Assembly (NCBI GenBank): GCA_958299035.1
Contig: CATQJL010000001.1
Location: 84,073,071 to 84,137,070, forward strand
Origin: Cylicocyclus nassatus
Taxonomy: Eukaryota; Nematoda; Chromadorea; Rhabditida; Strongylidae
Length of the DNA stretch: 64,000 nt
Direction: 5' to 3'
In this document: in pieces, positions 1 to 64,000 of the stretch
Layout: every line of letters begins with the position of its first letter
Position numbering within the stretch: the stretch's first letter is position 1
Made by a program: the position numbers and the translations under genes
The notes under the pieces: model-generated
Told to the model about the DNA's origin: nothing
The model's database searches: none
What the model saw: only the letters and a program-made list of their open reading frames with translations

Positions 1-110
1 TAACCCTGCAGGAAGGCGTTTTTCTGCGAAGAAAAGGTGATATTCGTGATCAGCACGTCAGATAACCCCTCTGGGCCAAGTTTGAGAAAAATCCATGACA
101 AAAATTTTGG
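1..110. repeat. Degenerate repeat fragment with the recurrent TTCGTGATCAGCA motif
   Basis: Bases 1-110 resemble the inner part of the long inverted arm at 21545-21640: a TAACCCT start, a core like ATTCGTGATCAGCA and a following GATAACC. The match is partial and cut by the window edge. No gene is visible in 110-360. Confidence 0.4.
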
Positions 111-365
111 GGCCCGGATAGCCGCATAGCGGACGCAATACGGACGCTAAGAATGCTACGGAATAGGGAGCACATGGATGACAATGACTGCACAAATGTG
201 AACCAGAAAAAAAAACTTACAAAGAATGGAGACGATTAGCCGACATAACGGAAAGCAACCAACGATGCGATAACAAATGCAACCTCCTACGGCTAACAAC
301 GAATTCAAAATGATGCTTACGCGTCTTGTTAAGTAACATGTCCGTTGTTCTTACATATTTGTTTG

Positions 366-490
366 TGGCGCGCCGCCCGTCGAAGGCAAGGCGCGCCGCT
401 CGCACGGCAGGTTTCGATGGCGCGCCGCCCGTCGGAAACGATGCCACGCCCACAAATCTAGGTGCGCCGCTCGCACGGTAGGCTCATGAA
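366..490. repeat. GC-rich alternating direct repeats (GGCGCGCCGCCCGTCG)
   Basis: The motif GGCGCGCCGCCCGTCG occurs twice, alternating with GCGCGCCGCTCGCACGG-type units, in otherwise AT-rich surroundings. At 590-615 a segment with GCGAAGCAGAGGTGACGCAC is shared, inverted, with 59339-59365, so this stretch is repeat-derived. I see no gene in 490-1106. Confidence 0.5.
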
Positions 491-1106
491 AGCGCGCGGG
501 CCGGAAAAAGTGTCTGAGTTGCTCGGTGAGTACCAATGCCATCGTTATGCGAGAATGAGTAGCGCCTAAATGTAGAGTCAGTGCGAGCCCCTGCGAAGCA
601 GAGGTGACGCACTGGTAAATATATATAGAGGTTGCAATGATGGAATTAGAATTTATTGCAGCCACATTTTCTACGTGCATGAAAATGAGTTTCGGATGCA
701 GCAGTACTCATCGTTTTTTCTAATGGTAAGATTTTGTCTCATACAAAGACTTTGGTTCCTTTAATGAGCATAAGTAACCTTGAACAACAGGTTTATCGTC
801 ACTGAGCTCCAGCTTCTGCCCTCTCGCCACATATAATCTTGTTACTCGAAAACTGAGAAAACGCTCAAGCTTGGAATCATAATCGTGCAGATTTACGATC
901 AACATTCATCAATCAGCTTTGTAGATTATTCCTTTTACAAACAGGTCATGCTCAACTTCCATACTTGAGTGTTCGGACGTCAGAAAACTGCTCCTTCAGC
1001 ATATGACTGATGCATTTTTGCATGCTTGGTCAATGTTAAGCCGTTAGAAAAAAGGAAGTTATCTCGTTTTATGTTATTTGTGCCAGATCCAGGTTAGTAC
1101 GGTGAT

Positions 1107-1347
1107 ATCATTTATTGACCTTACGTTTCGACAAAGTCGTCGTCTTCGGAGGTCTGAAGTAGATTGCAGTTATTTATCTGCGAGATAAGACCGCCAAACG
1201 CAATCCCCAAACATCAGTTAGTCTGGATTTCGTCTCGAGGGCAACGTACTGAGTCACACGCTGATGTAGTAGAAACTGACCTACGTTCCACCGCGGTATT
1301 AGTGAATCAGTCAGTAGCCGCACAAATTAGACGGGCGACACTGAGCG
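1107..1347 (-). repeat. Left terminal repeat of the Penelope-like element
   Basis: This is the inverted counterpart of 3948-4193. Both run from a CGCTCAGTGTCGCCCGTCTA edge to a GTCAATAAATGAT edge, with only scattered substitutions and small gaps between them (for example around 1318-1328). The outer end carries a hammerhead-like core. Confidence 0.85.
1117..1149 (-). ncRNA. Hammerhead-ribozyme-like core, left terminal repeat
   Basis: Same motif order as at 4151-4183, read on the minus strand, with the same U4 to C deviation. Confidence 0.4.
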
Positions 1348-1366
1348 TTGCTCAGCAGAATGATTT

Positions 1367-3812
1367 TTATATATGTGCAGGCTGTAGCTCACATATCGAC
1401 AAGAATGGCAAGAGCTCGGTCGTCGATAAGCCTTCGTTTTTGGTATTCATACTTGGATTCTTGACAGAAATCCATGCTGCTTCCATAGTTGTTCGTGCTA
1501 TAATCTCTGCCTCGTATGACAAAATTGTGCAATTTACATCAAAATCACCGCCATTGTGTACTTCTATTCTATGCCTTCCTAACAGTGTCAACGCACTCGC
1601 TCGCCTCTTATTCGCTAAATGCTCCTTGATTCTAACTTTCAACATTCTACCCGTTTCACCAGTATATAGTGCGCCACAGTTAACACATTCTAGTTGGTAA
1701 ACTACCCCTACCTTCGCGCAATCGCCAATCTTGCCGTGCGTGCAAACGATGCAGTCTTCCGAAAGACACTCTACATCATACAATCTGTTCCTAACTAGCT
1801 GCTTCTTAATGTTGTCATTCGGAATGTTTACAATTATGACTTCGTTTTGAAGTTGTGCTCGTACTACACATCGTTTTATTGCTGAGCTGATTGCATCGGA
1901 AACAAACGGTATGCATAGGGGTATTTTATTACCATTCTTACGTGGATGGCAGTTGCTCGCAAACTTCGAGGACTTATGGTAGGTATGTTGCGACAAGTAG
2001 CCATTACTGTGCGCTATCTGTGTAGCTGAGGCTCTGGATTCAAGGCGCTCCTGCTCACCCGTGCATACGCTCGTGGCGGTCCGGAACATGTTGCGAACTA
2101 CAGCTCGTTTTACTGCACTCGGATGCGCTGAGTTGGCATGTAATATAATGTTCTTCGAACTTTCCTTTCGATACCACTTTATACGAATGGTGTACGCAGA
2201 CAAGCGTATTTGGGTATTGAGAAAGGAAAGCCACCCATTGTCCGGAGTTTGTCTTGTAAGCCTGATATACTGGGACTGCTGACTTAATATTCTAAAACAT
2301 TCGTCCATTTCGGACTGGGTCGACGTTATAACGCAGCAGTCATCGATGTATCGACAGTACATCAATGGTAGGCGTGCCAATACTGGTTGCTCAATCTTGC
2401 TCATGAAACAGATCGCAAGGACTGGGGCTAATCGCTGACCCATCGCCAGTCCTCTAATCTGGGAATAGTAGTTCCCAGACCACTTAAAGATGTTACAGTC
2501 CAGGCATTCTTTGATGAGAACCAGTATGGATGCTTTGCTCAAACCGAAGGTCACTATGGTATTATAGTGAGTATCCAACATCTCAGAGAGTGCTTGTAAC
2601 GCGGATTCATTCTGAATATTAGTGTATAGTGATGTGACATCGAAGGACTCGATAACACTATTTTCACTGATATTCACTTCTTGCAACTGTTTCACGAACT
2701 GCTGGGTGTTGGTCAAATGCGAGGGAACCTTCAGGAGCAACTGGCTTACAATTTTATTGAGAAACCATGCTATTCATCCGTGGGTCCTCCAACACAGCTT
2801 ATTATCGGATGTACCTCAAAAGTAGTCGCAGAGATGGAGTGGAGCTCGCTCGGTGTTATTTTGTGCGTTTTCACCAGATTATAGAATACTGGGCAAACAG
2901 GATTATCTAGCTTTAGCCTGCTAATAACTTTCTCATCCAACCTTACTGATCTTGCTACGCTAACCCAAACTTCATTCAGCTTTTTACATTGCATCTAGTA
3001 TTCCTTTTTAGTGGAGCGCTGATATATTGTTATGTCAGAGAGATGCATTTCTGCGATTTCTCTATCCAATATTTGCGGCATGACTACAAAGTCACCTCCT
3101 TTGTCGCTAATGGAAACGCGAATAGAGCGATCTTTTACAGCTTCGCGCACTTCTCTAAACCCTCGCCACTGTTCTCGCGTCAGGTTGTTTTGATGCACAT
3201 GCTTGAATCTTTGTAAAACCTTCAAAATTTCACTTGAGAGTATGCGAAGTCTAGTATCAACAGAAGGCATCGGCTCTGGTTCTCTGTAAAAGGAGCGAGG
3301 AAAGGGTATTGATAATTGTTGTGTGACCGATGGCATGAGTTGTGGGTTACTTTCACGCTTAACTTTAATCCTTAACATGTCACGCAGTCTGTGCAAGTTC
3401 CCCATAACTTTGCGGCAGATAGAAGCGTCGATGTTTTGTGACGGTGAAAATGATGGTCCGAGGCTCAAAAACTCTTTCGCATATGGTGATAATTGAACGT
3501 TACCAATGACCGTTACTCTTGCATTCTTGTCTTCATTTGGAGCTAGACTTTCTCGAAACTGGTGAACTTCAGTTAAACTTTTCTGGGCATCGCAATGTTT
3601 CTCACATAGTGTACTCGAGAGTCGATCGAACTTCGAGCAGAGTCTGGTTTCGCGTTAGACCGAATTGAATCGCAGATTAACTTCGATCCGCTCTCGATCT
3701 CCTTCCAAACATTAACAGGTAAATAACGTTTACAAAGCAATTCTTTGGCTTTACATTTCAACAATGTGCTATAAAGAATTCGTTGTCTCTCCTTGATCAC
3801 TTTCTTCAACAT
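1367..3812 (-). pseudogene. Penelope-like RT/GIY-YIG polyprotein, disrupted
   Basis: Reading leftwards from 3812, the frames encode a basic N-terminal region (3812-3573 and 3468-2995), an RT core and a C-terminal endonuclease. RT hallmarks are FDVTSLYTNI, a GLAMGQRLAP motif and the catalytic YIDD inside CRYIDDCCV. Near the C-terminus comes a Cys-rich stretch, then GVVYQLECVNCGALYTGETG, which matches the GIY-YIG nuclease motif. The length suits a full Penelope-like ORF of about 800 codons. Breaks are visible: an in-frame stop at 2995-2997, a frame change near 2765-2775 and further interruption between 3468 and 3573. The RT to GIY-YIG part (2740-1367) is open. The product would mediate target-primed retrotransposition if intact. 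No host function is suggested. Confidence 0.85.
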
Positions 3813-3947
3813 ATTGTTTATACAACTTTTTAATCTTCGGGTTGTTTTCGGTGAGACCGCAGGTAGCTCTTAATTTCTTTCTTGAAATGAAAGCGGGAAG
3901 GAGGTCGTTTTTCTTGCATCGCTGCAGGAAAATTGCTGCAGGAAAAT

Positions 3948-4193
3948 CGCTCAGTGTCGCCCGTCTACTTTAGCGGCTACTGACTGACTCACTAACACCG
4001 CGGTGGAACGTAGGTCAGTTTCAGTTTCTACTACATCAGCGTGTGACTCAGTACGTTGCCCTCGAGACGAAATCCAGACTGACTGATGTTTGGGGATTGC
4101 GTTTGGCGGTCTTATTTCGCAGATAAATAACTGCAATCTACTTCAGACCTCCGAAGACGACGACTTTGTCGAAACGTAAGGTCAATAAATGAT
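3948..4193 (+). repeat. Right terminal repeat of the Penelope-like element
   Basis: This is the inverted partner of 1107-1347. The repeat ends abruptly at 4193, where the unrelated minisatellite-bearing repeat starts. Confidence 0.85.
4151..4183 (+). ncRNA. Hammerhead-ribozyme-like core in the PLE terminal repeat
   Basis: The sequence reads CCGAAGA, then a hairpin of GAC/GUC type, then GAAAC, a five-base loop GTAAG and GTC. This follows the order of a hammerhead core (CUGANGA, stem II, GAAAC, short stem III, GUC). Hammerheads are known in Penelope-like terminal repeats. The conserved U4 is C here and stem II would carry an unpaired base, so this copy may be inactive or only hammerhead-derived. 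Equivalent sequence lies on the minus strand at 1117-1149. Confidence 0.4.
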
Positions 4194-4430
4194 CTCTGCT
4201 CCGGAGGTACGCCAGATTTGGGAGAGCCCCGGAGCACAAAATGGGAGATCTCCGGAGCACAAAATGGGAGGTTTCCGAAGCACAAAATGGGAGGGCTCCG
4301 GAGCACAAATGGGAGGGCTTCGGAGGACGAGTGGCAAAACCCCGCTGGGGAAACGCAGCGGCTCTGCCATTTCTGCTCCGGAGGTATGCCGTCGACTGTC
4401 TGACTAGTCACTTGTAGTAGCTTCTTTTCT
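4194..4430 (+). repeat. Minisatellite-bearing repeat, copy 1 (about 26-bp units)
   Basis: About five tandem units of the form CTCCGGAGCACAAAATGGGA, with a period of about 25-27 bp, are flanked by CTGCTCCGGAGGTA boxes and a GTCGACTGTCTGACTAGTCA end. Nearly the same block recurs in opposite orientation at 11078-11330. The overlapping reading frames on both strands come from the repeat periodicity and are not genes. Confidence 0.8.
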
Positions 4431-6997
4431 GGCCCTTCTACTTTGCAAAAACCATACTTTTGCCTCTAAAAGTAAAAACGCGTCGCGTGAACTCTTTCCG
4501 AGGTTTTACTAGGCTGCTCTGTAGCCTAGTGTTCTACTTGTAGGCGCTTCGCGCAGAGCAACGGGAGTTCGACCACCGACCTAGTCGGAGTGTTTTACGA
4601 TGAAGCGTATGGCGACTCCTCAACAAGTATAGTAGCTCCGTAAGTAGCAGGACGAAACTCCGAGTTTCAAAAACGAAACTTGGACTTAACTCTGTTAACG
4701 CGTAGCTTTATACTCGGAGTTTCGACCAGATTACTACCGGCCCTGCTTTTTTCTGAAGCAGGCTGACTTTTACGCATTCGAAAGCAAAAATTGCGCCGAT
4801 CATTTTTTTTTGTTTGAACACGGGAGAAGCCCTGGGTGCAAATGATTTTTACTCTGAGACGTAGTTGTGCAAGAAATCCGGGAGTTTAAGAATGATGTAG
4901 AAAACAAGTGGGTCAATGATCTCGGTCAGCTCTGGCTGAAACATTTCCTATATAATCCTAGCCATAAACTTCTCAGTTCAGAATCGACGATATAGTATGC
5001 TGGGCTATGCACAACAATAAAACAACACAGCACTTTTATCAAGAAAAAGGCGGAATACAACCAGTTTTACAACGTATTAATAAATGTGCAGCTCAGCTGC
5101 AACTCAGAATCCGTGTGAGATTTCCGCGAAGCGTTACGGCTTGACGTCAATCACCAATTCAAGAGCTCGCCTTTTAGCACTCTCGGCGCAATCTACCCTA
5201 ATTGCACGTACAAGGAGCACTTTTCCTATTTTCTAGTGAGCCGCTCAGCCGCTCCTCTCGGTTTCAAAAAATCCTTATGCCGCACGATTTTCTCAGACAT
5301 TAGGCAACACTATATAGGGTTGGTTGATCGCAAAGTCCTTTGGGTGTGTGGACTGGTCAATTCTGAAAAAAAAACCGCGCCCCTTGTACGCGTGAAATTA
5401 CGGTACTTATACCAACGAGTCGCGCATGTGTCTACCCACATCCTATTTCCCCATTTTGCCATTTTAACAGCGGACAATATTGTGAAGCGCGGCATGCGCA
5501 AAAGTGGGCGTAATATGAATGGTGAAATGTGGCTTAGTTTGGTGTGCGTAATTGGCGCCGCGCTCCACTGCAACCGGTCTGCTCTAGCTCAAATGAAATT
5601 GTTCAGCGGATGTCTGAAAAAACTGAAATGGGGACGAGTATATACGAAATATAACAGCTGCTTATTTATCTATTTCCAAGGACAAAAGTTAACGATATCA
5701 GTGAATGGATGGAAGAACGGATAAACGAAGTCTAAAGAGACTAATCGTGTGATGGAATCTAACAAACTCTAAACTGAATTTAACAAGCCAGGAAGTGGTG
5801 CCCTTGTGATCAAAAAACGTATTTTTCGACATCGCTTATGTCAAGAACGGCTGTTAGAACAACTCTCCCTATCGTAATCCTGAATTTGTATAAAACTTTT
5901 CAAGCGTTCCTTCAGCTTCGACCGCAATCGAACTGACCAAAACCAAAACTGAAAAGCTTCAAAAAGACGGAGAAACCCCAGTATTTGTACTCGTTGAGGT
6001 ATCTTAACGCAAGAAAAAATCCTACGCGCTCTCCTCACCTGTGTTTTTTGGCAATATCCAGCAATCTTGAAAATTTATTGTACTGCATTGCTATGCATGC
6101 ACCATCTTTAGCACAGGACAGCGCTACCTGCAATGAAAAGACAAACATTTTGTGCGGTGCTGCTTTAATCAAAACAATAACCTGTTATAATCGGCAGTAC
6201 TGAACAAACGACTTACCATTATAGTCTGGGCGGCACCTCTTCCTAAAAAAATGTCTTCATGCGTGACAAAATTCTTTTGAGCTATTTCAGTTCCTCTTCT
6301 TCTCACACAGACTGCTGTTGTTGTGAGCGAAGATCATGGTATTATTCTTGCTGTGAACAATTCTATTTTAGACTTAGGTATAAATGTTAGCGGTAGTGTC
6401 CGGGCAAAACCACGTTATAAAATCCACTTGCCGAGGGTTATCCGCAACGCTACATTAGAAGGCGCGAAAACCTCGAAAACATGCGCTTTCCAGAGCATTA
6501 AAATTTGAAATTTGACGGTCCCCGCCAAAGCTGAGACGCAGAGTTCAGGGACCCCACCATTTTGATTGTGGTGGTACTCAGACACTCGCACCGGCCGGCG
6601 GCCGCTCCGTAAATCTGGGCGGAGCTAAATGCCGGCCGGTGGCCGCTCCAAAAAAATCATACCGGCTCGTGGCCGCTCGAACGGCCGTTAACCGGTAACA
6701 TTGCCATGTCGCGGGAAGTGAGCGGGATTTGAAAATTGCATGATTGAGCTGCGTAAGCAACACTCTACTTCTCCTTTTTTTATAATTGAGTGCAATTTTT
6801 CCACTTGTTTACGTAATTCATCGTTAGAAGAAAGATTTTTATGCTTATCACTCAAAAATATTTAGAATTCCGCAGTGATGTTATTCTATCTTTGCTAACA
6901 CCGCTCTCTTCAGCTTACCATTGCTTGCACTCGCTGTTTATCATCCCACTCCATGATGGAGCATATGACCTTTTGACTAACTCTCCATGTGTCTCAG

Positions 6998-7216
6998 CAC
7001 TATGCATTCATGAATTACGGGTGTACCACATATACACACATTTCTATGGGAGCTGGAATCTATCTAGCTCGTGTTCTATTGCAAGAACTGACCTTGCGCC
7101 TAACTCCTAGTATAGACTCCACAAGACAGGTGCGTTCTTATCAAAATTCGACTGGAACTAGTCTTTGTGAGTTTCAGGGAGGACAACATTTAGGAGTGTT
7201 TGCTACAATTGCTTGA
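6998..7216 (+). CDS. Gene-like 3' fragment 1 inside the TIR transposon
   Basis: A candidate terminal two-exon structure. An acceptor of the form GTGTCTCAG precedes an open exon at 6998-7129 (44 codons, phase 0). A 48-bp intron follows at 7130-7177 with a GT donor and a GAGTTTCAG acceptor. A short exon at 7178-7216 ends in TGA. AATAAA lies at 7253-7258. The predicted peptide contains HYAFMNYGC and GAGIYLARVLLQELTL and ends GVFATIA. I do not recognise the family. The intron size matches those of the secreted-protein genes in this window. It could be a captured host gene fragment or a degenerate gene of the element. Transcription is not shown. Confidence 0.35.
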   Translation, partial: HYAFMNYGCTTYTHISMGAGIYLARVLLQELTLRLTPSIDSTRQVRSYQNSTGTSLCEFQGGQHLGVFATIA

Positions 7217-7497
7217 GCTTTGCTTGAGCTTTCTGTATATCTACTGATGTTGAATAAATCTCATGTTCTACGGATTCCCGGTATTCCAATGTCTATCTTT
7301 GTATACACTGCAAAAGGTAAGTGGGTTTACACCAATCATTTGACAGAAACTAATCTTGGTGAGTGGCTTAGGGGAAACATTCACTGAACGCCTCCTGGAA
7401 TAGGTCTTTGGGTTGCTCCGCTCACTGACATAGCAATTCCTGAGCAGGTAAGTCTTGGTATCAATGATCTTTTGTCAAAAGCTTATCTTGTTTGCAG

Positions 7498-7699
7498 ATG
7501 TCTGCTGTGTGGCATTCACCCTAAAGAATACGAGAGTGCAGCAACCAGTCAACTCGGAATGGGCAGCGAGCGGTCCGATGTGCTATCTTCTGCGTCGACT
7601 GGATGTTCTCATGTACAAAAGACGTCATCTTCTCGTAGACATAAGAAACGTTTAAATTTTATAGCTTCATTAGATATTGTGTTAGACTTTACGTATTAG
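7498..7699 (+). CDS. Gene-like 3' fragment 2 inside the TIR transposon
   Basis: A 50-bp intron at 7448-7497, with a GTAAGT donor and a TTGTTTGCAG acceptor, precedes an open terminal exon ending at a TAG codon (7697-7699). AATAAA follows at 7753-7758. The frame is Ser-rich and ends with a basic patch (SSSRRHKKR). Another GTAAGT donor sits at 7317. The upstream exons could not be joined in one frame with confidence. Family unknown. Confidence 0.3.
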
Positions 7700-8924
7700 T
7701 CTTATTTGTAATCAATCCCTCACATCAATCCCTCCCCTAAGTATGCTTATGAAATAAATGGAGATGTTTTTTGCGGTTCTGTACTATGTTTCGTGATTGG
7801 AGGGGTGGGGGGGGGGGGCAAAGCGCAAGCTGCAAAGCGAAGAAGAATCGCGCCTCACAACCATTTTGGTGCGCGATTGACACATACCGGCCGGCGGCCG
7901 TCCGAATACCGGTCGGCGGGCGTAGACTACGCGGCTGAGTGAAATGACCTGTGGTCCCGCCAGCCGGTCTTCGTGCGGCCGCCGGCCGGTGCGAGTGTCT
8001 GAGTATGCGTATTCTCCCGCACAGCAGGAATTCAAACAGATCGGAGGACCCGCCCAAAGGCGTAGGTTTCCCCACTTCCCGCGTTTGTCTTGTTTTAGGT
8101 CGAATGTTATAACCTCGTACTTGCTCGATGCTGTTTCTGACCACATTCGTATGGCGCTGGAATGCCAAAATCCCGACCTTATCCAGACACCGCTTTTGAC
8201 CAATTCAGCAATAATAAAGGAACGTGTGCAATAAAATTTGAATAAGCACTTATGAGGCAGTTAACGAATGTGGTTAATTCCAACTCGAGAATTAGGGATT
8301 GATTAGAGTTTCCTTCCATTTGCACAAATACATTATTTTTTGTTTACGTTGTGGGCAAAACAAATCTCACCCATGTGTTCCATGCATAATGTTCCTTCTA
8401 TGTTTGAGATTTGAGGTATGGATGAGTGGGATTTCTAATGGCTCCACTTTTCAAACACGAAGTCACTTAAGATTTGGAAGCCAATTTATGCGCATGACAA
8501 ACACGAGCGATAAACTTTTGCTGTAAACGGAACATAATGGCAGTTACACTAAAGAATGATCAACTGCCAAAAACGAAATCAACTAAGGAATGTTACAATA
8601 ATTCTCTTCATGATTTCCAAACAACTTTAGATCTTATAGCCTTGTACACATGACAGTAAACGAAGTAACTTACTCAGGACTAGCTCTGCAACTTTTCGAT
8701 GCAAATTAGTGAAAATATAGAGAAAGTACGAACTAGTTTTGGACATCTTCTATATTATTGTCTGAATCCGTGCCTGTAAAGAGCTATCCACTCCGATAGT
8801 GATTGTAATACTCAAATAGGGGAAATCAATACTGTGCTATTATGCTAAATAATCTTGTGCTATTCTGTTTTGCTTAAGTGCATGGTGATTGCGAATTTGA
8901 CATGACTTTGAATCCGAGCGATTA

Positions 8925-8976
8925 GTATCAAGGTGGCAGCGCTATAAAAGACCCGATCAGGTGAGATGTTTGCATT
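8925..8976 (+). promoter_or_regulatory. TATA promoter of secreted six-Cys gene copy 1
   Basis: TATAAAA at 8943-8949 sits within a block conserved in the family (GGTGGCAGCGCTATAAAAG, then CAGGTGAGAT). The first T of TATA is 34 nt before the ATG at 8977. The same spacing holds in copies 3, 4 and 6. Confidence 0.75.
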
Positions 8977-9369
8977 ATGAAGCTTCTCCTCTTACTTCTT
9001 GTACTTCCCCCGTTGAGCATTGCGGCTTCTTTGGCAGAAACAGAAAAGCAATTCTGCTCTGAAGGATGCCCAATACCTACTAAAAACGGAGGGTCCGAAT
9101 GCTAAGGTCAACGTGAAGGTGGGTTCATCTTGCTTATTTCCAAGATTGGAAGATGCTTTTCAAGAAAATGATGGACAAGTGTAAGAAAGACTCCAAAGTG
9201 CCAAAAATAGTCTGTGAAGTGATGAAGAAAGAAATGAAGAAAGACAAGTTCATGCTGATGGTTTGTCGACAACGATTGGTTTCTAGTTTCCAATGATGTG
9301 TGTGTGTGTCTGTTTTAGCTTGTGGAATGGGGCTACACATGGAAACAGCTTTGCGATCTTTGCAAGTAA
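8977..9369 (+). pseudogene. Secreted six-Cys saposin-like protein, copy 1, frameshifted
   Basis: Exons are 8977-9118, 9165-9260 and 9319-9369; introns are 46 and 58 bp. Exon 1 starts with a Leu-rich signal peptide (MKLLLLLL) and reaches FCSEGC. One extra A near 9072-9073 relative to the other copies shifts the frame and gives a stop at 9103-9105. Exons 2 and 3 remain open and end LCDLCK. Splice sites are intact and AATAAA is at 9405-9410. The cysteine layout (two near the start, one in DKCK, one in IVCE, a final CxxC) resembles saposin-like proteins, with a Pro between Cys3 and Cys4 as is common there. The single-base break could be real or an assembly error. Confidence 0.75.
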
Positions 9370-9856
9370 TTGTGTCTCTTGTGTCAAATGCAAGCTATCT
9401 TCACAATAAAATGAGGGAAACTTCTCTTGGTTATCAATCGCCGATGACCTCTATCCGAAGTTGGTGACTGAAGTAACATCGGGACGTAGTCTAAACGGAA
9501 CGAGAAGCTCTTTGCATAAGACCGGTTCTTATCATCGGGAAAATTAGTAATTGCTGCTCTATCCGAATCTCATTTTTGTGCACGTCAAAGACGTGCTTGT
9601 ATCAAATTCATTCCATTATTACGAATGCGGTTTCTAGTTTTTGGATTGCAAGTAATTGCTGATAGTGCAAAACAAGCTCTGCCATACGTATTTGAACAGT
9701 GGCAGAAAGTCTGGTCCGGAAGTCTCAAGCCAATTGCATAATTTCAATCAGGGATAACACAAAAGTTTCCTTTCCCGCGGAAACTACACAATCATACTTC
9801 TTATTTTACGTGAGCCAAACCAAATCTTAAGCGTGCATTCCACGCATTATGTTAAA
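9370..9856 (+). repeat. Downstream part of gene-copy unit 1
   Basis: The sequence after the AATAAA matches, inverted, the downstream flank of copy 3 (about 34110-34580) up to a shared edge at GCATTATGTTAAAAA. Together with about 700 bp upstream (8207-8925) it shows that the duplicated unit is much larger than the gene. No further gene is seen. Confidence 0.65.
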
Positions 9857-10925
9857 AACTAGCTGGCTTACCCGGCTCCGCCCGGCCCTGTCAATGCTAT
9901 GATTAAGGTTTCATCCCTATCCCTGTAGAACCTTTCATTGTGCCCACTTCTACATGCAATTCCCTATTCCCGCTGTGTTAGTAATTAGCATGCCCACCTA
10001 CCTCCCTCAACAACCCCCCGCCCCGTAGCTCAAACTTTGCAAAAAAGCAATAAAACCGGTAAAAGTAAGGATGATTCTGAAAACTGATGGCGCTATTCGG
10101 CTATTCAACCCCATAATGTTTTTATGATGGATCTTGCTCAAAGTCGGTACATGGGGATTATTAAAGCTGCTGATGACCGTAGTCATTTCGCGCGATAGCA
10201 CCATTTTCTGGGTTTAGTTGGGTACACATAAGAAGCTAAAATCATGGATTTCGCTGAAACTTTGAGGGGGGCTAGTTGACATGCTGATTACGAATATCAT
10301 ACTCCTTCGGCATTTTGAGGCGATTTCACTGAGTTATGGTAGGTATACTGCAGAGGGGCGAAATCTCAGTTTTGGCTGAAACTCGGTCTAGAGAGATTCG
10401 ACCTTCTGACCACATCTAAAACACTCTCGTTGCGTTTTGAGACATTTTCACAGAGTTACGGTAGGTACATGGCAGCGGGTAAAAATCATGAACCTGCCTG
10501 AAACCTTGGCAGAAACAAGGTAAGTCATTTGCACAATGACTTACCCGTTCAGGTCGCGAAATTTTTGAAAGTTACTTATATGAGTTATAAAAATCTGCAA
10601 ATGACTTGTTTATTTTTGTAAACAATTAAAATAATTTTTAAAATTTTTTAAAAATTCAAACTAGCCTTATAAAAAAATTTTTTTCGGGGGCGTGGCTGAC
10701 GCCACGCCCCCTTTTTCCAGATTTCAGGGGTTGGGGGCCCGCAAAAATTTTGAGAAGCCCCCCTAAAATTTTTTCGGAGTGCGTGGCTGACGCCACGCAC
10801 CTTCATTTGAAAAAAATTTTTGCCGCGCCCCCCCGAGCCGAAATCCTGGGTACGCCACTGATACATACATACATACATACAGACAGACAGACAGACAAAC
10901 AGAGATTCAGCTTTATATATAAAAC
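9857..10925 (+). repeat. Repeat element starting ACTAGCTGGC and ending in tetranucleotides
   Basis: It begins exactly where similarity between gene units 1 and 3 stops, with AACTAGCTGGCTTACCCGGC. It contains about 120-bp subunits like those at 14540-15580 and then hairpin-forming GC-rich blocks (GGCGTGGCTGACGCCACGCC near 10688). It ends in (ATAC)n(AGAC)n and TTTATATATAAA. The GC-rich block recurs at about 39960-40190. Class uncertain. Confidence 0.5.
10860..10905. repeat. (ATAC)n/(AGAC)n microsatellite
   Basis: About five ATAC units run directly into about four AGAC units. Confidence 0.9.
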
Positions 10926-11077
10926 TAGCGACCCTACGGGCCGCTAGTAAGTGGGTGGTGGCAGATACATTGATATCTGCCATTAATTAACTAAAAATCC
11001 CAAGAAAGAGAATTTCCATCTTCCCAGCGACCTTTCGTGTGTTGTGAGTAGTAGAAACAAAACACTATGCTCTTAGG

Positions 11078-11500
11078 AAAAGAAGCTACTACAAGTGACT
11101 AGTCAGACAGTCGACGGCATACCTCCGGAGCAGAAGTGGCAGAGCCGCTGCGTTTCCCCAGCTGCCACTCGTGCTCCGGAGCCCTCCCATTTTGTGCTCC
11201 GGAGACCTCCCATTTGTGCTCCGGAGCCCTCCCATTTTGTGCTTCGGAAACCTCCCATTTTGTGCTCCGGAGATCTCCCATTTTGTGCTCCGGGGCTCTC
11301 CCAAATCTGGCGTACCTCCAGAGCAGAGATTTGCGCGTCCCGGAGAGGGATCCCACTCGCCTGCTTGTGACGTCACCGTGACCTACAAGAAGGGACCGCC
11401 CCTCGCTCAATGGTCAATTGGGTCCTCCGCGGCTCTGCCAGATTTCTACTGTCCTCCGGAGGTACGGCACCGACTGTCTGATTATCCGCAAAGCATCTCT
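11078..11500 (-). repeat. Minisatellite-bearing repeat, copy 2
   Basis: Inverted near-copy of 4194-4430 (11078-11330), followed by a further segment with two more CCTCCGGAGG boxes. The long frame on the plus strand at 11171-11740 runs through these repeats and is judged non-coding. Confidence 0.75.
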
Positions 11501-11667
11501 GCTGTTCCTCTTGCAGATACCTTCGCCCAGATAGCACAGCTGTTAAACAAGGAAGCTACTTCCAAGCACCTATTAAGAACAGCTATTCATTCCAAAACTC
11601 AGATTGATTTCCAGGAAAGGTGCCATGTTAAGGAAATCGCCAAGTTATGTCGCCCAGCAGCCGAAAA

Positions 11668-12117
11668 CTCACAATGGTCAGAAGTCGAAGTGGCCAATCC
11701 ATACAAGCTGCATACCTTTAGATGCAGCATAAAACGCTGACTCTAAATCTGCTTTTTTTATCTGCAGAGCGCTTTTGTGGACGAAATTATAAGCCGTTGA
11801 ATCTCATTATTTTGCTAAGAAATTGTGCGTGTAAAGTGCAAACTTGGCAGTACAAAGCCATTCTCGGCTCAGTGTTGGAACAAAACATGCAACTAGGTCA
11901 CTTCAAATGACCCGTACCTAAAGTTGAGCTACAAGAGCAATAATGTGCTAATTTTGCAATTTTCGTACACGGTTTTCGCAGTAAAGCTGCTCATAACTTC
12001 GCCTACAAAGGCGCTCTGCGGATATGGAAGACAGATATAAAATCAGCACTTCATGCTGCATCGAATGGTATGCAGCTTGTATGGATTGGCCACTTCGACT
12101 GTTGACCATTCCCTTGT
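11668..12117. mobile_element. Foldback element, older copy
   Basis: Arms at about 11668-11830 and 11985-12117 are inverted relatives (GGTCAGAAGTCGAAGTGGCC type). They match the better preserved element at 12927-13378. The left end is degraded. No coding potential is evident. Confidence 0.6.
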
Positions 12118-12129
12118 CAGATATGTAGA

Positions 12130-14470
12130 TAAAAACATAGCAGCATTTTCTTCGATGATGTCTTACCAGTGAACGGACTCATTTCTTAGAACAGACTAAA
12201 GCTGGCCCAACGCCTTCTTCTGAAAGACAATCCTACCGAAACTGTTTTGTTGCATAAAACCCTAGGTCTTTCCTTTCCTCAAAACCAAGCTCCTTATGCT
12301 TTCGCTTTTAGGGGCAGAAGTATGGTTGAGAAGAAGGGGCCGTAATTTTTCCAGCAAGTTTCTTTTTAATTTATTGACACCTAAAAATTCTTAGCGCAAA
12401 TATCTTGCTGCCTGAGTCCTGAGTCTTTTCTTCCCTCAAGATTAAGCCCCCGTTGTAGCGAAGAAAAGGCCAAAGTTTTCAGAGAAGATAATTTCCTGTC
12501 GCAAGAAGCTCATGGGTCTGTCTTTCCCTCGAGACCATTCCTGCCTTCATAGGCAGAAGTCTGATTTTTGCAGAGTAGAATGGCCACAAGTGAATTTCAA
12601 ACAGTTTCTGTAGAATAAACATTGACACCCAGGAATTCAGCGAAAGTATCTTACTGGATGAGCTTATGAGTTTCTTCCACTCGAGACCGAGCTATCTGTG
12701 CTATTTTGCTTTTAGGGGTAGAAGTATGGGTTCTGCAGAGTAGAATGGCCACGAATTTCAAACAAGTTTCTGTATAATAAAACATCGACACCCAGAAAGT
12801 TCTGGCGAAAATATCTTGCTGCTTGAAGCCATAATTCTTTCTTCCCTCGAGACCAAGCTCCTTGTGCTTTTTTGCTTTTAGGACCAGAAAAGTGGTTTTT
12901 GCGAAGTTTGGGAGTCAAACGTCTTACAAGGGAATGGTCAGAAGTCGAAGAGGCCAAACCAAACAAGCTGTATACCATTCAATGCAGTATAAAACGCTGA
13001 CTTCGAATCTGTCTTTCGTATCTGCTTCCCGCTTCTGTGGACGAAGCTACAAGCGGTTTTATTGTGAAAAAATCACACATAAAAACAGCGAAATTGAGCA
13101 CACTGTTGCATTTTTAGCTCAGCTTCTTTCTTTAAAAATTTGAAATAGGCTAGCTGCATGTTTTGGTCCAGCATTAAGGCGAACGTGGCTCTGCACGGCT
13201 AAATTTTCAATTTCACGCGTAATTTCTTAGCAAAATAATGGTCTTTAATCGCTTGTAGCTTCGTCCACAGAAGCGGGAAGCAGATAAGAAAGACAGATTC
13301 GAAGTCAGCGTTTTATACTGCATCGAATGGTATACAGCTTGTTTGGTTTGGCCACTTCGACTTCTGACCACTCCCTTGTTAGCGAAAATGTCCTGTCGCA
13401 AGAAGCTCATGGATCTGTCTTTTCCTAGAGACTAAATTCTTTGTGTTTTTCTGCTTTTAGGGGCAAAAGTACTGGTTTTTGCAAAGTCTAGGGGTCAAAC
13501 GCCTTGGCGAAAATGTTTGTCGCATGAAGCTCATGATTCTGTCTTTTCCTCGAAACCAAGCTATCTGTGCTGTTTCGCTTTTAGAGAAAGAAGTGTGGTT
13601 TTTGCAGTAGAATATCCAGAAGTAAATTTTAAGCAAGTTTTTGTATAATCATTGACACCCAGAAACTTTTGGCGAAAATAACTTTTTGCCTGGAGCCATG
13701 ATCTTTCTTCCTCCGAGACTAAATTTCCTGTGCTTTTCTGCTTTAAGGGGCAGAAGTACTGGTTTTTGCGAAGTCAAACATCTTAGGGAAAATGTCCTGT
13801 CGGATGAAGCTCATGGGTCTGTCCTTCCCTCGAGAGCACTTTGTGCTTTTTTACTTTTAGAGGCAAAAGTATGGTTTTTGCAAAGTAGAAGGGCCAGAAG
13901 TAAATTTTGAAGCAAGTTTCTGTATGAATAAACATTGACACCCAGAGATTTCCAGCGAAAGTGTCTTGCTGGCTGAGCTTCTGAGTCTTCCCCCCCCCCC
14001 CCCGAGACCAAAAGGGCCAGAAGTAAATTTCAAGCAAGTGCTGTATAATCACTGACACGCAGAAACTTCTAGCGAAAATATCTTGCTGCCTGAGGCCATA
14101 TTCTTTCTTCCCTCGAGACCAAGCTCCCTGTCTTTTTTGCTTTAAGGACCAGAAGTGTGGTTTTTGAGTTTGTGGTTTTTGCGAAGTTTGGGGGCCAAAA
14201 GTTTCAGAGAAAATGTCCTATCGGATGAAGCTCATGGGTCTGTTCATCCCCAGAGACCACTTTTCTGCTTTCGGAGGCAGAAGTATGGTTTTTGCAAAGT
14301 GGAAGGGACAGAAGTAAATTTCAAGGAAATTTCTGTATAACTAGATATTGACTCGTAGAGATTCTTAGTGGAATTATCTTGCCGCCTCAGTTTACAAGCC
14401 TTTTCTTCCCTCGAGACCAGGCTCTTTGTGCTTTTCTGATTTTAGAGGCAGAAGTAGGATTCAAAAGGAA
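12130..14470. repeat. Array of degenerate 190-290-bp repeats
   Basis: The cassette TTGACACCCAGAAA - GCGAAAATATCTTGCTGCC - CCTCGAGACCAAGCTC - TGCTTTTAGGGGCAGAAGT - GTTTTTGCAAAGT recurs at least seven times with variable spacing and deletions. A foldback element (12927-13378) is inserted in one unit. The reading frames here are short and not conserved between units. Confidence 0.75.
12927..13378. mobile_element. 452-bp foldback MITE with TTA target duplication
   Basis: The ends are CAAGGGAATGGTCAG and its inverse, and the arms are about 140 bp and almost identical. TTA flanks both sides (12924-12926 and 13379-13381). Sister repeat units without the insertion have CATCTTAGGGAAAATG at about 13780, giving an empty site. 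A 3-bp TTA duplication suits PIF/Harbinger-type non-autonomous elements, although the end sequence is not a classic one. Confidence 0.7.
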
Positions 14471-14539
14471 AGGCAGGCCAAAGTGAATCTATTACAACTT
14501 TAGGTAAATTTACCGTCTTCGTCAATTCCGAATGGATTA

Positions 14540-15700
14540 TAGAATTCCCAGCATGCTCACTTACCCCCGGACCGGTGCCATCTCAGCCTCGTAGCTTCAG
14601 CTTTAAAAAAAGATGAAATCAATAAAAGTAATGGGTGTTCTCAAAAACGGTTACTATCTTTGCAGTGAGCCTGCTCACATACAACTTTGTGTCAAATACC
14701 AGCCGTGTAGCTCTAATTTTACAAAGAATAGAAAAACCAACAGAAATAATAGGTACTTTAACACTTATCACAATCGTAATAGGCATGCTCGCTTTTTCCC
14801 ATGTGCCAAATCCCAGTTCCGTGGCTTAAACTTTGCAAAAAGTCGAGAAAGCCAGTGAAGTTAGTTGATAACTTGTAAAATTAGAACGTGTTCGTGAGCA
14901 GCATGCTCAATTATCTGCCTGTACCAACCCCCAGCGCCGTAGTTCAAACATCGCAAAAAAATTAATCAAACCAATAGAGGTAAAGGGTATTTTCTGAACT
15001 GGTTACCATATTCGTAATCATCATGTTCGCTTACCTCTCTTTGCCAACTCCCAGCCCCACAGTTCAAAATTTGCAACAAAAATCGATAAAATGATATAAG
15101 TAATCGACATTTTTGAAAATGGTTATCATATTCGTAATCAGCATGTTCGCTTATCCCCCTGTGCCAACTCTCAGCGCCATAGCTTGAACTTTGCAAAAAA
15201 TCGATAAAATGATAAAAGTAATTGATAATTTTGAAAACTATTATTGTATTCTTACTCAGTATGTTCACTTACCCCCCTTTGCCAACTTCCAGCCCCATAG
15301 TTCAAAATTTGCAAAAAAATCGATAAAATGATAAAAGTAATTGATAATTCTAAAAACTAATATTGTACTCGTAAGCAGCATGCTCGATTACTCCCCTGTG
15401 CCAACTCCCAGCCCCGTAGCCCAAACTTTGCAAGAAAATCGATAAAATCGATAGTAATGGATAATTTTAAAAACTAATATTGTATTCGTTATCAGCATAC
15501 TCGATTACCCCCTTTGCCAACTCCCAGCCCTGTAGTTCAAAATCTGCAAGTAATCGATAAATTTGATAGAAGTAGGAACAAGTTTCCATACTGAACGACA
15601 GACACGAAAACACCATCGACAAGAAAAACACCATCGAGAACGTACAGACAGCATCCACCACCGTACAGACAAGTGCACCATTCGCTTTTATATATATAGA
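14540..15700. repeat. Tandem array of about 120-bp units
   Basis: Around eight units share ATTCGTAATCAGCATG, CTTACCCCCNTGTGCCAACT, CCAGCCCCGTAGTTCAAA and TTTGCAAAAAAATCGATAAA. The array ends in GACAGACACGAAAAC and TTTTATATATATAGA, parallel to the 9857-10925 element. No protein is supported. Confidence 0.8.
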
Positions 15701-15819
15701 AAGATGTCGAAAACTAGCTATCAGGCTGTCCCCTATGTTCCCCTAGGTTCCGTTCGCTTTAACTTTTAACCGTAACAAGTCATATATTTCTTATTTCTAG
15801 ATAGGTTTCAAGGTAATTT

Positions 15820-16370
15820 TGATACACCAAAGCATGCCCTATAAGATGGTGTTCTTGCTTTCATACCAGCACAAATCCAATTCGGGCTTGAAGCCAAAAG
15901 ACAAGAGGAACCGACCGCACAAAAATAGAGAGAGGATTGCAACTCCATTTGAAAAAATCCTAGAAAATTACAAATTTACTCACAGATACACTATCCACAT
16001 CAGACATTTACATATATTATTGCTGTATTTATTCTTCAATAGGAATACACATATTATGTTCCTTCTATCTGTTAAATCAAAGCTGAAGACAAGAAGTTCA
16101 GAGTTTATTATCGGATGTATTCTCAGGCTGGCCGTTGATGTGCATCAAAATCATTTTTTATGCACATAGCAAATATGGAGATGTGTTGTAACGTCAATCT
16201 AATGACATACAGCTATTCTCTCGAGAATAATCAAATTGAAGCCAATTGATCAATAAATGCTACAAGTAGTGACTCTGTTCACGATCCCTAAATAAGTTCA
16301 CAAGAACTTATAGCTTTTTTGAAAATGTCAACAAACGAAGTAACCAGTGGTTCAGACAGTCTTCCTTGTT
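15820..16370 (+). repeat. Eroded upstream flank of a gene-copy unit
   Basis: Segments such as ATTATGTTCCTTCTATCTG and ACAAACGAAGTAAC resemble the upstream flank that accompanies the secreted-gene copies (compare 8370-8700), but no signal peptide or cysteine exons follow. 15730-15820 and 16370-16690 hold nothing recognised. Confidence 0.35.
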
Positions 16371-16689
16371 TACTGCTGGAGACCAGATGCGGGCAAAAGT
16401 ATGATATTTTCCATCATTTGGTGTCTTAGGCTTTGACGTCGATGAAAATCGAAAGCAGCGTTGAGAGTTTTTTCGTCTACAGAAGCCTGCAAAAGAGGAC
16501 TCGGATTTTGAAGGAATGCCTAAAAAATGCGTTAGAAAATCTAATTTTTGGAGTGCCATTGAAATTTTTGTACACATTACACTCCCAGATATTGGACGGC
16601 GAATGTAATATCAAACAATTTTTATTTTTTGTTCTAAAGCTATCTGTGCAACTAAATGGGAAAGAAAGTTTCTAGTCAAGAAGATTTCT

Positions 16690-19600
16690 ACTACAGAAAG
16701 CTACTGATGGCAACATTTCCTATTGGATACTGTAACACACATATGAACCATATCACATGACAGATTACATCCATTTTCTATTGAGCAAATATAAAAAAGA
16801 GCGAAAAAGGATTTGAGACATGAATCCGAAAGAAATGGGTAGTTGCAAACTTTATAGAGCATCTTCATAAATTGCAAATGATTACCTTTCCAGAGAATTG
16901 AAGAGATCATGCTTGAGCTCTATATGATCTAAGGCGTGCTGCAAAAGCAAAAAAGTCCTCAAACTTGGAACGTAATGAAGTTTTCTAATAAAAAAGCCAG
17001 TTCAAAGATCAATATAAAATGATCACTTCATTCCAGAGAGAACAAACTGATTTTCCATTGAAGTAGAAACATCCCGATCGCAACATCAGCAGAAACTCTT
17101 GTTACGGAAGAAATTCCAGTAAGACTTGCTCAGCACCGGATTTGTTTGAATTGTTTCTTTGTTTGCATTTTTCTAATCTTTGGTGCAAACGAAAAAATCT
17201 GTGAATTACGGCATTTGTACTACGGTACTCGCATGTTTCACTTCGTTGATGCTGATGCGCGATCTCCAGTTGTTGTCGATGTTGACGGTCATCAGCCTCC
17301 TCTTTCAACTGAGGTGTTTTCCTGTTTATTTTCTCAGTACTTGCCTGCAGGGACCACATGTCAGCTTTCCATGTCGCTGAAGTGCTAATTTGGTCGAGGA
17401 GGGAGGGGAGGGGGGATGGGAGCGGTGGCAAAATCAAGCGCTAATTACGGCTCGTTGCGGATTTTACAGAGAAATCATTTGATATGATTGAGAAAAACTG
17501 GAAAAATTGTCAATGAGGGAAGTTTCGTGGTCAAAATCTTGAAGATTCTACTCTAATTCTTCTGGCCACATGATTGTCATGGACGCATTGAGTTGGAACA
17601 TTGGAACATAAGTTGCACCAAAAATTCCAAAAATGCATCTAAGAATGCCCAGAACACCGTTTCGAACTATCCATCTCATCGTATCTTTTACTTTGTATAA
17701 ATTATTGTAAATATTTTTTGGTATACATGAGTGATTTTATTTCATATGACAAATCTCAAAAATAAAAATTTGGAACTTAGGCTTCTCGCAGAGAAGTCAT
17801 ATCAGCAAATAGACACAAACTAGATCCTACGTTATGAAAACGAGTTAGGAAGTAAAGTTAAAAATTTCTGGGCTTTTCAGTTTTTCGGATTAAAGTTTAG
17901 AAAACGCAGCGTGTGCTTGCCTTCAACAGGTCTGTTGTCGCCATATGACAATTTTAACTTTCTAATTTATAATATTTCAAGCAATTTCATTGACCATGGA
18001 GGAGTTTACGGACCTCCAAAAATTTTTTGGAGAATTATTCTAAAATAAATTAAGAACCAGAGCCTCCCCTCATAATTGAGTCGCGAAATCTCTGCCAATG
18101 CTCTCACTGGCTACGAATTCGTGAAAGCAATGTGTTTCTAACTATTTCGTTACAATAATTGTTATCTATCTGATTTTCTTTGAAGCGACTATCCTTTTAT
18201 TGATTATAGCCATAACTCGCGAAATATCAAAGAATGTCTCAAAAGAAAAACCTCCAAGGGGTGACTAACGCCCTCTATACCTAACAATAAGAAGAGCATT
18301 TATCGCGCTTCTTCCCTTGTCCTCTTCCATCCCCCCCCCCCAATCCTGGAACACACAAGGATTGTCCCGGTTTTCGAAAGTGCCGGCCAAATTTACAGGT
18401 CGGAAACGCTGTAATGTAATCAGTCAATATGATTTGGAATTTGTGTGTTAACCAACTTGATACCCAAAAAAATCTCGCATTTGTTACACCTGCCCAAGAA
18501 ATGGAAATTTTGATAAAAACTGCGGCGAATGCTGACCAAATTGTAGATATTCTCAAAATTTCAACTGATAATGAGTAAATGTATTCTTCAGAGTCTGGTA
18601 AAAATTACTTTTTCTTGAGGCCCGTCATTCGTTCAGATAAGCCTATCTGCTTTTTGACTTGCATGACTTCCAAACTTACTGCTGTTCTGTAATCTGCGTC
18701 ATAGTGAAAATTTTCGTCTCGTCTCCATCAACGCGGAGGCGGAGCTGTGCCAAAAAGTTGCGGACAAGTAATCTTCCTTTTTTTATCGCTCATTTTCGGA
18801 TGGAAAAAAAAGATGAAAGAATGAGTGGTTGCATGAGGTGATAGAGCTCTTCAAGAGCTACAATCCACACATTGCGCTTTCTGGAAGAAATGAATTTTAA
18901 AAAATAAGAGTCTTTTCTCAAAGAAAGTCCGAAAATGGCCGCGTCATAATGTCGCGGACAATAATTCTTCGAATGCGGAAATTTTCCTTCACGTATTTTA
19001 TGGGGCAAACAAAATTTTCCTGAGAAATAATCATACTGTATTTTAGAGCTCACCGAGGACAAAAATCAGATAATGGTTACTTCCAAAAAACCCAAGCTTG
19101 AGTTCTATTTTGAGTTTTCCCAAGAAATAACTTCTAATTCCTTTTTGCAAGCCCAATTCCTCCACATGGAAACCTATTCAAGGCATCCCAACAAAGCTAT
19201 TCGGATGAAGTGGATGCTCTTTGCCATCTTCTATGCATCGGATATGTACCGGCCAGTTTCTTTGCTAAAAATGGCTCTTGACAGTGCGTGCACATGACTC
19301 ACCTGCACCTTACCACTGACTCGCACCGCTTGCAGGCTTGTAGCTCGACTGGCGGTCATTCTACAAGCCTGCGCATAGGCTCATTCGAAAGAGCATGACT
19401 TTCGCGACACGATGATATGCAAGTGGGTTGAAATTGGAAAGTCGCGGAGATTTCATGGATAGGGTGAAAAAGCGCCCTTGGAGGTGAATGGAGTGAAGGC
19501 TCTTATCACACTAGATAGAGCTCCGAAATGGACCTCTTACAAGATAATTGACAGTTTTGAACTTCCAGATGGAACCGGTGGCAAAATGAGCTTTGCTCAA

Positions 19601-22600
19601 CATTAACTGAAAAATCCTTAGCCTACCACTGAAGCACCTCTATCTTGTCGGGATTGCCTTTAAGTCTACTTACTGATATGACGTCTCTGCGAGAAGTTGT
19701 AAGTTCCAAATTTTTATTTTTGAGTTTTGTCATTTGGAATAAAATCACTAATGTATATCATAAAATATTGCATATAAGTCATACAATGAAAAAGGTACTT
19801 ACAGTTGAAAGCTGCTCTGGACATTTTTGATTTATTTTCTGGAAATTTTTGTGCAAGACTTATGTTCCAACTTAATATGTCGATATTCATATGGTCAGAA
19901 GGATTAGAATAGAATTCTTCAAGGATTCTTGTGATCATGAAACTTCGCTCTTTGAAAATTTTTTCAGCTTGGTTTTCAATCATTTTTTAGGAACATTTTC
20001 TCAGCATCGGGTATTAGAGTATCAAATGATTTCTTTATGAAGACCGCAACTAGCCATCATTAGCGCGTGATTTACCAACTCCCCCCCCCCCCCCGAATTA
20101 GCACTTCAACGACATGGGAGCGTTGACATGTGGTCCCTTGCATGGAGCACTGAGAAAATAAACAGGAAACACCCTCCGTTGAAATAGAAGGCCGATGATC
20201 GTCGACATCGACAACAACTGGAGACCATGAATTCAAACAAAGTAATAAGTACTGGTGTCTAGCCAAGCCCTGAATCTGCAAGGAGAATCTGTGTTGAACT
20301 GGCAATCGGGAAGTCTCCTATTCAGAACTAGTGCTCTAAACTGGCTTATTTATAAAAAAAAACTTATGATTCCAGAGTTTATATGCTATTTTAGCTTTTA
20401 ATAAGATGCGCAAAGAAATAACTCATGTAAATTTCTAAAATGGTATGCTACATAACTTGCAAAAAATGTTTAGTTTATGTCTTTAATGCTTTTTCGCTCT
20501 TCACGCAACTTGCATTATAAAAATTGGAAGTAATCTTTCATGTGATTAGGTTCATATTGTTGTAACATTAAACAGGAAATGGTGTCATGTATTTTTCACC
20601 AAAAAAATCTTCTTGACTGCGAACTTCTTTACCCCTAATATATGGCACGGGTAGCTTTAAAACAAAAATGAAAAATCGTTTGATATCATACTTGCCGTCA
20701 TATTTCTGGGAGTTAATGTGTACGAAATTTCAAAGGCACTCCAAAAATTCTGATTTGCAAAATATTTGGCACTCCTACTGCGTGCTTATGTAGATTTTTG
20801 GAGATAACTGAACGGAGAAATTGACGCCTCGAAATAGATACTTGCTGCTGTCACTTTATGGATCAGAAATTCCTCATAATTAAGGTAATAGCCAAAGCTT
20901 CGCCCATTTCTGTAACCTTTAGATTAGCACACCTTAACTACAATATTTGAAGGGAAATCCAGCTATTCTGCGCGCGAAGAATTCCAAAATTTCATAATTT
21001 GGCGCTTACAAGCCTACAACAAGCAGGCTCAAAAAATTGAAGATTTTTGATTTATCTTTTCTTTTCGCAGAGCTTCTTCATTGGAGTCTTTTCTATACAC
21101 ACGTAAACTCATGGCATGCGGCTACAAGATAAGCTGATTGCCAGCCATACGAACAAAACTACAGTACCCACACTAATTATTCGACAGAAAATGCAAAAAC
21201 TGACGATCCGCGTTTTTTTCGTTTTTCCTTCATAACTTCCTTCAAATTGCATAAAATACAAATTCGAAGAAAGCATGATGCGCAGCTCGTCAAGGTGAAT
21301 CTTCTGATATATTGCACTCTCGTACCATTCTGTTTTCAATCTGCTCGATTTTTGTGTGAGGACGGGTATTCGTAGTGGTGTAACTCAGCGAAGAACACAC
21401 ATGGACGATTCAAGTAAACATGGGTCAGTAGTGCTGTCCCCGTAGACTATCATATATTAGTGAGTAGCGAAGGATTCCCTTTCCATTGGCAAAGATAGGC
21501 CGTTTAATTTTGAAAAATCGATGCCTCTCAAATTTTCGTTACGGTAACCCTACAGTAAGACACTAATTTGCAAAGCAGGCGTGTTTTTCGTGATCAGCAG
21601 GTTAGATAACCTCTATGCGCAAGTTTTCCAAGGAAATCAGAACCTTTCATTTTTTCTCCTTCTAAGCTGTGAAGCTCTCCGACGGGTTTTGGCTACAATA
21701 TTGATGATCTTGGATTGACCGGAAACTTCCAAAGCTGTCCATTTTCTTCCATTTTTGCTCAGGTCTGCTTCATGTGTTCTAGATGGCGCTGCGTAGTCTC
21801 GCATTGTATTGAAAGGGACATGGACAGGTCTCTAGAACACATGAAGTAGGCGAACAAAAATGGCAGAGATGGACGAGCGCAAGAAGGTTCATCTTCCCGG
21901 ATACATGATGAGACCCGCGTTCAATCTTCAACTCCGCTTCAAGTTCACAGCTTTTCTCATCACAAGGAGAAGCGGGATAGAAGAAAGAAAGGAGAAACAA
22001 CGACATGGAAAAAGGAAAGGGGCGGAGAATGCCCAAAAACGAAACTCATCAAAACAAGAGACAAGTCTTAATTCATGCAATTTCGAAATTGCTCCTACTC
22101 CCTAATTCATAGCAGATGGCTATGGAAACTACGCAGGGGCTTCCTGGAACAAATGGAATGAGTCTGTGTACAAATAAAGCGAAGAGAAAATGGACGAGCG
22201 CAAGAACACACATTTTTTCGCATACGCAGAACAGAAATTCTTTAACCCCGCTTTGAGCTCGAAGTTCTGCTGATCAAGAAAAAGAAGCGGGGTAGAGGAA
22301 TAAAGCCAAAATAAGAGAAAGCTGAAAAAACCTTGAAAACGGTCAAAATTCTCCAATTCCCGCCGTTCAAAACGCGTGCGGGGCGGCTGCAGCGCATGCA
22401 GCACAGTTGCAGTTCCCTCACAGTTCCCAGCACAGTGCGGGAATATTGTGGGACTGTGCGGAAACAGTTCCGGAACATGGGAACTAGTATGAACCTAGCC
22501 TTAGGAGCCTAACTGGTCTGATAGATTACATTTCGTCATCGGTCGATATCGGCTTATCGATTTTTTGCAAACTTCGAGTTACAGGTGTAAGAGTTAGCAC

Positions 22601-24200
22601 AAGGGGTAAGCAGCAGTATGGGCATAAATTAGCAATTTACATGTGTATATAAACATAATATCTGCAATCAGAGTCATCTGTAACCATTCGCGGCGATATT
22701 TGGCAAAATGTGCGATCTTAAGATCTCGAACGCTTTTCATGCGGACGTGAGTTCGTCAGCTCACAGTTCGGCGACCAATATAGATAAAGGCCTAGTTTAA
22801 GCATGCTCTAAGAGTGTTGCCTCTAGTAATCTCAAATCATAAAAAGGAGCAGGTAAGTTGTCCAACAGACACGCGCAAAGGGCAGACAAACTTAGGAACT
22901 TGCGTAGTATCGCAGCATTCCTCTCAGCATAACTCTGCCAAAAGAACTTATGCTGCACAGAGGGCACTATTTCTGTAATCAGCGATTCCGAAAACCTCTA
23001 TGAGCGAAGTTTCCGGTCAATCCAAGATCATCAATATTGTAGCCAAAACCCGTCGGCGAGCTTCACAGCTTAGAAGGAGAAAAAATGAAAGGTTCTGAAT
23101 TCCTTGGAAAACTTGCGCATAGAGGTTATCTAACCTGCTGATCACGAAAAACACGCCTGGTTTGCAAATTAGCGCCTTACTGTAGGGTTACGGTAACGAA
23201 AATTTGAGAGGCATCGATTTTTCAAAATTAAACGGCCTATCTTTGCCAATGGAAAGGGAATCCTTCGCTACTCACTAATATATGATAATCTACGGGGACA
23301 GCACTACTGACCCATGTTTACTTGAATCGTCCATGTGTGTTCTTCGCTGAGTTACACCACTACGAATACCCGTCCTCACACAAAAATCGAGCAGATTGAA
23401 AACAGAATGGTACGAGAGTGCAATACATCAGAAGATTCATCTTGACGAGCTGCGCATCATGCTTTCTTCGAATTTGTATTTTATGCAATTTGAAGGAAGT
23501 TATGAAGGAAAAACGAAAAAAACGCGGATCGTCAGTTTTTGCGTTTTCTGTCGAATAATTAGTGTGGGTACTGTAGAAGGGTTGTGAGCTCTCAAAGACG
23601 ACGTTTTCAGAAGATAAACTTCCAGTTTTCTAAAGCATGGTTTTCTTCCCCTCCGACATCAGTATGAGCAAATATGCGCTAAATTACGAAACGCTTGCTG
23701 TTTCTGATGATCTTGACTGCATTCAAAAATATGAAGACTGGACAAAGTTATAGCCTTCCAAAGTAAAATCTCGCAAAACGGACATTATTTTTGCAACAAC
23801 CTAATATTTCTCTATGCGATTGTTTAGAGACTTTCTCCAAATTTCAGATCACCTCCATCTTCTTCTGTTTTTCCCGTCACACTTGACATCCAAATCATAT
23901 TGTCGATATAACAGAGTTTTGTGTTTTATAAAAATCAGTCATGTGGAACAAAAGCATGTAATCTCATAGCAATGTTCTTTGCATTAATATTAGGCTGTAA
24001 ACTAAGTTTTGCAACTGGTTTCATAACTTCTTCATAACTCTCTCCCAAAATGAGGAATCCAAATATTGCCGTTGTGTAGGTTGTTAAGTAAGCTACAAGT
24101 GCAGCTGCCATTCTGCCATTTTTTGACGTCACAATGACGGTTACGGTAGGTATATGGTATGAAGGGGGAAAATACAAAGTTTGGCGGATTTGGGGAAACT
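16690..24200 (+). repeat. Segmental duplication A, copy 1
   Basis: This block matches 48540-53645 in inverted orientation over most of its length, apart from a 2.4-kb insertion at 21162-23573 present only here. A shorter copy is at 40190-42070. Small frames are shared between copies, for example one containing SPVVVDVDGHQPP at 17146-17388 (+) and 52944-53186 (-), and one containing NQAEKIFKE at 19714-19983 (-) and 50364-50591 (+). They are short, and copies elsewhere have stops. No recognisable gene. Confidence 0.7.
21162..23573. mobile_element. 2.4-kb Tc1/mariner-type element with 567-bp inverted ends
   Basis: Arms 21162-21728 and 23007-23573 are inverted and nearly identical. The outer ends are CAGTACCCACACTAATTATT. 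TA flanks both ends (21160-21161 and 23574-23575). The paralogous site at about 49155-49170 reads through with a single TA, so the insertion is defined exactly. Long inverted ends and a TA duplication are seen in several Tc families. The 1.28-kb interior has no frame over 91 codons and no transposase motif, so the element looks non-autonomous. A nested hairpin lies at about 21765-21855 (arms CTTCATGTGTTCTAGA). Confidence 0.85.
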
Positions 24201-24879
24201 TGGCACAGAAGTGTTATGCGACATGCTGGCCACGAAAACGATAGTGAAATTGCGTGATAAGGGTTTTTTTGTACAATTACTGTAGATTTACAATACAGGG
24301 TCTCAATTTAAACAAGGAAAGAGGCATCAATATAGCAAATGAATATGATATTCGCGTTCGGCAGGTCATATAACCTTACTATGTGAAGTCTCGGCGTAAT
24401 TTGAGCTTCGGACTCTTTAGTCGTTGACGGTCGTCCCCAGCAGCTCTTGCGTACATCGACTCGTTCGACTTTATGAGGACGCCAAATCTCGACATGCCCC
24501 TAAATTTTGCTTCTTTCTCAATGGCCAAAATAGTCATCCTCCAGCAATAATTTGTAAACGAATCGGGATTACTGTGCATGGTCTAGGCTGCTAAAGGCTT
24601 TATTTTAGCTTGAAACCCCAAAAATTCTCAAATTTCATTAGTTTTCGAAAAATGCCTGAAACTTTTCTATTTCGGTTCAAAGTTCAGATAATTTGTGCAC
24701 ACTTGTAGCACACATTAGGGTCTACATAGTGTCAAAGTTTGAGTGCAACACGTTCAAAGAGAGTGAAGTTACGAAACCAATTGCAAAACTTAGTTTACAG
24801 CCTAATATCAACAATCATGCGCTATTTATCGCAGCTAATTTCGCCTTACTTGTTGGAAAGGACCAGCGGATCCTACGAC

Positions 24880-25486
24880 TTTCTTTGTTGTTGAACAAGC
24901 GTTTGCTCTTAGAGCCAGCTTTTTTCTAAAGCAGATTGACTTCTATGCATTCGATAGCAAAGATTGCGCCGATCATTTTTTTTGTTTAAGCACGGTGAGA
25001 AGCTCTGCAAACGATTTTTACTCTGAGATGTAGTTGTGCGGTGTCTGGATAAGGTGGGGATTTTGGCATTCCAGCGCCATACGAATGTGGCCCCTCAGAA
25101 ACAGCATCGAGCAAGTACGAGGTTATAACGTTCGACCTAAAGCAAGACAAACGATCGGGAAGTGGGGAAACCTAAGTCTTTGGGCGGGTCCTCCGACCTG
25201 TTTGAATTCCTGCTGTGCGGGAGAATACGCATACCACCACAATCAAAATGGTGGGGTCCCGCAGTGAACTCTACGTCTCAGCTTTTGCGGGGACCGTCAA
25301 ATTTCAAATTTCAATGCTCTGGAAAGCCCATGTTCTCGAGATTTTCGCGCCTACTAATGTAGCGTTGCGGATAACCCTCGGCAAGTGGATTTTATAACGT
25401 GTTTTTGCCCGGACACTACCGCTAACATTTATACCTAAGTCTATGTAGAATTGTTCACAGCAAGAATAATATCATGATCTTCGCAA
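24880..25486 (+). repeat. Repeat C, rearranged partial copy
   Basis: 24900-25025 matches 4745-4870. It is joined directly to 25027-25486, which matches 35744-36190. These two parts are about 1.4 kb apart or more in the other copies. The right edge at 25486 is the start of an RTE fragment. 24200-24880 holds duplicated non-coding sequence without a recognised gene. Confidence 0.65.
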
Positions 25487-26411
25487 AAAACTCGGACTTC
25501 TTCCCGATACACGATGGAATCTATCGCGAAGCACTTCTACACCAACCTCTTCCGCTCATCAACACCCGTGCAGATGCCCGTTGTTCCCACTGCAGAAGTA
25601 CCACCAAGGATTCTACCTGCTGAAGTTTCGCACGGCGATTCAGACCATGAAGACTTCCACGGCTCCAGGACCAGACCATCATTCCGTCGAATTTCTGCGA
25701 GCCAGAGGACAACGTCTACACGAGATTCGCGCGCCGCATCTAACACCTTTCCTTCAGAAGGAAAGTATTCCCGACCAGTGGAGAATTCAGCTGCATGGAT
25801 TACATCCAAACGGCTTCGAGGGTCACAGAGGTCTGCCGGGATTACCGACTGCCTTTCGTCCTGTCCTTCGTCGACTACGAGAAAGCCTTCGACATCGTCG
25901 GTACCAACGCCAGTTAGCCGACTGTTACAAGGACTGTACAGCGACGATGCAGCTGTTCCATCGCTCCTGACCACCCCAATGGGGAAGGAGGTCCGACAAG
26001 GCGACACTATTTCGCCGAAGCTGTTCACCGCGGCCTTGCAGTGGGTGATGAAGTCACTGAACTGGGACGAGAGAGGCATACGAGTTGATTGGAGATTCCT
26101 ATCGACCTTCGTTCTGCGGACGACATCGTTCTCTTTTCGAGCATTATCACTGAAGCAGAGACAATGCTGAAGGAACTAAACGAAGTGGGGAGGAAGATCG
26201 GATTGCGAATAAATTAGAAGAAGACTCAGTTCGTCAAGAAAGCCCTTTGCGAAGATGCAGAAATGAAACTGGAAGGTACCCCTATCATGGAGACGTCTTC
26301 TTGTGTATCTCGGGCATTCGATGAACATGGAGAACGACTTGAGGGAAGAACTTAACAGGAGAAGAAGAGCAGCCTGGGCCGCCTTCGGATCCCTGAAGGA
26401 AGCCACCTAAA
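25487..26411 (+). mobile_element. RTE-like LINE fragment, multiply frameshifted
   Basis: Plus-strand frames together show reverse-transcriptase features: AIQTMKTSTAPGPDHHSVEF, VRQGDTISPKLFTAALQWV, and a downstream segment with KIGLRIN, KTQFVKKALC and RRRAAWAAFGSLKEA. These fit the RT domain of RTE-clade non-LTR elements. The frame changes repeatedly (25581-25970 versus 25514-26170) and the catalytic FADD region is damaged. Both ends are truncated. Immediately after 26411 the sequence becomes the downstream flank of gene copy 2. Confidence 0.8.
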
Positions 26412-26742
26412 AAGCACAAAAATGAGATTCGGACATAGCAGCGATTACTGATTTCCTCAACGACAAGAACCGGTCCTATGCAAAAACTTCTCGTTCCGCT
26501 TGGTCTACGTATGACAACTGCATATTAGAAGAGTAGCCCCTCGAAACAGCCTTCTAAGCAATCATGGTCTTTCGGACGTGCAGTGATAAATAAACTGTGT
26601 TGACATATAATTGCAATTTGAACGGTTTGATCGATGTTACTTCAGTTACCAACTTCGAATGGAGGCATCTGCGATTACTAGCTAAGAGATGTTTCTCTCA
26701 TTTTATTGTGAAGACAATTTGCATTTCACACAAGAGACACAA

Positions 26743-27133
26743 TTACTTGCAAAAATCGCAAATCTGTTTCCATGTGTAGTTCTCTTCCGCATACTAAAAC
26801 AAACACACACACATCATCGGAAACTAGAAACCAATCGTTGTCGACAAACCTTGGCAAAGTTGTACTTTTCTTTTTTCTTGATTTCGTCCATCGCTTCACA
26901 GACTATTTTTGGCACTTTGGAGTCTTTCTTACACTTGTCCATCATCTTCTTGAAAAGCATCTTCCAGTCATTGGAAATAAGCAAGATGAACCCACTTTCA
27001 TGTTAAACTTAGCATTCGGACCCTCCGTTTTTAGTAGGTATGGGCACCCTTCAGAGCAGAAGCGTTTTTCTTTTTCATCAGCAGGAGCAGCAATCAACGG
27101 GAGAAAGACAAAAAGTAAGAGAAGAAGCTTCAT
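26743..27133 (-). CDS. Secreted six-Cys saposin-like protein, copy 2 (intact)
   Basis: Exons, in reading order: 27133-26996, 26948-26850 and 26793-26743; introns are 47 and 56 bp. The frame is open for 95 codons. Residues 1-16 form a Leu-rich signal peptide. A KR pair precedes Cys1 in RFCSEGC. Then follow DKCKK, PKIVCE and a final ICDFCK. The spacing is C-x3-C-x21-C-x10-C-x28-C-x2-C. Saposin-like proteins have six cysteines with a similar middle spacing and a Pro between Cys3 and Cys4, but usually CxxC at the start and a longer last gap, so the assignment is tentative. It is predicted to be exported, small and Lys-rich; membrane or lipid interaction would be inference. The TATA box is altered (TACAAAA, 27161-27167 reversed), so expression may be weak. 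Exons 2-3 are identical to copy 3. Confidence 0.75.
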
Positions 27134-28200
27134 AATGCAACTATCTCACCTGATCGGGCCTTTTGTAGCGCTGTCATCTTGACACTAATCGCTCGGATTC
27201 AAAGTCGTCAAATTCACAATCAGAACATGCATGCACTCAAGCAAAACAGAAGGACAAAAAATATTCAGCATAATCGCACAGTATTGATTTCATCTATTTG
27301 AGTATCACAGCCACTATCGAAATGGGTAGCTCTATACAAGCCACGATAAGACACTTACACAGAACAACATGTAGGTAGCTTAGGTGGCTCTATACATGTC
27401 ACGAAATGCAGCTCATACAGAACAACATGTTCAAAACTAACTCAAAGCCTTTCTACATTTTTACTGATTTGCATCGAAAAAGCTGCAGAATTAGCTCTGA
27501 ATTGCTTGATTCGTTTACTGTCATGTTCCGAGGCTAAAAGATCTAAAGTTGTTTGGAAATCATAAAGAGATTTATTGTAGCATTTGTTAGTTGATCTTGT
27601 TTTCCGCAATTGATCATTCTTAGGCTCCTGCCAGAGTGCCGAAGTTATGCCAGCGCTACGCCAGCATTTCGATCGATACACGTGTATTTCGTTGGGGACG
27701 TCAGCTAGCCCCGCTTCAACGAAATACACGTGTATCGATCGAAATGCTGGCGTAGCGCTGGCATAACTTCGGCACTCTGGCGGGAGCCTTAGGTGCAACT
27801 GCCATTATGTTCCATTTACAGCAAAAGGTTATCGCTCATGTTTGTTATGCGCATAAATTGACTTCCAAATAGAAAGTGACTTCGTGTTTGAAAAGTGGAG
27901 CCATTAGAAATTCCACTTGTCCATACCTCAGATCTCAAACATAGAAGGAACATTATGCATGGAATACGTGGTTGAAATTTGGTTGCCCACAATAAAATTT
28001 AATTGTGCAAATGGGAAGAAATTTTGATCAATCTCTGATTCTTGAGTTGGAAATAGATACCGTTTGCATTTTGTGAAATAAAGAATAGAAGTAGACTCAC
28101 GCGAAGTCGTGTAAGTGGGGCGACGGTCGCACGAGTTATGTACGGTCGTCTGATTCATATGACATCATCATCGCGTGGCCACATCTCGCTTTAAAGCGGG
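27134..28200 (-). repeat. Upstream flank of gene copy 2, shared by all units
   Basis: This sequence recurs upstream of copies 1, 3 and 4 and at 53650-54480. Shared landmarks are AGTATCACAGCCACTATCGA, ATTTTTACTGATTTGCATCG, AGATCTAAAGTTGTTTGGAA and ACATAGAAGGAACATTATGC. It has a MITE insertion at 27623-27788. The frame at 27442-27798 crosses that insertion and is not a gene. Confidence 0.7.
27623..27788. mobile_element. 166-bp palindromic MITE, TTA duplication (PIF/Harbinger-like)
   Basis: The ends are GGCTCC...GGAGCC and the arms are nearly perfect over about 65-70 bp. TTA lies on both sides (27620-27622 and 27789-27791). The homologous flank at about 48200-48225 (ATTCTTTAGTGTAACTGCC) is the unoccupied site. 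TWA duplications and GGC-starting ends fit PIF/Harbinger MITEs. High arm identity suggests recent insertion. Confidence 0.85.
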
Positions 28201-28212
28201 CAAATTTTGTAA

Positions 28213-29830
28213 CAGAACAGATTTCGCAGTCGTTACACCGTTTGCCACAGTACCCCCTAGCGCGCCCAACAGGGTGTTCGTGGCGGGAACAGCGTACCTG
28301 CGAACTTCAAAATGAACCTAATGCACAAGCAGTTATTGTCCGAGGTTTTGGGCGTACAAGAACTACAAGGACATCAAAAGATGAGCAGTTTTTTTCGCAC
28401 CTAACACAGGTAATGTCATACGCAGATTCTCAGTCTATTGCTTTCAGAACCGTTGTCTAAATTGGCATATTCGTAGTTCTTTGTTTTCTTCTCTCACTTT
28501 CAGCCCTGGATCATCGTTCTTTCTCTCTTTCAAGGTTTTTTACTAGGATAACGAGCGTATCAATGTTTCAATGAAGGTTCCCCAAGACTTATATTCCGGT
28601 CACCCCATTCTTCTAGTCTGAGTTTTCGCCATCTACATGGCGAATGCTGTTTTTTGTTTCAGCCCCTCAATTGTAATAAATGAGGGACTAATGAAACGTA
28701 AATATGATTATTGATATTTCTCACCTTCATTCACTTCAGTTCCTCAGAGAAATCCTATCATAAGCTCTAACACTGACGATGCTAGCTAGTCAGTGTACTA
28801 CCTACCGGCTACTAGTCAGTGAGTGTAACTTGAGTCGATGCGTTATCTACGATCCAGAGGATCAGCAACACATCATATCAATTCCAAGACCACTTTATGC
28901 AATTAGTAAGATTAAAGAAAGTAAGAAGGGACACATTTTGTGGTCGCATTACGTTTACTGTAAGTCAAGTCAGCGCCGCAATCCGAACAAATTATAGTTT
29001 TCCTTCGGATGCAGCCTTACGTACAGATACTGACAAAATGCGAAGAGAAAAGGCCGCAGAATGACAGTGATCATGAGCGCAGATAGCATCGCAGGTTCTT
29101 TTTGAAGTTCGCGAGTGCGTGATGGTCCTGCCAGCAAATAGCGGCTTTCGCTTTGCTACGAACGCATACAGTTCCTAAAGCTGTTGCGTTAGACTGTGCG
29201 TTGGCATGAGCTCAGGGTCAATGGATGGAAAGACCTCAGCAATAGTTAAATTGTCACACTATCTTGAGTTCTCAAAGTTATACACGGTGTAAGATCCAAA
29301 CTCATGTCTTCACTCTTCCTTGAAGAAGACCATCAAGAAGGGCAAAACTCCGAACATCCTTAGTGCGACATTCATTCTTGGCTTTTACCAGCACCAGTTT
29401 CCGGAAGATGCTTCAAATAGAAAATAAACAGAATAACAGCTATTTTTTTCGATTTCCAGAAGTATCACCCACCTAAATAGGTCTGTTCAGTTTCTATGTA
29501 TGATACATCGAAACCCTGGACTAATCTAATCCACACTTGATGGGAAAAGACACTAATTTTCAGTAGTCAGTTGAGCTAAGGGCAATTACGGTGAAATGCA
29601 AAGTGGGGTCGAAACGCGTATTTTCCCAAGTATTGATCCTAGTGCTTTGTTGAGTAAACCACAGGGTCAAACTCTTAGCAATAACTATGCAAATGCAATT
29701 TCAACCAGGGACGATGTGATTAACTTGGCTGCGAAACCAGTGACTTGAACGCGGTCCCGCCACGAACAACCTGTTGGGCGCTATAGGGGGTACTGTAGCA
29801 AACAGTGCAACGACTGCGAAATCTGTTCTG
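28213..29830. mobile_element. 1.6-kb TIR element with TAA flanks
   Basis: Arms 28213-28288 and 29755-29830 are inverted repeats of about 76 bp beginning CAGAACAGATTTCGCAGTCG, with a few mismatches. TAA is present on both sides. The duplicated region at 54475-54500 lacks the whole element but also a few flanking bases. No transposase was recognised; the longest frames are about 72 codons. Confidence 0.7.
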
Positions 29831-30004
29831 TAATTTTCTATCCAAGGACCATGACTCAACGCGCGAAAACCGTCTGATGTAATGGAAGTGAGGTACGGTA
29901 GGATGCGGATACGCTTGAAGCTCTACATGGAGGACTTACTCGGTGTGCTCATTACAGAAGTGATATTTATTCGTTACAGAGCTGGTATAGGCGTTTCCCA
30001 TGCA

Positions 30005-30149
30005 TATAGCGGGCGTGGCCCTGTAGACTTTTGAACACGTTGATAAACTTGTTGAACCTCCACTTTAGAGTATTGGTTTTTGTGATCTATAGCTACCAAG
30101 CTGCCGCGCGCATACGTTGGCAAACGTCGGCAAAGCTCCGCCCGCTATA
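30005..30149. mobile_element. About 145-bp MITE with TATAGCGGGCG ends
   Basis: The ends read TATAGCGGGCG and its inverse. The duplicated locus near 54630 reads from GGTATACTGTAG without it. The terminal repeats are short. Confidence 0.55.
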
Positions 30150-33021
30150 CTGCGGGGAATCGACGATATACAATACAGTTATTTTACCTGTATGACGAGG
30201 ACCAATTTGCTCATATATGTTCAGACATTTGCTCAGAGGGGCTATCAAATGCGATTATAATAAACTGACTCATTCGGCGATTGAGGCGTGTACGGTAAGT
30301 GTACTGCAGTCTGCCAGATTTAACGTATTTTCCCAACTTTCTGATCAGATGGGTAACTCAGTGTGTTGATTAATACAATACACGCTTCAAACAGTTATGA
30401 GCTTAGGAATAAAAAAACTCCCGGCGTGCGCAAAGTCGCCGTTTTCGCGGAATTCGCCAACTTGGCCGAATCCGCCAAATTCGCCGATTTCGCTGAGATT
30501 TTCACATTCTACTTTCATAGCTGTAATTGCAGGCCACCATGAGTGAGATATCATGGAATACTCAACGAAAACCGGATTTAATTGATTCTAAGAATTCAAT
30601 TTATCTTATCTGGTCATATTTGTCGCAAAATCTCAAAAAATTAGTCTTCATTTCTCAGCGAAGCAAATTAACCTTCTTTAAACAACTAAGGATTTTGTTC
30701 CGCAAAACGAGAATCGAGCAATTAAAGTTTTTCAGTTTTGTCAGCTGTCTACCACAACTTTGCAAGCTAGAATTCTCATTGTTTCGCGCTTGTTAAAGCT
30801 TATGTTCAGATGAAAGTTTCCATGGCTGTGTAAATATATTGCCATTTTCAGTAATCAACTTTCAATTTTATACGAAAGGTCGCATCACGAAAAGGTAAAA
30901 GGAGGCGAATGATTAGGGTTTGCCGTTGAGAGTTCCCAAAGGAATAACAATTGCATGACATAACACTAAACTGAAAGTCTTATTAGTCCGTATGCTCCCT
31001 GTAAAAGCGAAATCTTTGAGCTGAATGGAACAGCTTCTTGCGTAAATGCTGTAAATTTTTTTCATATTTTGAAGCCGAAAACCCTAAGTTAGATACTTAT
31101 TTGCTATGTCTGGTTTGAAACATATCAAATTCCAGAAAAGAAACTCATTATGTGTATCCTATAAGTCATAGCATAAAAATTGTGTTTTGTTTTTTGAGTA
31201 CAAGACAACTGAAAAAAAATCTTTTCTTTCTAATGGTAAAATTGCTTTGTGGTATCTCTTTCTCTTTTATAAAAAGTTTCACGTATTTCAAATGAGTTAG
31301 CCATTTCTTCAAAAGTAAATTCTTCGTTCATGATATTTGCAAATAAAAAACAACCGGGTAACTTTAAACACCATTTTCCTTCCTGCTTGAGATTCAAACT
31401 TTGTCAGGAGAACTTTAACAGCGTGTAACGCTTAAAAATCTTTGCTTTTTGCCCATGAACATACAAACCTTTTTTGAATGTGTATAAAGTTGTTGAAGTA
31501 AAAACATTCGAGACTATACTGACCTTAGAGTTGGCTTGGTAATTTCACTTGCGTCAATTTTCAATGAGAAGCGTGCCTGTATTTAGCGTCCCGATGTCGA
31601 AACTACATCGAATTTCAGTCAGAATTTTCCCTTTCTTCCACAAGTTCCATCTCTTCAGAAATCCTCGTCTCTGCTCAAACTTGATTCAGCCCAGGCAGAA
31701 AGCATTGGTAGGAGTGTAGGCGAACCAAAATGGATTGTTAATGAAGTCAAGCTGATGCTATGCTTAATGAGAGCATTTGCTCAACTGTTTTACAGGCACG
31801 CCCTTAGCTTTATTTTTTTCAGATTTCTTCCTGCAACAAATAGTGTTGCCTGAACACTGCAATCAAATGTGCGTTAGTTCCTATATATTCCATTATATTC
31901 TATTTTTATACGAGGCTTCGCACGACCTGAGATTGGCTAAATTTGCGCAGAAAGTTCCCGAGCACCTTACGTGTCGCATACCGTCACCCATTCATTCTCT
32001 TGATTATCTGATAGCAGTGCAGCCACAAACACATCGTCATGGAGTATGGAATCGAACTCCGCAGTGGGCGCCGTCTCCGCGGACTACTGTCTCTGCACCT
32101 ACTAGAGCGTGTCGTGTAAGGACCAGTAGCCCGCGCATGTGGCGGCCATTGGCAGAGTTTTCTCGTCTACCCTTGTCATGTAATTGGAGTGTAGGTACAG
32201 TCGGTTTCAGCTCAGTAGGACGGGTCCGCACCTTGGAAGCTTGCGAGCGCACAGCGCTGGCATTTCGCCAGGCAAAGACTGTGGAGAATAAGGAGATGCA
32301 GACATGGGTTCTTGACCGATATGATATACTGTAGTTGCGAAACCGTGCGAATGGTCGCGAGACGGTCGCCCGCCAAATCAATTTCCGCCCAAACTGGATT
32401 GGAACTTCCTATAATAGGTCAAAGATGTGAAAGACGAATAAGTATAATCGGAAGGACTTACCTTTGGTGACTATGGTTAATCTGCAACAGAAATCATATC
32501 TTCATGAATGAACAAAGTCTTACCTTCACAGCCAATACCTCAGCCGTGTATGTGAAAATCTAATGCATGTTTCTATTTAAGAAATTTCATCAAGATGCTG
32601 CTATTGTCAGTTTCCAACATCTCTTATTGAAAATGTTTTCAATCTCAAAATCAAATTCTTTGGAGCAAAACATGAGAACCGCGAGAACGCTTCGATGCTA
32701 TTCGTAATACTCTAAGCGTTCCATCTACTTGGACGAAGCCAGAGTCAATGATATATGATGTGTTACATGCATTACCCTCCTTCCATATCAGAAAGCAAAG
32801 TTATGAATTGGCAAATTTTCAAGATATACAGGGCACGTTTCAAAGTTGATTCTAGGCATATAACAAATACTCGTGATGTGGAACATAATGGCGAACACAA
32901 CAGCTCAAAAAAAAGCTCAAACCAAAAGGCCTAAGATTTCATAAAGATGACATGAATTTCATTTTGAAAATCTAAATTCATTTCAATAGCGCCCTCTCCC
33001 CTTTGCTCCTCAGCGATGACT

Positions 33022-33170
33022 TACCCTTTGATCCAACGGGATTGGCGGCTGGAAAGCGATCTGTCGTGCTCGCGACATATTCTGCGTTTCTCTCGCGAGC
33101 GTGCTCCCCGATCATTCTCTAGGCCATAAAGCCCCGCCTTCCAGCCGCCATTCCCTTAAATCAAAGGGTA
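33022..33170. mobile_element. MITE with TACCCTTTGATCCAACGGG ends
   Basis: Inverted ends of about 30 bp (ACCCTTTGAT and GGATTGGCGGCTGGA parts are matched). The second copy is at about 57309-57461 in duplication B, so it was inserted before the duplication. Confidence 0.65.
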
Positions 33171-33499
33171 CATGCATACGAAACGTAAATGCGCTTGGAA
33201 TTATCTCTAGAAATTTCATTCTCTAGCTCCGAGGTTAGCTTTCATGATTAATCAGATAAAATCTTAGCAGTAATTCCTCAAAAAAATATTCGCGACGATC
33301 TGAATGGAATGCAAGCCACGGCATGATTATGAGTTCTGAGAACAGCCGTAGTTAATTATTTTTTCCAACGCTAAGAGTCAATTTCATGTATAGAGCGATT
33401 TTTAACTGCGGTACCGTACTGTAGTAACAAGTGCAGTATCAAAGGCAATTGCCTCAAAACAAATGGTCTATATACTTTGGACCAATGCGAATGATCATT

Positions 33500-33720
33500 T
33501 AATTTAATTACTCGAATAATTCATTCGAATGCGAATTATTCGAAAACTGAATGTTTAAAAAATTCAAGTATCGATTACTCGCTAGTTGAATATTTGATGG
33601 CCATCGAATATTTATTCGATGAGCAAGGAATGTTCAAAATTTCTACGGCCATTTTTAATCAAAAATTCTATAACGATCGAATATTTCAAAATTCGATATC
33701 TATAGCGAATACGGGATTCA
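33500..33720. repeat. AT-rich ATTCGAATA palindrome cluster
   Basis: Repeated TTCGAATA/TATTCGAA words give many short self-complementary stretches. Related clusters occur at 57780-57900 and 58525-58600. Confidence 0.7.
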
Positions 33721-34581
33721 GAGTATCTACATCCTTTCCGATCGCCAACCTTTGAATAACATCCTGTAGGGAAGGCTTCAGTCTCTACAGTAAAAAGCAA
33801 CTCACCCATGCTTTAATTATTGTGAGATCACGGAAAATTCCAACATAAATAGCAACTGCGTATAAGGTATACAAGAGTGTTACCTCTCCACAAAAAAGAT
33901 CCAAGAATTTGTGTAGCAGAGCAATTTGTGTATTCTACGTACGCTGATTTTACTACACACGAGTTTAAGCTTTCCAAATGTGCAATCTTTTGAAAGTCAT
34001 TGAACCTTTGTTAGGTGTACCTGGCATAGGTTGTGGAAAAAGCATTACGTATAGTGCAACCTTTATATCCTTGCAGTATATATTCATTTTCGACATTTTT
34101 AACATAATGCATGAAATGCACGCTTATGGTTTGGCTCACGTAAAATAAGAAGTATGATTATGTAGTTTCTGCGGGAAAGGAAACTTTTCTGTTATCCCTG
34201 ATTAAAATTATACAATTGGCTTGAGACTTCCGGACCAGACTTTCTGCCAATGTTCAAATTCGCATGGCAGAGCTTGTTTTGCACTATCAGCAGTTACTTG
34301 CAATCCAAAAACTAGAGACTGCATTCGTAATAATGGAGTAAATTTGATACAAGCACGTCTTTGACGTGCACAAAATTGAGATTCGGATACAGCAGCAATT
34401 ACTGATTTTCCCGATGATAAGAACGGGTGTTATGAAAAGAGCTCCTCGTTCCGTTTAAACTACGGCCCGATGTTACTTCAGCTACACCAACTTCGGATAG
34501 AAGTCATCGGCGATTAATAACCAAGAGAAGTTTCCCTCATTTTATTGTGAAGATAGCTTGTATTTCACACAAGAGACACAA

Positions 34582-34975
34582 TTACTTGCAAAAATCGCAA
34601 ATCTGTTTCCATGTGTAGTTCTCTTCCGCATACTAAAACAAACACACACACATCATCGGAAACTAGAAACCAATCGTTGTCGACAAACCTTGGCAAAGTT
34701 GTACTTTTCTTTTTTCTTGATTTCGTCCATCGCTTCACAGACTATTTTTGGCACTTTGGAGTCTTTCTTACACTTGTCCATCATCTTCTTGAAAAGCATC
34801 TTCCAGTCATTGGAAATAAGCAAGATGAACCCACTTTCATGTTAAACTTAGCGTTCGGATTCTCCGTTTTTAGTATGTATTGGCACCCTTCAGAGCAGAA
34901 GCGTTTTTCCATTTCATCAGCAGGAGCAGCAACGATCAACGGGAGAAAGACGAGAAGTAAGAGAAGAAGCTTCAT
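34582..34975 (-). CDS. Secreted six-Cys saposin-like protein, copy 3 (intact)
   Basis: Exons, in reading order: 34975-34835, 34787-34689 and 34632-34582; introns are 47 and 56 bp. The frame is open for 96 codons. The signal peptide is MKLLLLLLVFLP-like, and a short acidic spacer ends in KR before FCSEGC. The rest is DKCKK, PKIVCE and ICDFCK at the terminus. TTTTATA at 35003-35009 (TATAAAA on the coding strand) is 34 nt upstream of the ATG, and TTTATT at 34541-34546 gives an AATAAA signal. Exons 2-3 and both introns are identical to copy 2, while exon 1 and the flanks differ. With promoter, frame, splice sites and poly(A) signal all in place, this is the best-preserved short copy. Function is unproven. 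Confidence 0.82.
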
Positions 34976-35020
34976 AATGCAAACATCTCACCTGTTCGGG
35001 TCTTTTATAGCGCTGCCACC
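34976..35020 (-). promoter_or_regulatory. TATA promoter of copy 3
   Basis: TATAAAA on the minus strand (35003-35009), inside the family-conserved GGTGGCAGCGCTATAAAAG block. Confidence 0.75.
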
Positions 35021-35743
35021 TTGATACTAATCGCTCGGATCCAAAGTCATGTCAAATTTGCAATCAGCCCATGCACTTAAGCAAAACAGAAGAGCAGAAG
35101 AATATTTAGCATAATAGCACAGTATTGATTTCCTCTATTTGAGTATTACAATCACTATCGAAGTGGGTAGCTCTATACAGGCACGGATTCAGACAATTTA
35201 TACAGAAGATGTCCAAAACTAGTTCGTACTTTCTCTACATTTTTACTAATTTGCATCGAAAAGTGGCAGAGTTAGTCCTGAGTAGTTTACTTCGTTTACT
35301 GTCATGTGTACAAAGCTATAAGATCTAAAGTTGTTTGGAAATCATGAAGAGAATTATTGTAACATTCCTTAGTTGATTTCGTTTTTGGCAATTGATCATA
35401 CGTAACTGCCATTATGTTCCATTTACAGCAAAAGTTTATCGCTCGTGTTTGCCATGCGCATAAATTGGCTTTCAAATCTTAAGTGACTTCATGTTTGAAA
35501 AGCGGAGCCATTAGAAATTCACTTGTCCATACCTCAAATCTCAAACATAGAAGGAATATGCATGGAACACATGGGTGAAATTTGTTTTGCCCACAAAACG
35601 ATAATGTATTTGTGCAAATGGAAGGAAACTCTAATCAATCCCTGATTCTCGAGTTGGAATTAACCACATTCGTGAACTGCCTCATAAGTGCTTTTTCAAA
35701 CTTTACTGCACACGTTCCTTTATTATTGTTAAATTGGTCAAAA
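35020..35743 (-). repeat. Upstream flank of gene copy 3
   Basis: Matches the upstream flanks of copies 1 and 4, ending at the junction with repeat C (35744). No separate gene. Confidence 0.7.
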
Positions 35744-37838
35744 GCGGTGTCTGGATAAGGTGGGGATTTTGGCATTCCAGCGCCATACGAATGTGGCCCC
35801 CTCAGAAACAGCATCGAGGAAGTACGAGGTTATAACGTTTGACCTAAAGCAAGACAAACGATCGGGAACTGGGGAAACCTAAGCCTTCGAGCGGGTCCTT
35901 CGACCTGTTGGACTGTTGTGCGGGAGAGTACGCATACCACCACAATCAAAATGGTGGGGTCCCGCAGCGAACTCTGCGTCTCAGCTTTGGCGGGGACCGT
36001 CAAATTTCAAATTTTAATGCTCTGGAAAGCGCATGTTCTCGAGGTTTTCGCGCCTTCTAATGTAGCGCTGCGGATAACCCTCGGCAAGTGGATTTTATAA
36101 CGTGTTTTCGCCCGCACACTACCGCTAACATTTATACCTAAGTCTAAAGTAGAATTGTTCACAGCAAGAATAATACCATGATCTTCGCTTACAACAACAG
36201 CAATCTGTGTGAGAAGAAGAGGAACTGAAATAGCTCAAAAAAATGTTGTCACGCATGAAGACAGTTTTTTTAGCAAGAGGTGAAGGCCCTGACTGTAATG
36301 GTAAGTCGTCTGATCAGCACAGCCGATTATAGCTCAAGTAGAGTACAAATTCTGGGGTTTCTCCGTCTTTCTGAAGTTTTTCAGTTTTGGTTTTGATCAG
36401 TTCGATTACGGTCGAAGCTGAGGGAAAGCTTGAAAAAGTTCTGTACAAATTCAGGATTACGATAGGGAGAGTTGTTCTAGCAGCCGTTCTTGACATAAGC
36501 GATGTCGAAAAATACATTTTTTGATCACAAGAGCACCACTTCCTGGCTTGTTATTTTCAGTTTAGAGTTTGTTAGATTCCATCACACGATTAGTCTCTTT
36601 AGACTTCGTTTATCCGTTCTTCCATCCATGATATCGTTACCTTTGTCCTTGAAAACAGATAAATAAGCAGCTGTTATATTTCGTATATACTCGTCCCCAT
36701 TTCAGTTTTTTCAGACATCCGCTGAACAATTTCATTTGAAGTGGAGCAGACCGGTTGCAGTGGAGCGCGGCGCCAATTACGCACACCAAACTAAGCCACA
36801 CTTCACCATTCATACTACACCCACTTTCGCGCATGCCGCGCTTCACAATAATGTCCGCTGTTAAAATGGCACAGTGGGGAACTAGGATATGGGTAGGGAC
36901 ACATGCGCGACTCGTCAGTATAAGTACCGTAATTTCACGCGTACAAGGGGCGCGGTTTTTTTTTCAGAATTGACCAGTCCACACACCCAAAGGACTTTGC
37001 GATCCCTATATAGTGTTGCCTAATGTCTGAGAAAATCGTGCGGCTTGAGGGTTTTTTGAAACAGAGAGGAGCGGTTGAGCGGCTCACTAGAAAATTCGGA
37101 AAAGTGCGCCTTGTACGTGAAATTAGGGTAGATTGCGCCAGGAGTGCTAAAAGGCGAGCTCTTGAATTGGTGGTTGCCGTCAAGCCGTAACGCTTTGCGG
37201 AAATCTCGCACGGATTCTGAGTTGCAACCGGGCTGCACATTTATTAATCCGTTCCAAAACTGGTTGTATTCTGCCTTTTTCTTGATAAAAGTGCTGTGTT
37301 GTTTTATTGTTGTGCATAGCCCAGCATACTATATCTTTGATTCTAAACTGAGAAATTTATGGCTAGGATTATATAGGAAATGTTTCAGCCAGAGCTGACC
37401 GAGTTTATTGACCCACTTGTTTTCTACATCATTCTTAAACTCCCGGATTTCTTGCACAACTACGTCTCAGAGTAAAAATCATTTGCACCCAGGGCTTCTC
37501 ACCGTGTTCAAACAAAAAAATGATCGGCGCAATTTTCGCTTTCGAATGCGTAGAAGTCAACCTGCTTCAGAAAAAAGCTGGGCCGGTAGTAATCTGGTCG
37601 AAACTCCGAGTTTGAAGCTGCGCGTTAACAGAGTTAAGTCCGAGTTTCGTTTTTGAAACTCGGAGTTTCATCCTGCTACTTACGGAGCTACTATAGTTGT
37701 TGAAGAGCCGCCATACGCTTCATGGCAAAACACTCCGACTAGGTCGGTGGTCGAACTCCCGTTGCTCTGCGCGAAGCGCCTACAAGTAGACCACTAGGCT
37801 ACAGAGCACCCTAGCAAGACCTCGGACAGAGTTCACGC
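35744..37838 (-). repeat. Repeat C, copy 2 (uninterrupted)
   Basis: Inverted relative of 4483-8193 without the 6577-8003 insertion. It starts GCGGTGTCTGGATAAGG and ends GAGTTCACGCG. Frames at 36637-36846 and 5236-5724 correspond, but they are interrupted differently and have no known motifs. Confidence 0.75.
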
Positions 37839-38032
37839 GATTTGATCGTCGCGATTCAATCGCTACAGACAAGTGTTACCAGTTCATTGCATGCCGACCT
37901 TCTTGAATTTCGGTTGTGATAGTTAGTCTCAATTAGTCGTGATGGAAAACTATCACAACAGAAATACAAGAAATTAACCTGCGATGAACTCGTAACACTT
38001 GTCAGTAGCGATCGAATCGCGATGATCAAATC
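37839..38032. mobile_element. 194-bp MITE with GATTTGATC ends
   Basis: Left GATTTGATCGTCGCGATTC and right GATTTGATCATCGCGATTC (reversed) belong to inverted arms of about 50 bp that include CAAGTGTTAC and AGTTCAT. It abuts the end of repeat C. Confidence 0.75.
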
Positions 38033-38089
38033 ATTCTTAACCCCCACTTACGATATCATCTTCTATTCAGAAAATACTAGCCCCAAAGG

Positions 38090-39771
38090 ATTGATTATCC
38101 CCAGCTGCATATAGGATAACTAGCGAAGGTGACTGCTTTATTGACAAAGCATAATTTGAGCGTTAAAATTCAGCTAAAAGTACCGTTACCACCGTTATGC
38201 ACCTTGGGGATTCACCCTGTCGAACCTACTTCTGCAGCGGTGTCGGTCTTGAATTTGCTAACCCGATGCGTGATCTTGGTGTCATGATTGACGCCTCCCT
38301 TTCATTCAGATCTCATATCGATCTTGTTATCAAAAAGTCTTCCGCAACTCTTTTTACTATTTTTCGTAGCATACATAGCAATGATCCTGAGGTTTTTTTG
38401 AGGCTCTACAAAAGCTATGTCTTGCCGCATCTCGAATATGCCTCGCCTATTTGGAGTCCATTTACAAAAGGAAACATCGAAAGAGTCGAAAAAATCCAAA
38501 AAACGTTCACTAGAATATTATTCTATAGATGTTTTCCCAATCCTAATTACCCACAAGCTCTACCCTCTTATCGGTTACGGTTAAATAAACTAAACCTGCA
38601 CAGCCTACTGTATAGACGCGTTCTGAATGATCTGACTTTGTGTTTTCGAATTCTGCGCTTAGAAACAAGACTCAAAGCTAGCAAGTTTTGGATATTCAGA
38701 CCGTGTAGCGAACGATCAGGTAGGTTTGGTCTTTACTATCGCAAATTGGGAAAAAAACGATTTTTGATGACTTTCAACTCTTTTATTTGTCGAACAACCC
38801 GATGGTTTTCGGTCCTACCGGATTACATCGTTTCCAGTGAAAACTCCAAAATATTCAAAAGAAGATTACAAAATATTAATGTGTTACAGCTACTCGATAT
38901 CTGTGATTTTTAGATGTTATGAGTACGTGCGCCATCCACCATTGTTCCAACCACCCTCCAAGCCTCGCCAAGCCGTTACCTAGTCAAGTCTTCCGTACCT
39001 GGTCACGTCGCCCACTTTGTCGAGTCGCCATACCTCGTCTGGTCTCTTACTCCTCCCCAAGTCGTGGTACCTCGTCAAGTCGCTCATTCTTGGCCAAGTC
39101 GTATATACCTCGTCAAGTCGTCAAGTCGTCAAGTCGCCCACACCTCACAAACCCTCCATACCTCGTCAAATCTTCAACCAGTCTACGTAGCAAATGGATT
39201 TCGCTTCATTTTTTGATAGACAAAAATTGAGTCATTTTTCCCAGCTATTTATTTTTGTTTGTTCACTGCCACTAACTTAGACACTCTACTTCATGATATT
39301 AGCTTGCCTTGTATGTCAGGGTACATGATTCTAACTCTTGTCTTCCTATCATAGTCACACCTAAGCGCCCAGGTTACTTTCGCTTATGCCTTATTCCTAT
39401 GCCTTACTGACAAACCTTAACTGGCACTTCTACTTAGAGTCTTGCTATACTCCAAAAGGTATACTCATCTGGGGTCTGTCAGCTAGTTTCCGCCCGTAAG
39501 CTCGCTGGCGCTCAAAAAGGGGTTTCAGAATAATTTTGGAGGATGCAATACTCTCCAGTCATTCTTTGTCTCTTTGCACTCATCAGGCATTTTGAACAGA
39601 TTTCGCTATATCTTAAAGGGCCTTAGGTTAGTGGATTGCTATACGTCCATCGTTTATTTCCCTGAATCCATGGACAAGCTGTTATGTTCGACGTGTTAGA
39701 GTTTTATTTTTTGTTGTTCTATGGTGCACCGTGAGTGTAAACTAAAATAAAATAAAATAAAATAAAATAAA
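38090..39771 (+). mobile_element. 5'-truncated CR1/Jockey-like LINE 3' end
   Basis: An open frame at 38197-38913 encodes the region after the RT fingers of a non-LTR element. Features are MRDLGVMIDASLSFRSHI, FLRLYKSYVLPHLEYASPIW and a helix with NIERVEKIQKTFTRIL, typical of CR1/Jockey-group C-termini. An 800-bp 3' region follows with short CGTCAAGT repeats (39040-39140) and a terminal (AAAAT)n tail at about 39742-39771. The catalytic YADD is absent, so the element is truncated. The 5' edge is approximate. The frame itself is intact for 238 codons, suggesting a fairly young insertion. Confidence 0.82.
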
Positions 39772-39959
39772 AGCTCTCAAACTCGAACATATGTAAAACG
39801 TAAAAAGAATTGATAAAACGCATTATGAAATCATCAGCAAATCACCATCCCCTCGGCTGGCTGCAGTGTCGCACCGAGGGGGCGCCCTCCATCCCGAGAA
39901 TGGGTCGCGAAATTTTCGAAATTTATTTACGTAGGTTTTAAAGATGTGGTGGCTTGTTT

Positions 39960-40190
39960 ATTTATGTAGATAATTAAAATAATTTTTAAAATTTTTTAGA
40001 AATCCACATTAGCCCTGTAAAAAAATTTTCGGAGGCGTGGCCCTCGCCACGCCCCCTTTATCTTTATTTTCGGAGTTATGGGGTCGCAAAAGCACCAAAA
40101 AAGAAGAGAAAAAAAAGAAAGAAGAGAGAAAGAGAGCACCCCAAAAATTTTTTCGGAGTGCGTGGCTAACGTCACGCACCTTCATTCGCA
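39960..40190 (+). repeat. GC-rich hairpin repeat, second copy
   Basis: Shares with 10640-10800 the segments AATTTTTAAAATTTTTTA, GGCGTGGC..GCCACGCCCCC and GGAGTGCGTGGCT, with a purine-rich insertion at 40095-40140. The frames on both strands are compositional. Confidence 0.6.
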
Positions 40191-42070
40191 CCTCTCACTG
40201 GCTACGAAGTCGTGAAGGCAATGTGTTCCTATTTATTTTATTAGAATAACTGTTATCTATCTGTTTTCTTTGAATGCGACCGTCTCTTTATTGATTATAG
40301 CCATAACTCGCGAAAAATCAAAGAATATCTCAAAAGAAAAAACTTCAAGGGGTGACTAAGGCCTTCTATACCCCGGTTTTCGAAAGTGCCGGCCAAATTT
40401 ACAGGTGATGCAATCAGTCAATATGATTTGGAATTTGTGTGTTAACCAACTTGATACCCAAAAAAATCTCGCATTTGTTACACCTGCCCAAGAAATGGAA
40501 ATTTTGATAAAAACTGCGGCGAATGCTGACCAAATTGTAGATATTCTCAAAATTTCAACTGATAATGAGTAAATGTATTCTTCAGAGTCTGGAAAAAATT
40601 GTTTTTTCTTGAGGCCCGTCATTCGTTCAGATAAGCCTATCTGCTTTTTGACTTGCACGACTTCCAAACTTACTGCTGTGCTTTCCTGTAACCTGCATTA
40701 TAGTGAAAATTTTCGCCTCGCCTTCATCAACGAGGAGGCGAAGCTGTGCCAAAAAGTTGCGGACAAGTAGTCTTTCTTCTTTCATCGTTCATTTTCGGAT
40801 GAAAAACAAAGATAAAAAATGAAGGGTTGAATGAAGTGATAGAGCTCTTCAAGAGCTACGATTCACACACTGCGCTTTTTGGAAGAAATGAATTTTAAAA
40901 AATGCAAAAGTCTTTTTTCAAAGAAAGTCCGAAAATGGCAGCGTCATAATGTCGCGGACAATAATTCTTCGAACGCGAAAATTTTCCTCTACGTATTTTT
41001 TGGGGCAAGCAAAATTTTCCTGAGAGATAATCATACTATATTTTAGAGCTTACCGAGGACAATAATCAGATAGTGGTTACTTTAAAAAAACCCAAGCTTG
41101 AGTTTTATTTTGCTTTTTTCCAAAAAATAACTTCTAATTCCCTTTTGCAAGCCTAAAGATTTCACAGATAAGGTGAAAAAGCGCAGCCTTGGAGGTGAAT
41201 GGAGTGAAAGCTCTTATCAACACTAAAACAATCTTAGAGCTCCGAAATGGACCTACTACAAGAAAATTGACAATTTTGAACTTCCAGGATGGAACCGGTG
41301 GCAAAATGAGCTTTGCTCAACTTTAACTGAAAAATCCTTAGTCTACCATTAAAGCACCTCCATTTTGTCGGGACACTGCCATTAAATCTATTTACTGATA
41401 TGACGTCTCTGCGAGAAGTTGTAAGTTCCAAATATTTATTTTTGAGTCCGTCATTTGGAATAAAATCACTGATGTTTATCATAAAATATTGCACATAATT
41501 TATACAAGGAAAAATAAACTTATAATTGAAAGGCTGCTCTGGGCAATTTTGAATGCGTTATCTGGAATTTTTTGTGCAAGACTTATGTTTCAACTTAATA
41601 TGTCCATAATCATATGGTCAGAAGAATTAAAATGAATTTCTTCAAGGATTCTTGTGATCATCAATGTTTCCTCTTTGAAAATTTTTCAAATAAAAACTCG
41701 TGTAAATTTCTAAAATGGTATACTACATAACTTGCAAAAAATGTTTAGTTTATGTCTCTAATGCTTTTTCGCTCTTCACGCAGTTTGCGTTATAAAAATT
41801 GGAAGTAATCTTTCATGTGATTTATAGGTTCATAATGTTGTCATTCAACAGGAAATGGTGTCATTTATTTTTCACTGAAAAAATCTTCTTGACTGCGAAC
41901 TTCTTTACCCCCAATACGGTACAGGTAGCTTTAGAACAAAAATGAAAAATCGTTCGATATTACACTTGCCGTCAAATTTCTGGGAGTGTAATGTGTACGA
42001 AATTTCAAAGGCACTCCAAAAATTCTGATTTCTAAAGTATTCTTTTGGCACTCCTTTAAAATCCTCTATT
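40190..42070 (+). repeat. Segmental duplication A, partial copy
   Basis: Collinear with parts of 18100-20760, with internal deletions. Contains AAATTTACAGGTGATGCAAT, TCCTTGGAGGTGAATGGAGT-type landmarks and the TGACGTCTCTGCGAGAAGTT box. No gene supported. 42070-42890 contains no recognised feature beyond weak similarity to 16430-16560. Confidence 0.65.
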
Positions 42071-42929
42071 ATAGGCTTTTGTAGACAAAAATTCAAGCTT
42101 TTTGATGCTACTTTCGATTTTCATCGATGTCAAAGCTTAACTCATCAAATTTTGAAACTTATCACAGTATGGTCTTCATTAGGAGTCGTTTTGCTCAAAG
42201 TGGCAGCACTTCGAAGAAATTCCTAGGAAATGCCCAGAAACTTCTTTCACAAACTATTATCATGCTAAATGTGGTGGTTAGATTACGATAGATCATTTCA
42301 AACACAGAGGCATTTATCCCAGTATTGTGATAGTCAATTAGAAAATCTCTACCAAAAATTTCTTTTTCAAACCTATTTGAGATTGATTTTGTTTTACGGC
42401 ATGCTGATGGGTAATTTGACAGGGTATACTCCAGAATAAAATGTTTGTAAAAAGCGCATAAAAAGACGATTTTTCCAGATTGCGGTTTTCGACCTTGTTC
42501 TGATGTCTTCAAAAATCTAAAGAGTGAAAAATCGTCTACATGAATAAACATATGTGTTTATTTTTCTCATAAATGCATCGACTTACGTCACTTCTTTGCT
42601 GCAGAAATGAGCATGGAAGAAAGAAAGACATGGCACAGAGAAAAAGGCAAAAGAAATATTTGAAGCTATGTACAAATTGGGGCTTAGAGGGAAGCCTAAA
42701 GCACTGATTTGATATCTCGAAAATCCAGCGGGACTTTTGCATTTAGGCGTAGACTTTCACATGTCGTTGAATTCTGAGTTCCAACTCATAGAGATGCTCA
42801 TCTTGGACTTCTGGGAACAATAAGCGCACAGTTCGGCCAATTTAAGGAGATATCTAAATGCGAAATTTACAAAAAATTTTTTGGAGAAAAGGTGTTTAGG
42901 AGGGGGAGTCAAAGTGAAACTCACTCAAA

Positions 42930-43790
42930 ATTTGGCCTCGCACATCCTTTAGCTCGTCGAATTTCTGGCCTTTTGCTCCAGATTTGCATCACTGAGATAG
43001 AGCTCGTTGTTCAAATCAGCTTTGCAAATCCAAGCAGTGATGATTTTGCCAGATTCGGCCAGTTCTACAGGAGTTCTCACAAATTCATAGCCATTGTTGA
43101 TCTGAAATTAAGCAATTTTCATACCAATCAATAAAATCGATATTCGACATACTTCTCGTTCCCAGAGGTGAACAAATGCTTGTTTGATATTTTTCCTTCC
43201 TGAACTTCAAAAATAACACCAGTAGCGCAAGAGTCCTCATTCTCAACAAGTGTAGCAACTCGTCCAGGCTGAAAATGATTGAAATTGGCGTTAAAAACAC
43301 GAAAATCAACTTTTCCCTCTTTTTTTTTTTTGAGAGAAAGTAATTTGCAGGTACAGCTGTCCTCACAATCACCTTCACCTGCACTAGTGCAGGTGAAGGT
43401 GATTGTTTGTCTCCCGCTGAGGACAGCTGTACTTGCGCCTAAGTTCTAGTGCAAATTTATGTAGGCCTATGTTGTCCTGACAATATATTGCCCAATAGCT
43501 TAATTTGCCTTTAATGTTTTTTCAACGATAAATTAACAGGAGTGAGAATCAACTCAATTTTCCATGTCTTCGGAGTGTGCAGTTTCTTGGTTTGCAATTT
43601 TTGAACTGCAGTAATTATCCGCCGAGCCATTATCAAGACACCTCCCCTAATCAGTGTGCGCAAATTTGTATGTCCCATGAGTTTATCTTTGATTTTTTTT
43701 ACCGCAACAAATTGCTTCTTCTTAGACTGTTGAAAGAATACGTGTATTAGTCGATTAGACAAATTAAGCTCCACAAACCCTTTCATAATT
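42930..43790 (-). CDS. Possible unrecognised exons (low confidence)
   Basis: A 91-codon minus-strand frame at 43511-43786 begins MKGFVELNLSNR and contains MARRIITAVQKLQTKK. A second open stretch near 43135-43270 follows a TTTTCAG acceptor and has a balanced composition (GRVATLVENEDSCATGV). A GTATGT donor and a TTAATTTCAG acceptor lie 51 bp apart at about 43099-43150. The pieces do not join in one frame without a weak donor. A palindromic insertion (43347-43437) separates them. This could be a decayed gene or chance. No family recognised. Confidence 0.25.
43347..43437. repeat. About 90-bp near-palindrome
   Basis: The centre is CCTGCACTAGTGCAGG. Arms run outward through GTGAAGGTGATTG to GGACAGCTGTAC, with one short asymmetric insert on the right. 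It could form a strong hairpin or be a small MITE. No clear target duplication. Confidence 0.75.
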
Positions 43791-44351
43791 CACGCCAAGG
43801 TTGTTGCGATTAAAGTTTCAAAATTCAAAGAGTTTCAAATGCTTAGAAAATGAAGAAAAAATCGTATTTCAGCCTGAAAAAATCTTGAGCAGCTTCAGTT
43901 ACTTCAAGCATACACTCCCCGACTTTGTACTCGCACATGTAGCTGCTGCATTTTTTGACTGCCTAAAAAGCTGGAAAACGAAATTTGGCATGTTTCCAAA
44001 GAGACACTGTTGAGATGTTCTTACATAGAATTCAATATCACAAACTTTTGCGCATAACCATGACTTTTCAGCCTTTTAGCTCTCTTTCAAAATAATTATT
44101 GAATTTAGCATAAAAATGAAGAAAATGCAACATTTTCTGATTTTTTTCCGCATTCTTACCTTATTTTGACTCTCAGTTTCTACATGTAAAACATGCAGCA
44201 ACAGCACATGTAAATGTCACAAGGAAGGATGGACAACAAGTCAGAGATCCGTAGGATTTTTTTGGGCGGAGATTCAATTCTTAAAGCATTCGGAAAATTT
44301 ATGCACTTCGACCCCGAACATCATGCAGATCAAACTATTTGTATTAATGTA

Positions 44352-45329
44352 TTAGATTGGTGCAAAAGTTTTGTCAGTTTTTTCAATCCATCGGCAAGCA
44401 CGCTAGAATGAATATAAACAAACACTTCAGAATCTAGAATGAATATAAACAAACACTTCAGAATGAGTCCGATGCAGATTTTCTTCCTCTTTCCAGCTGC
44501 TAAACTCCCACTGTCTTTTGTTGCGAGAGTGACGAGATATTTGCTGGAAATTACAACTATTCGTTTTTACCATGTCCAACTTTCACTAATTTTCAAAATT
44601 TTTGTATGAGACTTCCGGAGGAGCCCTAATAACCTCCAGATAGGCAAAATCTTTTGCCATCTTAGACAAATTTTTTTCTTTTTACAGCTGCTTTTTTAGA
44701 TTTTTGCTAAATAATTTTCTAAAAGTCTTGTGTTTTGGAAAAACGGCATAACCTGTTATAGAACCAAACATTGCAAAACTTAGAAAGTACTGAGGTTTCA
44801 ACACTCGATTATTACTATTGCTACCATTACAAAGTAAATGAGCGATTTTCGCTCTAAATTGTGAAGATTCTGAAACATAGGTTACGTCAGAGCGCACTCC
44901 TGAAATTGAGAAATACTGCGATTTTCCCCACAAATTTCGCCTGTCTCCGCAAAAAAAGACAAGTTTTAGAAGGAGGAGGAAAAGTTACATCATGACGACT
45001 GAAGTGTTTGATACTTTATGTTCTACGAAGTTGAAACAGGCTGAATGTAAAATTTGGTCACTTTAGAAAATAAATTGTAGAAATTCTGAAAGACAATCTA
45101 TAAAGCTACAAAAAAATGCTTCTGTTGGCAATGTTAAAAACGAGTGGTTGTAATTTCCAGCAAATATCTCGCCACTCTCGCAACGAAACACAATGGGAGT
45201 TTGGTATCTGGAAAGAGGAAAAATTTCTGCATTTCTGCATCGGATACATTTTGAAGTGTTTGTTTATCTTCATTTTAGCGTGTTTGACGATGAATTGAAA
45301 AAACTGTCAAAACTTTTGCACCAACCTAA
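44352..45329. mobile_element. Mariner-like non-autonomous element with extended inverted ends
   Basis: The ends read TTAGATTGGTGCAAAAGTTT and TTAGGTTGGTGCAAAAGTTT (inverted), typical of mariner terminal repeats, with TA on each side (44350-44351 and 45330-45331). The inverted similarity extends over about 200 bp, well past the usual 30 bp. It includes TGCTGGAAATTACAACNACTCG-like segments and a directly duplicated AGAATGAATATAAACAAACA block (44404-44462). No transposase frame is visible. Confidence 0.8.
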
Positions 45330-46250
45330 TATGAAAGCAGAGCTTGCTTTGCATTATCGAGTAGTTAATTGTTCGTAAATCCAAAAAGGAGGCTAATTCA
45401 AACAGCAACGAGCAGCGCAGATTCAAAGGCAACGAGATATAATGCATCCCTTCGCAAACCATCCCCTCCCTCTCAGCGGTAATATAGCGCACACAGGCTT
45501 TAGAAGAGCTCAAAAAGTTCCCAAAGATTTCATAAGTTATGTGATTTCCAGAAGTTTTCAAGAAGTTTTTCATCTTTGCAGTGCTTAACGAGAAATACTC
45601 GAAAAGTAAGAGGAGCTCCATGCTACAGATCTAATCGGCTCTTTCAAAGCGCTGCCACTTTTATGATATATTATTCAAAATAAATATTATGACCCCAAAA
45701 ATTAGCGTATAAACTATCTTAAACGGAAGAGCAAAAGATTATTAAGGATGATCGCTTTGTGTTGATTTCTCCATTTGGGTACTACAATTACGGTGAGATC
45801 GAAGTGCAAAGTAGCTACATACAAGCTATAAATCGCAGGTTCTCATATGTACAGATCTGGTAAAATAGCTAGTTTTGACATTTTGGTGATTCTCATCGAA
45901 AAGCTGCAAAATTAGCCGTGAATTGTTTTCTTCGTTTGTTGGTATTTTTTACAAGGATATCAGATCCTTTCTTGTCCAGGAATCATGAACAAAGCATCTA
46001 TTTGCAGGAATTTTGATCGAGTTTGTATTCATCATTTTTTAATGAATATCCGCTTGCCATTAGTTTCTGTTTACAACAAGTCTCCATATTCTTTATGTGC
46101 ATAGAAATAACTTTCAAATGCACACCAAGGTCCTGCTTGAGAATACATAATTTACAAATTTTGAACATCTTGTCTTCAGCTTTAATTTCACAGATAGAAG
46201 GAACAATTGTATTCTATTCAAGAAAAATATAGCGGTAGTATGTGGAAATG
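45330..46250 (-). pseudogene. Relic of secreted six-Cys gene unit, copy 5
   Basis: The ATG at 45619-45621 is followed by MELLLLFEYFSLSTA, an eroded form of the family signal peptide, and CGCTGCCAC-type promoter sequence lies upstream with the TATA box mutated (TTTCAAA). The FCSEGC exon and the other cysteine exons are missing. Sequence at 45331-45385 resembles the far downstream flank instead, so the gene body is deleted. Upstream flank similarity extends to about 46250. The open frame at 45307-45621 is therefore unlikely to make a family member. Confidence 0.6.
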
Positions 46251-46369
46251 TAATAGTGTATCTGTGAGCAAGTTGGGATTTTTCTAGGATTTTTTCAGAT
46301 GGATTTACGATTTTCTCTCTATTTCTTGGGGGGTTGGATCCTCTAAGTTTTTTGCTTAAAATTCGAGTT

Positions 46370-47277
46370 GGAATTTCTGCGGGAAAGAAAACTTTTATGT
46401 TATCCCTGATTGAAATTATGCAGATTGGCGTGAAACTTTCCGATCAGACTTTCTCAAATGTTCAAATCCACATGGCAAAGCTTATTTTGCACTATAAGAA
46501 GTCACTTGTTCAAAAATCAGAGACAAGCATTCGTGATGACTAATAAAATTTAATACAACACGTTTTTGGCGTGCACAAAAATGAGATTCGATTACAGCAG
46601 TATTTACTGATTTATCCTACGTTATGAACCGGTTTTATGCAAGAGCTTCTTTTTTGTTTAAACTGCGTTATGAAGACTATATTAGAAGAGTAGCACCTCG
46701 AAACAAATGGTTTTGACACTTTGCTCCAGCTTCCGCCATTTCCGTCGCACATATTGTTGTTACCTTACACTACTTCGGAAACTGAGAGATTGCTGCTTTT
46801 CTTGCAGTCGTGGCCATGCACGGTTCCCGATAAACATTTTTGAAGCACAAGTGAAATATGGTGCACTTTCTTGTCGAGTCATCAATTGCACGAATTGGCC
46901 GTAGATTGCGGAGCACACGCGGCGCGGCCGCGTCAGTAAAGCACGATTTGTACAATCGCGAATTGTACCGATACAAGCGTTTGACCGCGCGGCTTCTGCT
47001 CCGCAATTTACGGCTAATCCAAACACTCGACGGTATGTGGAGTTTTCGGACGTGCAGAAATAAATGAAATATATCAGCGTACAAATGCAATTTGAGCGGC
47101 TTGATTGATGTTACTTCAGCCACCCACTTCGGTTCGAGGCCATCCGACTGCTAACTAGGAGTTGTTTCTTTCACTTTATTGTGAAAATAACTTGCATTTC
47201 ACACAAGAGACACAATTATTAGGTCGCAAAGAATGTTCCCGGGCACTTGCGAGAATTTTTTTCAAATCACTGTAACT
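46370..47277 (-). repeat. Downstream flank of gene copy 4
   Basis: Matches the downstream flanks of copies 1 and 3 (TTATCCCTGATTGAAATTAT, CATGGCAAAGCTTATTTTGC), with a MITE at 46894-47020. The paired frames at 46760-47123 come from this MITE region. Confidence 0.65.
46894..47020. mobile_element. 127-bp MITE with CGTAGATTGCGGAGCA ends, copy 1
   Basis: Inverted ends ATTGGCCGTAGATTGCGGAG and ATTAGCCGTAAATTGCGGAG. A relative is at 60303-60430. The centre shares ATTGTACCGATACAAGCGTT. Confidence 0.75.
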
Positions 47278-47781
47278 TCAAGCAGTTTGGGAGTTCTTTT
47301 TTTTGAGAGCAAGTTTTTTTGACTTTTTTTTGAAAGCTTTTTTTGATTTGCAGTCATCGCAAACTTGTTTCCATGTGTAGAACTTGACCGAAAACTAAAA
47401 ACACACATCATCGAAAACTAGAAGCTCATAGTTGTCGGCAAACCTTCAAAAGTGTGTCATCCATGTTCACCAAATCACAGACTACTTTCGGTACTTTGGA
47501 ATCCTTCTTGCACTTGTCCGCCATTTTCTTGAAAAGCATCTTTTAGTCATTGGAAATAAGCAAGATAAACCCACCTTCACGTTGAACTTAGCTTTTGGAC
47601 CCTCCGTTTTTAGTACGTATGGGCACCCTTCTTTGCAGAAGCGTTCATAGTCTTTTCTATCGAAGATGCGTTTAAAATATTCATCAGTCTCAGCATCAGA
47701 AAAAGCTTCGCCATCATCATCATCAGCAGCAACAGCAATGCTCAACGGGAGGAAGACGAGAAGTAAGAGAAGAAGCTTCAT
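47278..47781 (-). CDS. Secreted six-Cys saposin-like protein, copy 4 (long form)
   Basis: Exons, in reading order: 47781-47575, 47527-47444 and 47394-47278; introns are 47 and 49 bp. The frame is open for 135 codons. After the signal peptide comes an acidic insert of about 25 residues (ADDDDGEAFSDAETDEYF) not found in copies 2 and 3, then ERFCKEGC, DKCKK, VVCD and VCDDCK. A Lys-rich tail of about 24 residues (SKKAFKKKSKKLALKKKN) extends beyond the usual stop, apparently from inserted sequence before the ancestral 3' end. Acidic propeptide plus basic domain would balance charge before processing; that is inference. TTTTATA at 47809-47815 and TTTATT at 47175-47180 give the TATA box and AATAAA signal. 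Confidence 0.78.
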
Positions 47782-47825
47782 AATGCAAATATCTCACCTG
47801 ATCGGGTCTTTTATAGCGCTGCCAC
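47782..47825 (-). promoter_or_regulatory. TATA promoter of copy 4
   Basis: TATAAAA (minus strand, 47809-47815), 34 nt from the ATG, in the conserved GGTGGCAGCGCTATAAAAG context. Confidence 0.75.
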
Positions 47826-48540
47826 CTTGATGCTATATTGCTTAAAGTTAAAGCTACGTCAAATTCAATCAGCCCATGCACTTAAGCAAAACAGAAGAGC
47901 AGAAAAATATTTAGCATAATAGCATAGTATTGATTTCCTCTATTTGGGTATTACAATCACTATCGGAGTGGATTGCTCTATACAGGCACGGATTCAGACA
48001 ATTTATATAGAAGATGTCCAAAACTCGTTCGTACTTTCTCTATATTTCTACTAATTTGCATCGAAAAGTTGCAGAGTTAGTCCTGAGTTGTTTACTTCGT
48101 TTACTGCCATGTGTACAAGGCTATAAGATCTAAAGTTGTTTGGAAATCATGAAGAGAATTATTGTAACATCTCTCAGTTGATTTCGTTTTTGGCAATTGA
48201 TCATTCTTTAGTGTAACTGCCATTATGTTCAATTTACAGCAAAAGTTTATCGCTCGTTTGTCATGCGCATAAATTGGCTTTCAAATCTTAAGTGACTTCA
48301 TGTTTGAAAAGCGGGGCCATTAGAAGTCACTTGCCCATAATACAAATCTCAAACATAGAAGGAACATTATGCATGGAATACATGGGTGAAATTTGTTTTG
48401 CCCACAAAACGATAATGTATTTGTGCAAATGGAAGGAAACTTTAATCAATCCCTTCTCGAGTTGGAATTAGCCACATTCGTTAACTGCCTGATAAGTGCT
48501 TGTTCAAACTTTATGGCACACGTTCCTTTATTATTAGGTT
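47826..48540 (-). repeat. Upstream flank of gene copy 4
   Basis: Collinear with 35020-35743 and with 8207-8925 inverted. It provides the empty site for the MITE at 27623-27788. Confidence 0.7.
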
Positions 48541-51500
48541 GTCCGGAAATTAATGTTCACATAAGACATCTATATACGCCCGCTCTATATACGATTGCAT
48601 AGAAGTCAATCTGCTTTAGAAAAAAGCTGGTTCTAAGAGCAAACGCTTGCTCATCAACAAAGAAAGCCATAGGATCAGCTGGTCTTCCAACAAGTGAGGC
48701 GAAATTACTGCGATAACGCATGATTGTTAATACTAATGCAAAGAACATTGCTATGAGATTGCATGCTTTCGTTCCACATGACTGATTTTTGTAAAACACA
48801 AAATTCTGTTATATCGACAGTATGAGTTGAATGTCAAGTGTGACGGGAAAGATAGAAGAAGATGGAGCTGATTTGAAATCTGGAGGAAGTTTCTAAACAA
48901 TCGCATAGAGAAATATTAGATTGTTGCAAAAATAATGTCGTTTTGCGCGATTTTACTTTGGAAGGCTATAACTTTGTCCAGTCTTCATATTTTCGAATGC
49001 AGTCAAGACCATCAGAAACAGCAAACCTTTCGTAATTTAGTGCATATTTGCTCATACTGATGTCACAAACGGGAAGAAACCATGCTTTAAAAAACTGAAA
49101 GTTTATTTTTTGAAAACCTCGTCTTTGAGAGCTTACAACTCCCTTCTAGTTTTGTTCGTATGGCTGGCTATCAGCTTATCTTGTAGCCGCAGGCACAAGT
49201 TTACGTGTGTATAGAAAAGACTCTAACGAAGACGTTCTGCGAGAAGAAAAGATAAAAATCCAAAAATGTTCACTTTTTTGAGCCCGCTTGCTATAGACTT
49301 GTAAGCGCCAAATTATGAAAATTTGGAATTGTTAGCGCGCAGAATAGCTAAATTTCTCTTCAAATATTGTAGTTAAGGTGTGCTAATCTAAAGCTTACAG
49401 AAATGGGCGAACCTTTGGCGATTACCTTAATTATGAGAAATTTCTGACCCAAAAAGTGACAGCACCATGTATCTATTTCAAGGCGTCAATTTCTCCGTTC
49501 AGTTATCTCCAAAAATCTACATAAGCACGCAGTAGGAGTGCCAAAAGAATACTTAAGAAATCAAAATTTTTGGAGTGCCTTTGAAATTTCGTACACATTA
49601 CACTCCCAGAAATTTGACGGCAAGTGTAATATCGAACGATTTTTCATTTTTGTTCTAGAGCTACCTGTGCCATATTTTGGGGTAACGAAAGTTCCAGCCA
49701 AGGATTTCTTAGTGAAAAGTACATGAGACCATTTCCTGATACTGTAACAACAATATGAACCTATTCACATGACAGCTCACTTCCATTTTTTATAATGCAA
49801 ATATGCGTGAAGAGCGAAAAAGCATTAAAGACATAAACTAAACATTTTTTGCAAGCTATGTACTAAATCATTTTAGAAAAATTACATAAGTTATTTCTTT
49901 GCGCATCTTATGCTTCAAGCGTGCTACAAAAGCTAAAGTAGCATATAAACTCTGGAACATCATAACTATTTTTTTTTTTTTACAAATAAGCCAGTTTAGA
50001 GCACAATGAAGTGCTACAATGACTTCAGTTTCGAAATTCGTTGAAAGTAGGAGACTTCCCAATTGCCAGTTTAACACAGATTCTCCTTGCAGATTTAAGA
50101 ACTTTCTCCAGTTGTTGTCGATGTCGACGATCATCAGCCTTCTATCTCAGCTGAGGGTGTTCTCCTGTTTATTTTCTCAGTGCTCGCCTGCTAGGGACCA
50201 CATGTCATCGCTCCCTGTGTCGTTGAAGTGCTGATTTGGGTAATCTGAGGGGGGGGGGGAGAGTGGTGATATGGTGGTAAATCATGCGCTAATGATGGCT
50301 AGTTGCGGCTCACAAAGAAAGCATTTGATACTATACCCGATGCTGAGAAAGTGTTCCTAAAAAATGATTGTAAACCAAGCTGAAAAAATTTTCAAAGAGC
50401 AAAATTTAATCACAAGAATCTTTGAAAACTTCTATTCTGATCCTTCTGACCATATGATTATCGACATATTATGTTGGAACATAAGTCTGGCACAAAAAAT
50501 TCCAGAAAATAGATTGAAATGTCCAGAGCAGCCTTTCAACTGTAAGTATCTTTTTCATTGTATAACTTATATGCAATATTTTATGATATAAATTAGTGAT
50601 TTTATTCCAAATGACAAAACACAAAAATAAAAATTTGGAATTTACAACTTCTCGCAGAGACGTTATATCCTAAATAGCCTTAAAGGTAGTGTCCCGACAA
50701 GATGGAGGTGCTTGTAGTAGGCTAAGGATTTTTCAGTTAAAGTTGAGCGAAGCTCATTTGGCCAACGGTCCCATCCTGGAAGTTCAAAACTGTCAATTTT
50801 CTTGTAATAGGTCCATTTCGGAGCTCTATCTAGTGTTGATAAGAGCCTTCACTCCATTCACCTCCAAGGGCGCTTTTTCACCCTATCCATGAAATCTCCC
50901 AAACTTCCCAAACTCATTCTTTTGCATATCATCGTGTTGCGGAAGTCATGCTCTTTCGAATGAGCCTATGCGCAGGCTTGTAGAATGACCGCAGGTCGAG
51001 CTACAAACCTGCAAGCGGTGCAGCTCAGCGGTAAGATGCAGGTGGGTCATGTGCACACACTGTCAAGAGCCATTTTCAGCAAAGAAACTGACCGGTACAT
51101 ATCCGATGCATAGAAGATGGCAAAGAGCATCTATTTTATCCGAATAGCTTTGTTGGGATGCCTTGAATAGGCTTCCATGTGGAGAAATTTGGCTTGCAAA
51201 AGGAATTAGAAGTTATTTTTTGGAAAAACGCAAAATAAAACTCAAGCTTGGGTTTTTTTAGAAGTAACCACTATCTGATTATTGTCCTCGGTGAGCTCTA
51301 AAATAATCTCTCAGGAAAATTTTGTTTGCCTCAAAAAATACGTAAAGGAAAATTTTCGCGTTCGCACAATTACTGTTTGCGACATTATGACGCTGCCATT
51401 TTCGGACTTTCTTCAAGAAAAGATTTTTAAGTTTTTTAGAATTCATTTCTTCCAGAAAGCGCAATGTGTCGATTGTAGCTTTTGAAGAGCTCTATCACTC

Positions 51501-53645
51501 ATGCCCCTCATTTTTTCATCTTTCTTTTCCATCCGAAAATGAGCGATGAAAAAAGAAAGACTACTTGTCCGCAACTTTTTGGCACAGCTCCGCCTCCGCG
51601 TTGATATAGACGAGGCGAAAATATTCACTATGATGCAGATTACAGACAGCAGCAAGTTAGGAAGTCATGCAAGTCAAAAAGCAGATAGGCTTATCTGAAC
51701 GAATGACGGGCCTCAAGAAAAAGTAATTTTTTCCAAACTCTGAAGAATACATTTACTCATTATTAGTTGAAATTTTGAGAAGATCTACAATTTTGATCAG
51801 CATTCGCTGCAGCTTTTATTAAAATTTCCATTTCTTGGGCAGGTGTAACAAATGCGAGATTTTTCTTGGGTATCAAGTTAGTTAACACAGATTCCAAATC
51901 ATATTGACTGATTGCATCACCTGTAAATTTGGCCGCACTTTTGAAAACCGGGACAATCCCTTTGTATTAGAAGATTTTTGGGGAGTGGGAGGGGGGGGGG
52001 GAGGGAGGGGGGGAGGGAAGAGGAAAAGGGAAGAAGCGCGATAAATACTCTTCTTATTGTTAGGTATAGAGGGCGTTAATCACCCCTTGAAGTTCCTTCT
52101 TTTGAGGCATTCTTTGATTTTTCGCGAGTTATGGCTATAGGACAGTCGCTTCCAAAGAAAATCAGATAGATAACAACTGTTCTAATGAAATAGATAAGAA
52201 CACACTGCCTTCACGACTTCGTAGCCAGTGAGAGCATTGGCAGAGATTTTGCGACTCAATTATGAGGGGGGGGGGGCTCTGGCTCTTAATTTATTTTAGA
52301 ATAATTCTTCAAAAATTTTTTGGAGATCCGTAAACTCCTCCATTTTCAATGAAATTGCTTGAAATATTATAAATTAGAAAGTTAAATTTGTCATATGGCG
52401 ACAACAGACCTGTTGAAGGCAAACACGCGCTGCATTTTCTAACCTTTAATCACCGAAAAGTTGAAAAGCCCAAAAATTTTTAACTTTAGTTCCTTATTCG
52501 TTTTCATAACGTAGGACCTAGCTTGTGTCTATTTGCTGATATGAATTCTCTGCGAGAAGCCTAAGTTCCAAATTTTTATTTTTAGGATTTGTCATTCGAA
52601 ATAAAATCACTCATGTATACCATAAAATATTTACAATAATTTATACAAAGTAAAAGATACGATAAGATAGATAGTTCGAAACGGTGTTCTGGGCATTCTT
52701 AGATGCATTTTTGGAATTTTTGGTGCAACTTATGTTCCAACTCAATGCCTCCATGACAATCATGTGGCCAGAAGAATTAGAGTAGAATCTTCAAGATTTT
52801 GATCACGAAACTTCCCTCATTGACAATTTTTCCAGTTTTCTCAATCATATTAAATGATTTCTCTGTAAAATCCGCAACGAGCCGTCATTAGCGCTTGGTT
52901 TTGCCACCGCTCCCATCCCCCCTCCCCTCCCTCCTCGACCAAATTAGCACTTCAGCGACATGGAAAGCTGGCATGTGGTCCCTGCAGGCAAGTACTGAGA
53001 AAATAAACAGGAAATACGCTCAGTTGAAATAGGAGGCTGATGACCGTCAACATCGACAACAACTGGAGACCGCGCATCAGCATCAACGAAGTGAAACATG
53101 CGAGTACCGTAGTACAAATGCCGTAATTCACGGATTTTTTCGTTTGCATCAAAGATTAGAAAAATGCAAACAAAGAAACAGTTCAAACAATACCGGTGCT
53201 GAGCAAGTCTTACTGGAATTTCTTCGTAACAAGAGTTTCTGCTGATGTTGCGATCGGGATGTTCCTACTTCAATCGAAAATCAGTTTGTTCTCTCTGGAA
53301 TGAAGTGATCACTTTATATTGGGCTTTTAACTGCCGTTTTTGTTAGAAAATTTCATAACGTCCCCAATATGGACTTTTTTGCTTTGTAGTAGGCCTTAGA
53401 CTTATAGAGCTCAAGCATAATATCTTCAATTCTCTCAAAAGGTAAACTACTGAAGTTTAGGAGAATGTTTTATGAAGTTTGCAACTACCCATTTCTTTCG
53501 GGTTCATCTCTCTAATCCTTTTTCGCTCTCTAGTATATTTGCATGATAGAAAATGAATGTAATCTGTCATGTGATTTTTCATATGGGTGTCAGAGTATCA
53601 AATAGGAAATGGTGTCATCAGTAATTTTGTCTAGTAGAAAGTAGT
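48540..53645 (-). repeat. Segmental duplication A, inverted copy
   Basis: Inverted relative of 16690-24960 lacking the 21162-23573 insertion. The G-rich tract near 51987-52018 and the shared landmarks (TGACGGGCCTCAAGAAAAAG, CACTCCATTCACCTCCAAGG) align. The small frames are not supported as genes. Confidence 0.7.
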
Positions 53646-56600
53646 ATTTTCTATAGCGCTGCCACCTTGATACTAATTGCTGAGTCAAATTCGTCAAATT
53701 TGTCAAATTCGCAATCAGCCCATGCACTAAAGCAAAACAGAAGAGCAGAAGAATAAATTTCTACTATCGAAGTGGGCAGCTCTATAGAAGCTACGAAATA
53801 AAGACACTTATACAGAACAGCATGTAGGTAGCATAGGTGCTCTATAAAGGTCACGAAATACGATCACTCATACAGAATCACATCTTCAAAACTCAGTCAA
53901 GGTCTTTCTACATTTTACAAATTTACTGATTTGCGTGAAAAGCTGCAGAATTAGCTCTGAATTGCTTAATCAGTTCGATGTTCCAAGGCTATAAGATCTA
54001 AAGTTGTTTGAAAATCATAAAGAGAATTATTGTAGCATTTGTTAGTTGATCTTGTTTTTGAAAGTTGATCGTTCGGTGTAACTGCCATTGTTTTCCACTT
54101 ACAGCAAAGGTTTATCGCTTACATTTGTTATGTGCATAAACTGAATTTCATATCTAAATGACTACGCGTTGAAAGGGAGTCATTACAAATTTCAGTTGTC
54201 TTTAGCTCTAATCTCAAACATAGAAGGAACACTTTGCATGGAATACATGGTTGGTTTGCCCATAATGAAGATAATCTATTTGTGCAAATGGAAAGAAACT
54301 TTGATCAGTATTTGATTCTCGAGTTGGAAATAAAATACCGTTCGCATTTTGTGAGATAAAGACGCGAACCGAAGTAGACTCACGCGAGGTTGTGTGGGTT
54401 GGGAGACGGTCGCGAGTTATGTAACGGTCGTCAGATTCATGTGACATCGTCGTCGCGTGGCCACATCTCGCTTTAGAGTGGAGAAATTTTGAATCCAAGG
54501 ACACCATTTGGAAGTAGGTACGGTGGGCTTACGGTAGAAAGTCTATTTATAGAGATACGCTTGAAGCTCTGCAAAGAGGGCTTACTCGATCTGTTCATTA
54601 CAGAATAATATTTATTTTTTACAGTGGTGGTATACTGTAGAGTTACATTATCTCTATGATGAGGACCAATTTGCACATATACATGTTTGGAAATTTGCTC
54701 AGAGGGGCTTTCAGATGCGATTATAATAAACTGACTCATTGACTCTCTCATGCGATTGATGTGAGCACGGTAAGTGTACTGTAGTCTGCCAGGTTTAACT
54801 AATTTTTCCAAGTTTCTCATCAGATGGGTTACTTAGGTTGATCACATGCACTACACGATTTGAACAGTTATGACTTTAGAATGTAAAAATGCCCGGCGAT
54901 ATTCGTCGCCGACTTCGCGGAACTCGCCAACTTGGTCGAATTCGCCAAATTCGCCGATTTCGCTGAGATTTTCACGTTCTACTGTCATAACTGTAATTGC
55001 AGGCCACCGTGAGTGAGATATCGTGGAATACTCCACAAAAACCGGATGTAGTTGATTCTAAACGTCCACTTTATCATATTTGATCGTATTAAACGCAAGA
55101 TCTCAAAACATTAGTCTTCATGTCCCAGCGAAGCAAATTAACCTCCTTCAAACAACTAAGGATCTTGTTCCGCAAAGTGAGAGTCGAGCAGAACGTTTGT
55201 CAGTTTTGTTAGCTGTCTACCACAATTTTGTAAGCTAGAAATTCTTACTGTATCGCACTTATTAAAGCTTACGTTTATATGAAAGCTTTCATGGCTGTGT
55301 AAATATCATTGCCATTTTCAATATCAACTTCCAATTTCATACGAAAGGTCGCATCACGAAAAGGTGAAAGGCGGCGAATGATTGAGGTATGCCGTTGAGA
55401 GTTCCCAAAGAAACAACAATTACATGACATGACACTATGAAAGTACTATTAGTCCATGCTCTCCCTTTTCTTTATAAAAGCGAAATCTTTGAACTGAATG
55501 GAACTGCTTCTTGCTTAAGTGTTGTAAATTTTTTCCCATTTTAAAGCCGAAAATCCTCAGTTGGTACTTATTTGCTATTTCTGATTTTGAAGCATATCAA
55601 ATTCTAGAAAAGAGATTCATTCTGTGTATCCCATAAGTCAATACGTAGCATGAAAATTGTGTTTTGTTTTTAGTACGAGACAATTTGAAAAACTGTAAAT
55701 CTTTTTTTAAATTGTAGAATTGCTTTGTGGTATCTCTTTCACTTTCATAAAAAGTTTCACACATTTCAAACGAGTTAGCCATTTCTTCCAAAGTAAATTT
55801 TTCGTTCATGATATTTGCAAGTAAAAAACAGCCGGGTAACCTTGAACACCATTTTCCTTCCTCTTTGAGACCCTACTCTGTCGGAGGAAATTCAACAGCG
55901 TGTAGCCTTGAAAATTTTTGCCTTTTGCTCATGAACTTACAAACCTTTTTCGAATGTGTATAAAGTCGTTGAGTAAAAACATTCGAGACTATACCAACGT
56001 TAGAGTTGGCTTAGTAATTTCACTTACGTCAATTTTTAATGAAAAGGGTGCCTGTTTTAGCCTCACGATGTCGAAACTGCACTGGATTCGAGTGGCGGTC
56101 AGTAATTTTCCGTTTCTTCAACGAGTTCCATCCCCGCGCATTTTTTCGTCTCTCCTCGGACTTGATCTAATTCAGAGGGAAAGCATTGATTGGAGTGTAG
56201 GCGAACCAAAATGGATTGTTAACACGTTTAAGACCGCGAAATCGCGCGCGGCGAATAAGAGTGTACTCTCAGCCGTTAGCCTATAAAGAGACCTTAATTC
56301 GCAGCTTGTGGGCTACATCTGTAATTAGCATGTCAGGTAAGCTCCATACCGAAAGGACTTTTGTGCTTTCTTGAAAGATAGGATTAGGAACTCAGTTTCA
56401 AATAGTATTCAAAAGTATCTATGTTGTATACGGAACACATTATTATCGAAAATACGGTTTTTCTCCTTGAAATCGAAGCAAAGTAAAGGTGCGACGTCGC
56501 ACGCGTCGTTCGTCCTATATTTGTTTGGGAGATATGAGGATAAATCGCAGAATTGAACGAAGTGCGGCAACGCGAACCGTTGCGAGACGGTCGCCCGCCA

Positions 56601-58110
56601 ATCTAATTTGCGCCTAAACTGGGTTCGAACGCACTGTGAGAGGTAATTACAGATATGGAAGAAGTAAGCTGAGTAATAAGTAAATTCAGACGAGCTTGTC
56701 CTCGGTGACTATGATCAGCGCAACAGAAATCATAACTTTGAATGGACTTAAATCTTACCTTCACAGCCAACACCTCGGCATTGAAAGTGCAAATGTAATG
56801 GATGTTTTATTTACAGATTTTCATCAAGATGCTGCTATTGTCAGTTTCCAACATCTCTCAATGAAAATGTTTTCAATCTCAAAATGAAACTCTTTGGAGC
56901 AAAGCATTAGAGCTGCAAGAACGCTCCGATTCTACTCGTAATTTAGGTGTTCCATCTAGTTCTAAGAAACCAGAATTAATGATGTGTTACATGCATTACG
57001 CTCCTTCCATGTTAGAAGACAAAGTTATGAATTTGGCAATTTTCATGACATATAGGGCACGTCTCAAAGTTGATTCGAGACACATAACACTTGTGATGTG
57101 GAACATATGTAATAGCGAACACACAGCTCGCAATCGTAAAGATCGGTTTGCAGTTGGTGATATTCACATATTATCAAGCAAGAAGCGGTTGCGCAAAAAA
57201 CGGTCAAAACAAAAGCCGTAAGATTTCATAAAGTTGGTATGAACTTTCATTTTGAAAATCTAAATTCATTTCGCTAACGTCACCTCCCCTTGCTCCTCAG
57301 CGATGAAGTACCCTTTGATCCAACGGGATTGGCGGCTGGAAACCGATCTGTCGTGCCCGCAACGCATTCTGCGTCTCTCTCGCGAGCGTGCTCTCCGATC
57401 ATTCTCTAGCCTTAATTAGGCCTTGAAGCCCCGCAGCCGCCGATCCCATTGAAAGGGTACATGCATACGGAACGTAAATGCTCTTGGAATTATCTCTGGA
57501 AATTTCATTCTCTAGCTACGAGTGGTAGCTTTCATGAATAGTCAGATAAAATCTAAGCAGTAATTTGTCAAAAAAATTTGTGATGAATGGAATGTAAGCC
57601 ATGTTTTGAAGTGCATGAATATGAGTTCTGAGTACAGCCCTATTTAATTAATTTTTTCCAACGTTAAGAGCCAATTTCATGTATAGAGCTTCTCGTTAAT
57701 TTTTAAGTGCGCTATGACAAGTGTAGTATTGCAAAAGTAACTACCTCAAAACAAGTGGTTTATATACTTTGGACCAAATCGAAATTATTCGATTATTCGA
57801 ATAATTCATTCGAATGCGAAATATTCGAAAATCGAATTTTCAAAAATTTCAAGTTTCGAATATTATTCGGTAGTCGAATAATATTCGAATATTCTAAAAG
57901 TGTCCTCCCCCCTTCCCCCCCCCCCTCCCTCTCCACAAAGAAAGATCTGAGAATTTGTGTAGCAGATTTTTACGTACGCTGATTTTGCTACACACGAGTT
58001 CAAACTTTCCAAATGTAATCATGTTTTGAAAATCATTGAAAAACTTTGTGTACCTTATGTGCACCTGGCATAAGTTGTGAAAAAATCACTACATATATTG
58101 CAACCTTTAT
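53646..58110 (+). repeat. Segmental duplication B, copy 2, starting at an orphan promoter
   Basis: Starts at TATAGCGCTGCCACCTTGATAC (53652 onward), which is the promoter of the six-Cys genes, but duplication A sequence replaces the coding region. It then follows the gene upstream flank to about 54480 and copy B1 to about 58110. Contains the MITE at 57309-57461 and an ATTCGAATA cluster at 57780-57900. Confidence 0.7.
56222..56530 (+). repeat. Dispersed repeat with CCGCGAAATCGCGCGCG
   Basis: Resembles 61740-62120 (AACACGTTT..GACCGCGAAATCGCGCG, AGAGTGTACT, GAGCCGTTAG, CTGTAATTAGCATGTC). Absent from duplication B copy 1, so it was inserted after that duplication. Confidence 0.65.
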
Positions 58111-58604
58111 ATAAATATATTAATTGTCTTTAGGAGTTTAACGTAAAATGATCGACCGGCCTTTTCTGGTTCCCCCGTGGGCAAGATACGGCTCTTGATG
58201 TCTCAAAACCCTCTTCATTTCTCTATGGTAATTGGAGCGATAAGTCGCTTACTGTAAGTCTAAGTTGATGTCAGCCCACAGATCTACATACTTTCGGCGC
58301 CTCTGTATATCAACCCACAACTCTCAATGGAGAGTATATGATCTTCTTTGAAGTTTTACAATTCTCTTCACAATCATCAGGAATACGCTTTCAGGTTTCA
58401 AATCTCTTGACATCAGAACTAAGCCGTCATAAATTGCAACCCAAAAAACTATTCTCATTACTTACCTGAAACAACAAATTGTTAGATATTTTGGTCTCTA
58501 ATAGGCAGTCTCATCTCACTGATTTCAAATATTCGAATAGCATTGGAAAATCAATGATATTCGAATCAAGTAATTTCCAAATTTGAATAACGAATGATAT
58601 TTGA

Positions 58605-60045
58605 TATAATAAAGCGCGTGTCTGTCTGTTTGTCTGTGAGTGTGTTTATGTCTGTCTGTCACGAAATTCATAGAGCGTGTTGTGGGCAAGAAAATGAGCT
58701 GAAATTTTGGTTATGGCACCCTACCAGCATGTAGATAAAAAGTGCAAAAGCACAAGCTGATCCGATGATTGGGACCTTTGAAAAGTGCGCGTCAAACGGT
58801 CCACGCGGCTTTTGGCACGCAAAACTAGGTCGCTAATTCCACTTTTTGCGAAGTCATGAATTGTCTGACGAGTAAATCTGCGCCTCATGAATTCTAGGCC
58901 GAAAACTGCTCAAAAAGTTTGGTTTTCTGCGAAAACAGCGCCAAGAAGTGGTAATCGCTTAGATAGTCGATTTGGCAAGGTTCTACCTTAAAATTTGAAA
59001 AGATTTTTGCACGAAAATTTAGCTTAAAGTGACTATTATCCTTATGAACGACTACCAAGCCAAAACAAACTCAGTAATCTATTCAAATTCGCAGGTGTTC
59101 CTTTGCGACAAGTTCTTTTTGCTCAAAATTACCGATCTTACGTGGAGATGCTTCAAGAATGAACAGTTGTTTATTATTTATTGGTGATGTTCAGCATCGC
59201 ATGGTGGGTTTCGAAGTCATCATTATGCGAACGTGAGAAAGGCAAACGGATAGGAGATCCAGTGATAATCGAAGATTATTCAAAGTCGAGTATTCGATCC
59301 ATTAAAAAATATCATTCGGTAGTCTATTATTCGGAACCAGTGCGTCACCTCTGCTTCGCAGAGGTTCGCATTGGTCCTATTATCCGTATGCGTTACCCGT
59401 TCCCGTAATAATGACATTGACACTTACCGCGCTATGCAGACTATCACGATGGATTTGTAAACAACTACTCATTCCTAAGACTTTTTCATGTGAGATCGGT
59501 AATTTCGATTGGATGAAACTTTTCCCAAAAAACAAATGCAGATTTGAATCGGTTTTTGGACTTTTCATGGCTTGGTTTTTGCCATAAGATGCAATAATCA
59601 CTGTGGGCTACATCTCCGTGCAAAAATCCTCGCAAATGATCGGGTAAAATCTTGGCAAATTGAACATTTACACAACAAATACTTTTTGGCGCCGTTTTCG
59701 CAAAGTAATGAACTTTAGTTCAATTTTTTAGGCTAAAGTCCATGGCTTGCAGATTAACTTGTCAAACATATCCGTGACTTTGCAAAAGGTCTTGCTAAAG
59801 GCTCAGTTTTACTGACCAAAAGCCAAGTGGATCCGTCTGAAGTGTGATTTTCAAAGGATCCACTGGACGGATCCGCTCAAGCTTCAGTATATTGGACTCT
59901 CATGCTGGTAGCATGCGCTGTGCAAAATTTTGGCTCAAGATGTTGGCTGTCAACCGTTCCACGATTTTCGTGACAGACAGACAGACTTACACACACACAC
60001 ATCCACACAAAAACACGTAAACATCCTTAGCCCGTTATTATAAGT
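58605..60045. mobile_element. 1.4-kb imperfect foldback element
   Basis: The two halves are long imperfect inverted repeats. Outer TGTCTGTCTG versus CAGACAGACAGACTT, then CACGAAA, a CTACCAGCATG box, a CTTTTGG box and an inner GCGAAAACAGCGCCAAGAAG versus GCGAAAACGGCGCCAAAAAG. The ends fade, so limits are approximate. The centre carries the GCGAAGCAGAGGTGACGCAC box shared with 590-615. No transposase seen. 60045-60300 holds nothing recognised. Confidence 0.65.
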
Positions 60046-60302
60046 AATGATTTTTAATTGCTAAATAATACTCGATATTCGGATATTTGTTTAAGAATTC
60101 CAAGTTTACTAAATATAGTAGATTATCGTCACTATGCCCCGGTTTCTGCCATTCTCGTCGCGCCCATTGTTACTATCTTATATTAATTCGCAAGGGAAAA
60201 TGCCTTCCATGAAATTATGGTCAAAGTACCGATAAAACCCTTTCGACGCCACCTTCATTTTGCAAGCATATGCCCACGTTCTATCGTCAAGTCGTCAATG
60301 CA

Positions 60303-60430
60303 TGGACTGACCGTAAATTGCGGAGCACACGCGGCGCCTCTGTGTCACTGAAGCACGATCACTAACGAATATTGTACCGATACAAGCGTTTGGCCGCCCG
60401 GCTTGTGCTCCGCAATCTACGGTCAATCCA
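60303..60430. mobile_element. MITE with CCGTAAATTGCGGAGCAC ends, copy 2
   Basis: 26-bp inverted ends with two mismatches. Relative of 46894-47020, located in the downstream flank of copy 6, a similar position to that in copy 4. Confidence 0.75.
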
Positions 60431-60613
60431 ATGACTCTGCGGTATGTGGAGTTTTCGGGCGTGCAGAAATGGATCAGGTTTAGCGTATGATAATTGCAAT
60501 TCAGAACGCATAATCGATGCCATCAACTTATACCGAAGTCATTACCAATAACATTGTGACGTTTTCTGATTTTATATTGCGGAAGACAACTTGCAATTCA
60601 CAAGAAGGACAAA

Positions 60614-61661
60614 TTACTTGCAAGACTGGCAAACCGCTTTCCATGTGTGATACTTTCCATATTTCTGAAACACACATCATGAAACCAGAAAACCAAGCGT
60701 TGTCTGCAAACCTTCAAATATTTGTCCTCTTCCCATTTGTTCGCATATTCGCAGACTGTTTTTGGTGTTTTCGGATTCTGCTTGCAATTTTCCCACAGAT
60801 GCTGAACGGAGTTTTTCAGTCATTGGGGTCAAAACAAGATAAACCCACTTTTATGTCGATCTTAGCATTTGGATTGACCGAATTTGCTAGGTGTGGGCAC
60901 ACTTGAGAGCACAACTGCTCTCTTTGTTCAATAACAGCAGCAATGCTTAACAGGGGAAGTACGAATAGTAAGAGAAGAAGCTTTTTTTTATCCTTGCATT
61001 CTTCCCTCAGAGGGGGTCTGCTGCTCTGGTTAGTCTCTTCCAGACTTCTCGATCTTCAGCTTGATCTTCTTCTATCTCAAGTTCTCTCAAGTCCGCTTTC
61101 ACTTTGTCTATCCATCTCAATTTCGGCCTCCCTCTTGGCCTCTTTCCAGGTACTTCGACTGACATCACCAACCTAGCGACATGATCTTCCGCTCGTCTTC
61201 TAACGTGTCCATACCATCGCAATCTCTTCTCTTGTATCTTCTTGACGATAGGGGCGACCTTCATCGTAGCTCGTATGGTGTCGTTAGTGACGTGGTCCAG
61301 CATCGTGACTCCCGCTGTCCATCTTAGCATGCGTGCCTCCATCACACCAATCCTTCGTTCGTCTTCTCGCGTGCACGGCCAACATTCGCTGCCATACAGA
61401 GCAGTCGGGCGGACTGTAGTGCGATACAGCTGGGATTTTAGCTTGAGTGGCATCTTCTTATCGCACAGGACTCTTGTGACACTTCTCCATTTCGACCAAG
61501 CTGCATTTATTCTGCTGGTTATTTCGTCCTGAAGCGTACCATCTGCGGCGATGCGACTTCCTAGATACTTGAATGTCGTGGTCTTCTTAATTGCGGCGCC
61601 TTCGATTTCTATAGTTCCAGGCGTTTGAGGTCCCACCTCCATGTAAGAGAAGAAGCTTCAT
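60614..61661 (-). pseudogene. Secreted six-Cys saposin-like protein, copy 6, split by a LINE
   Basis: The ATG is at 61659-61661. After about six codons of signal peptide the gene is interrupted by a LINE (60984-61642) and resumes to 60849. Exon 2 is 60801-60712 and exon 3 is 60664-60614; introns are 47 bp each, with TTCAG acceptors. Outside the insertion the frame is open: cysteines lie in QLCSQVC, ENCK, TVCE and VCQSCK, so the protein is divergent but keeps all six. TATAAAA (61689-61695 reversed) is 34 nt upstream. The otherwise undamaged frame indicates that the LINE inserted recently. Confidence 0.8.
60984..61642 (-). mobile_element. 5'-truncated RTE-like LINE insertion with 16-bp target duplication
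   Basis: A minus-strand frame (61642-61007) encodes a non-LTR RT C-terminus: TTFKYLGSRIAADGTLQDEI, TVRPTALYGSECW, MLRWTAGVTMLDHV and RLRWYGHVRRR. It ends close to an AT-rich tail (GGATAAAAAAA). The flanks are identical, GTAAGAGAAGAAGCTT at 60968-60983 and 61643-61658: a target-site duplication of 16 bp. The frame is undamaged for 211 codons. Confidence 0.88.
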
Positions 61662-61739
61662 AACGCAAATTCTCATCTCATCGGGGCCTTTTATAGCGCT
61701 GTCGCCTTGATACTTTATCGATCACAGCCAAAATTATCA

Positions 61740-62150
61740 TTTAACACGTTTCGGACCGCGAAATCGCGCGCGCGAAAAAGAGTGTACTTTGAGCCGTTAG
61801 CTAACAAAATGACTTTATTTCGTAGACTGTGGTCACATCTGTAATCAGCATGTCGGATAAGCTCCACACCCAAGGTTCTGAATGAATTCGAACTGCTTGG
61901 ATTTCGTCGCTTGAGAGGGACTGCTGTGCCTTCTTGAAAGATAGAACAAGAACTCAGTTTCCAATAGTACTCAAAAGTATCTATGTTCTACAAGGTACAT
62001 ATCAGTAGTGAAACTACGGTTTTTCTCTTTGAAACCAAAGCAAAGAAAAGTTGCGACGTCGCACCGTTCGTTCGCGTGGCCGCACTTCGCTGCAACTGTT
62101 GCTCGATTTGTCCTCATATCTCCCAAACAAATATCGGCGGCACAGTTCTA
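61740..62150 (+). repeat. Dispersed repeat with CCGCGAAATCGCGCGCG, copy 2
   Basis: Relative of 56222-56530. It lies in the upstream part of the copy 6 unit. Confidence 0.65.
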
Positions 62151-62159
62151 AATTTGAAA

Positions 62160-64000
62160 AGTAGGAGCTTAGGCCTTTGACTTGATAACTTTGGACTAAA
62201 AGAAAACCTCCTGTAAACGTGAAAAATGTCCTTCAAAGCAGCGTGCTGCACCATGAGCAGCACCGATCCGAAACCTGTTAAAGATGCAAATAGCCTGTGC
62301 ACTTAAGAAAAACAAAAGGGCTGAAAAATATTCTGCTTGATCGGTATTGATTCTTCTATTCATAGTTTCAGAAAAAGTACTTTCACAGAATCAATATATG
62401 TACAAAACCAGCTCGTTTCTTGCAATTTTATCTGTAAAAATGTGAAATTAACAGTTCATTGTTCGCTTTGCGTCTTGAACCTTTACAAAAGCATAAGATC
62501 TTTTGAAGGTGTTCAGAAATTATGAATACGAGTATACATTGGCATTTTCATCGATCGTTTTTGGAAATTGGTCATTTTGAACATCTATTTGCCATTAGTT
62601 TCCAATTACAACAAAGTTTGTGGATGGGTGATAAAATTTAAAATGTCCAACAAATGCATGCTTTAGAAGAGCCGATTACAAATTCAAAACTTCTTGCCTT
62701 TAGCCTTAATAACAAGTATAGAAGAAACATTATGCATAAATTACTTGCTTGACTTTTGGCACATAGATTAAAGGCTAATGTATGATGGATGTAATGGTGT
62801 AATGCCTGTGCATATAGAAGGAAACTTTCCTAGTCAGCTTCTAATTCTCAAGTCGAAAATGGCATCAGCGTTTACTGCTTTATTAGTCCTTGCTAAATCT
62901 GTATAGGGGCTTATCGGAGGCTGCGCACGTTGCTCTGAAATGGCATTTTTTCACATCAAAGCTTGCCTTTGACATTTCTGTGATATGGAGCAATAAAAAT
63001 GTATTCGCATGCAAAATGGCTCCTAAAATTTTCGCTTACAACAAGATAAAAGGTATTTGAAAGTTGCTTAGTAGCATTAATTGGTTAACTAAAGTAATTC
63101 CTTCCGCACACCACCTCTTCAAGAAGGAAAATGTTCATATTGTTAGTGAAGCCTGTGCTGATACTCGTTTGAGATGGGGAAGAATTCATCGAATTCCAAC
63201 GTCCTCTTCACCCTCCCGAACATATTTCGGTTTCAATCAATCCGAATGCGGCTCAAAAAGCAGGAAGAAAGCTTGAAAATTCTACAAACTTGGGAGAAAT
63301 ACTGGGTCTTCATTATATTGTAGACATTTTATACATACGCTCAGCCAAGAATTACATCACATTCTTGGAGATTCCACAGGCACTCTTCTTGGATGTCTTG
63401 AAGGGCATAGTCCACCCAGATTCTCGACTTCTACGTTTTAGTCATCTCGGGGCCTTCCTATGTCCTCGATTCCTTAAATATGAATGAAATCAGCGAAAAC
63501 CTCGGCAATGTCCATTCTGGAAAACCCGAAGGCCGGTTTTCCGGGGCGGTGATTGGATAAGCGCGCACGGATGGGCGTGCATTGCTGGAGGGGGTGGCGC
63601 TGACTGGGGGTCCTCACGACTCTTTGCTATTCCAAAGTGATTTTCTCGCTTCCGAAGCAAGATTTTGAGCCGCGACTTGGATATTTGTTTGATAGCTGGT
63701 CCTATTATAAGCTGCCAAAAGCTCGAACCCCCAACTTAGGGTGGACGGTGACTTTAAGGAGGAGAATTTCGGAAAAAAGTCTAAAGGATCTGCTAATTGC
63801 GAGTACCCTTTGCTATCGTCGATTCCAAATTTTACACTGTATATGTTTGCAGAGTCTGTATTTTCGTCTTTGCATAGAACCTACTGATTGCGTTGCGTTA
63901 ACTTTTGTCGTAGAATTTGATCAGATAGATAACTGTTGTACTTAGATGTAGTCGCTTGACAGACGTCTACTGGACGGTTTTGAACTTCGAGGGAGCAGAA
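62160..64000. other. Eroded gene-unit flank, then unassigned sequence
   Basis: 62280-63060 shows weak similarity to the upstream flank of the six-Cys genes (CACTTAAGAAAAACAAAAGG, AAGAAACATTATGCATAAAT). 63060-64000 appears unique in the window, with a GC-rich patch at 63530-63620 and a 102-codon plus-strand frame at 63637-63945 that I do not recognise and cannot support as a gene. Confidence 0.4.

Follow-up and report, generated by a model that had tools for sequence, protein, structure and literature searches.

Cyathostomins rank among the most common worms of horses. The genome of the horse strongyle Cylicocyclus nassatus contains a clustered family of six-cysteine genes, which encode tiny, cysteine-rich, probably secreted proteins. 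The window, the stretch of 64,000 nucleotides analyzed here, harbors five loci of this family, c1 to c5, plus two remnants, r1 and r2 (Table 1); the loci emerged from a comparison of the DNA with itself and tblastn searches exon by exon. The set of loci and remnants agrees with the inventory of a first-pass annotation of the same DNA, which had also described the genes, with their six cysteines and leucine-rich amino end, as expanding by duplication while copies decay by frameshift, deletion, and insertion; these claims, and that of a nematode as host, were confirmed. “Full-length,” as all five loci had been called, was correct with respect to their extent but not to an open reading frame, which was present in three of the five, c2, c3, and c4. 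The matches to exon 1 reached E values from 2e-26 (c2) to 9e-10 (c5), with a probe made from these same copies.

Table 1. Loci, remnants, TATA motifs, and related features of the family in the window
Feature	Position	Strand	Description
c1 TATA motif	8935-8950		
c1	8977..9369	+	Exon 1 frameshifted; exons 8977-9118, 9165-9260, 9319-9369
c2/c3 identical tract	26723..27013	-	291 bp, late exon 1 to just beyond the stop; flanks diverged
c2	26743..27133	-	Intact, 95 aa; exons 27133-26996, 26948-26850, 26793-26743
c2 TATA motif	27160-27175		Altered, 2 mismatches
c3	34582..34975	-	Intact, 96 aa; exons 34975-34835, 34787-34689, 34632-34582
c3 TATA motif	35002-35017		
Remnant r2	45337..45989	-	Upstream piece 45721-45989 (67%), downstream piece 45337-45387; degenerate start region
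c4	47278..47781	-	Intact, 135 aa; exons 47781-47575, 47527-47444, 47394-47278
c4 TATA motif	47808-47823		
Remnant r1	53649..54333	-	Promoter block only; 72% identity to the block 5' of c3
c5	60614..61661	-	Split by an insert; start codon 61661, rest 60983-60614
Insert in c5	60984..61642	-	659 bp; 16-bp direct repeat on either side (61643-61658, 60968-60983)
c5 TATA motif	61688-61703		1 mismatch

The insert in c5, which we take to be a fragment resembling the 3' end of a retrotransposon, had no Pfam match. Remnant r1 is truncated beside an inverted repeat (49147-53640), and the gene body is absent from r2. The first-pass annotation had called the family the only convincing host-type coding units in the 64 kb. 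When five of the 25 long reading frames of the window were scanned with Pfam, one was assigned to reverse transcriptase and GIY-YIG, and the other four had no match at an E value of 1 or better. The 16-base promoter motif, with up to three mismatches allowed, was matched nine times compared to an expected 0.42 times, with five of these sites at gene copies, one at r1, one at r2, and two elsewhere in duplicated flanks.

Gene structure and copy number

Three exons and two short introns, as proposed in the first-pass annotation, were read in c2, c3, and c4, with phase-0 introns of 47 and 49 to 56 bp; intron 2 of c6 comprises 48 bp. A 35-bp intron 1 was dropped in favor of the 47-bp intron 1 because the deposited protein P0001 confirms the latter. 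P0001 agrees letter for letter with the splice of c3, which had been made before the comparison. The loci c7, c8, and d1 were also spliced from the DNA before any deposited model was seen; the search returned the models of c7 and d1 but not of c8, and both were identical to the splices. The agreement of c3, c7, and d1 with deposited proteins is independent support for these splices. The deposited model P0002 assigns a different first exon to c1, and P0003 is identical to c4 until early exon 3 and diverges thereafter.

The whole assembly of C. nassatus contains at least 11 loci of the family, c1 to c10 and d1, a number that is a lower bound, and nine of them are intact. Ten loci are located within 0.28 Mb of a single contig, and d1 resides on a separate one. 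A search of the genome with the DNA of c3 yielded at least seven matches, every one within the cluster, and this count is again a lower bound because common words were skipped. The weak genomic matches L045 and L051 to L058 were discarded as members; the exon 1 motif was not seen in a three-frame translation around the match. Protein searches found no relatives outside C. nassatus.

Cysteine core, possible gene conversion, and selection

The cysteine spacings are 3/21/10/27/2 in c2 and c3 and 3/21/10/22/2 in c4. The layout C-x3-C, C-x10-C, C-x2-C, which had been attributed to the family as a whole, applies to c1 to c6 but not to the five members c7 to c10 and d1, which carry C-x3-C at each end. 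The central pair is C-x10-C, with x11 in c10. All nine intact members possess a leucine-rich amino end, as judged by eye, and the stretch past Cys4 is the most variable part between copies. In c4, an acidic insert precedes Cys1 and a lysine-rich tail follows Cys6. The 291-bp identity between c2 and c3 is a gene-conversion-like tract.

Purifying selection acts on the cysteine core, where dN is below dS in all 36 pairs compared, and this has to be considered in the evaluation of two other readings. The loci might be passengers of a repeat, either a segmental duplication or a nonautonomous element, and mostly nonfunctional, with the open frames as leftovers. The flanks were indeed duplicated along with the genes (longest aligned block, 1.9 kb), two of the five copies in the window are broken in addition to the two remnants, and the window contains many repeats. 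The conserved core, however, as well as nine of 11 loci being intact with usable splice sites, the restriction of the c3 matches to the cluster, and the exon plan preserved in d1 on a different contig argue against passengers, and we regard this explanation as very improbable. Alternatively, and compatible with the explanation preferred below, the exons may diversify under positive selection in an arms race with the horse or with microbes, with a fixed cysteine core and a hypervariable stretch past Cys4. In six pairs among c1 to c4, with c5 and c6 left out, the divergence of the exons was compared with that of noncoding DNA, and it exceeded all noncoding divergence in three of them: c1-c3 (differences at 55/285 exon, 5/102 intron, and 50/892 flank positions; P = 2.5e-11), c1-c4 (P = 9e-6), and c3-c4 (P = 1e-6). 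In the c1-c3 comparison, exon 2 until Cys4 showed 0 nonsynonymous changes at 45.7 sites, and the post-Cys4 part of exon 2 plus exon 3 showed 22.5 at 77.2 sites (P = 1e-5 against introns). No such excess appeared, however, in c1-c2 (P = 0.33) or c2-c4 (P = 0.93), and c2-c3 showed the reverse; moreover, dN is below dS in the core, c1 is a broken copy, and the pairs are not independent of each other. The exons of c3 may derive from a c2-like donor because the identical tract of c2 and c3 lies in diverged flanks, and the excess over the flanks may be due to conversion instead. Diversifying selection is a rather unlikely driver of the exon differences.

Relation to saposins and known systems

Saposins are four- or five-helix bundles with the disulfides Cys1-Cys6, Cys2-Cys5, and Cys3-Cys4. 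The designation “saposin-like” in the first-pass annotation was partly supported, namely, by the helix order and the exon partition but not by the cysteine spacings or Pfam, and fold searches and profile comparison did not establish it. The AlphaFold2 model contains five helices in the order of saposins. In exon 2, Cys3 is the sixth residue, with the phase-0 intron 1 five residues ahead of it, in nine of nine intact members and in three of three canonical saposin-type genes of C. nassatus. A phase-0 intron past Cys4 is present in eight of the nine and in all three canonical genes (exon 3 read in one of these), at a distance from Cys4 of 16 residues in the canonical genes, c2, and c3 and of 9 to 14 residues in the other six. 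The family therefore has the gene plan of the canonical C. nassatus nemapores, although this plan is not a published criterion. The helix order and exon partition held in common with these genes favor descent from such a gene.

The published saposin search pattern, C.{2}C.{23,28}C.{8,13}C.{23,26}C.{5,7}C in PMC3184995, was matched by none of the nine intact members but by both controls, L062 and saposin C; in c2 and c3, four of the five spacings fall outside it. A nemapore, according to PMC10506718, carries one or more SapB domains behind a signal peptide, and in the family the leucine-rich amino end is visible but a SapB domain is not recognized by Pfam. SapB_1 and SapB_2 had no match in the eight intact members scanned directly, nor was a SapB match found for c4, examined via the deposited P0003 only; the positive control L062 scored above the cutoff with SapB_2 (1.6e-5) and below it with SapB_1. 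A genome-wide search with the SapB_1 profile gave 13 places, all of them outside the cluster's contig, which is weak evidence because L062's own place scored just an E value of 1.44, under the cutoff. Searches of Pfam, NCBIfam, and PDB sequences with the family proteins gave no saposin match. Cathepsin S (17 rows of the PDB profile search, E values of 0.25 to 1.5) and the Pfam rows RGM_C, DUF2116, ChaC, DUF5461, and zinc finger were rejected as below the cutoff. With the signal peptide included, the family matched a canonical profile of two sequences at an E value of 1.8e-4; without it, no in-register match to this two-sequence profile was left. Foldseek returned no clear match, and saposin C or D appeared with both models at insignificant scores.

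The proteins may be instead lineage-specific six-cysteine helical miniproteins unrelated to saposins, with a near-twin C-x3-C frame that forms its own kind of helical unit, a coincidental cysteine count and x10 spacing, and a secreted host-interaction or antimicrobial role. The missing saposin match after removal of the signal peptide, the deviating spacings of c2 and c3, the Foldseek result, and protein-search matches that all came from C. nassatus are in agreement with this. It would leave unaccounted for the phase-0 introns that three canonical genes carry at corresponding positions, with the same distance from intron 1 to Cys3, the saposin-type helix order, and the surfacing of saposin C or D, albeit insignificantly, so that an unrelated origin is possible but somewhat doubtful. 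The explanation preferred here, to which we assign an even chance, is that the family represents a lineage-specific, more hydrophilic offshoot of the nemapores, predicted to act outside the worm. It would have originated from a nemapore-type, saposin-like ancestor gene, as suggested by the corresponding positions and identical phase of the introns. Later, the first and last cysteine spacings may have been altered, hydrophobic residues lost, and a T-W motif gained ahead of Cys5. A putative TATA-type promoter near the start codon would drive the genes, and the leucine-rich amino end is predicted to direct export from the cell. The predicted five-helix unit, held by three putative disulfides, may act outside the worm, with membranes or surfaces of microbes or of the host as the likeliest targets of its basic helices, and the variable stretch past Cys4 may tune the target. 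A cyathostomin-specific family in which the saposin frame was re-engineered into a near-symmetric twin C-x3-C miniprotein freed from lipid binding, with gene conversion and the hypervariable stretch renewing secreted ligands against gut microbes or immunity of the horse, is a speculative and quite unlikely extension.

Should the family be a remodeled nemapore, the cysteine frame of saposins would be able to drift beyond its own definition, and surveys such as that in PMC10506718, which admits nemapores by cysteine motif, would overlook such members. No paper linking cyathostomins and saposins was found in the paper library searched, and “saposin” is absent from the main text of PMC10682056. 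With intact, converted, and decaying copies, the compact cluster is a good site to follow the evolution of a secreted gene family.

The hookworm proteins Na-SLP-1 and Ac-SLP-1, searched for with the saposin cysteine pattern (PMC3184995), are of a strongylid type and resemble the family in having six conserved cysteines and, with respect to its predicted helices, a plan of four or five helices, but their search pattern fits none of the nine intact members. Nemapores or caenopores (SPP), the saposin-like antimicrobial proteins of nematodes, differ from the family by C-x2-C instead of C-x3-C at the start and C-x5-C (L062) or C-x5/7-C (pattern in PMC3184995) instead of C-x2/3-C at the end; the family has a shorter Cys2-Cys3 interval, is more hydrophilic, and is without a Pfam SapB match. 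Both are short proteins whose amino end is hydrophobic and whose framework consists of six cysteines, with 10 to 11 residues between Cys3 and Cys4, a stop soon after Cys6 in most members, and the same partition into exons 1, 2, and 3 by phase-0 introns at corresponding positions. Helical hairpin proteins with twin C-x3-C motifs resemble c7 to c10 and d1 in having C-x3-C at both ends, but the family additionally possesses the central C-x10-C, which is C-x11-C in c10, and is predicted to form five helices.

Loci, gene plan, and deposited models

The window occupies bases 84,073,071 to 84,137,070 of a 107.7-Mb contig, in a 514.7-Mb assembly of 369 contigs, and comes from Cylicocyclus nassatus, a nematode of the family Strongylidae with the horse as its host. 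Genome searches with four family queries (DNA of locus c3, the deposited proteins P0005 and P0006, and locus d1) yielded at least 11 loci, nine of them intact, these counts being lower bounds.

Family loci and other features (plain numbers, window positions; C1, contig carrying the window; C112 and C316, other contigs)
Feature	Position	Strand	State or description
c1	8977	+	frameshift in exon 1
c2	27133	-	intact
c3	34975	-	intact
c4	47781	-	intact
c5	61661	-	split by 659-bp insert bounded by 16-bp direct repeat
r1, r2	window		remnants
c6	C1:84141784	-	intact
c7	C1:84166387	+	intact
c8	C1:~84180125	+	intact
c9	C1:84202294	+	intact
c10	C1:84361128	-	intact
d1	C316, near 78453619	+	intact
Foldback	27619-27792		76 bp, near-perfect; arms 97% complementary, 22 nt between; z -24.9
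Coding frame	1367-2773	-	468 aa, reverse transcriptase and GIY-YIG domain together
Inverted repeat pair	16685-21161 / 49147-53640		~4.5 kb, 87% identity
Saposin-type (nemapore) cluster	C112:14428472-14441440		four gene matches in 13 kb; three read in part or whole

The right copy of the inverted repeat ends at r1. The domain combination of the coding frame is that of Penelope-like elements.

The nine intact genes all have a phase-0 boundary at the end of exon 1, followed by an intron of 45 to 55 bp; a second phase-0 intron of 44 to 56 bp is present in eight and missing from c10. Eight loci (c1, c3, c4, c5, c7, c8, c9, and c10) have a TATAAAA box a short distance ahead of the start; in c2, c6, and d1 the box is altered. 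The cysteine spacing is 3/21/10/22-27/2 in c2, c3, c4, and c6 and 3/20-22/10/19-22/3 in c7, c8, and c9. It is 3/23/10/24/3 in d1, which has two additional cysteines farther upstream, and 3/22/11/21/3 in c10, whose Cys4-Cys5 interval holds an additional C-C pair. Every intact gene has a T-W pair ahead of Cys5. By parsimony, the last spacing of three would be the older state and that of two a property of the window's subfamily.

Splices read from the DNA agree with deposited models for c3 (P0001), c7 (P0007), c9 (P0005), c10 (P0006), and d1 (P0008); those of c3, c7, and d1 were made before the deposited form was known, those of c9 and c10 afterwards. The c3 product (96 aa) is identical to a C. 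nassatus protein that UniRef names “Saposin B-type domain-containing protein,” a name that reflects annotation rather than the outcome of a test; the other two matches of the single-sequence protein search are named uncharacterized. The deposited models of c1 (P0002), c4 (P0003), and c6 plus c5 (P0004) disagree with the splices read here. In P0004, intact c6 and the remainder of c5 (to window position 60614) form one protein of two units, which reflects either an error of the gene model or a genuine fusion transcript that spans the c5 insert. Models of c2 and c8 were missing from the matches of the three protein searches, in a database clustered at 90% identity that could hide c2.

Selection and gene-conversion-like exchange among copies

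Within the core, which begins two residues ahead of Cys1, all 36 pairs of intact genes had dN lower than dS (dS saturated in eight), so the reading frames are maintained. Ahead of the core, dN was nominally higher than dS in six of the 36 pairs, at few sites.

Copies c2 and c3 share an identical, gene-conversion-like tract of 291 bp between flanks that differ by about a fifth. Identity of c1 to c3 is about 94% in the flanks, 95% in the introns, and 81% in the exons; between c1 and c2, the difference is 0.167 in exons, 0.049 in introns, and 0.216 in flanks. Diversifying selection may account for the exon excess between c1 and c3, or else c3 may have been converted with a c2-like copy as donor, the reading to which the c1-c2 figures speak. 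Among the six pairs of c1 to c4, the exon difference was significantly higher than that of all non-coding positions in three, not so in two, and lower in one (c2-c3). The foldback, by its look a small hairpin element, sits within the upstream block of c2; the equivalent c3 block is uninterrupted.

Relationship to saposin-type proteins

By today's definition, the family falls outside the saposin-like proteins. The published cysteine pattern (PMC3184995) matched none of the nine intact members, and eight of the nine, scanned with Pfam, had no SapB match. A genome search with SapB_1 did not list the family cluster, but the place of the canonical saposin-type gene L062, the positive control, was also below the cut-off. 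L062 itself matches saposin C in the PDB (E 2e-8) and SapB_2 (1.6e-5). Comparison of mature-part profiles gave a sole match of 11 columns, out of register and equalled by 3/60 and 2/60 shuffles, and the hydrophobic content of the family is lower. In favour of a relationship, the full-length profile alignment places Cys1 to Cys4 in register (E 1.8e-4), with a contribution of the signal peptide.

Also in favour, AlphaFold2 models of P0001 (mean pLDDT 81.6, single-sequence input) and, more weakly, P0005 (73.7, three sequences) show five helices in saposin order. Fold searches with them gave no clear match: Foldseek returned two and five rows, saposin C in both sets at insignificant scores, and VIA-align with the P0005 model gave saposin D, likewise at an insignificant score. 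Gene structure adds a further likeness to the canonical set, L062 and two neighbours placed in the set because they resemble L062: Cys3 is residue 6 of exon 2 in 3/3 canonical and 9/9 family genes. In the canonical genes, both intron positions are likewise occupied in phase 0; of the three, L062 is the one whose exon 3 was read. Exon 2 continues for 16 residues after Cys4 in c2 and c3, as in the canonical genes, and for 9 to 14 in six others, c10 lacking that intron. Common descent with the saposin-type genes is somewhat more likely than not.

Searches of 5.8 billion proteins with a single sequence, a 3-member profile, and an 8-member profile (E limits 1, 10, and 10) returned 3, 6, and 8 matches, none outside C. 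nassatus, by a method that needs common 5-residue words and deposited gene models. This result is not proof that relatives are absent from other organisms.

Nematode saposin-type proteins act at membranes. The low hydrophobicity of the family argues against simple lipid extraction. Because the net charge is positive and by analogy to nemapores, which PMC10506718 places among the excretory-secretory products of Haemonchus contortus, the family protein would be expected to be secreted and to act on microbes or host surfaces.
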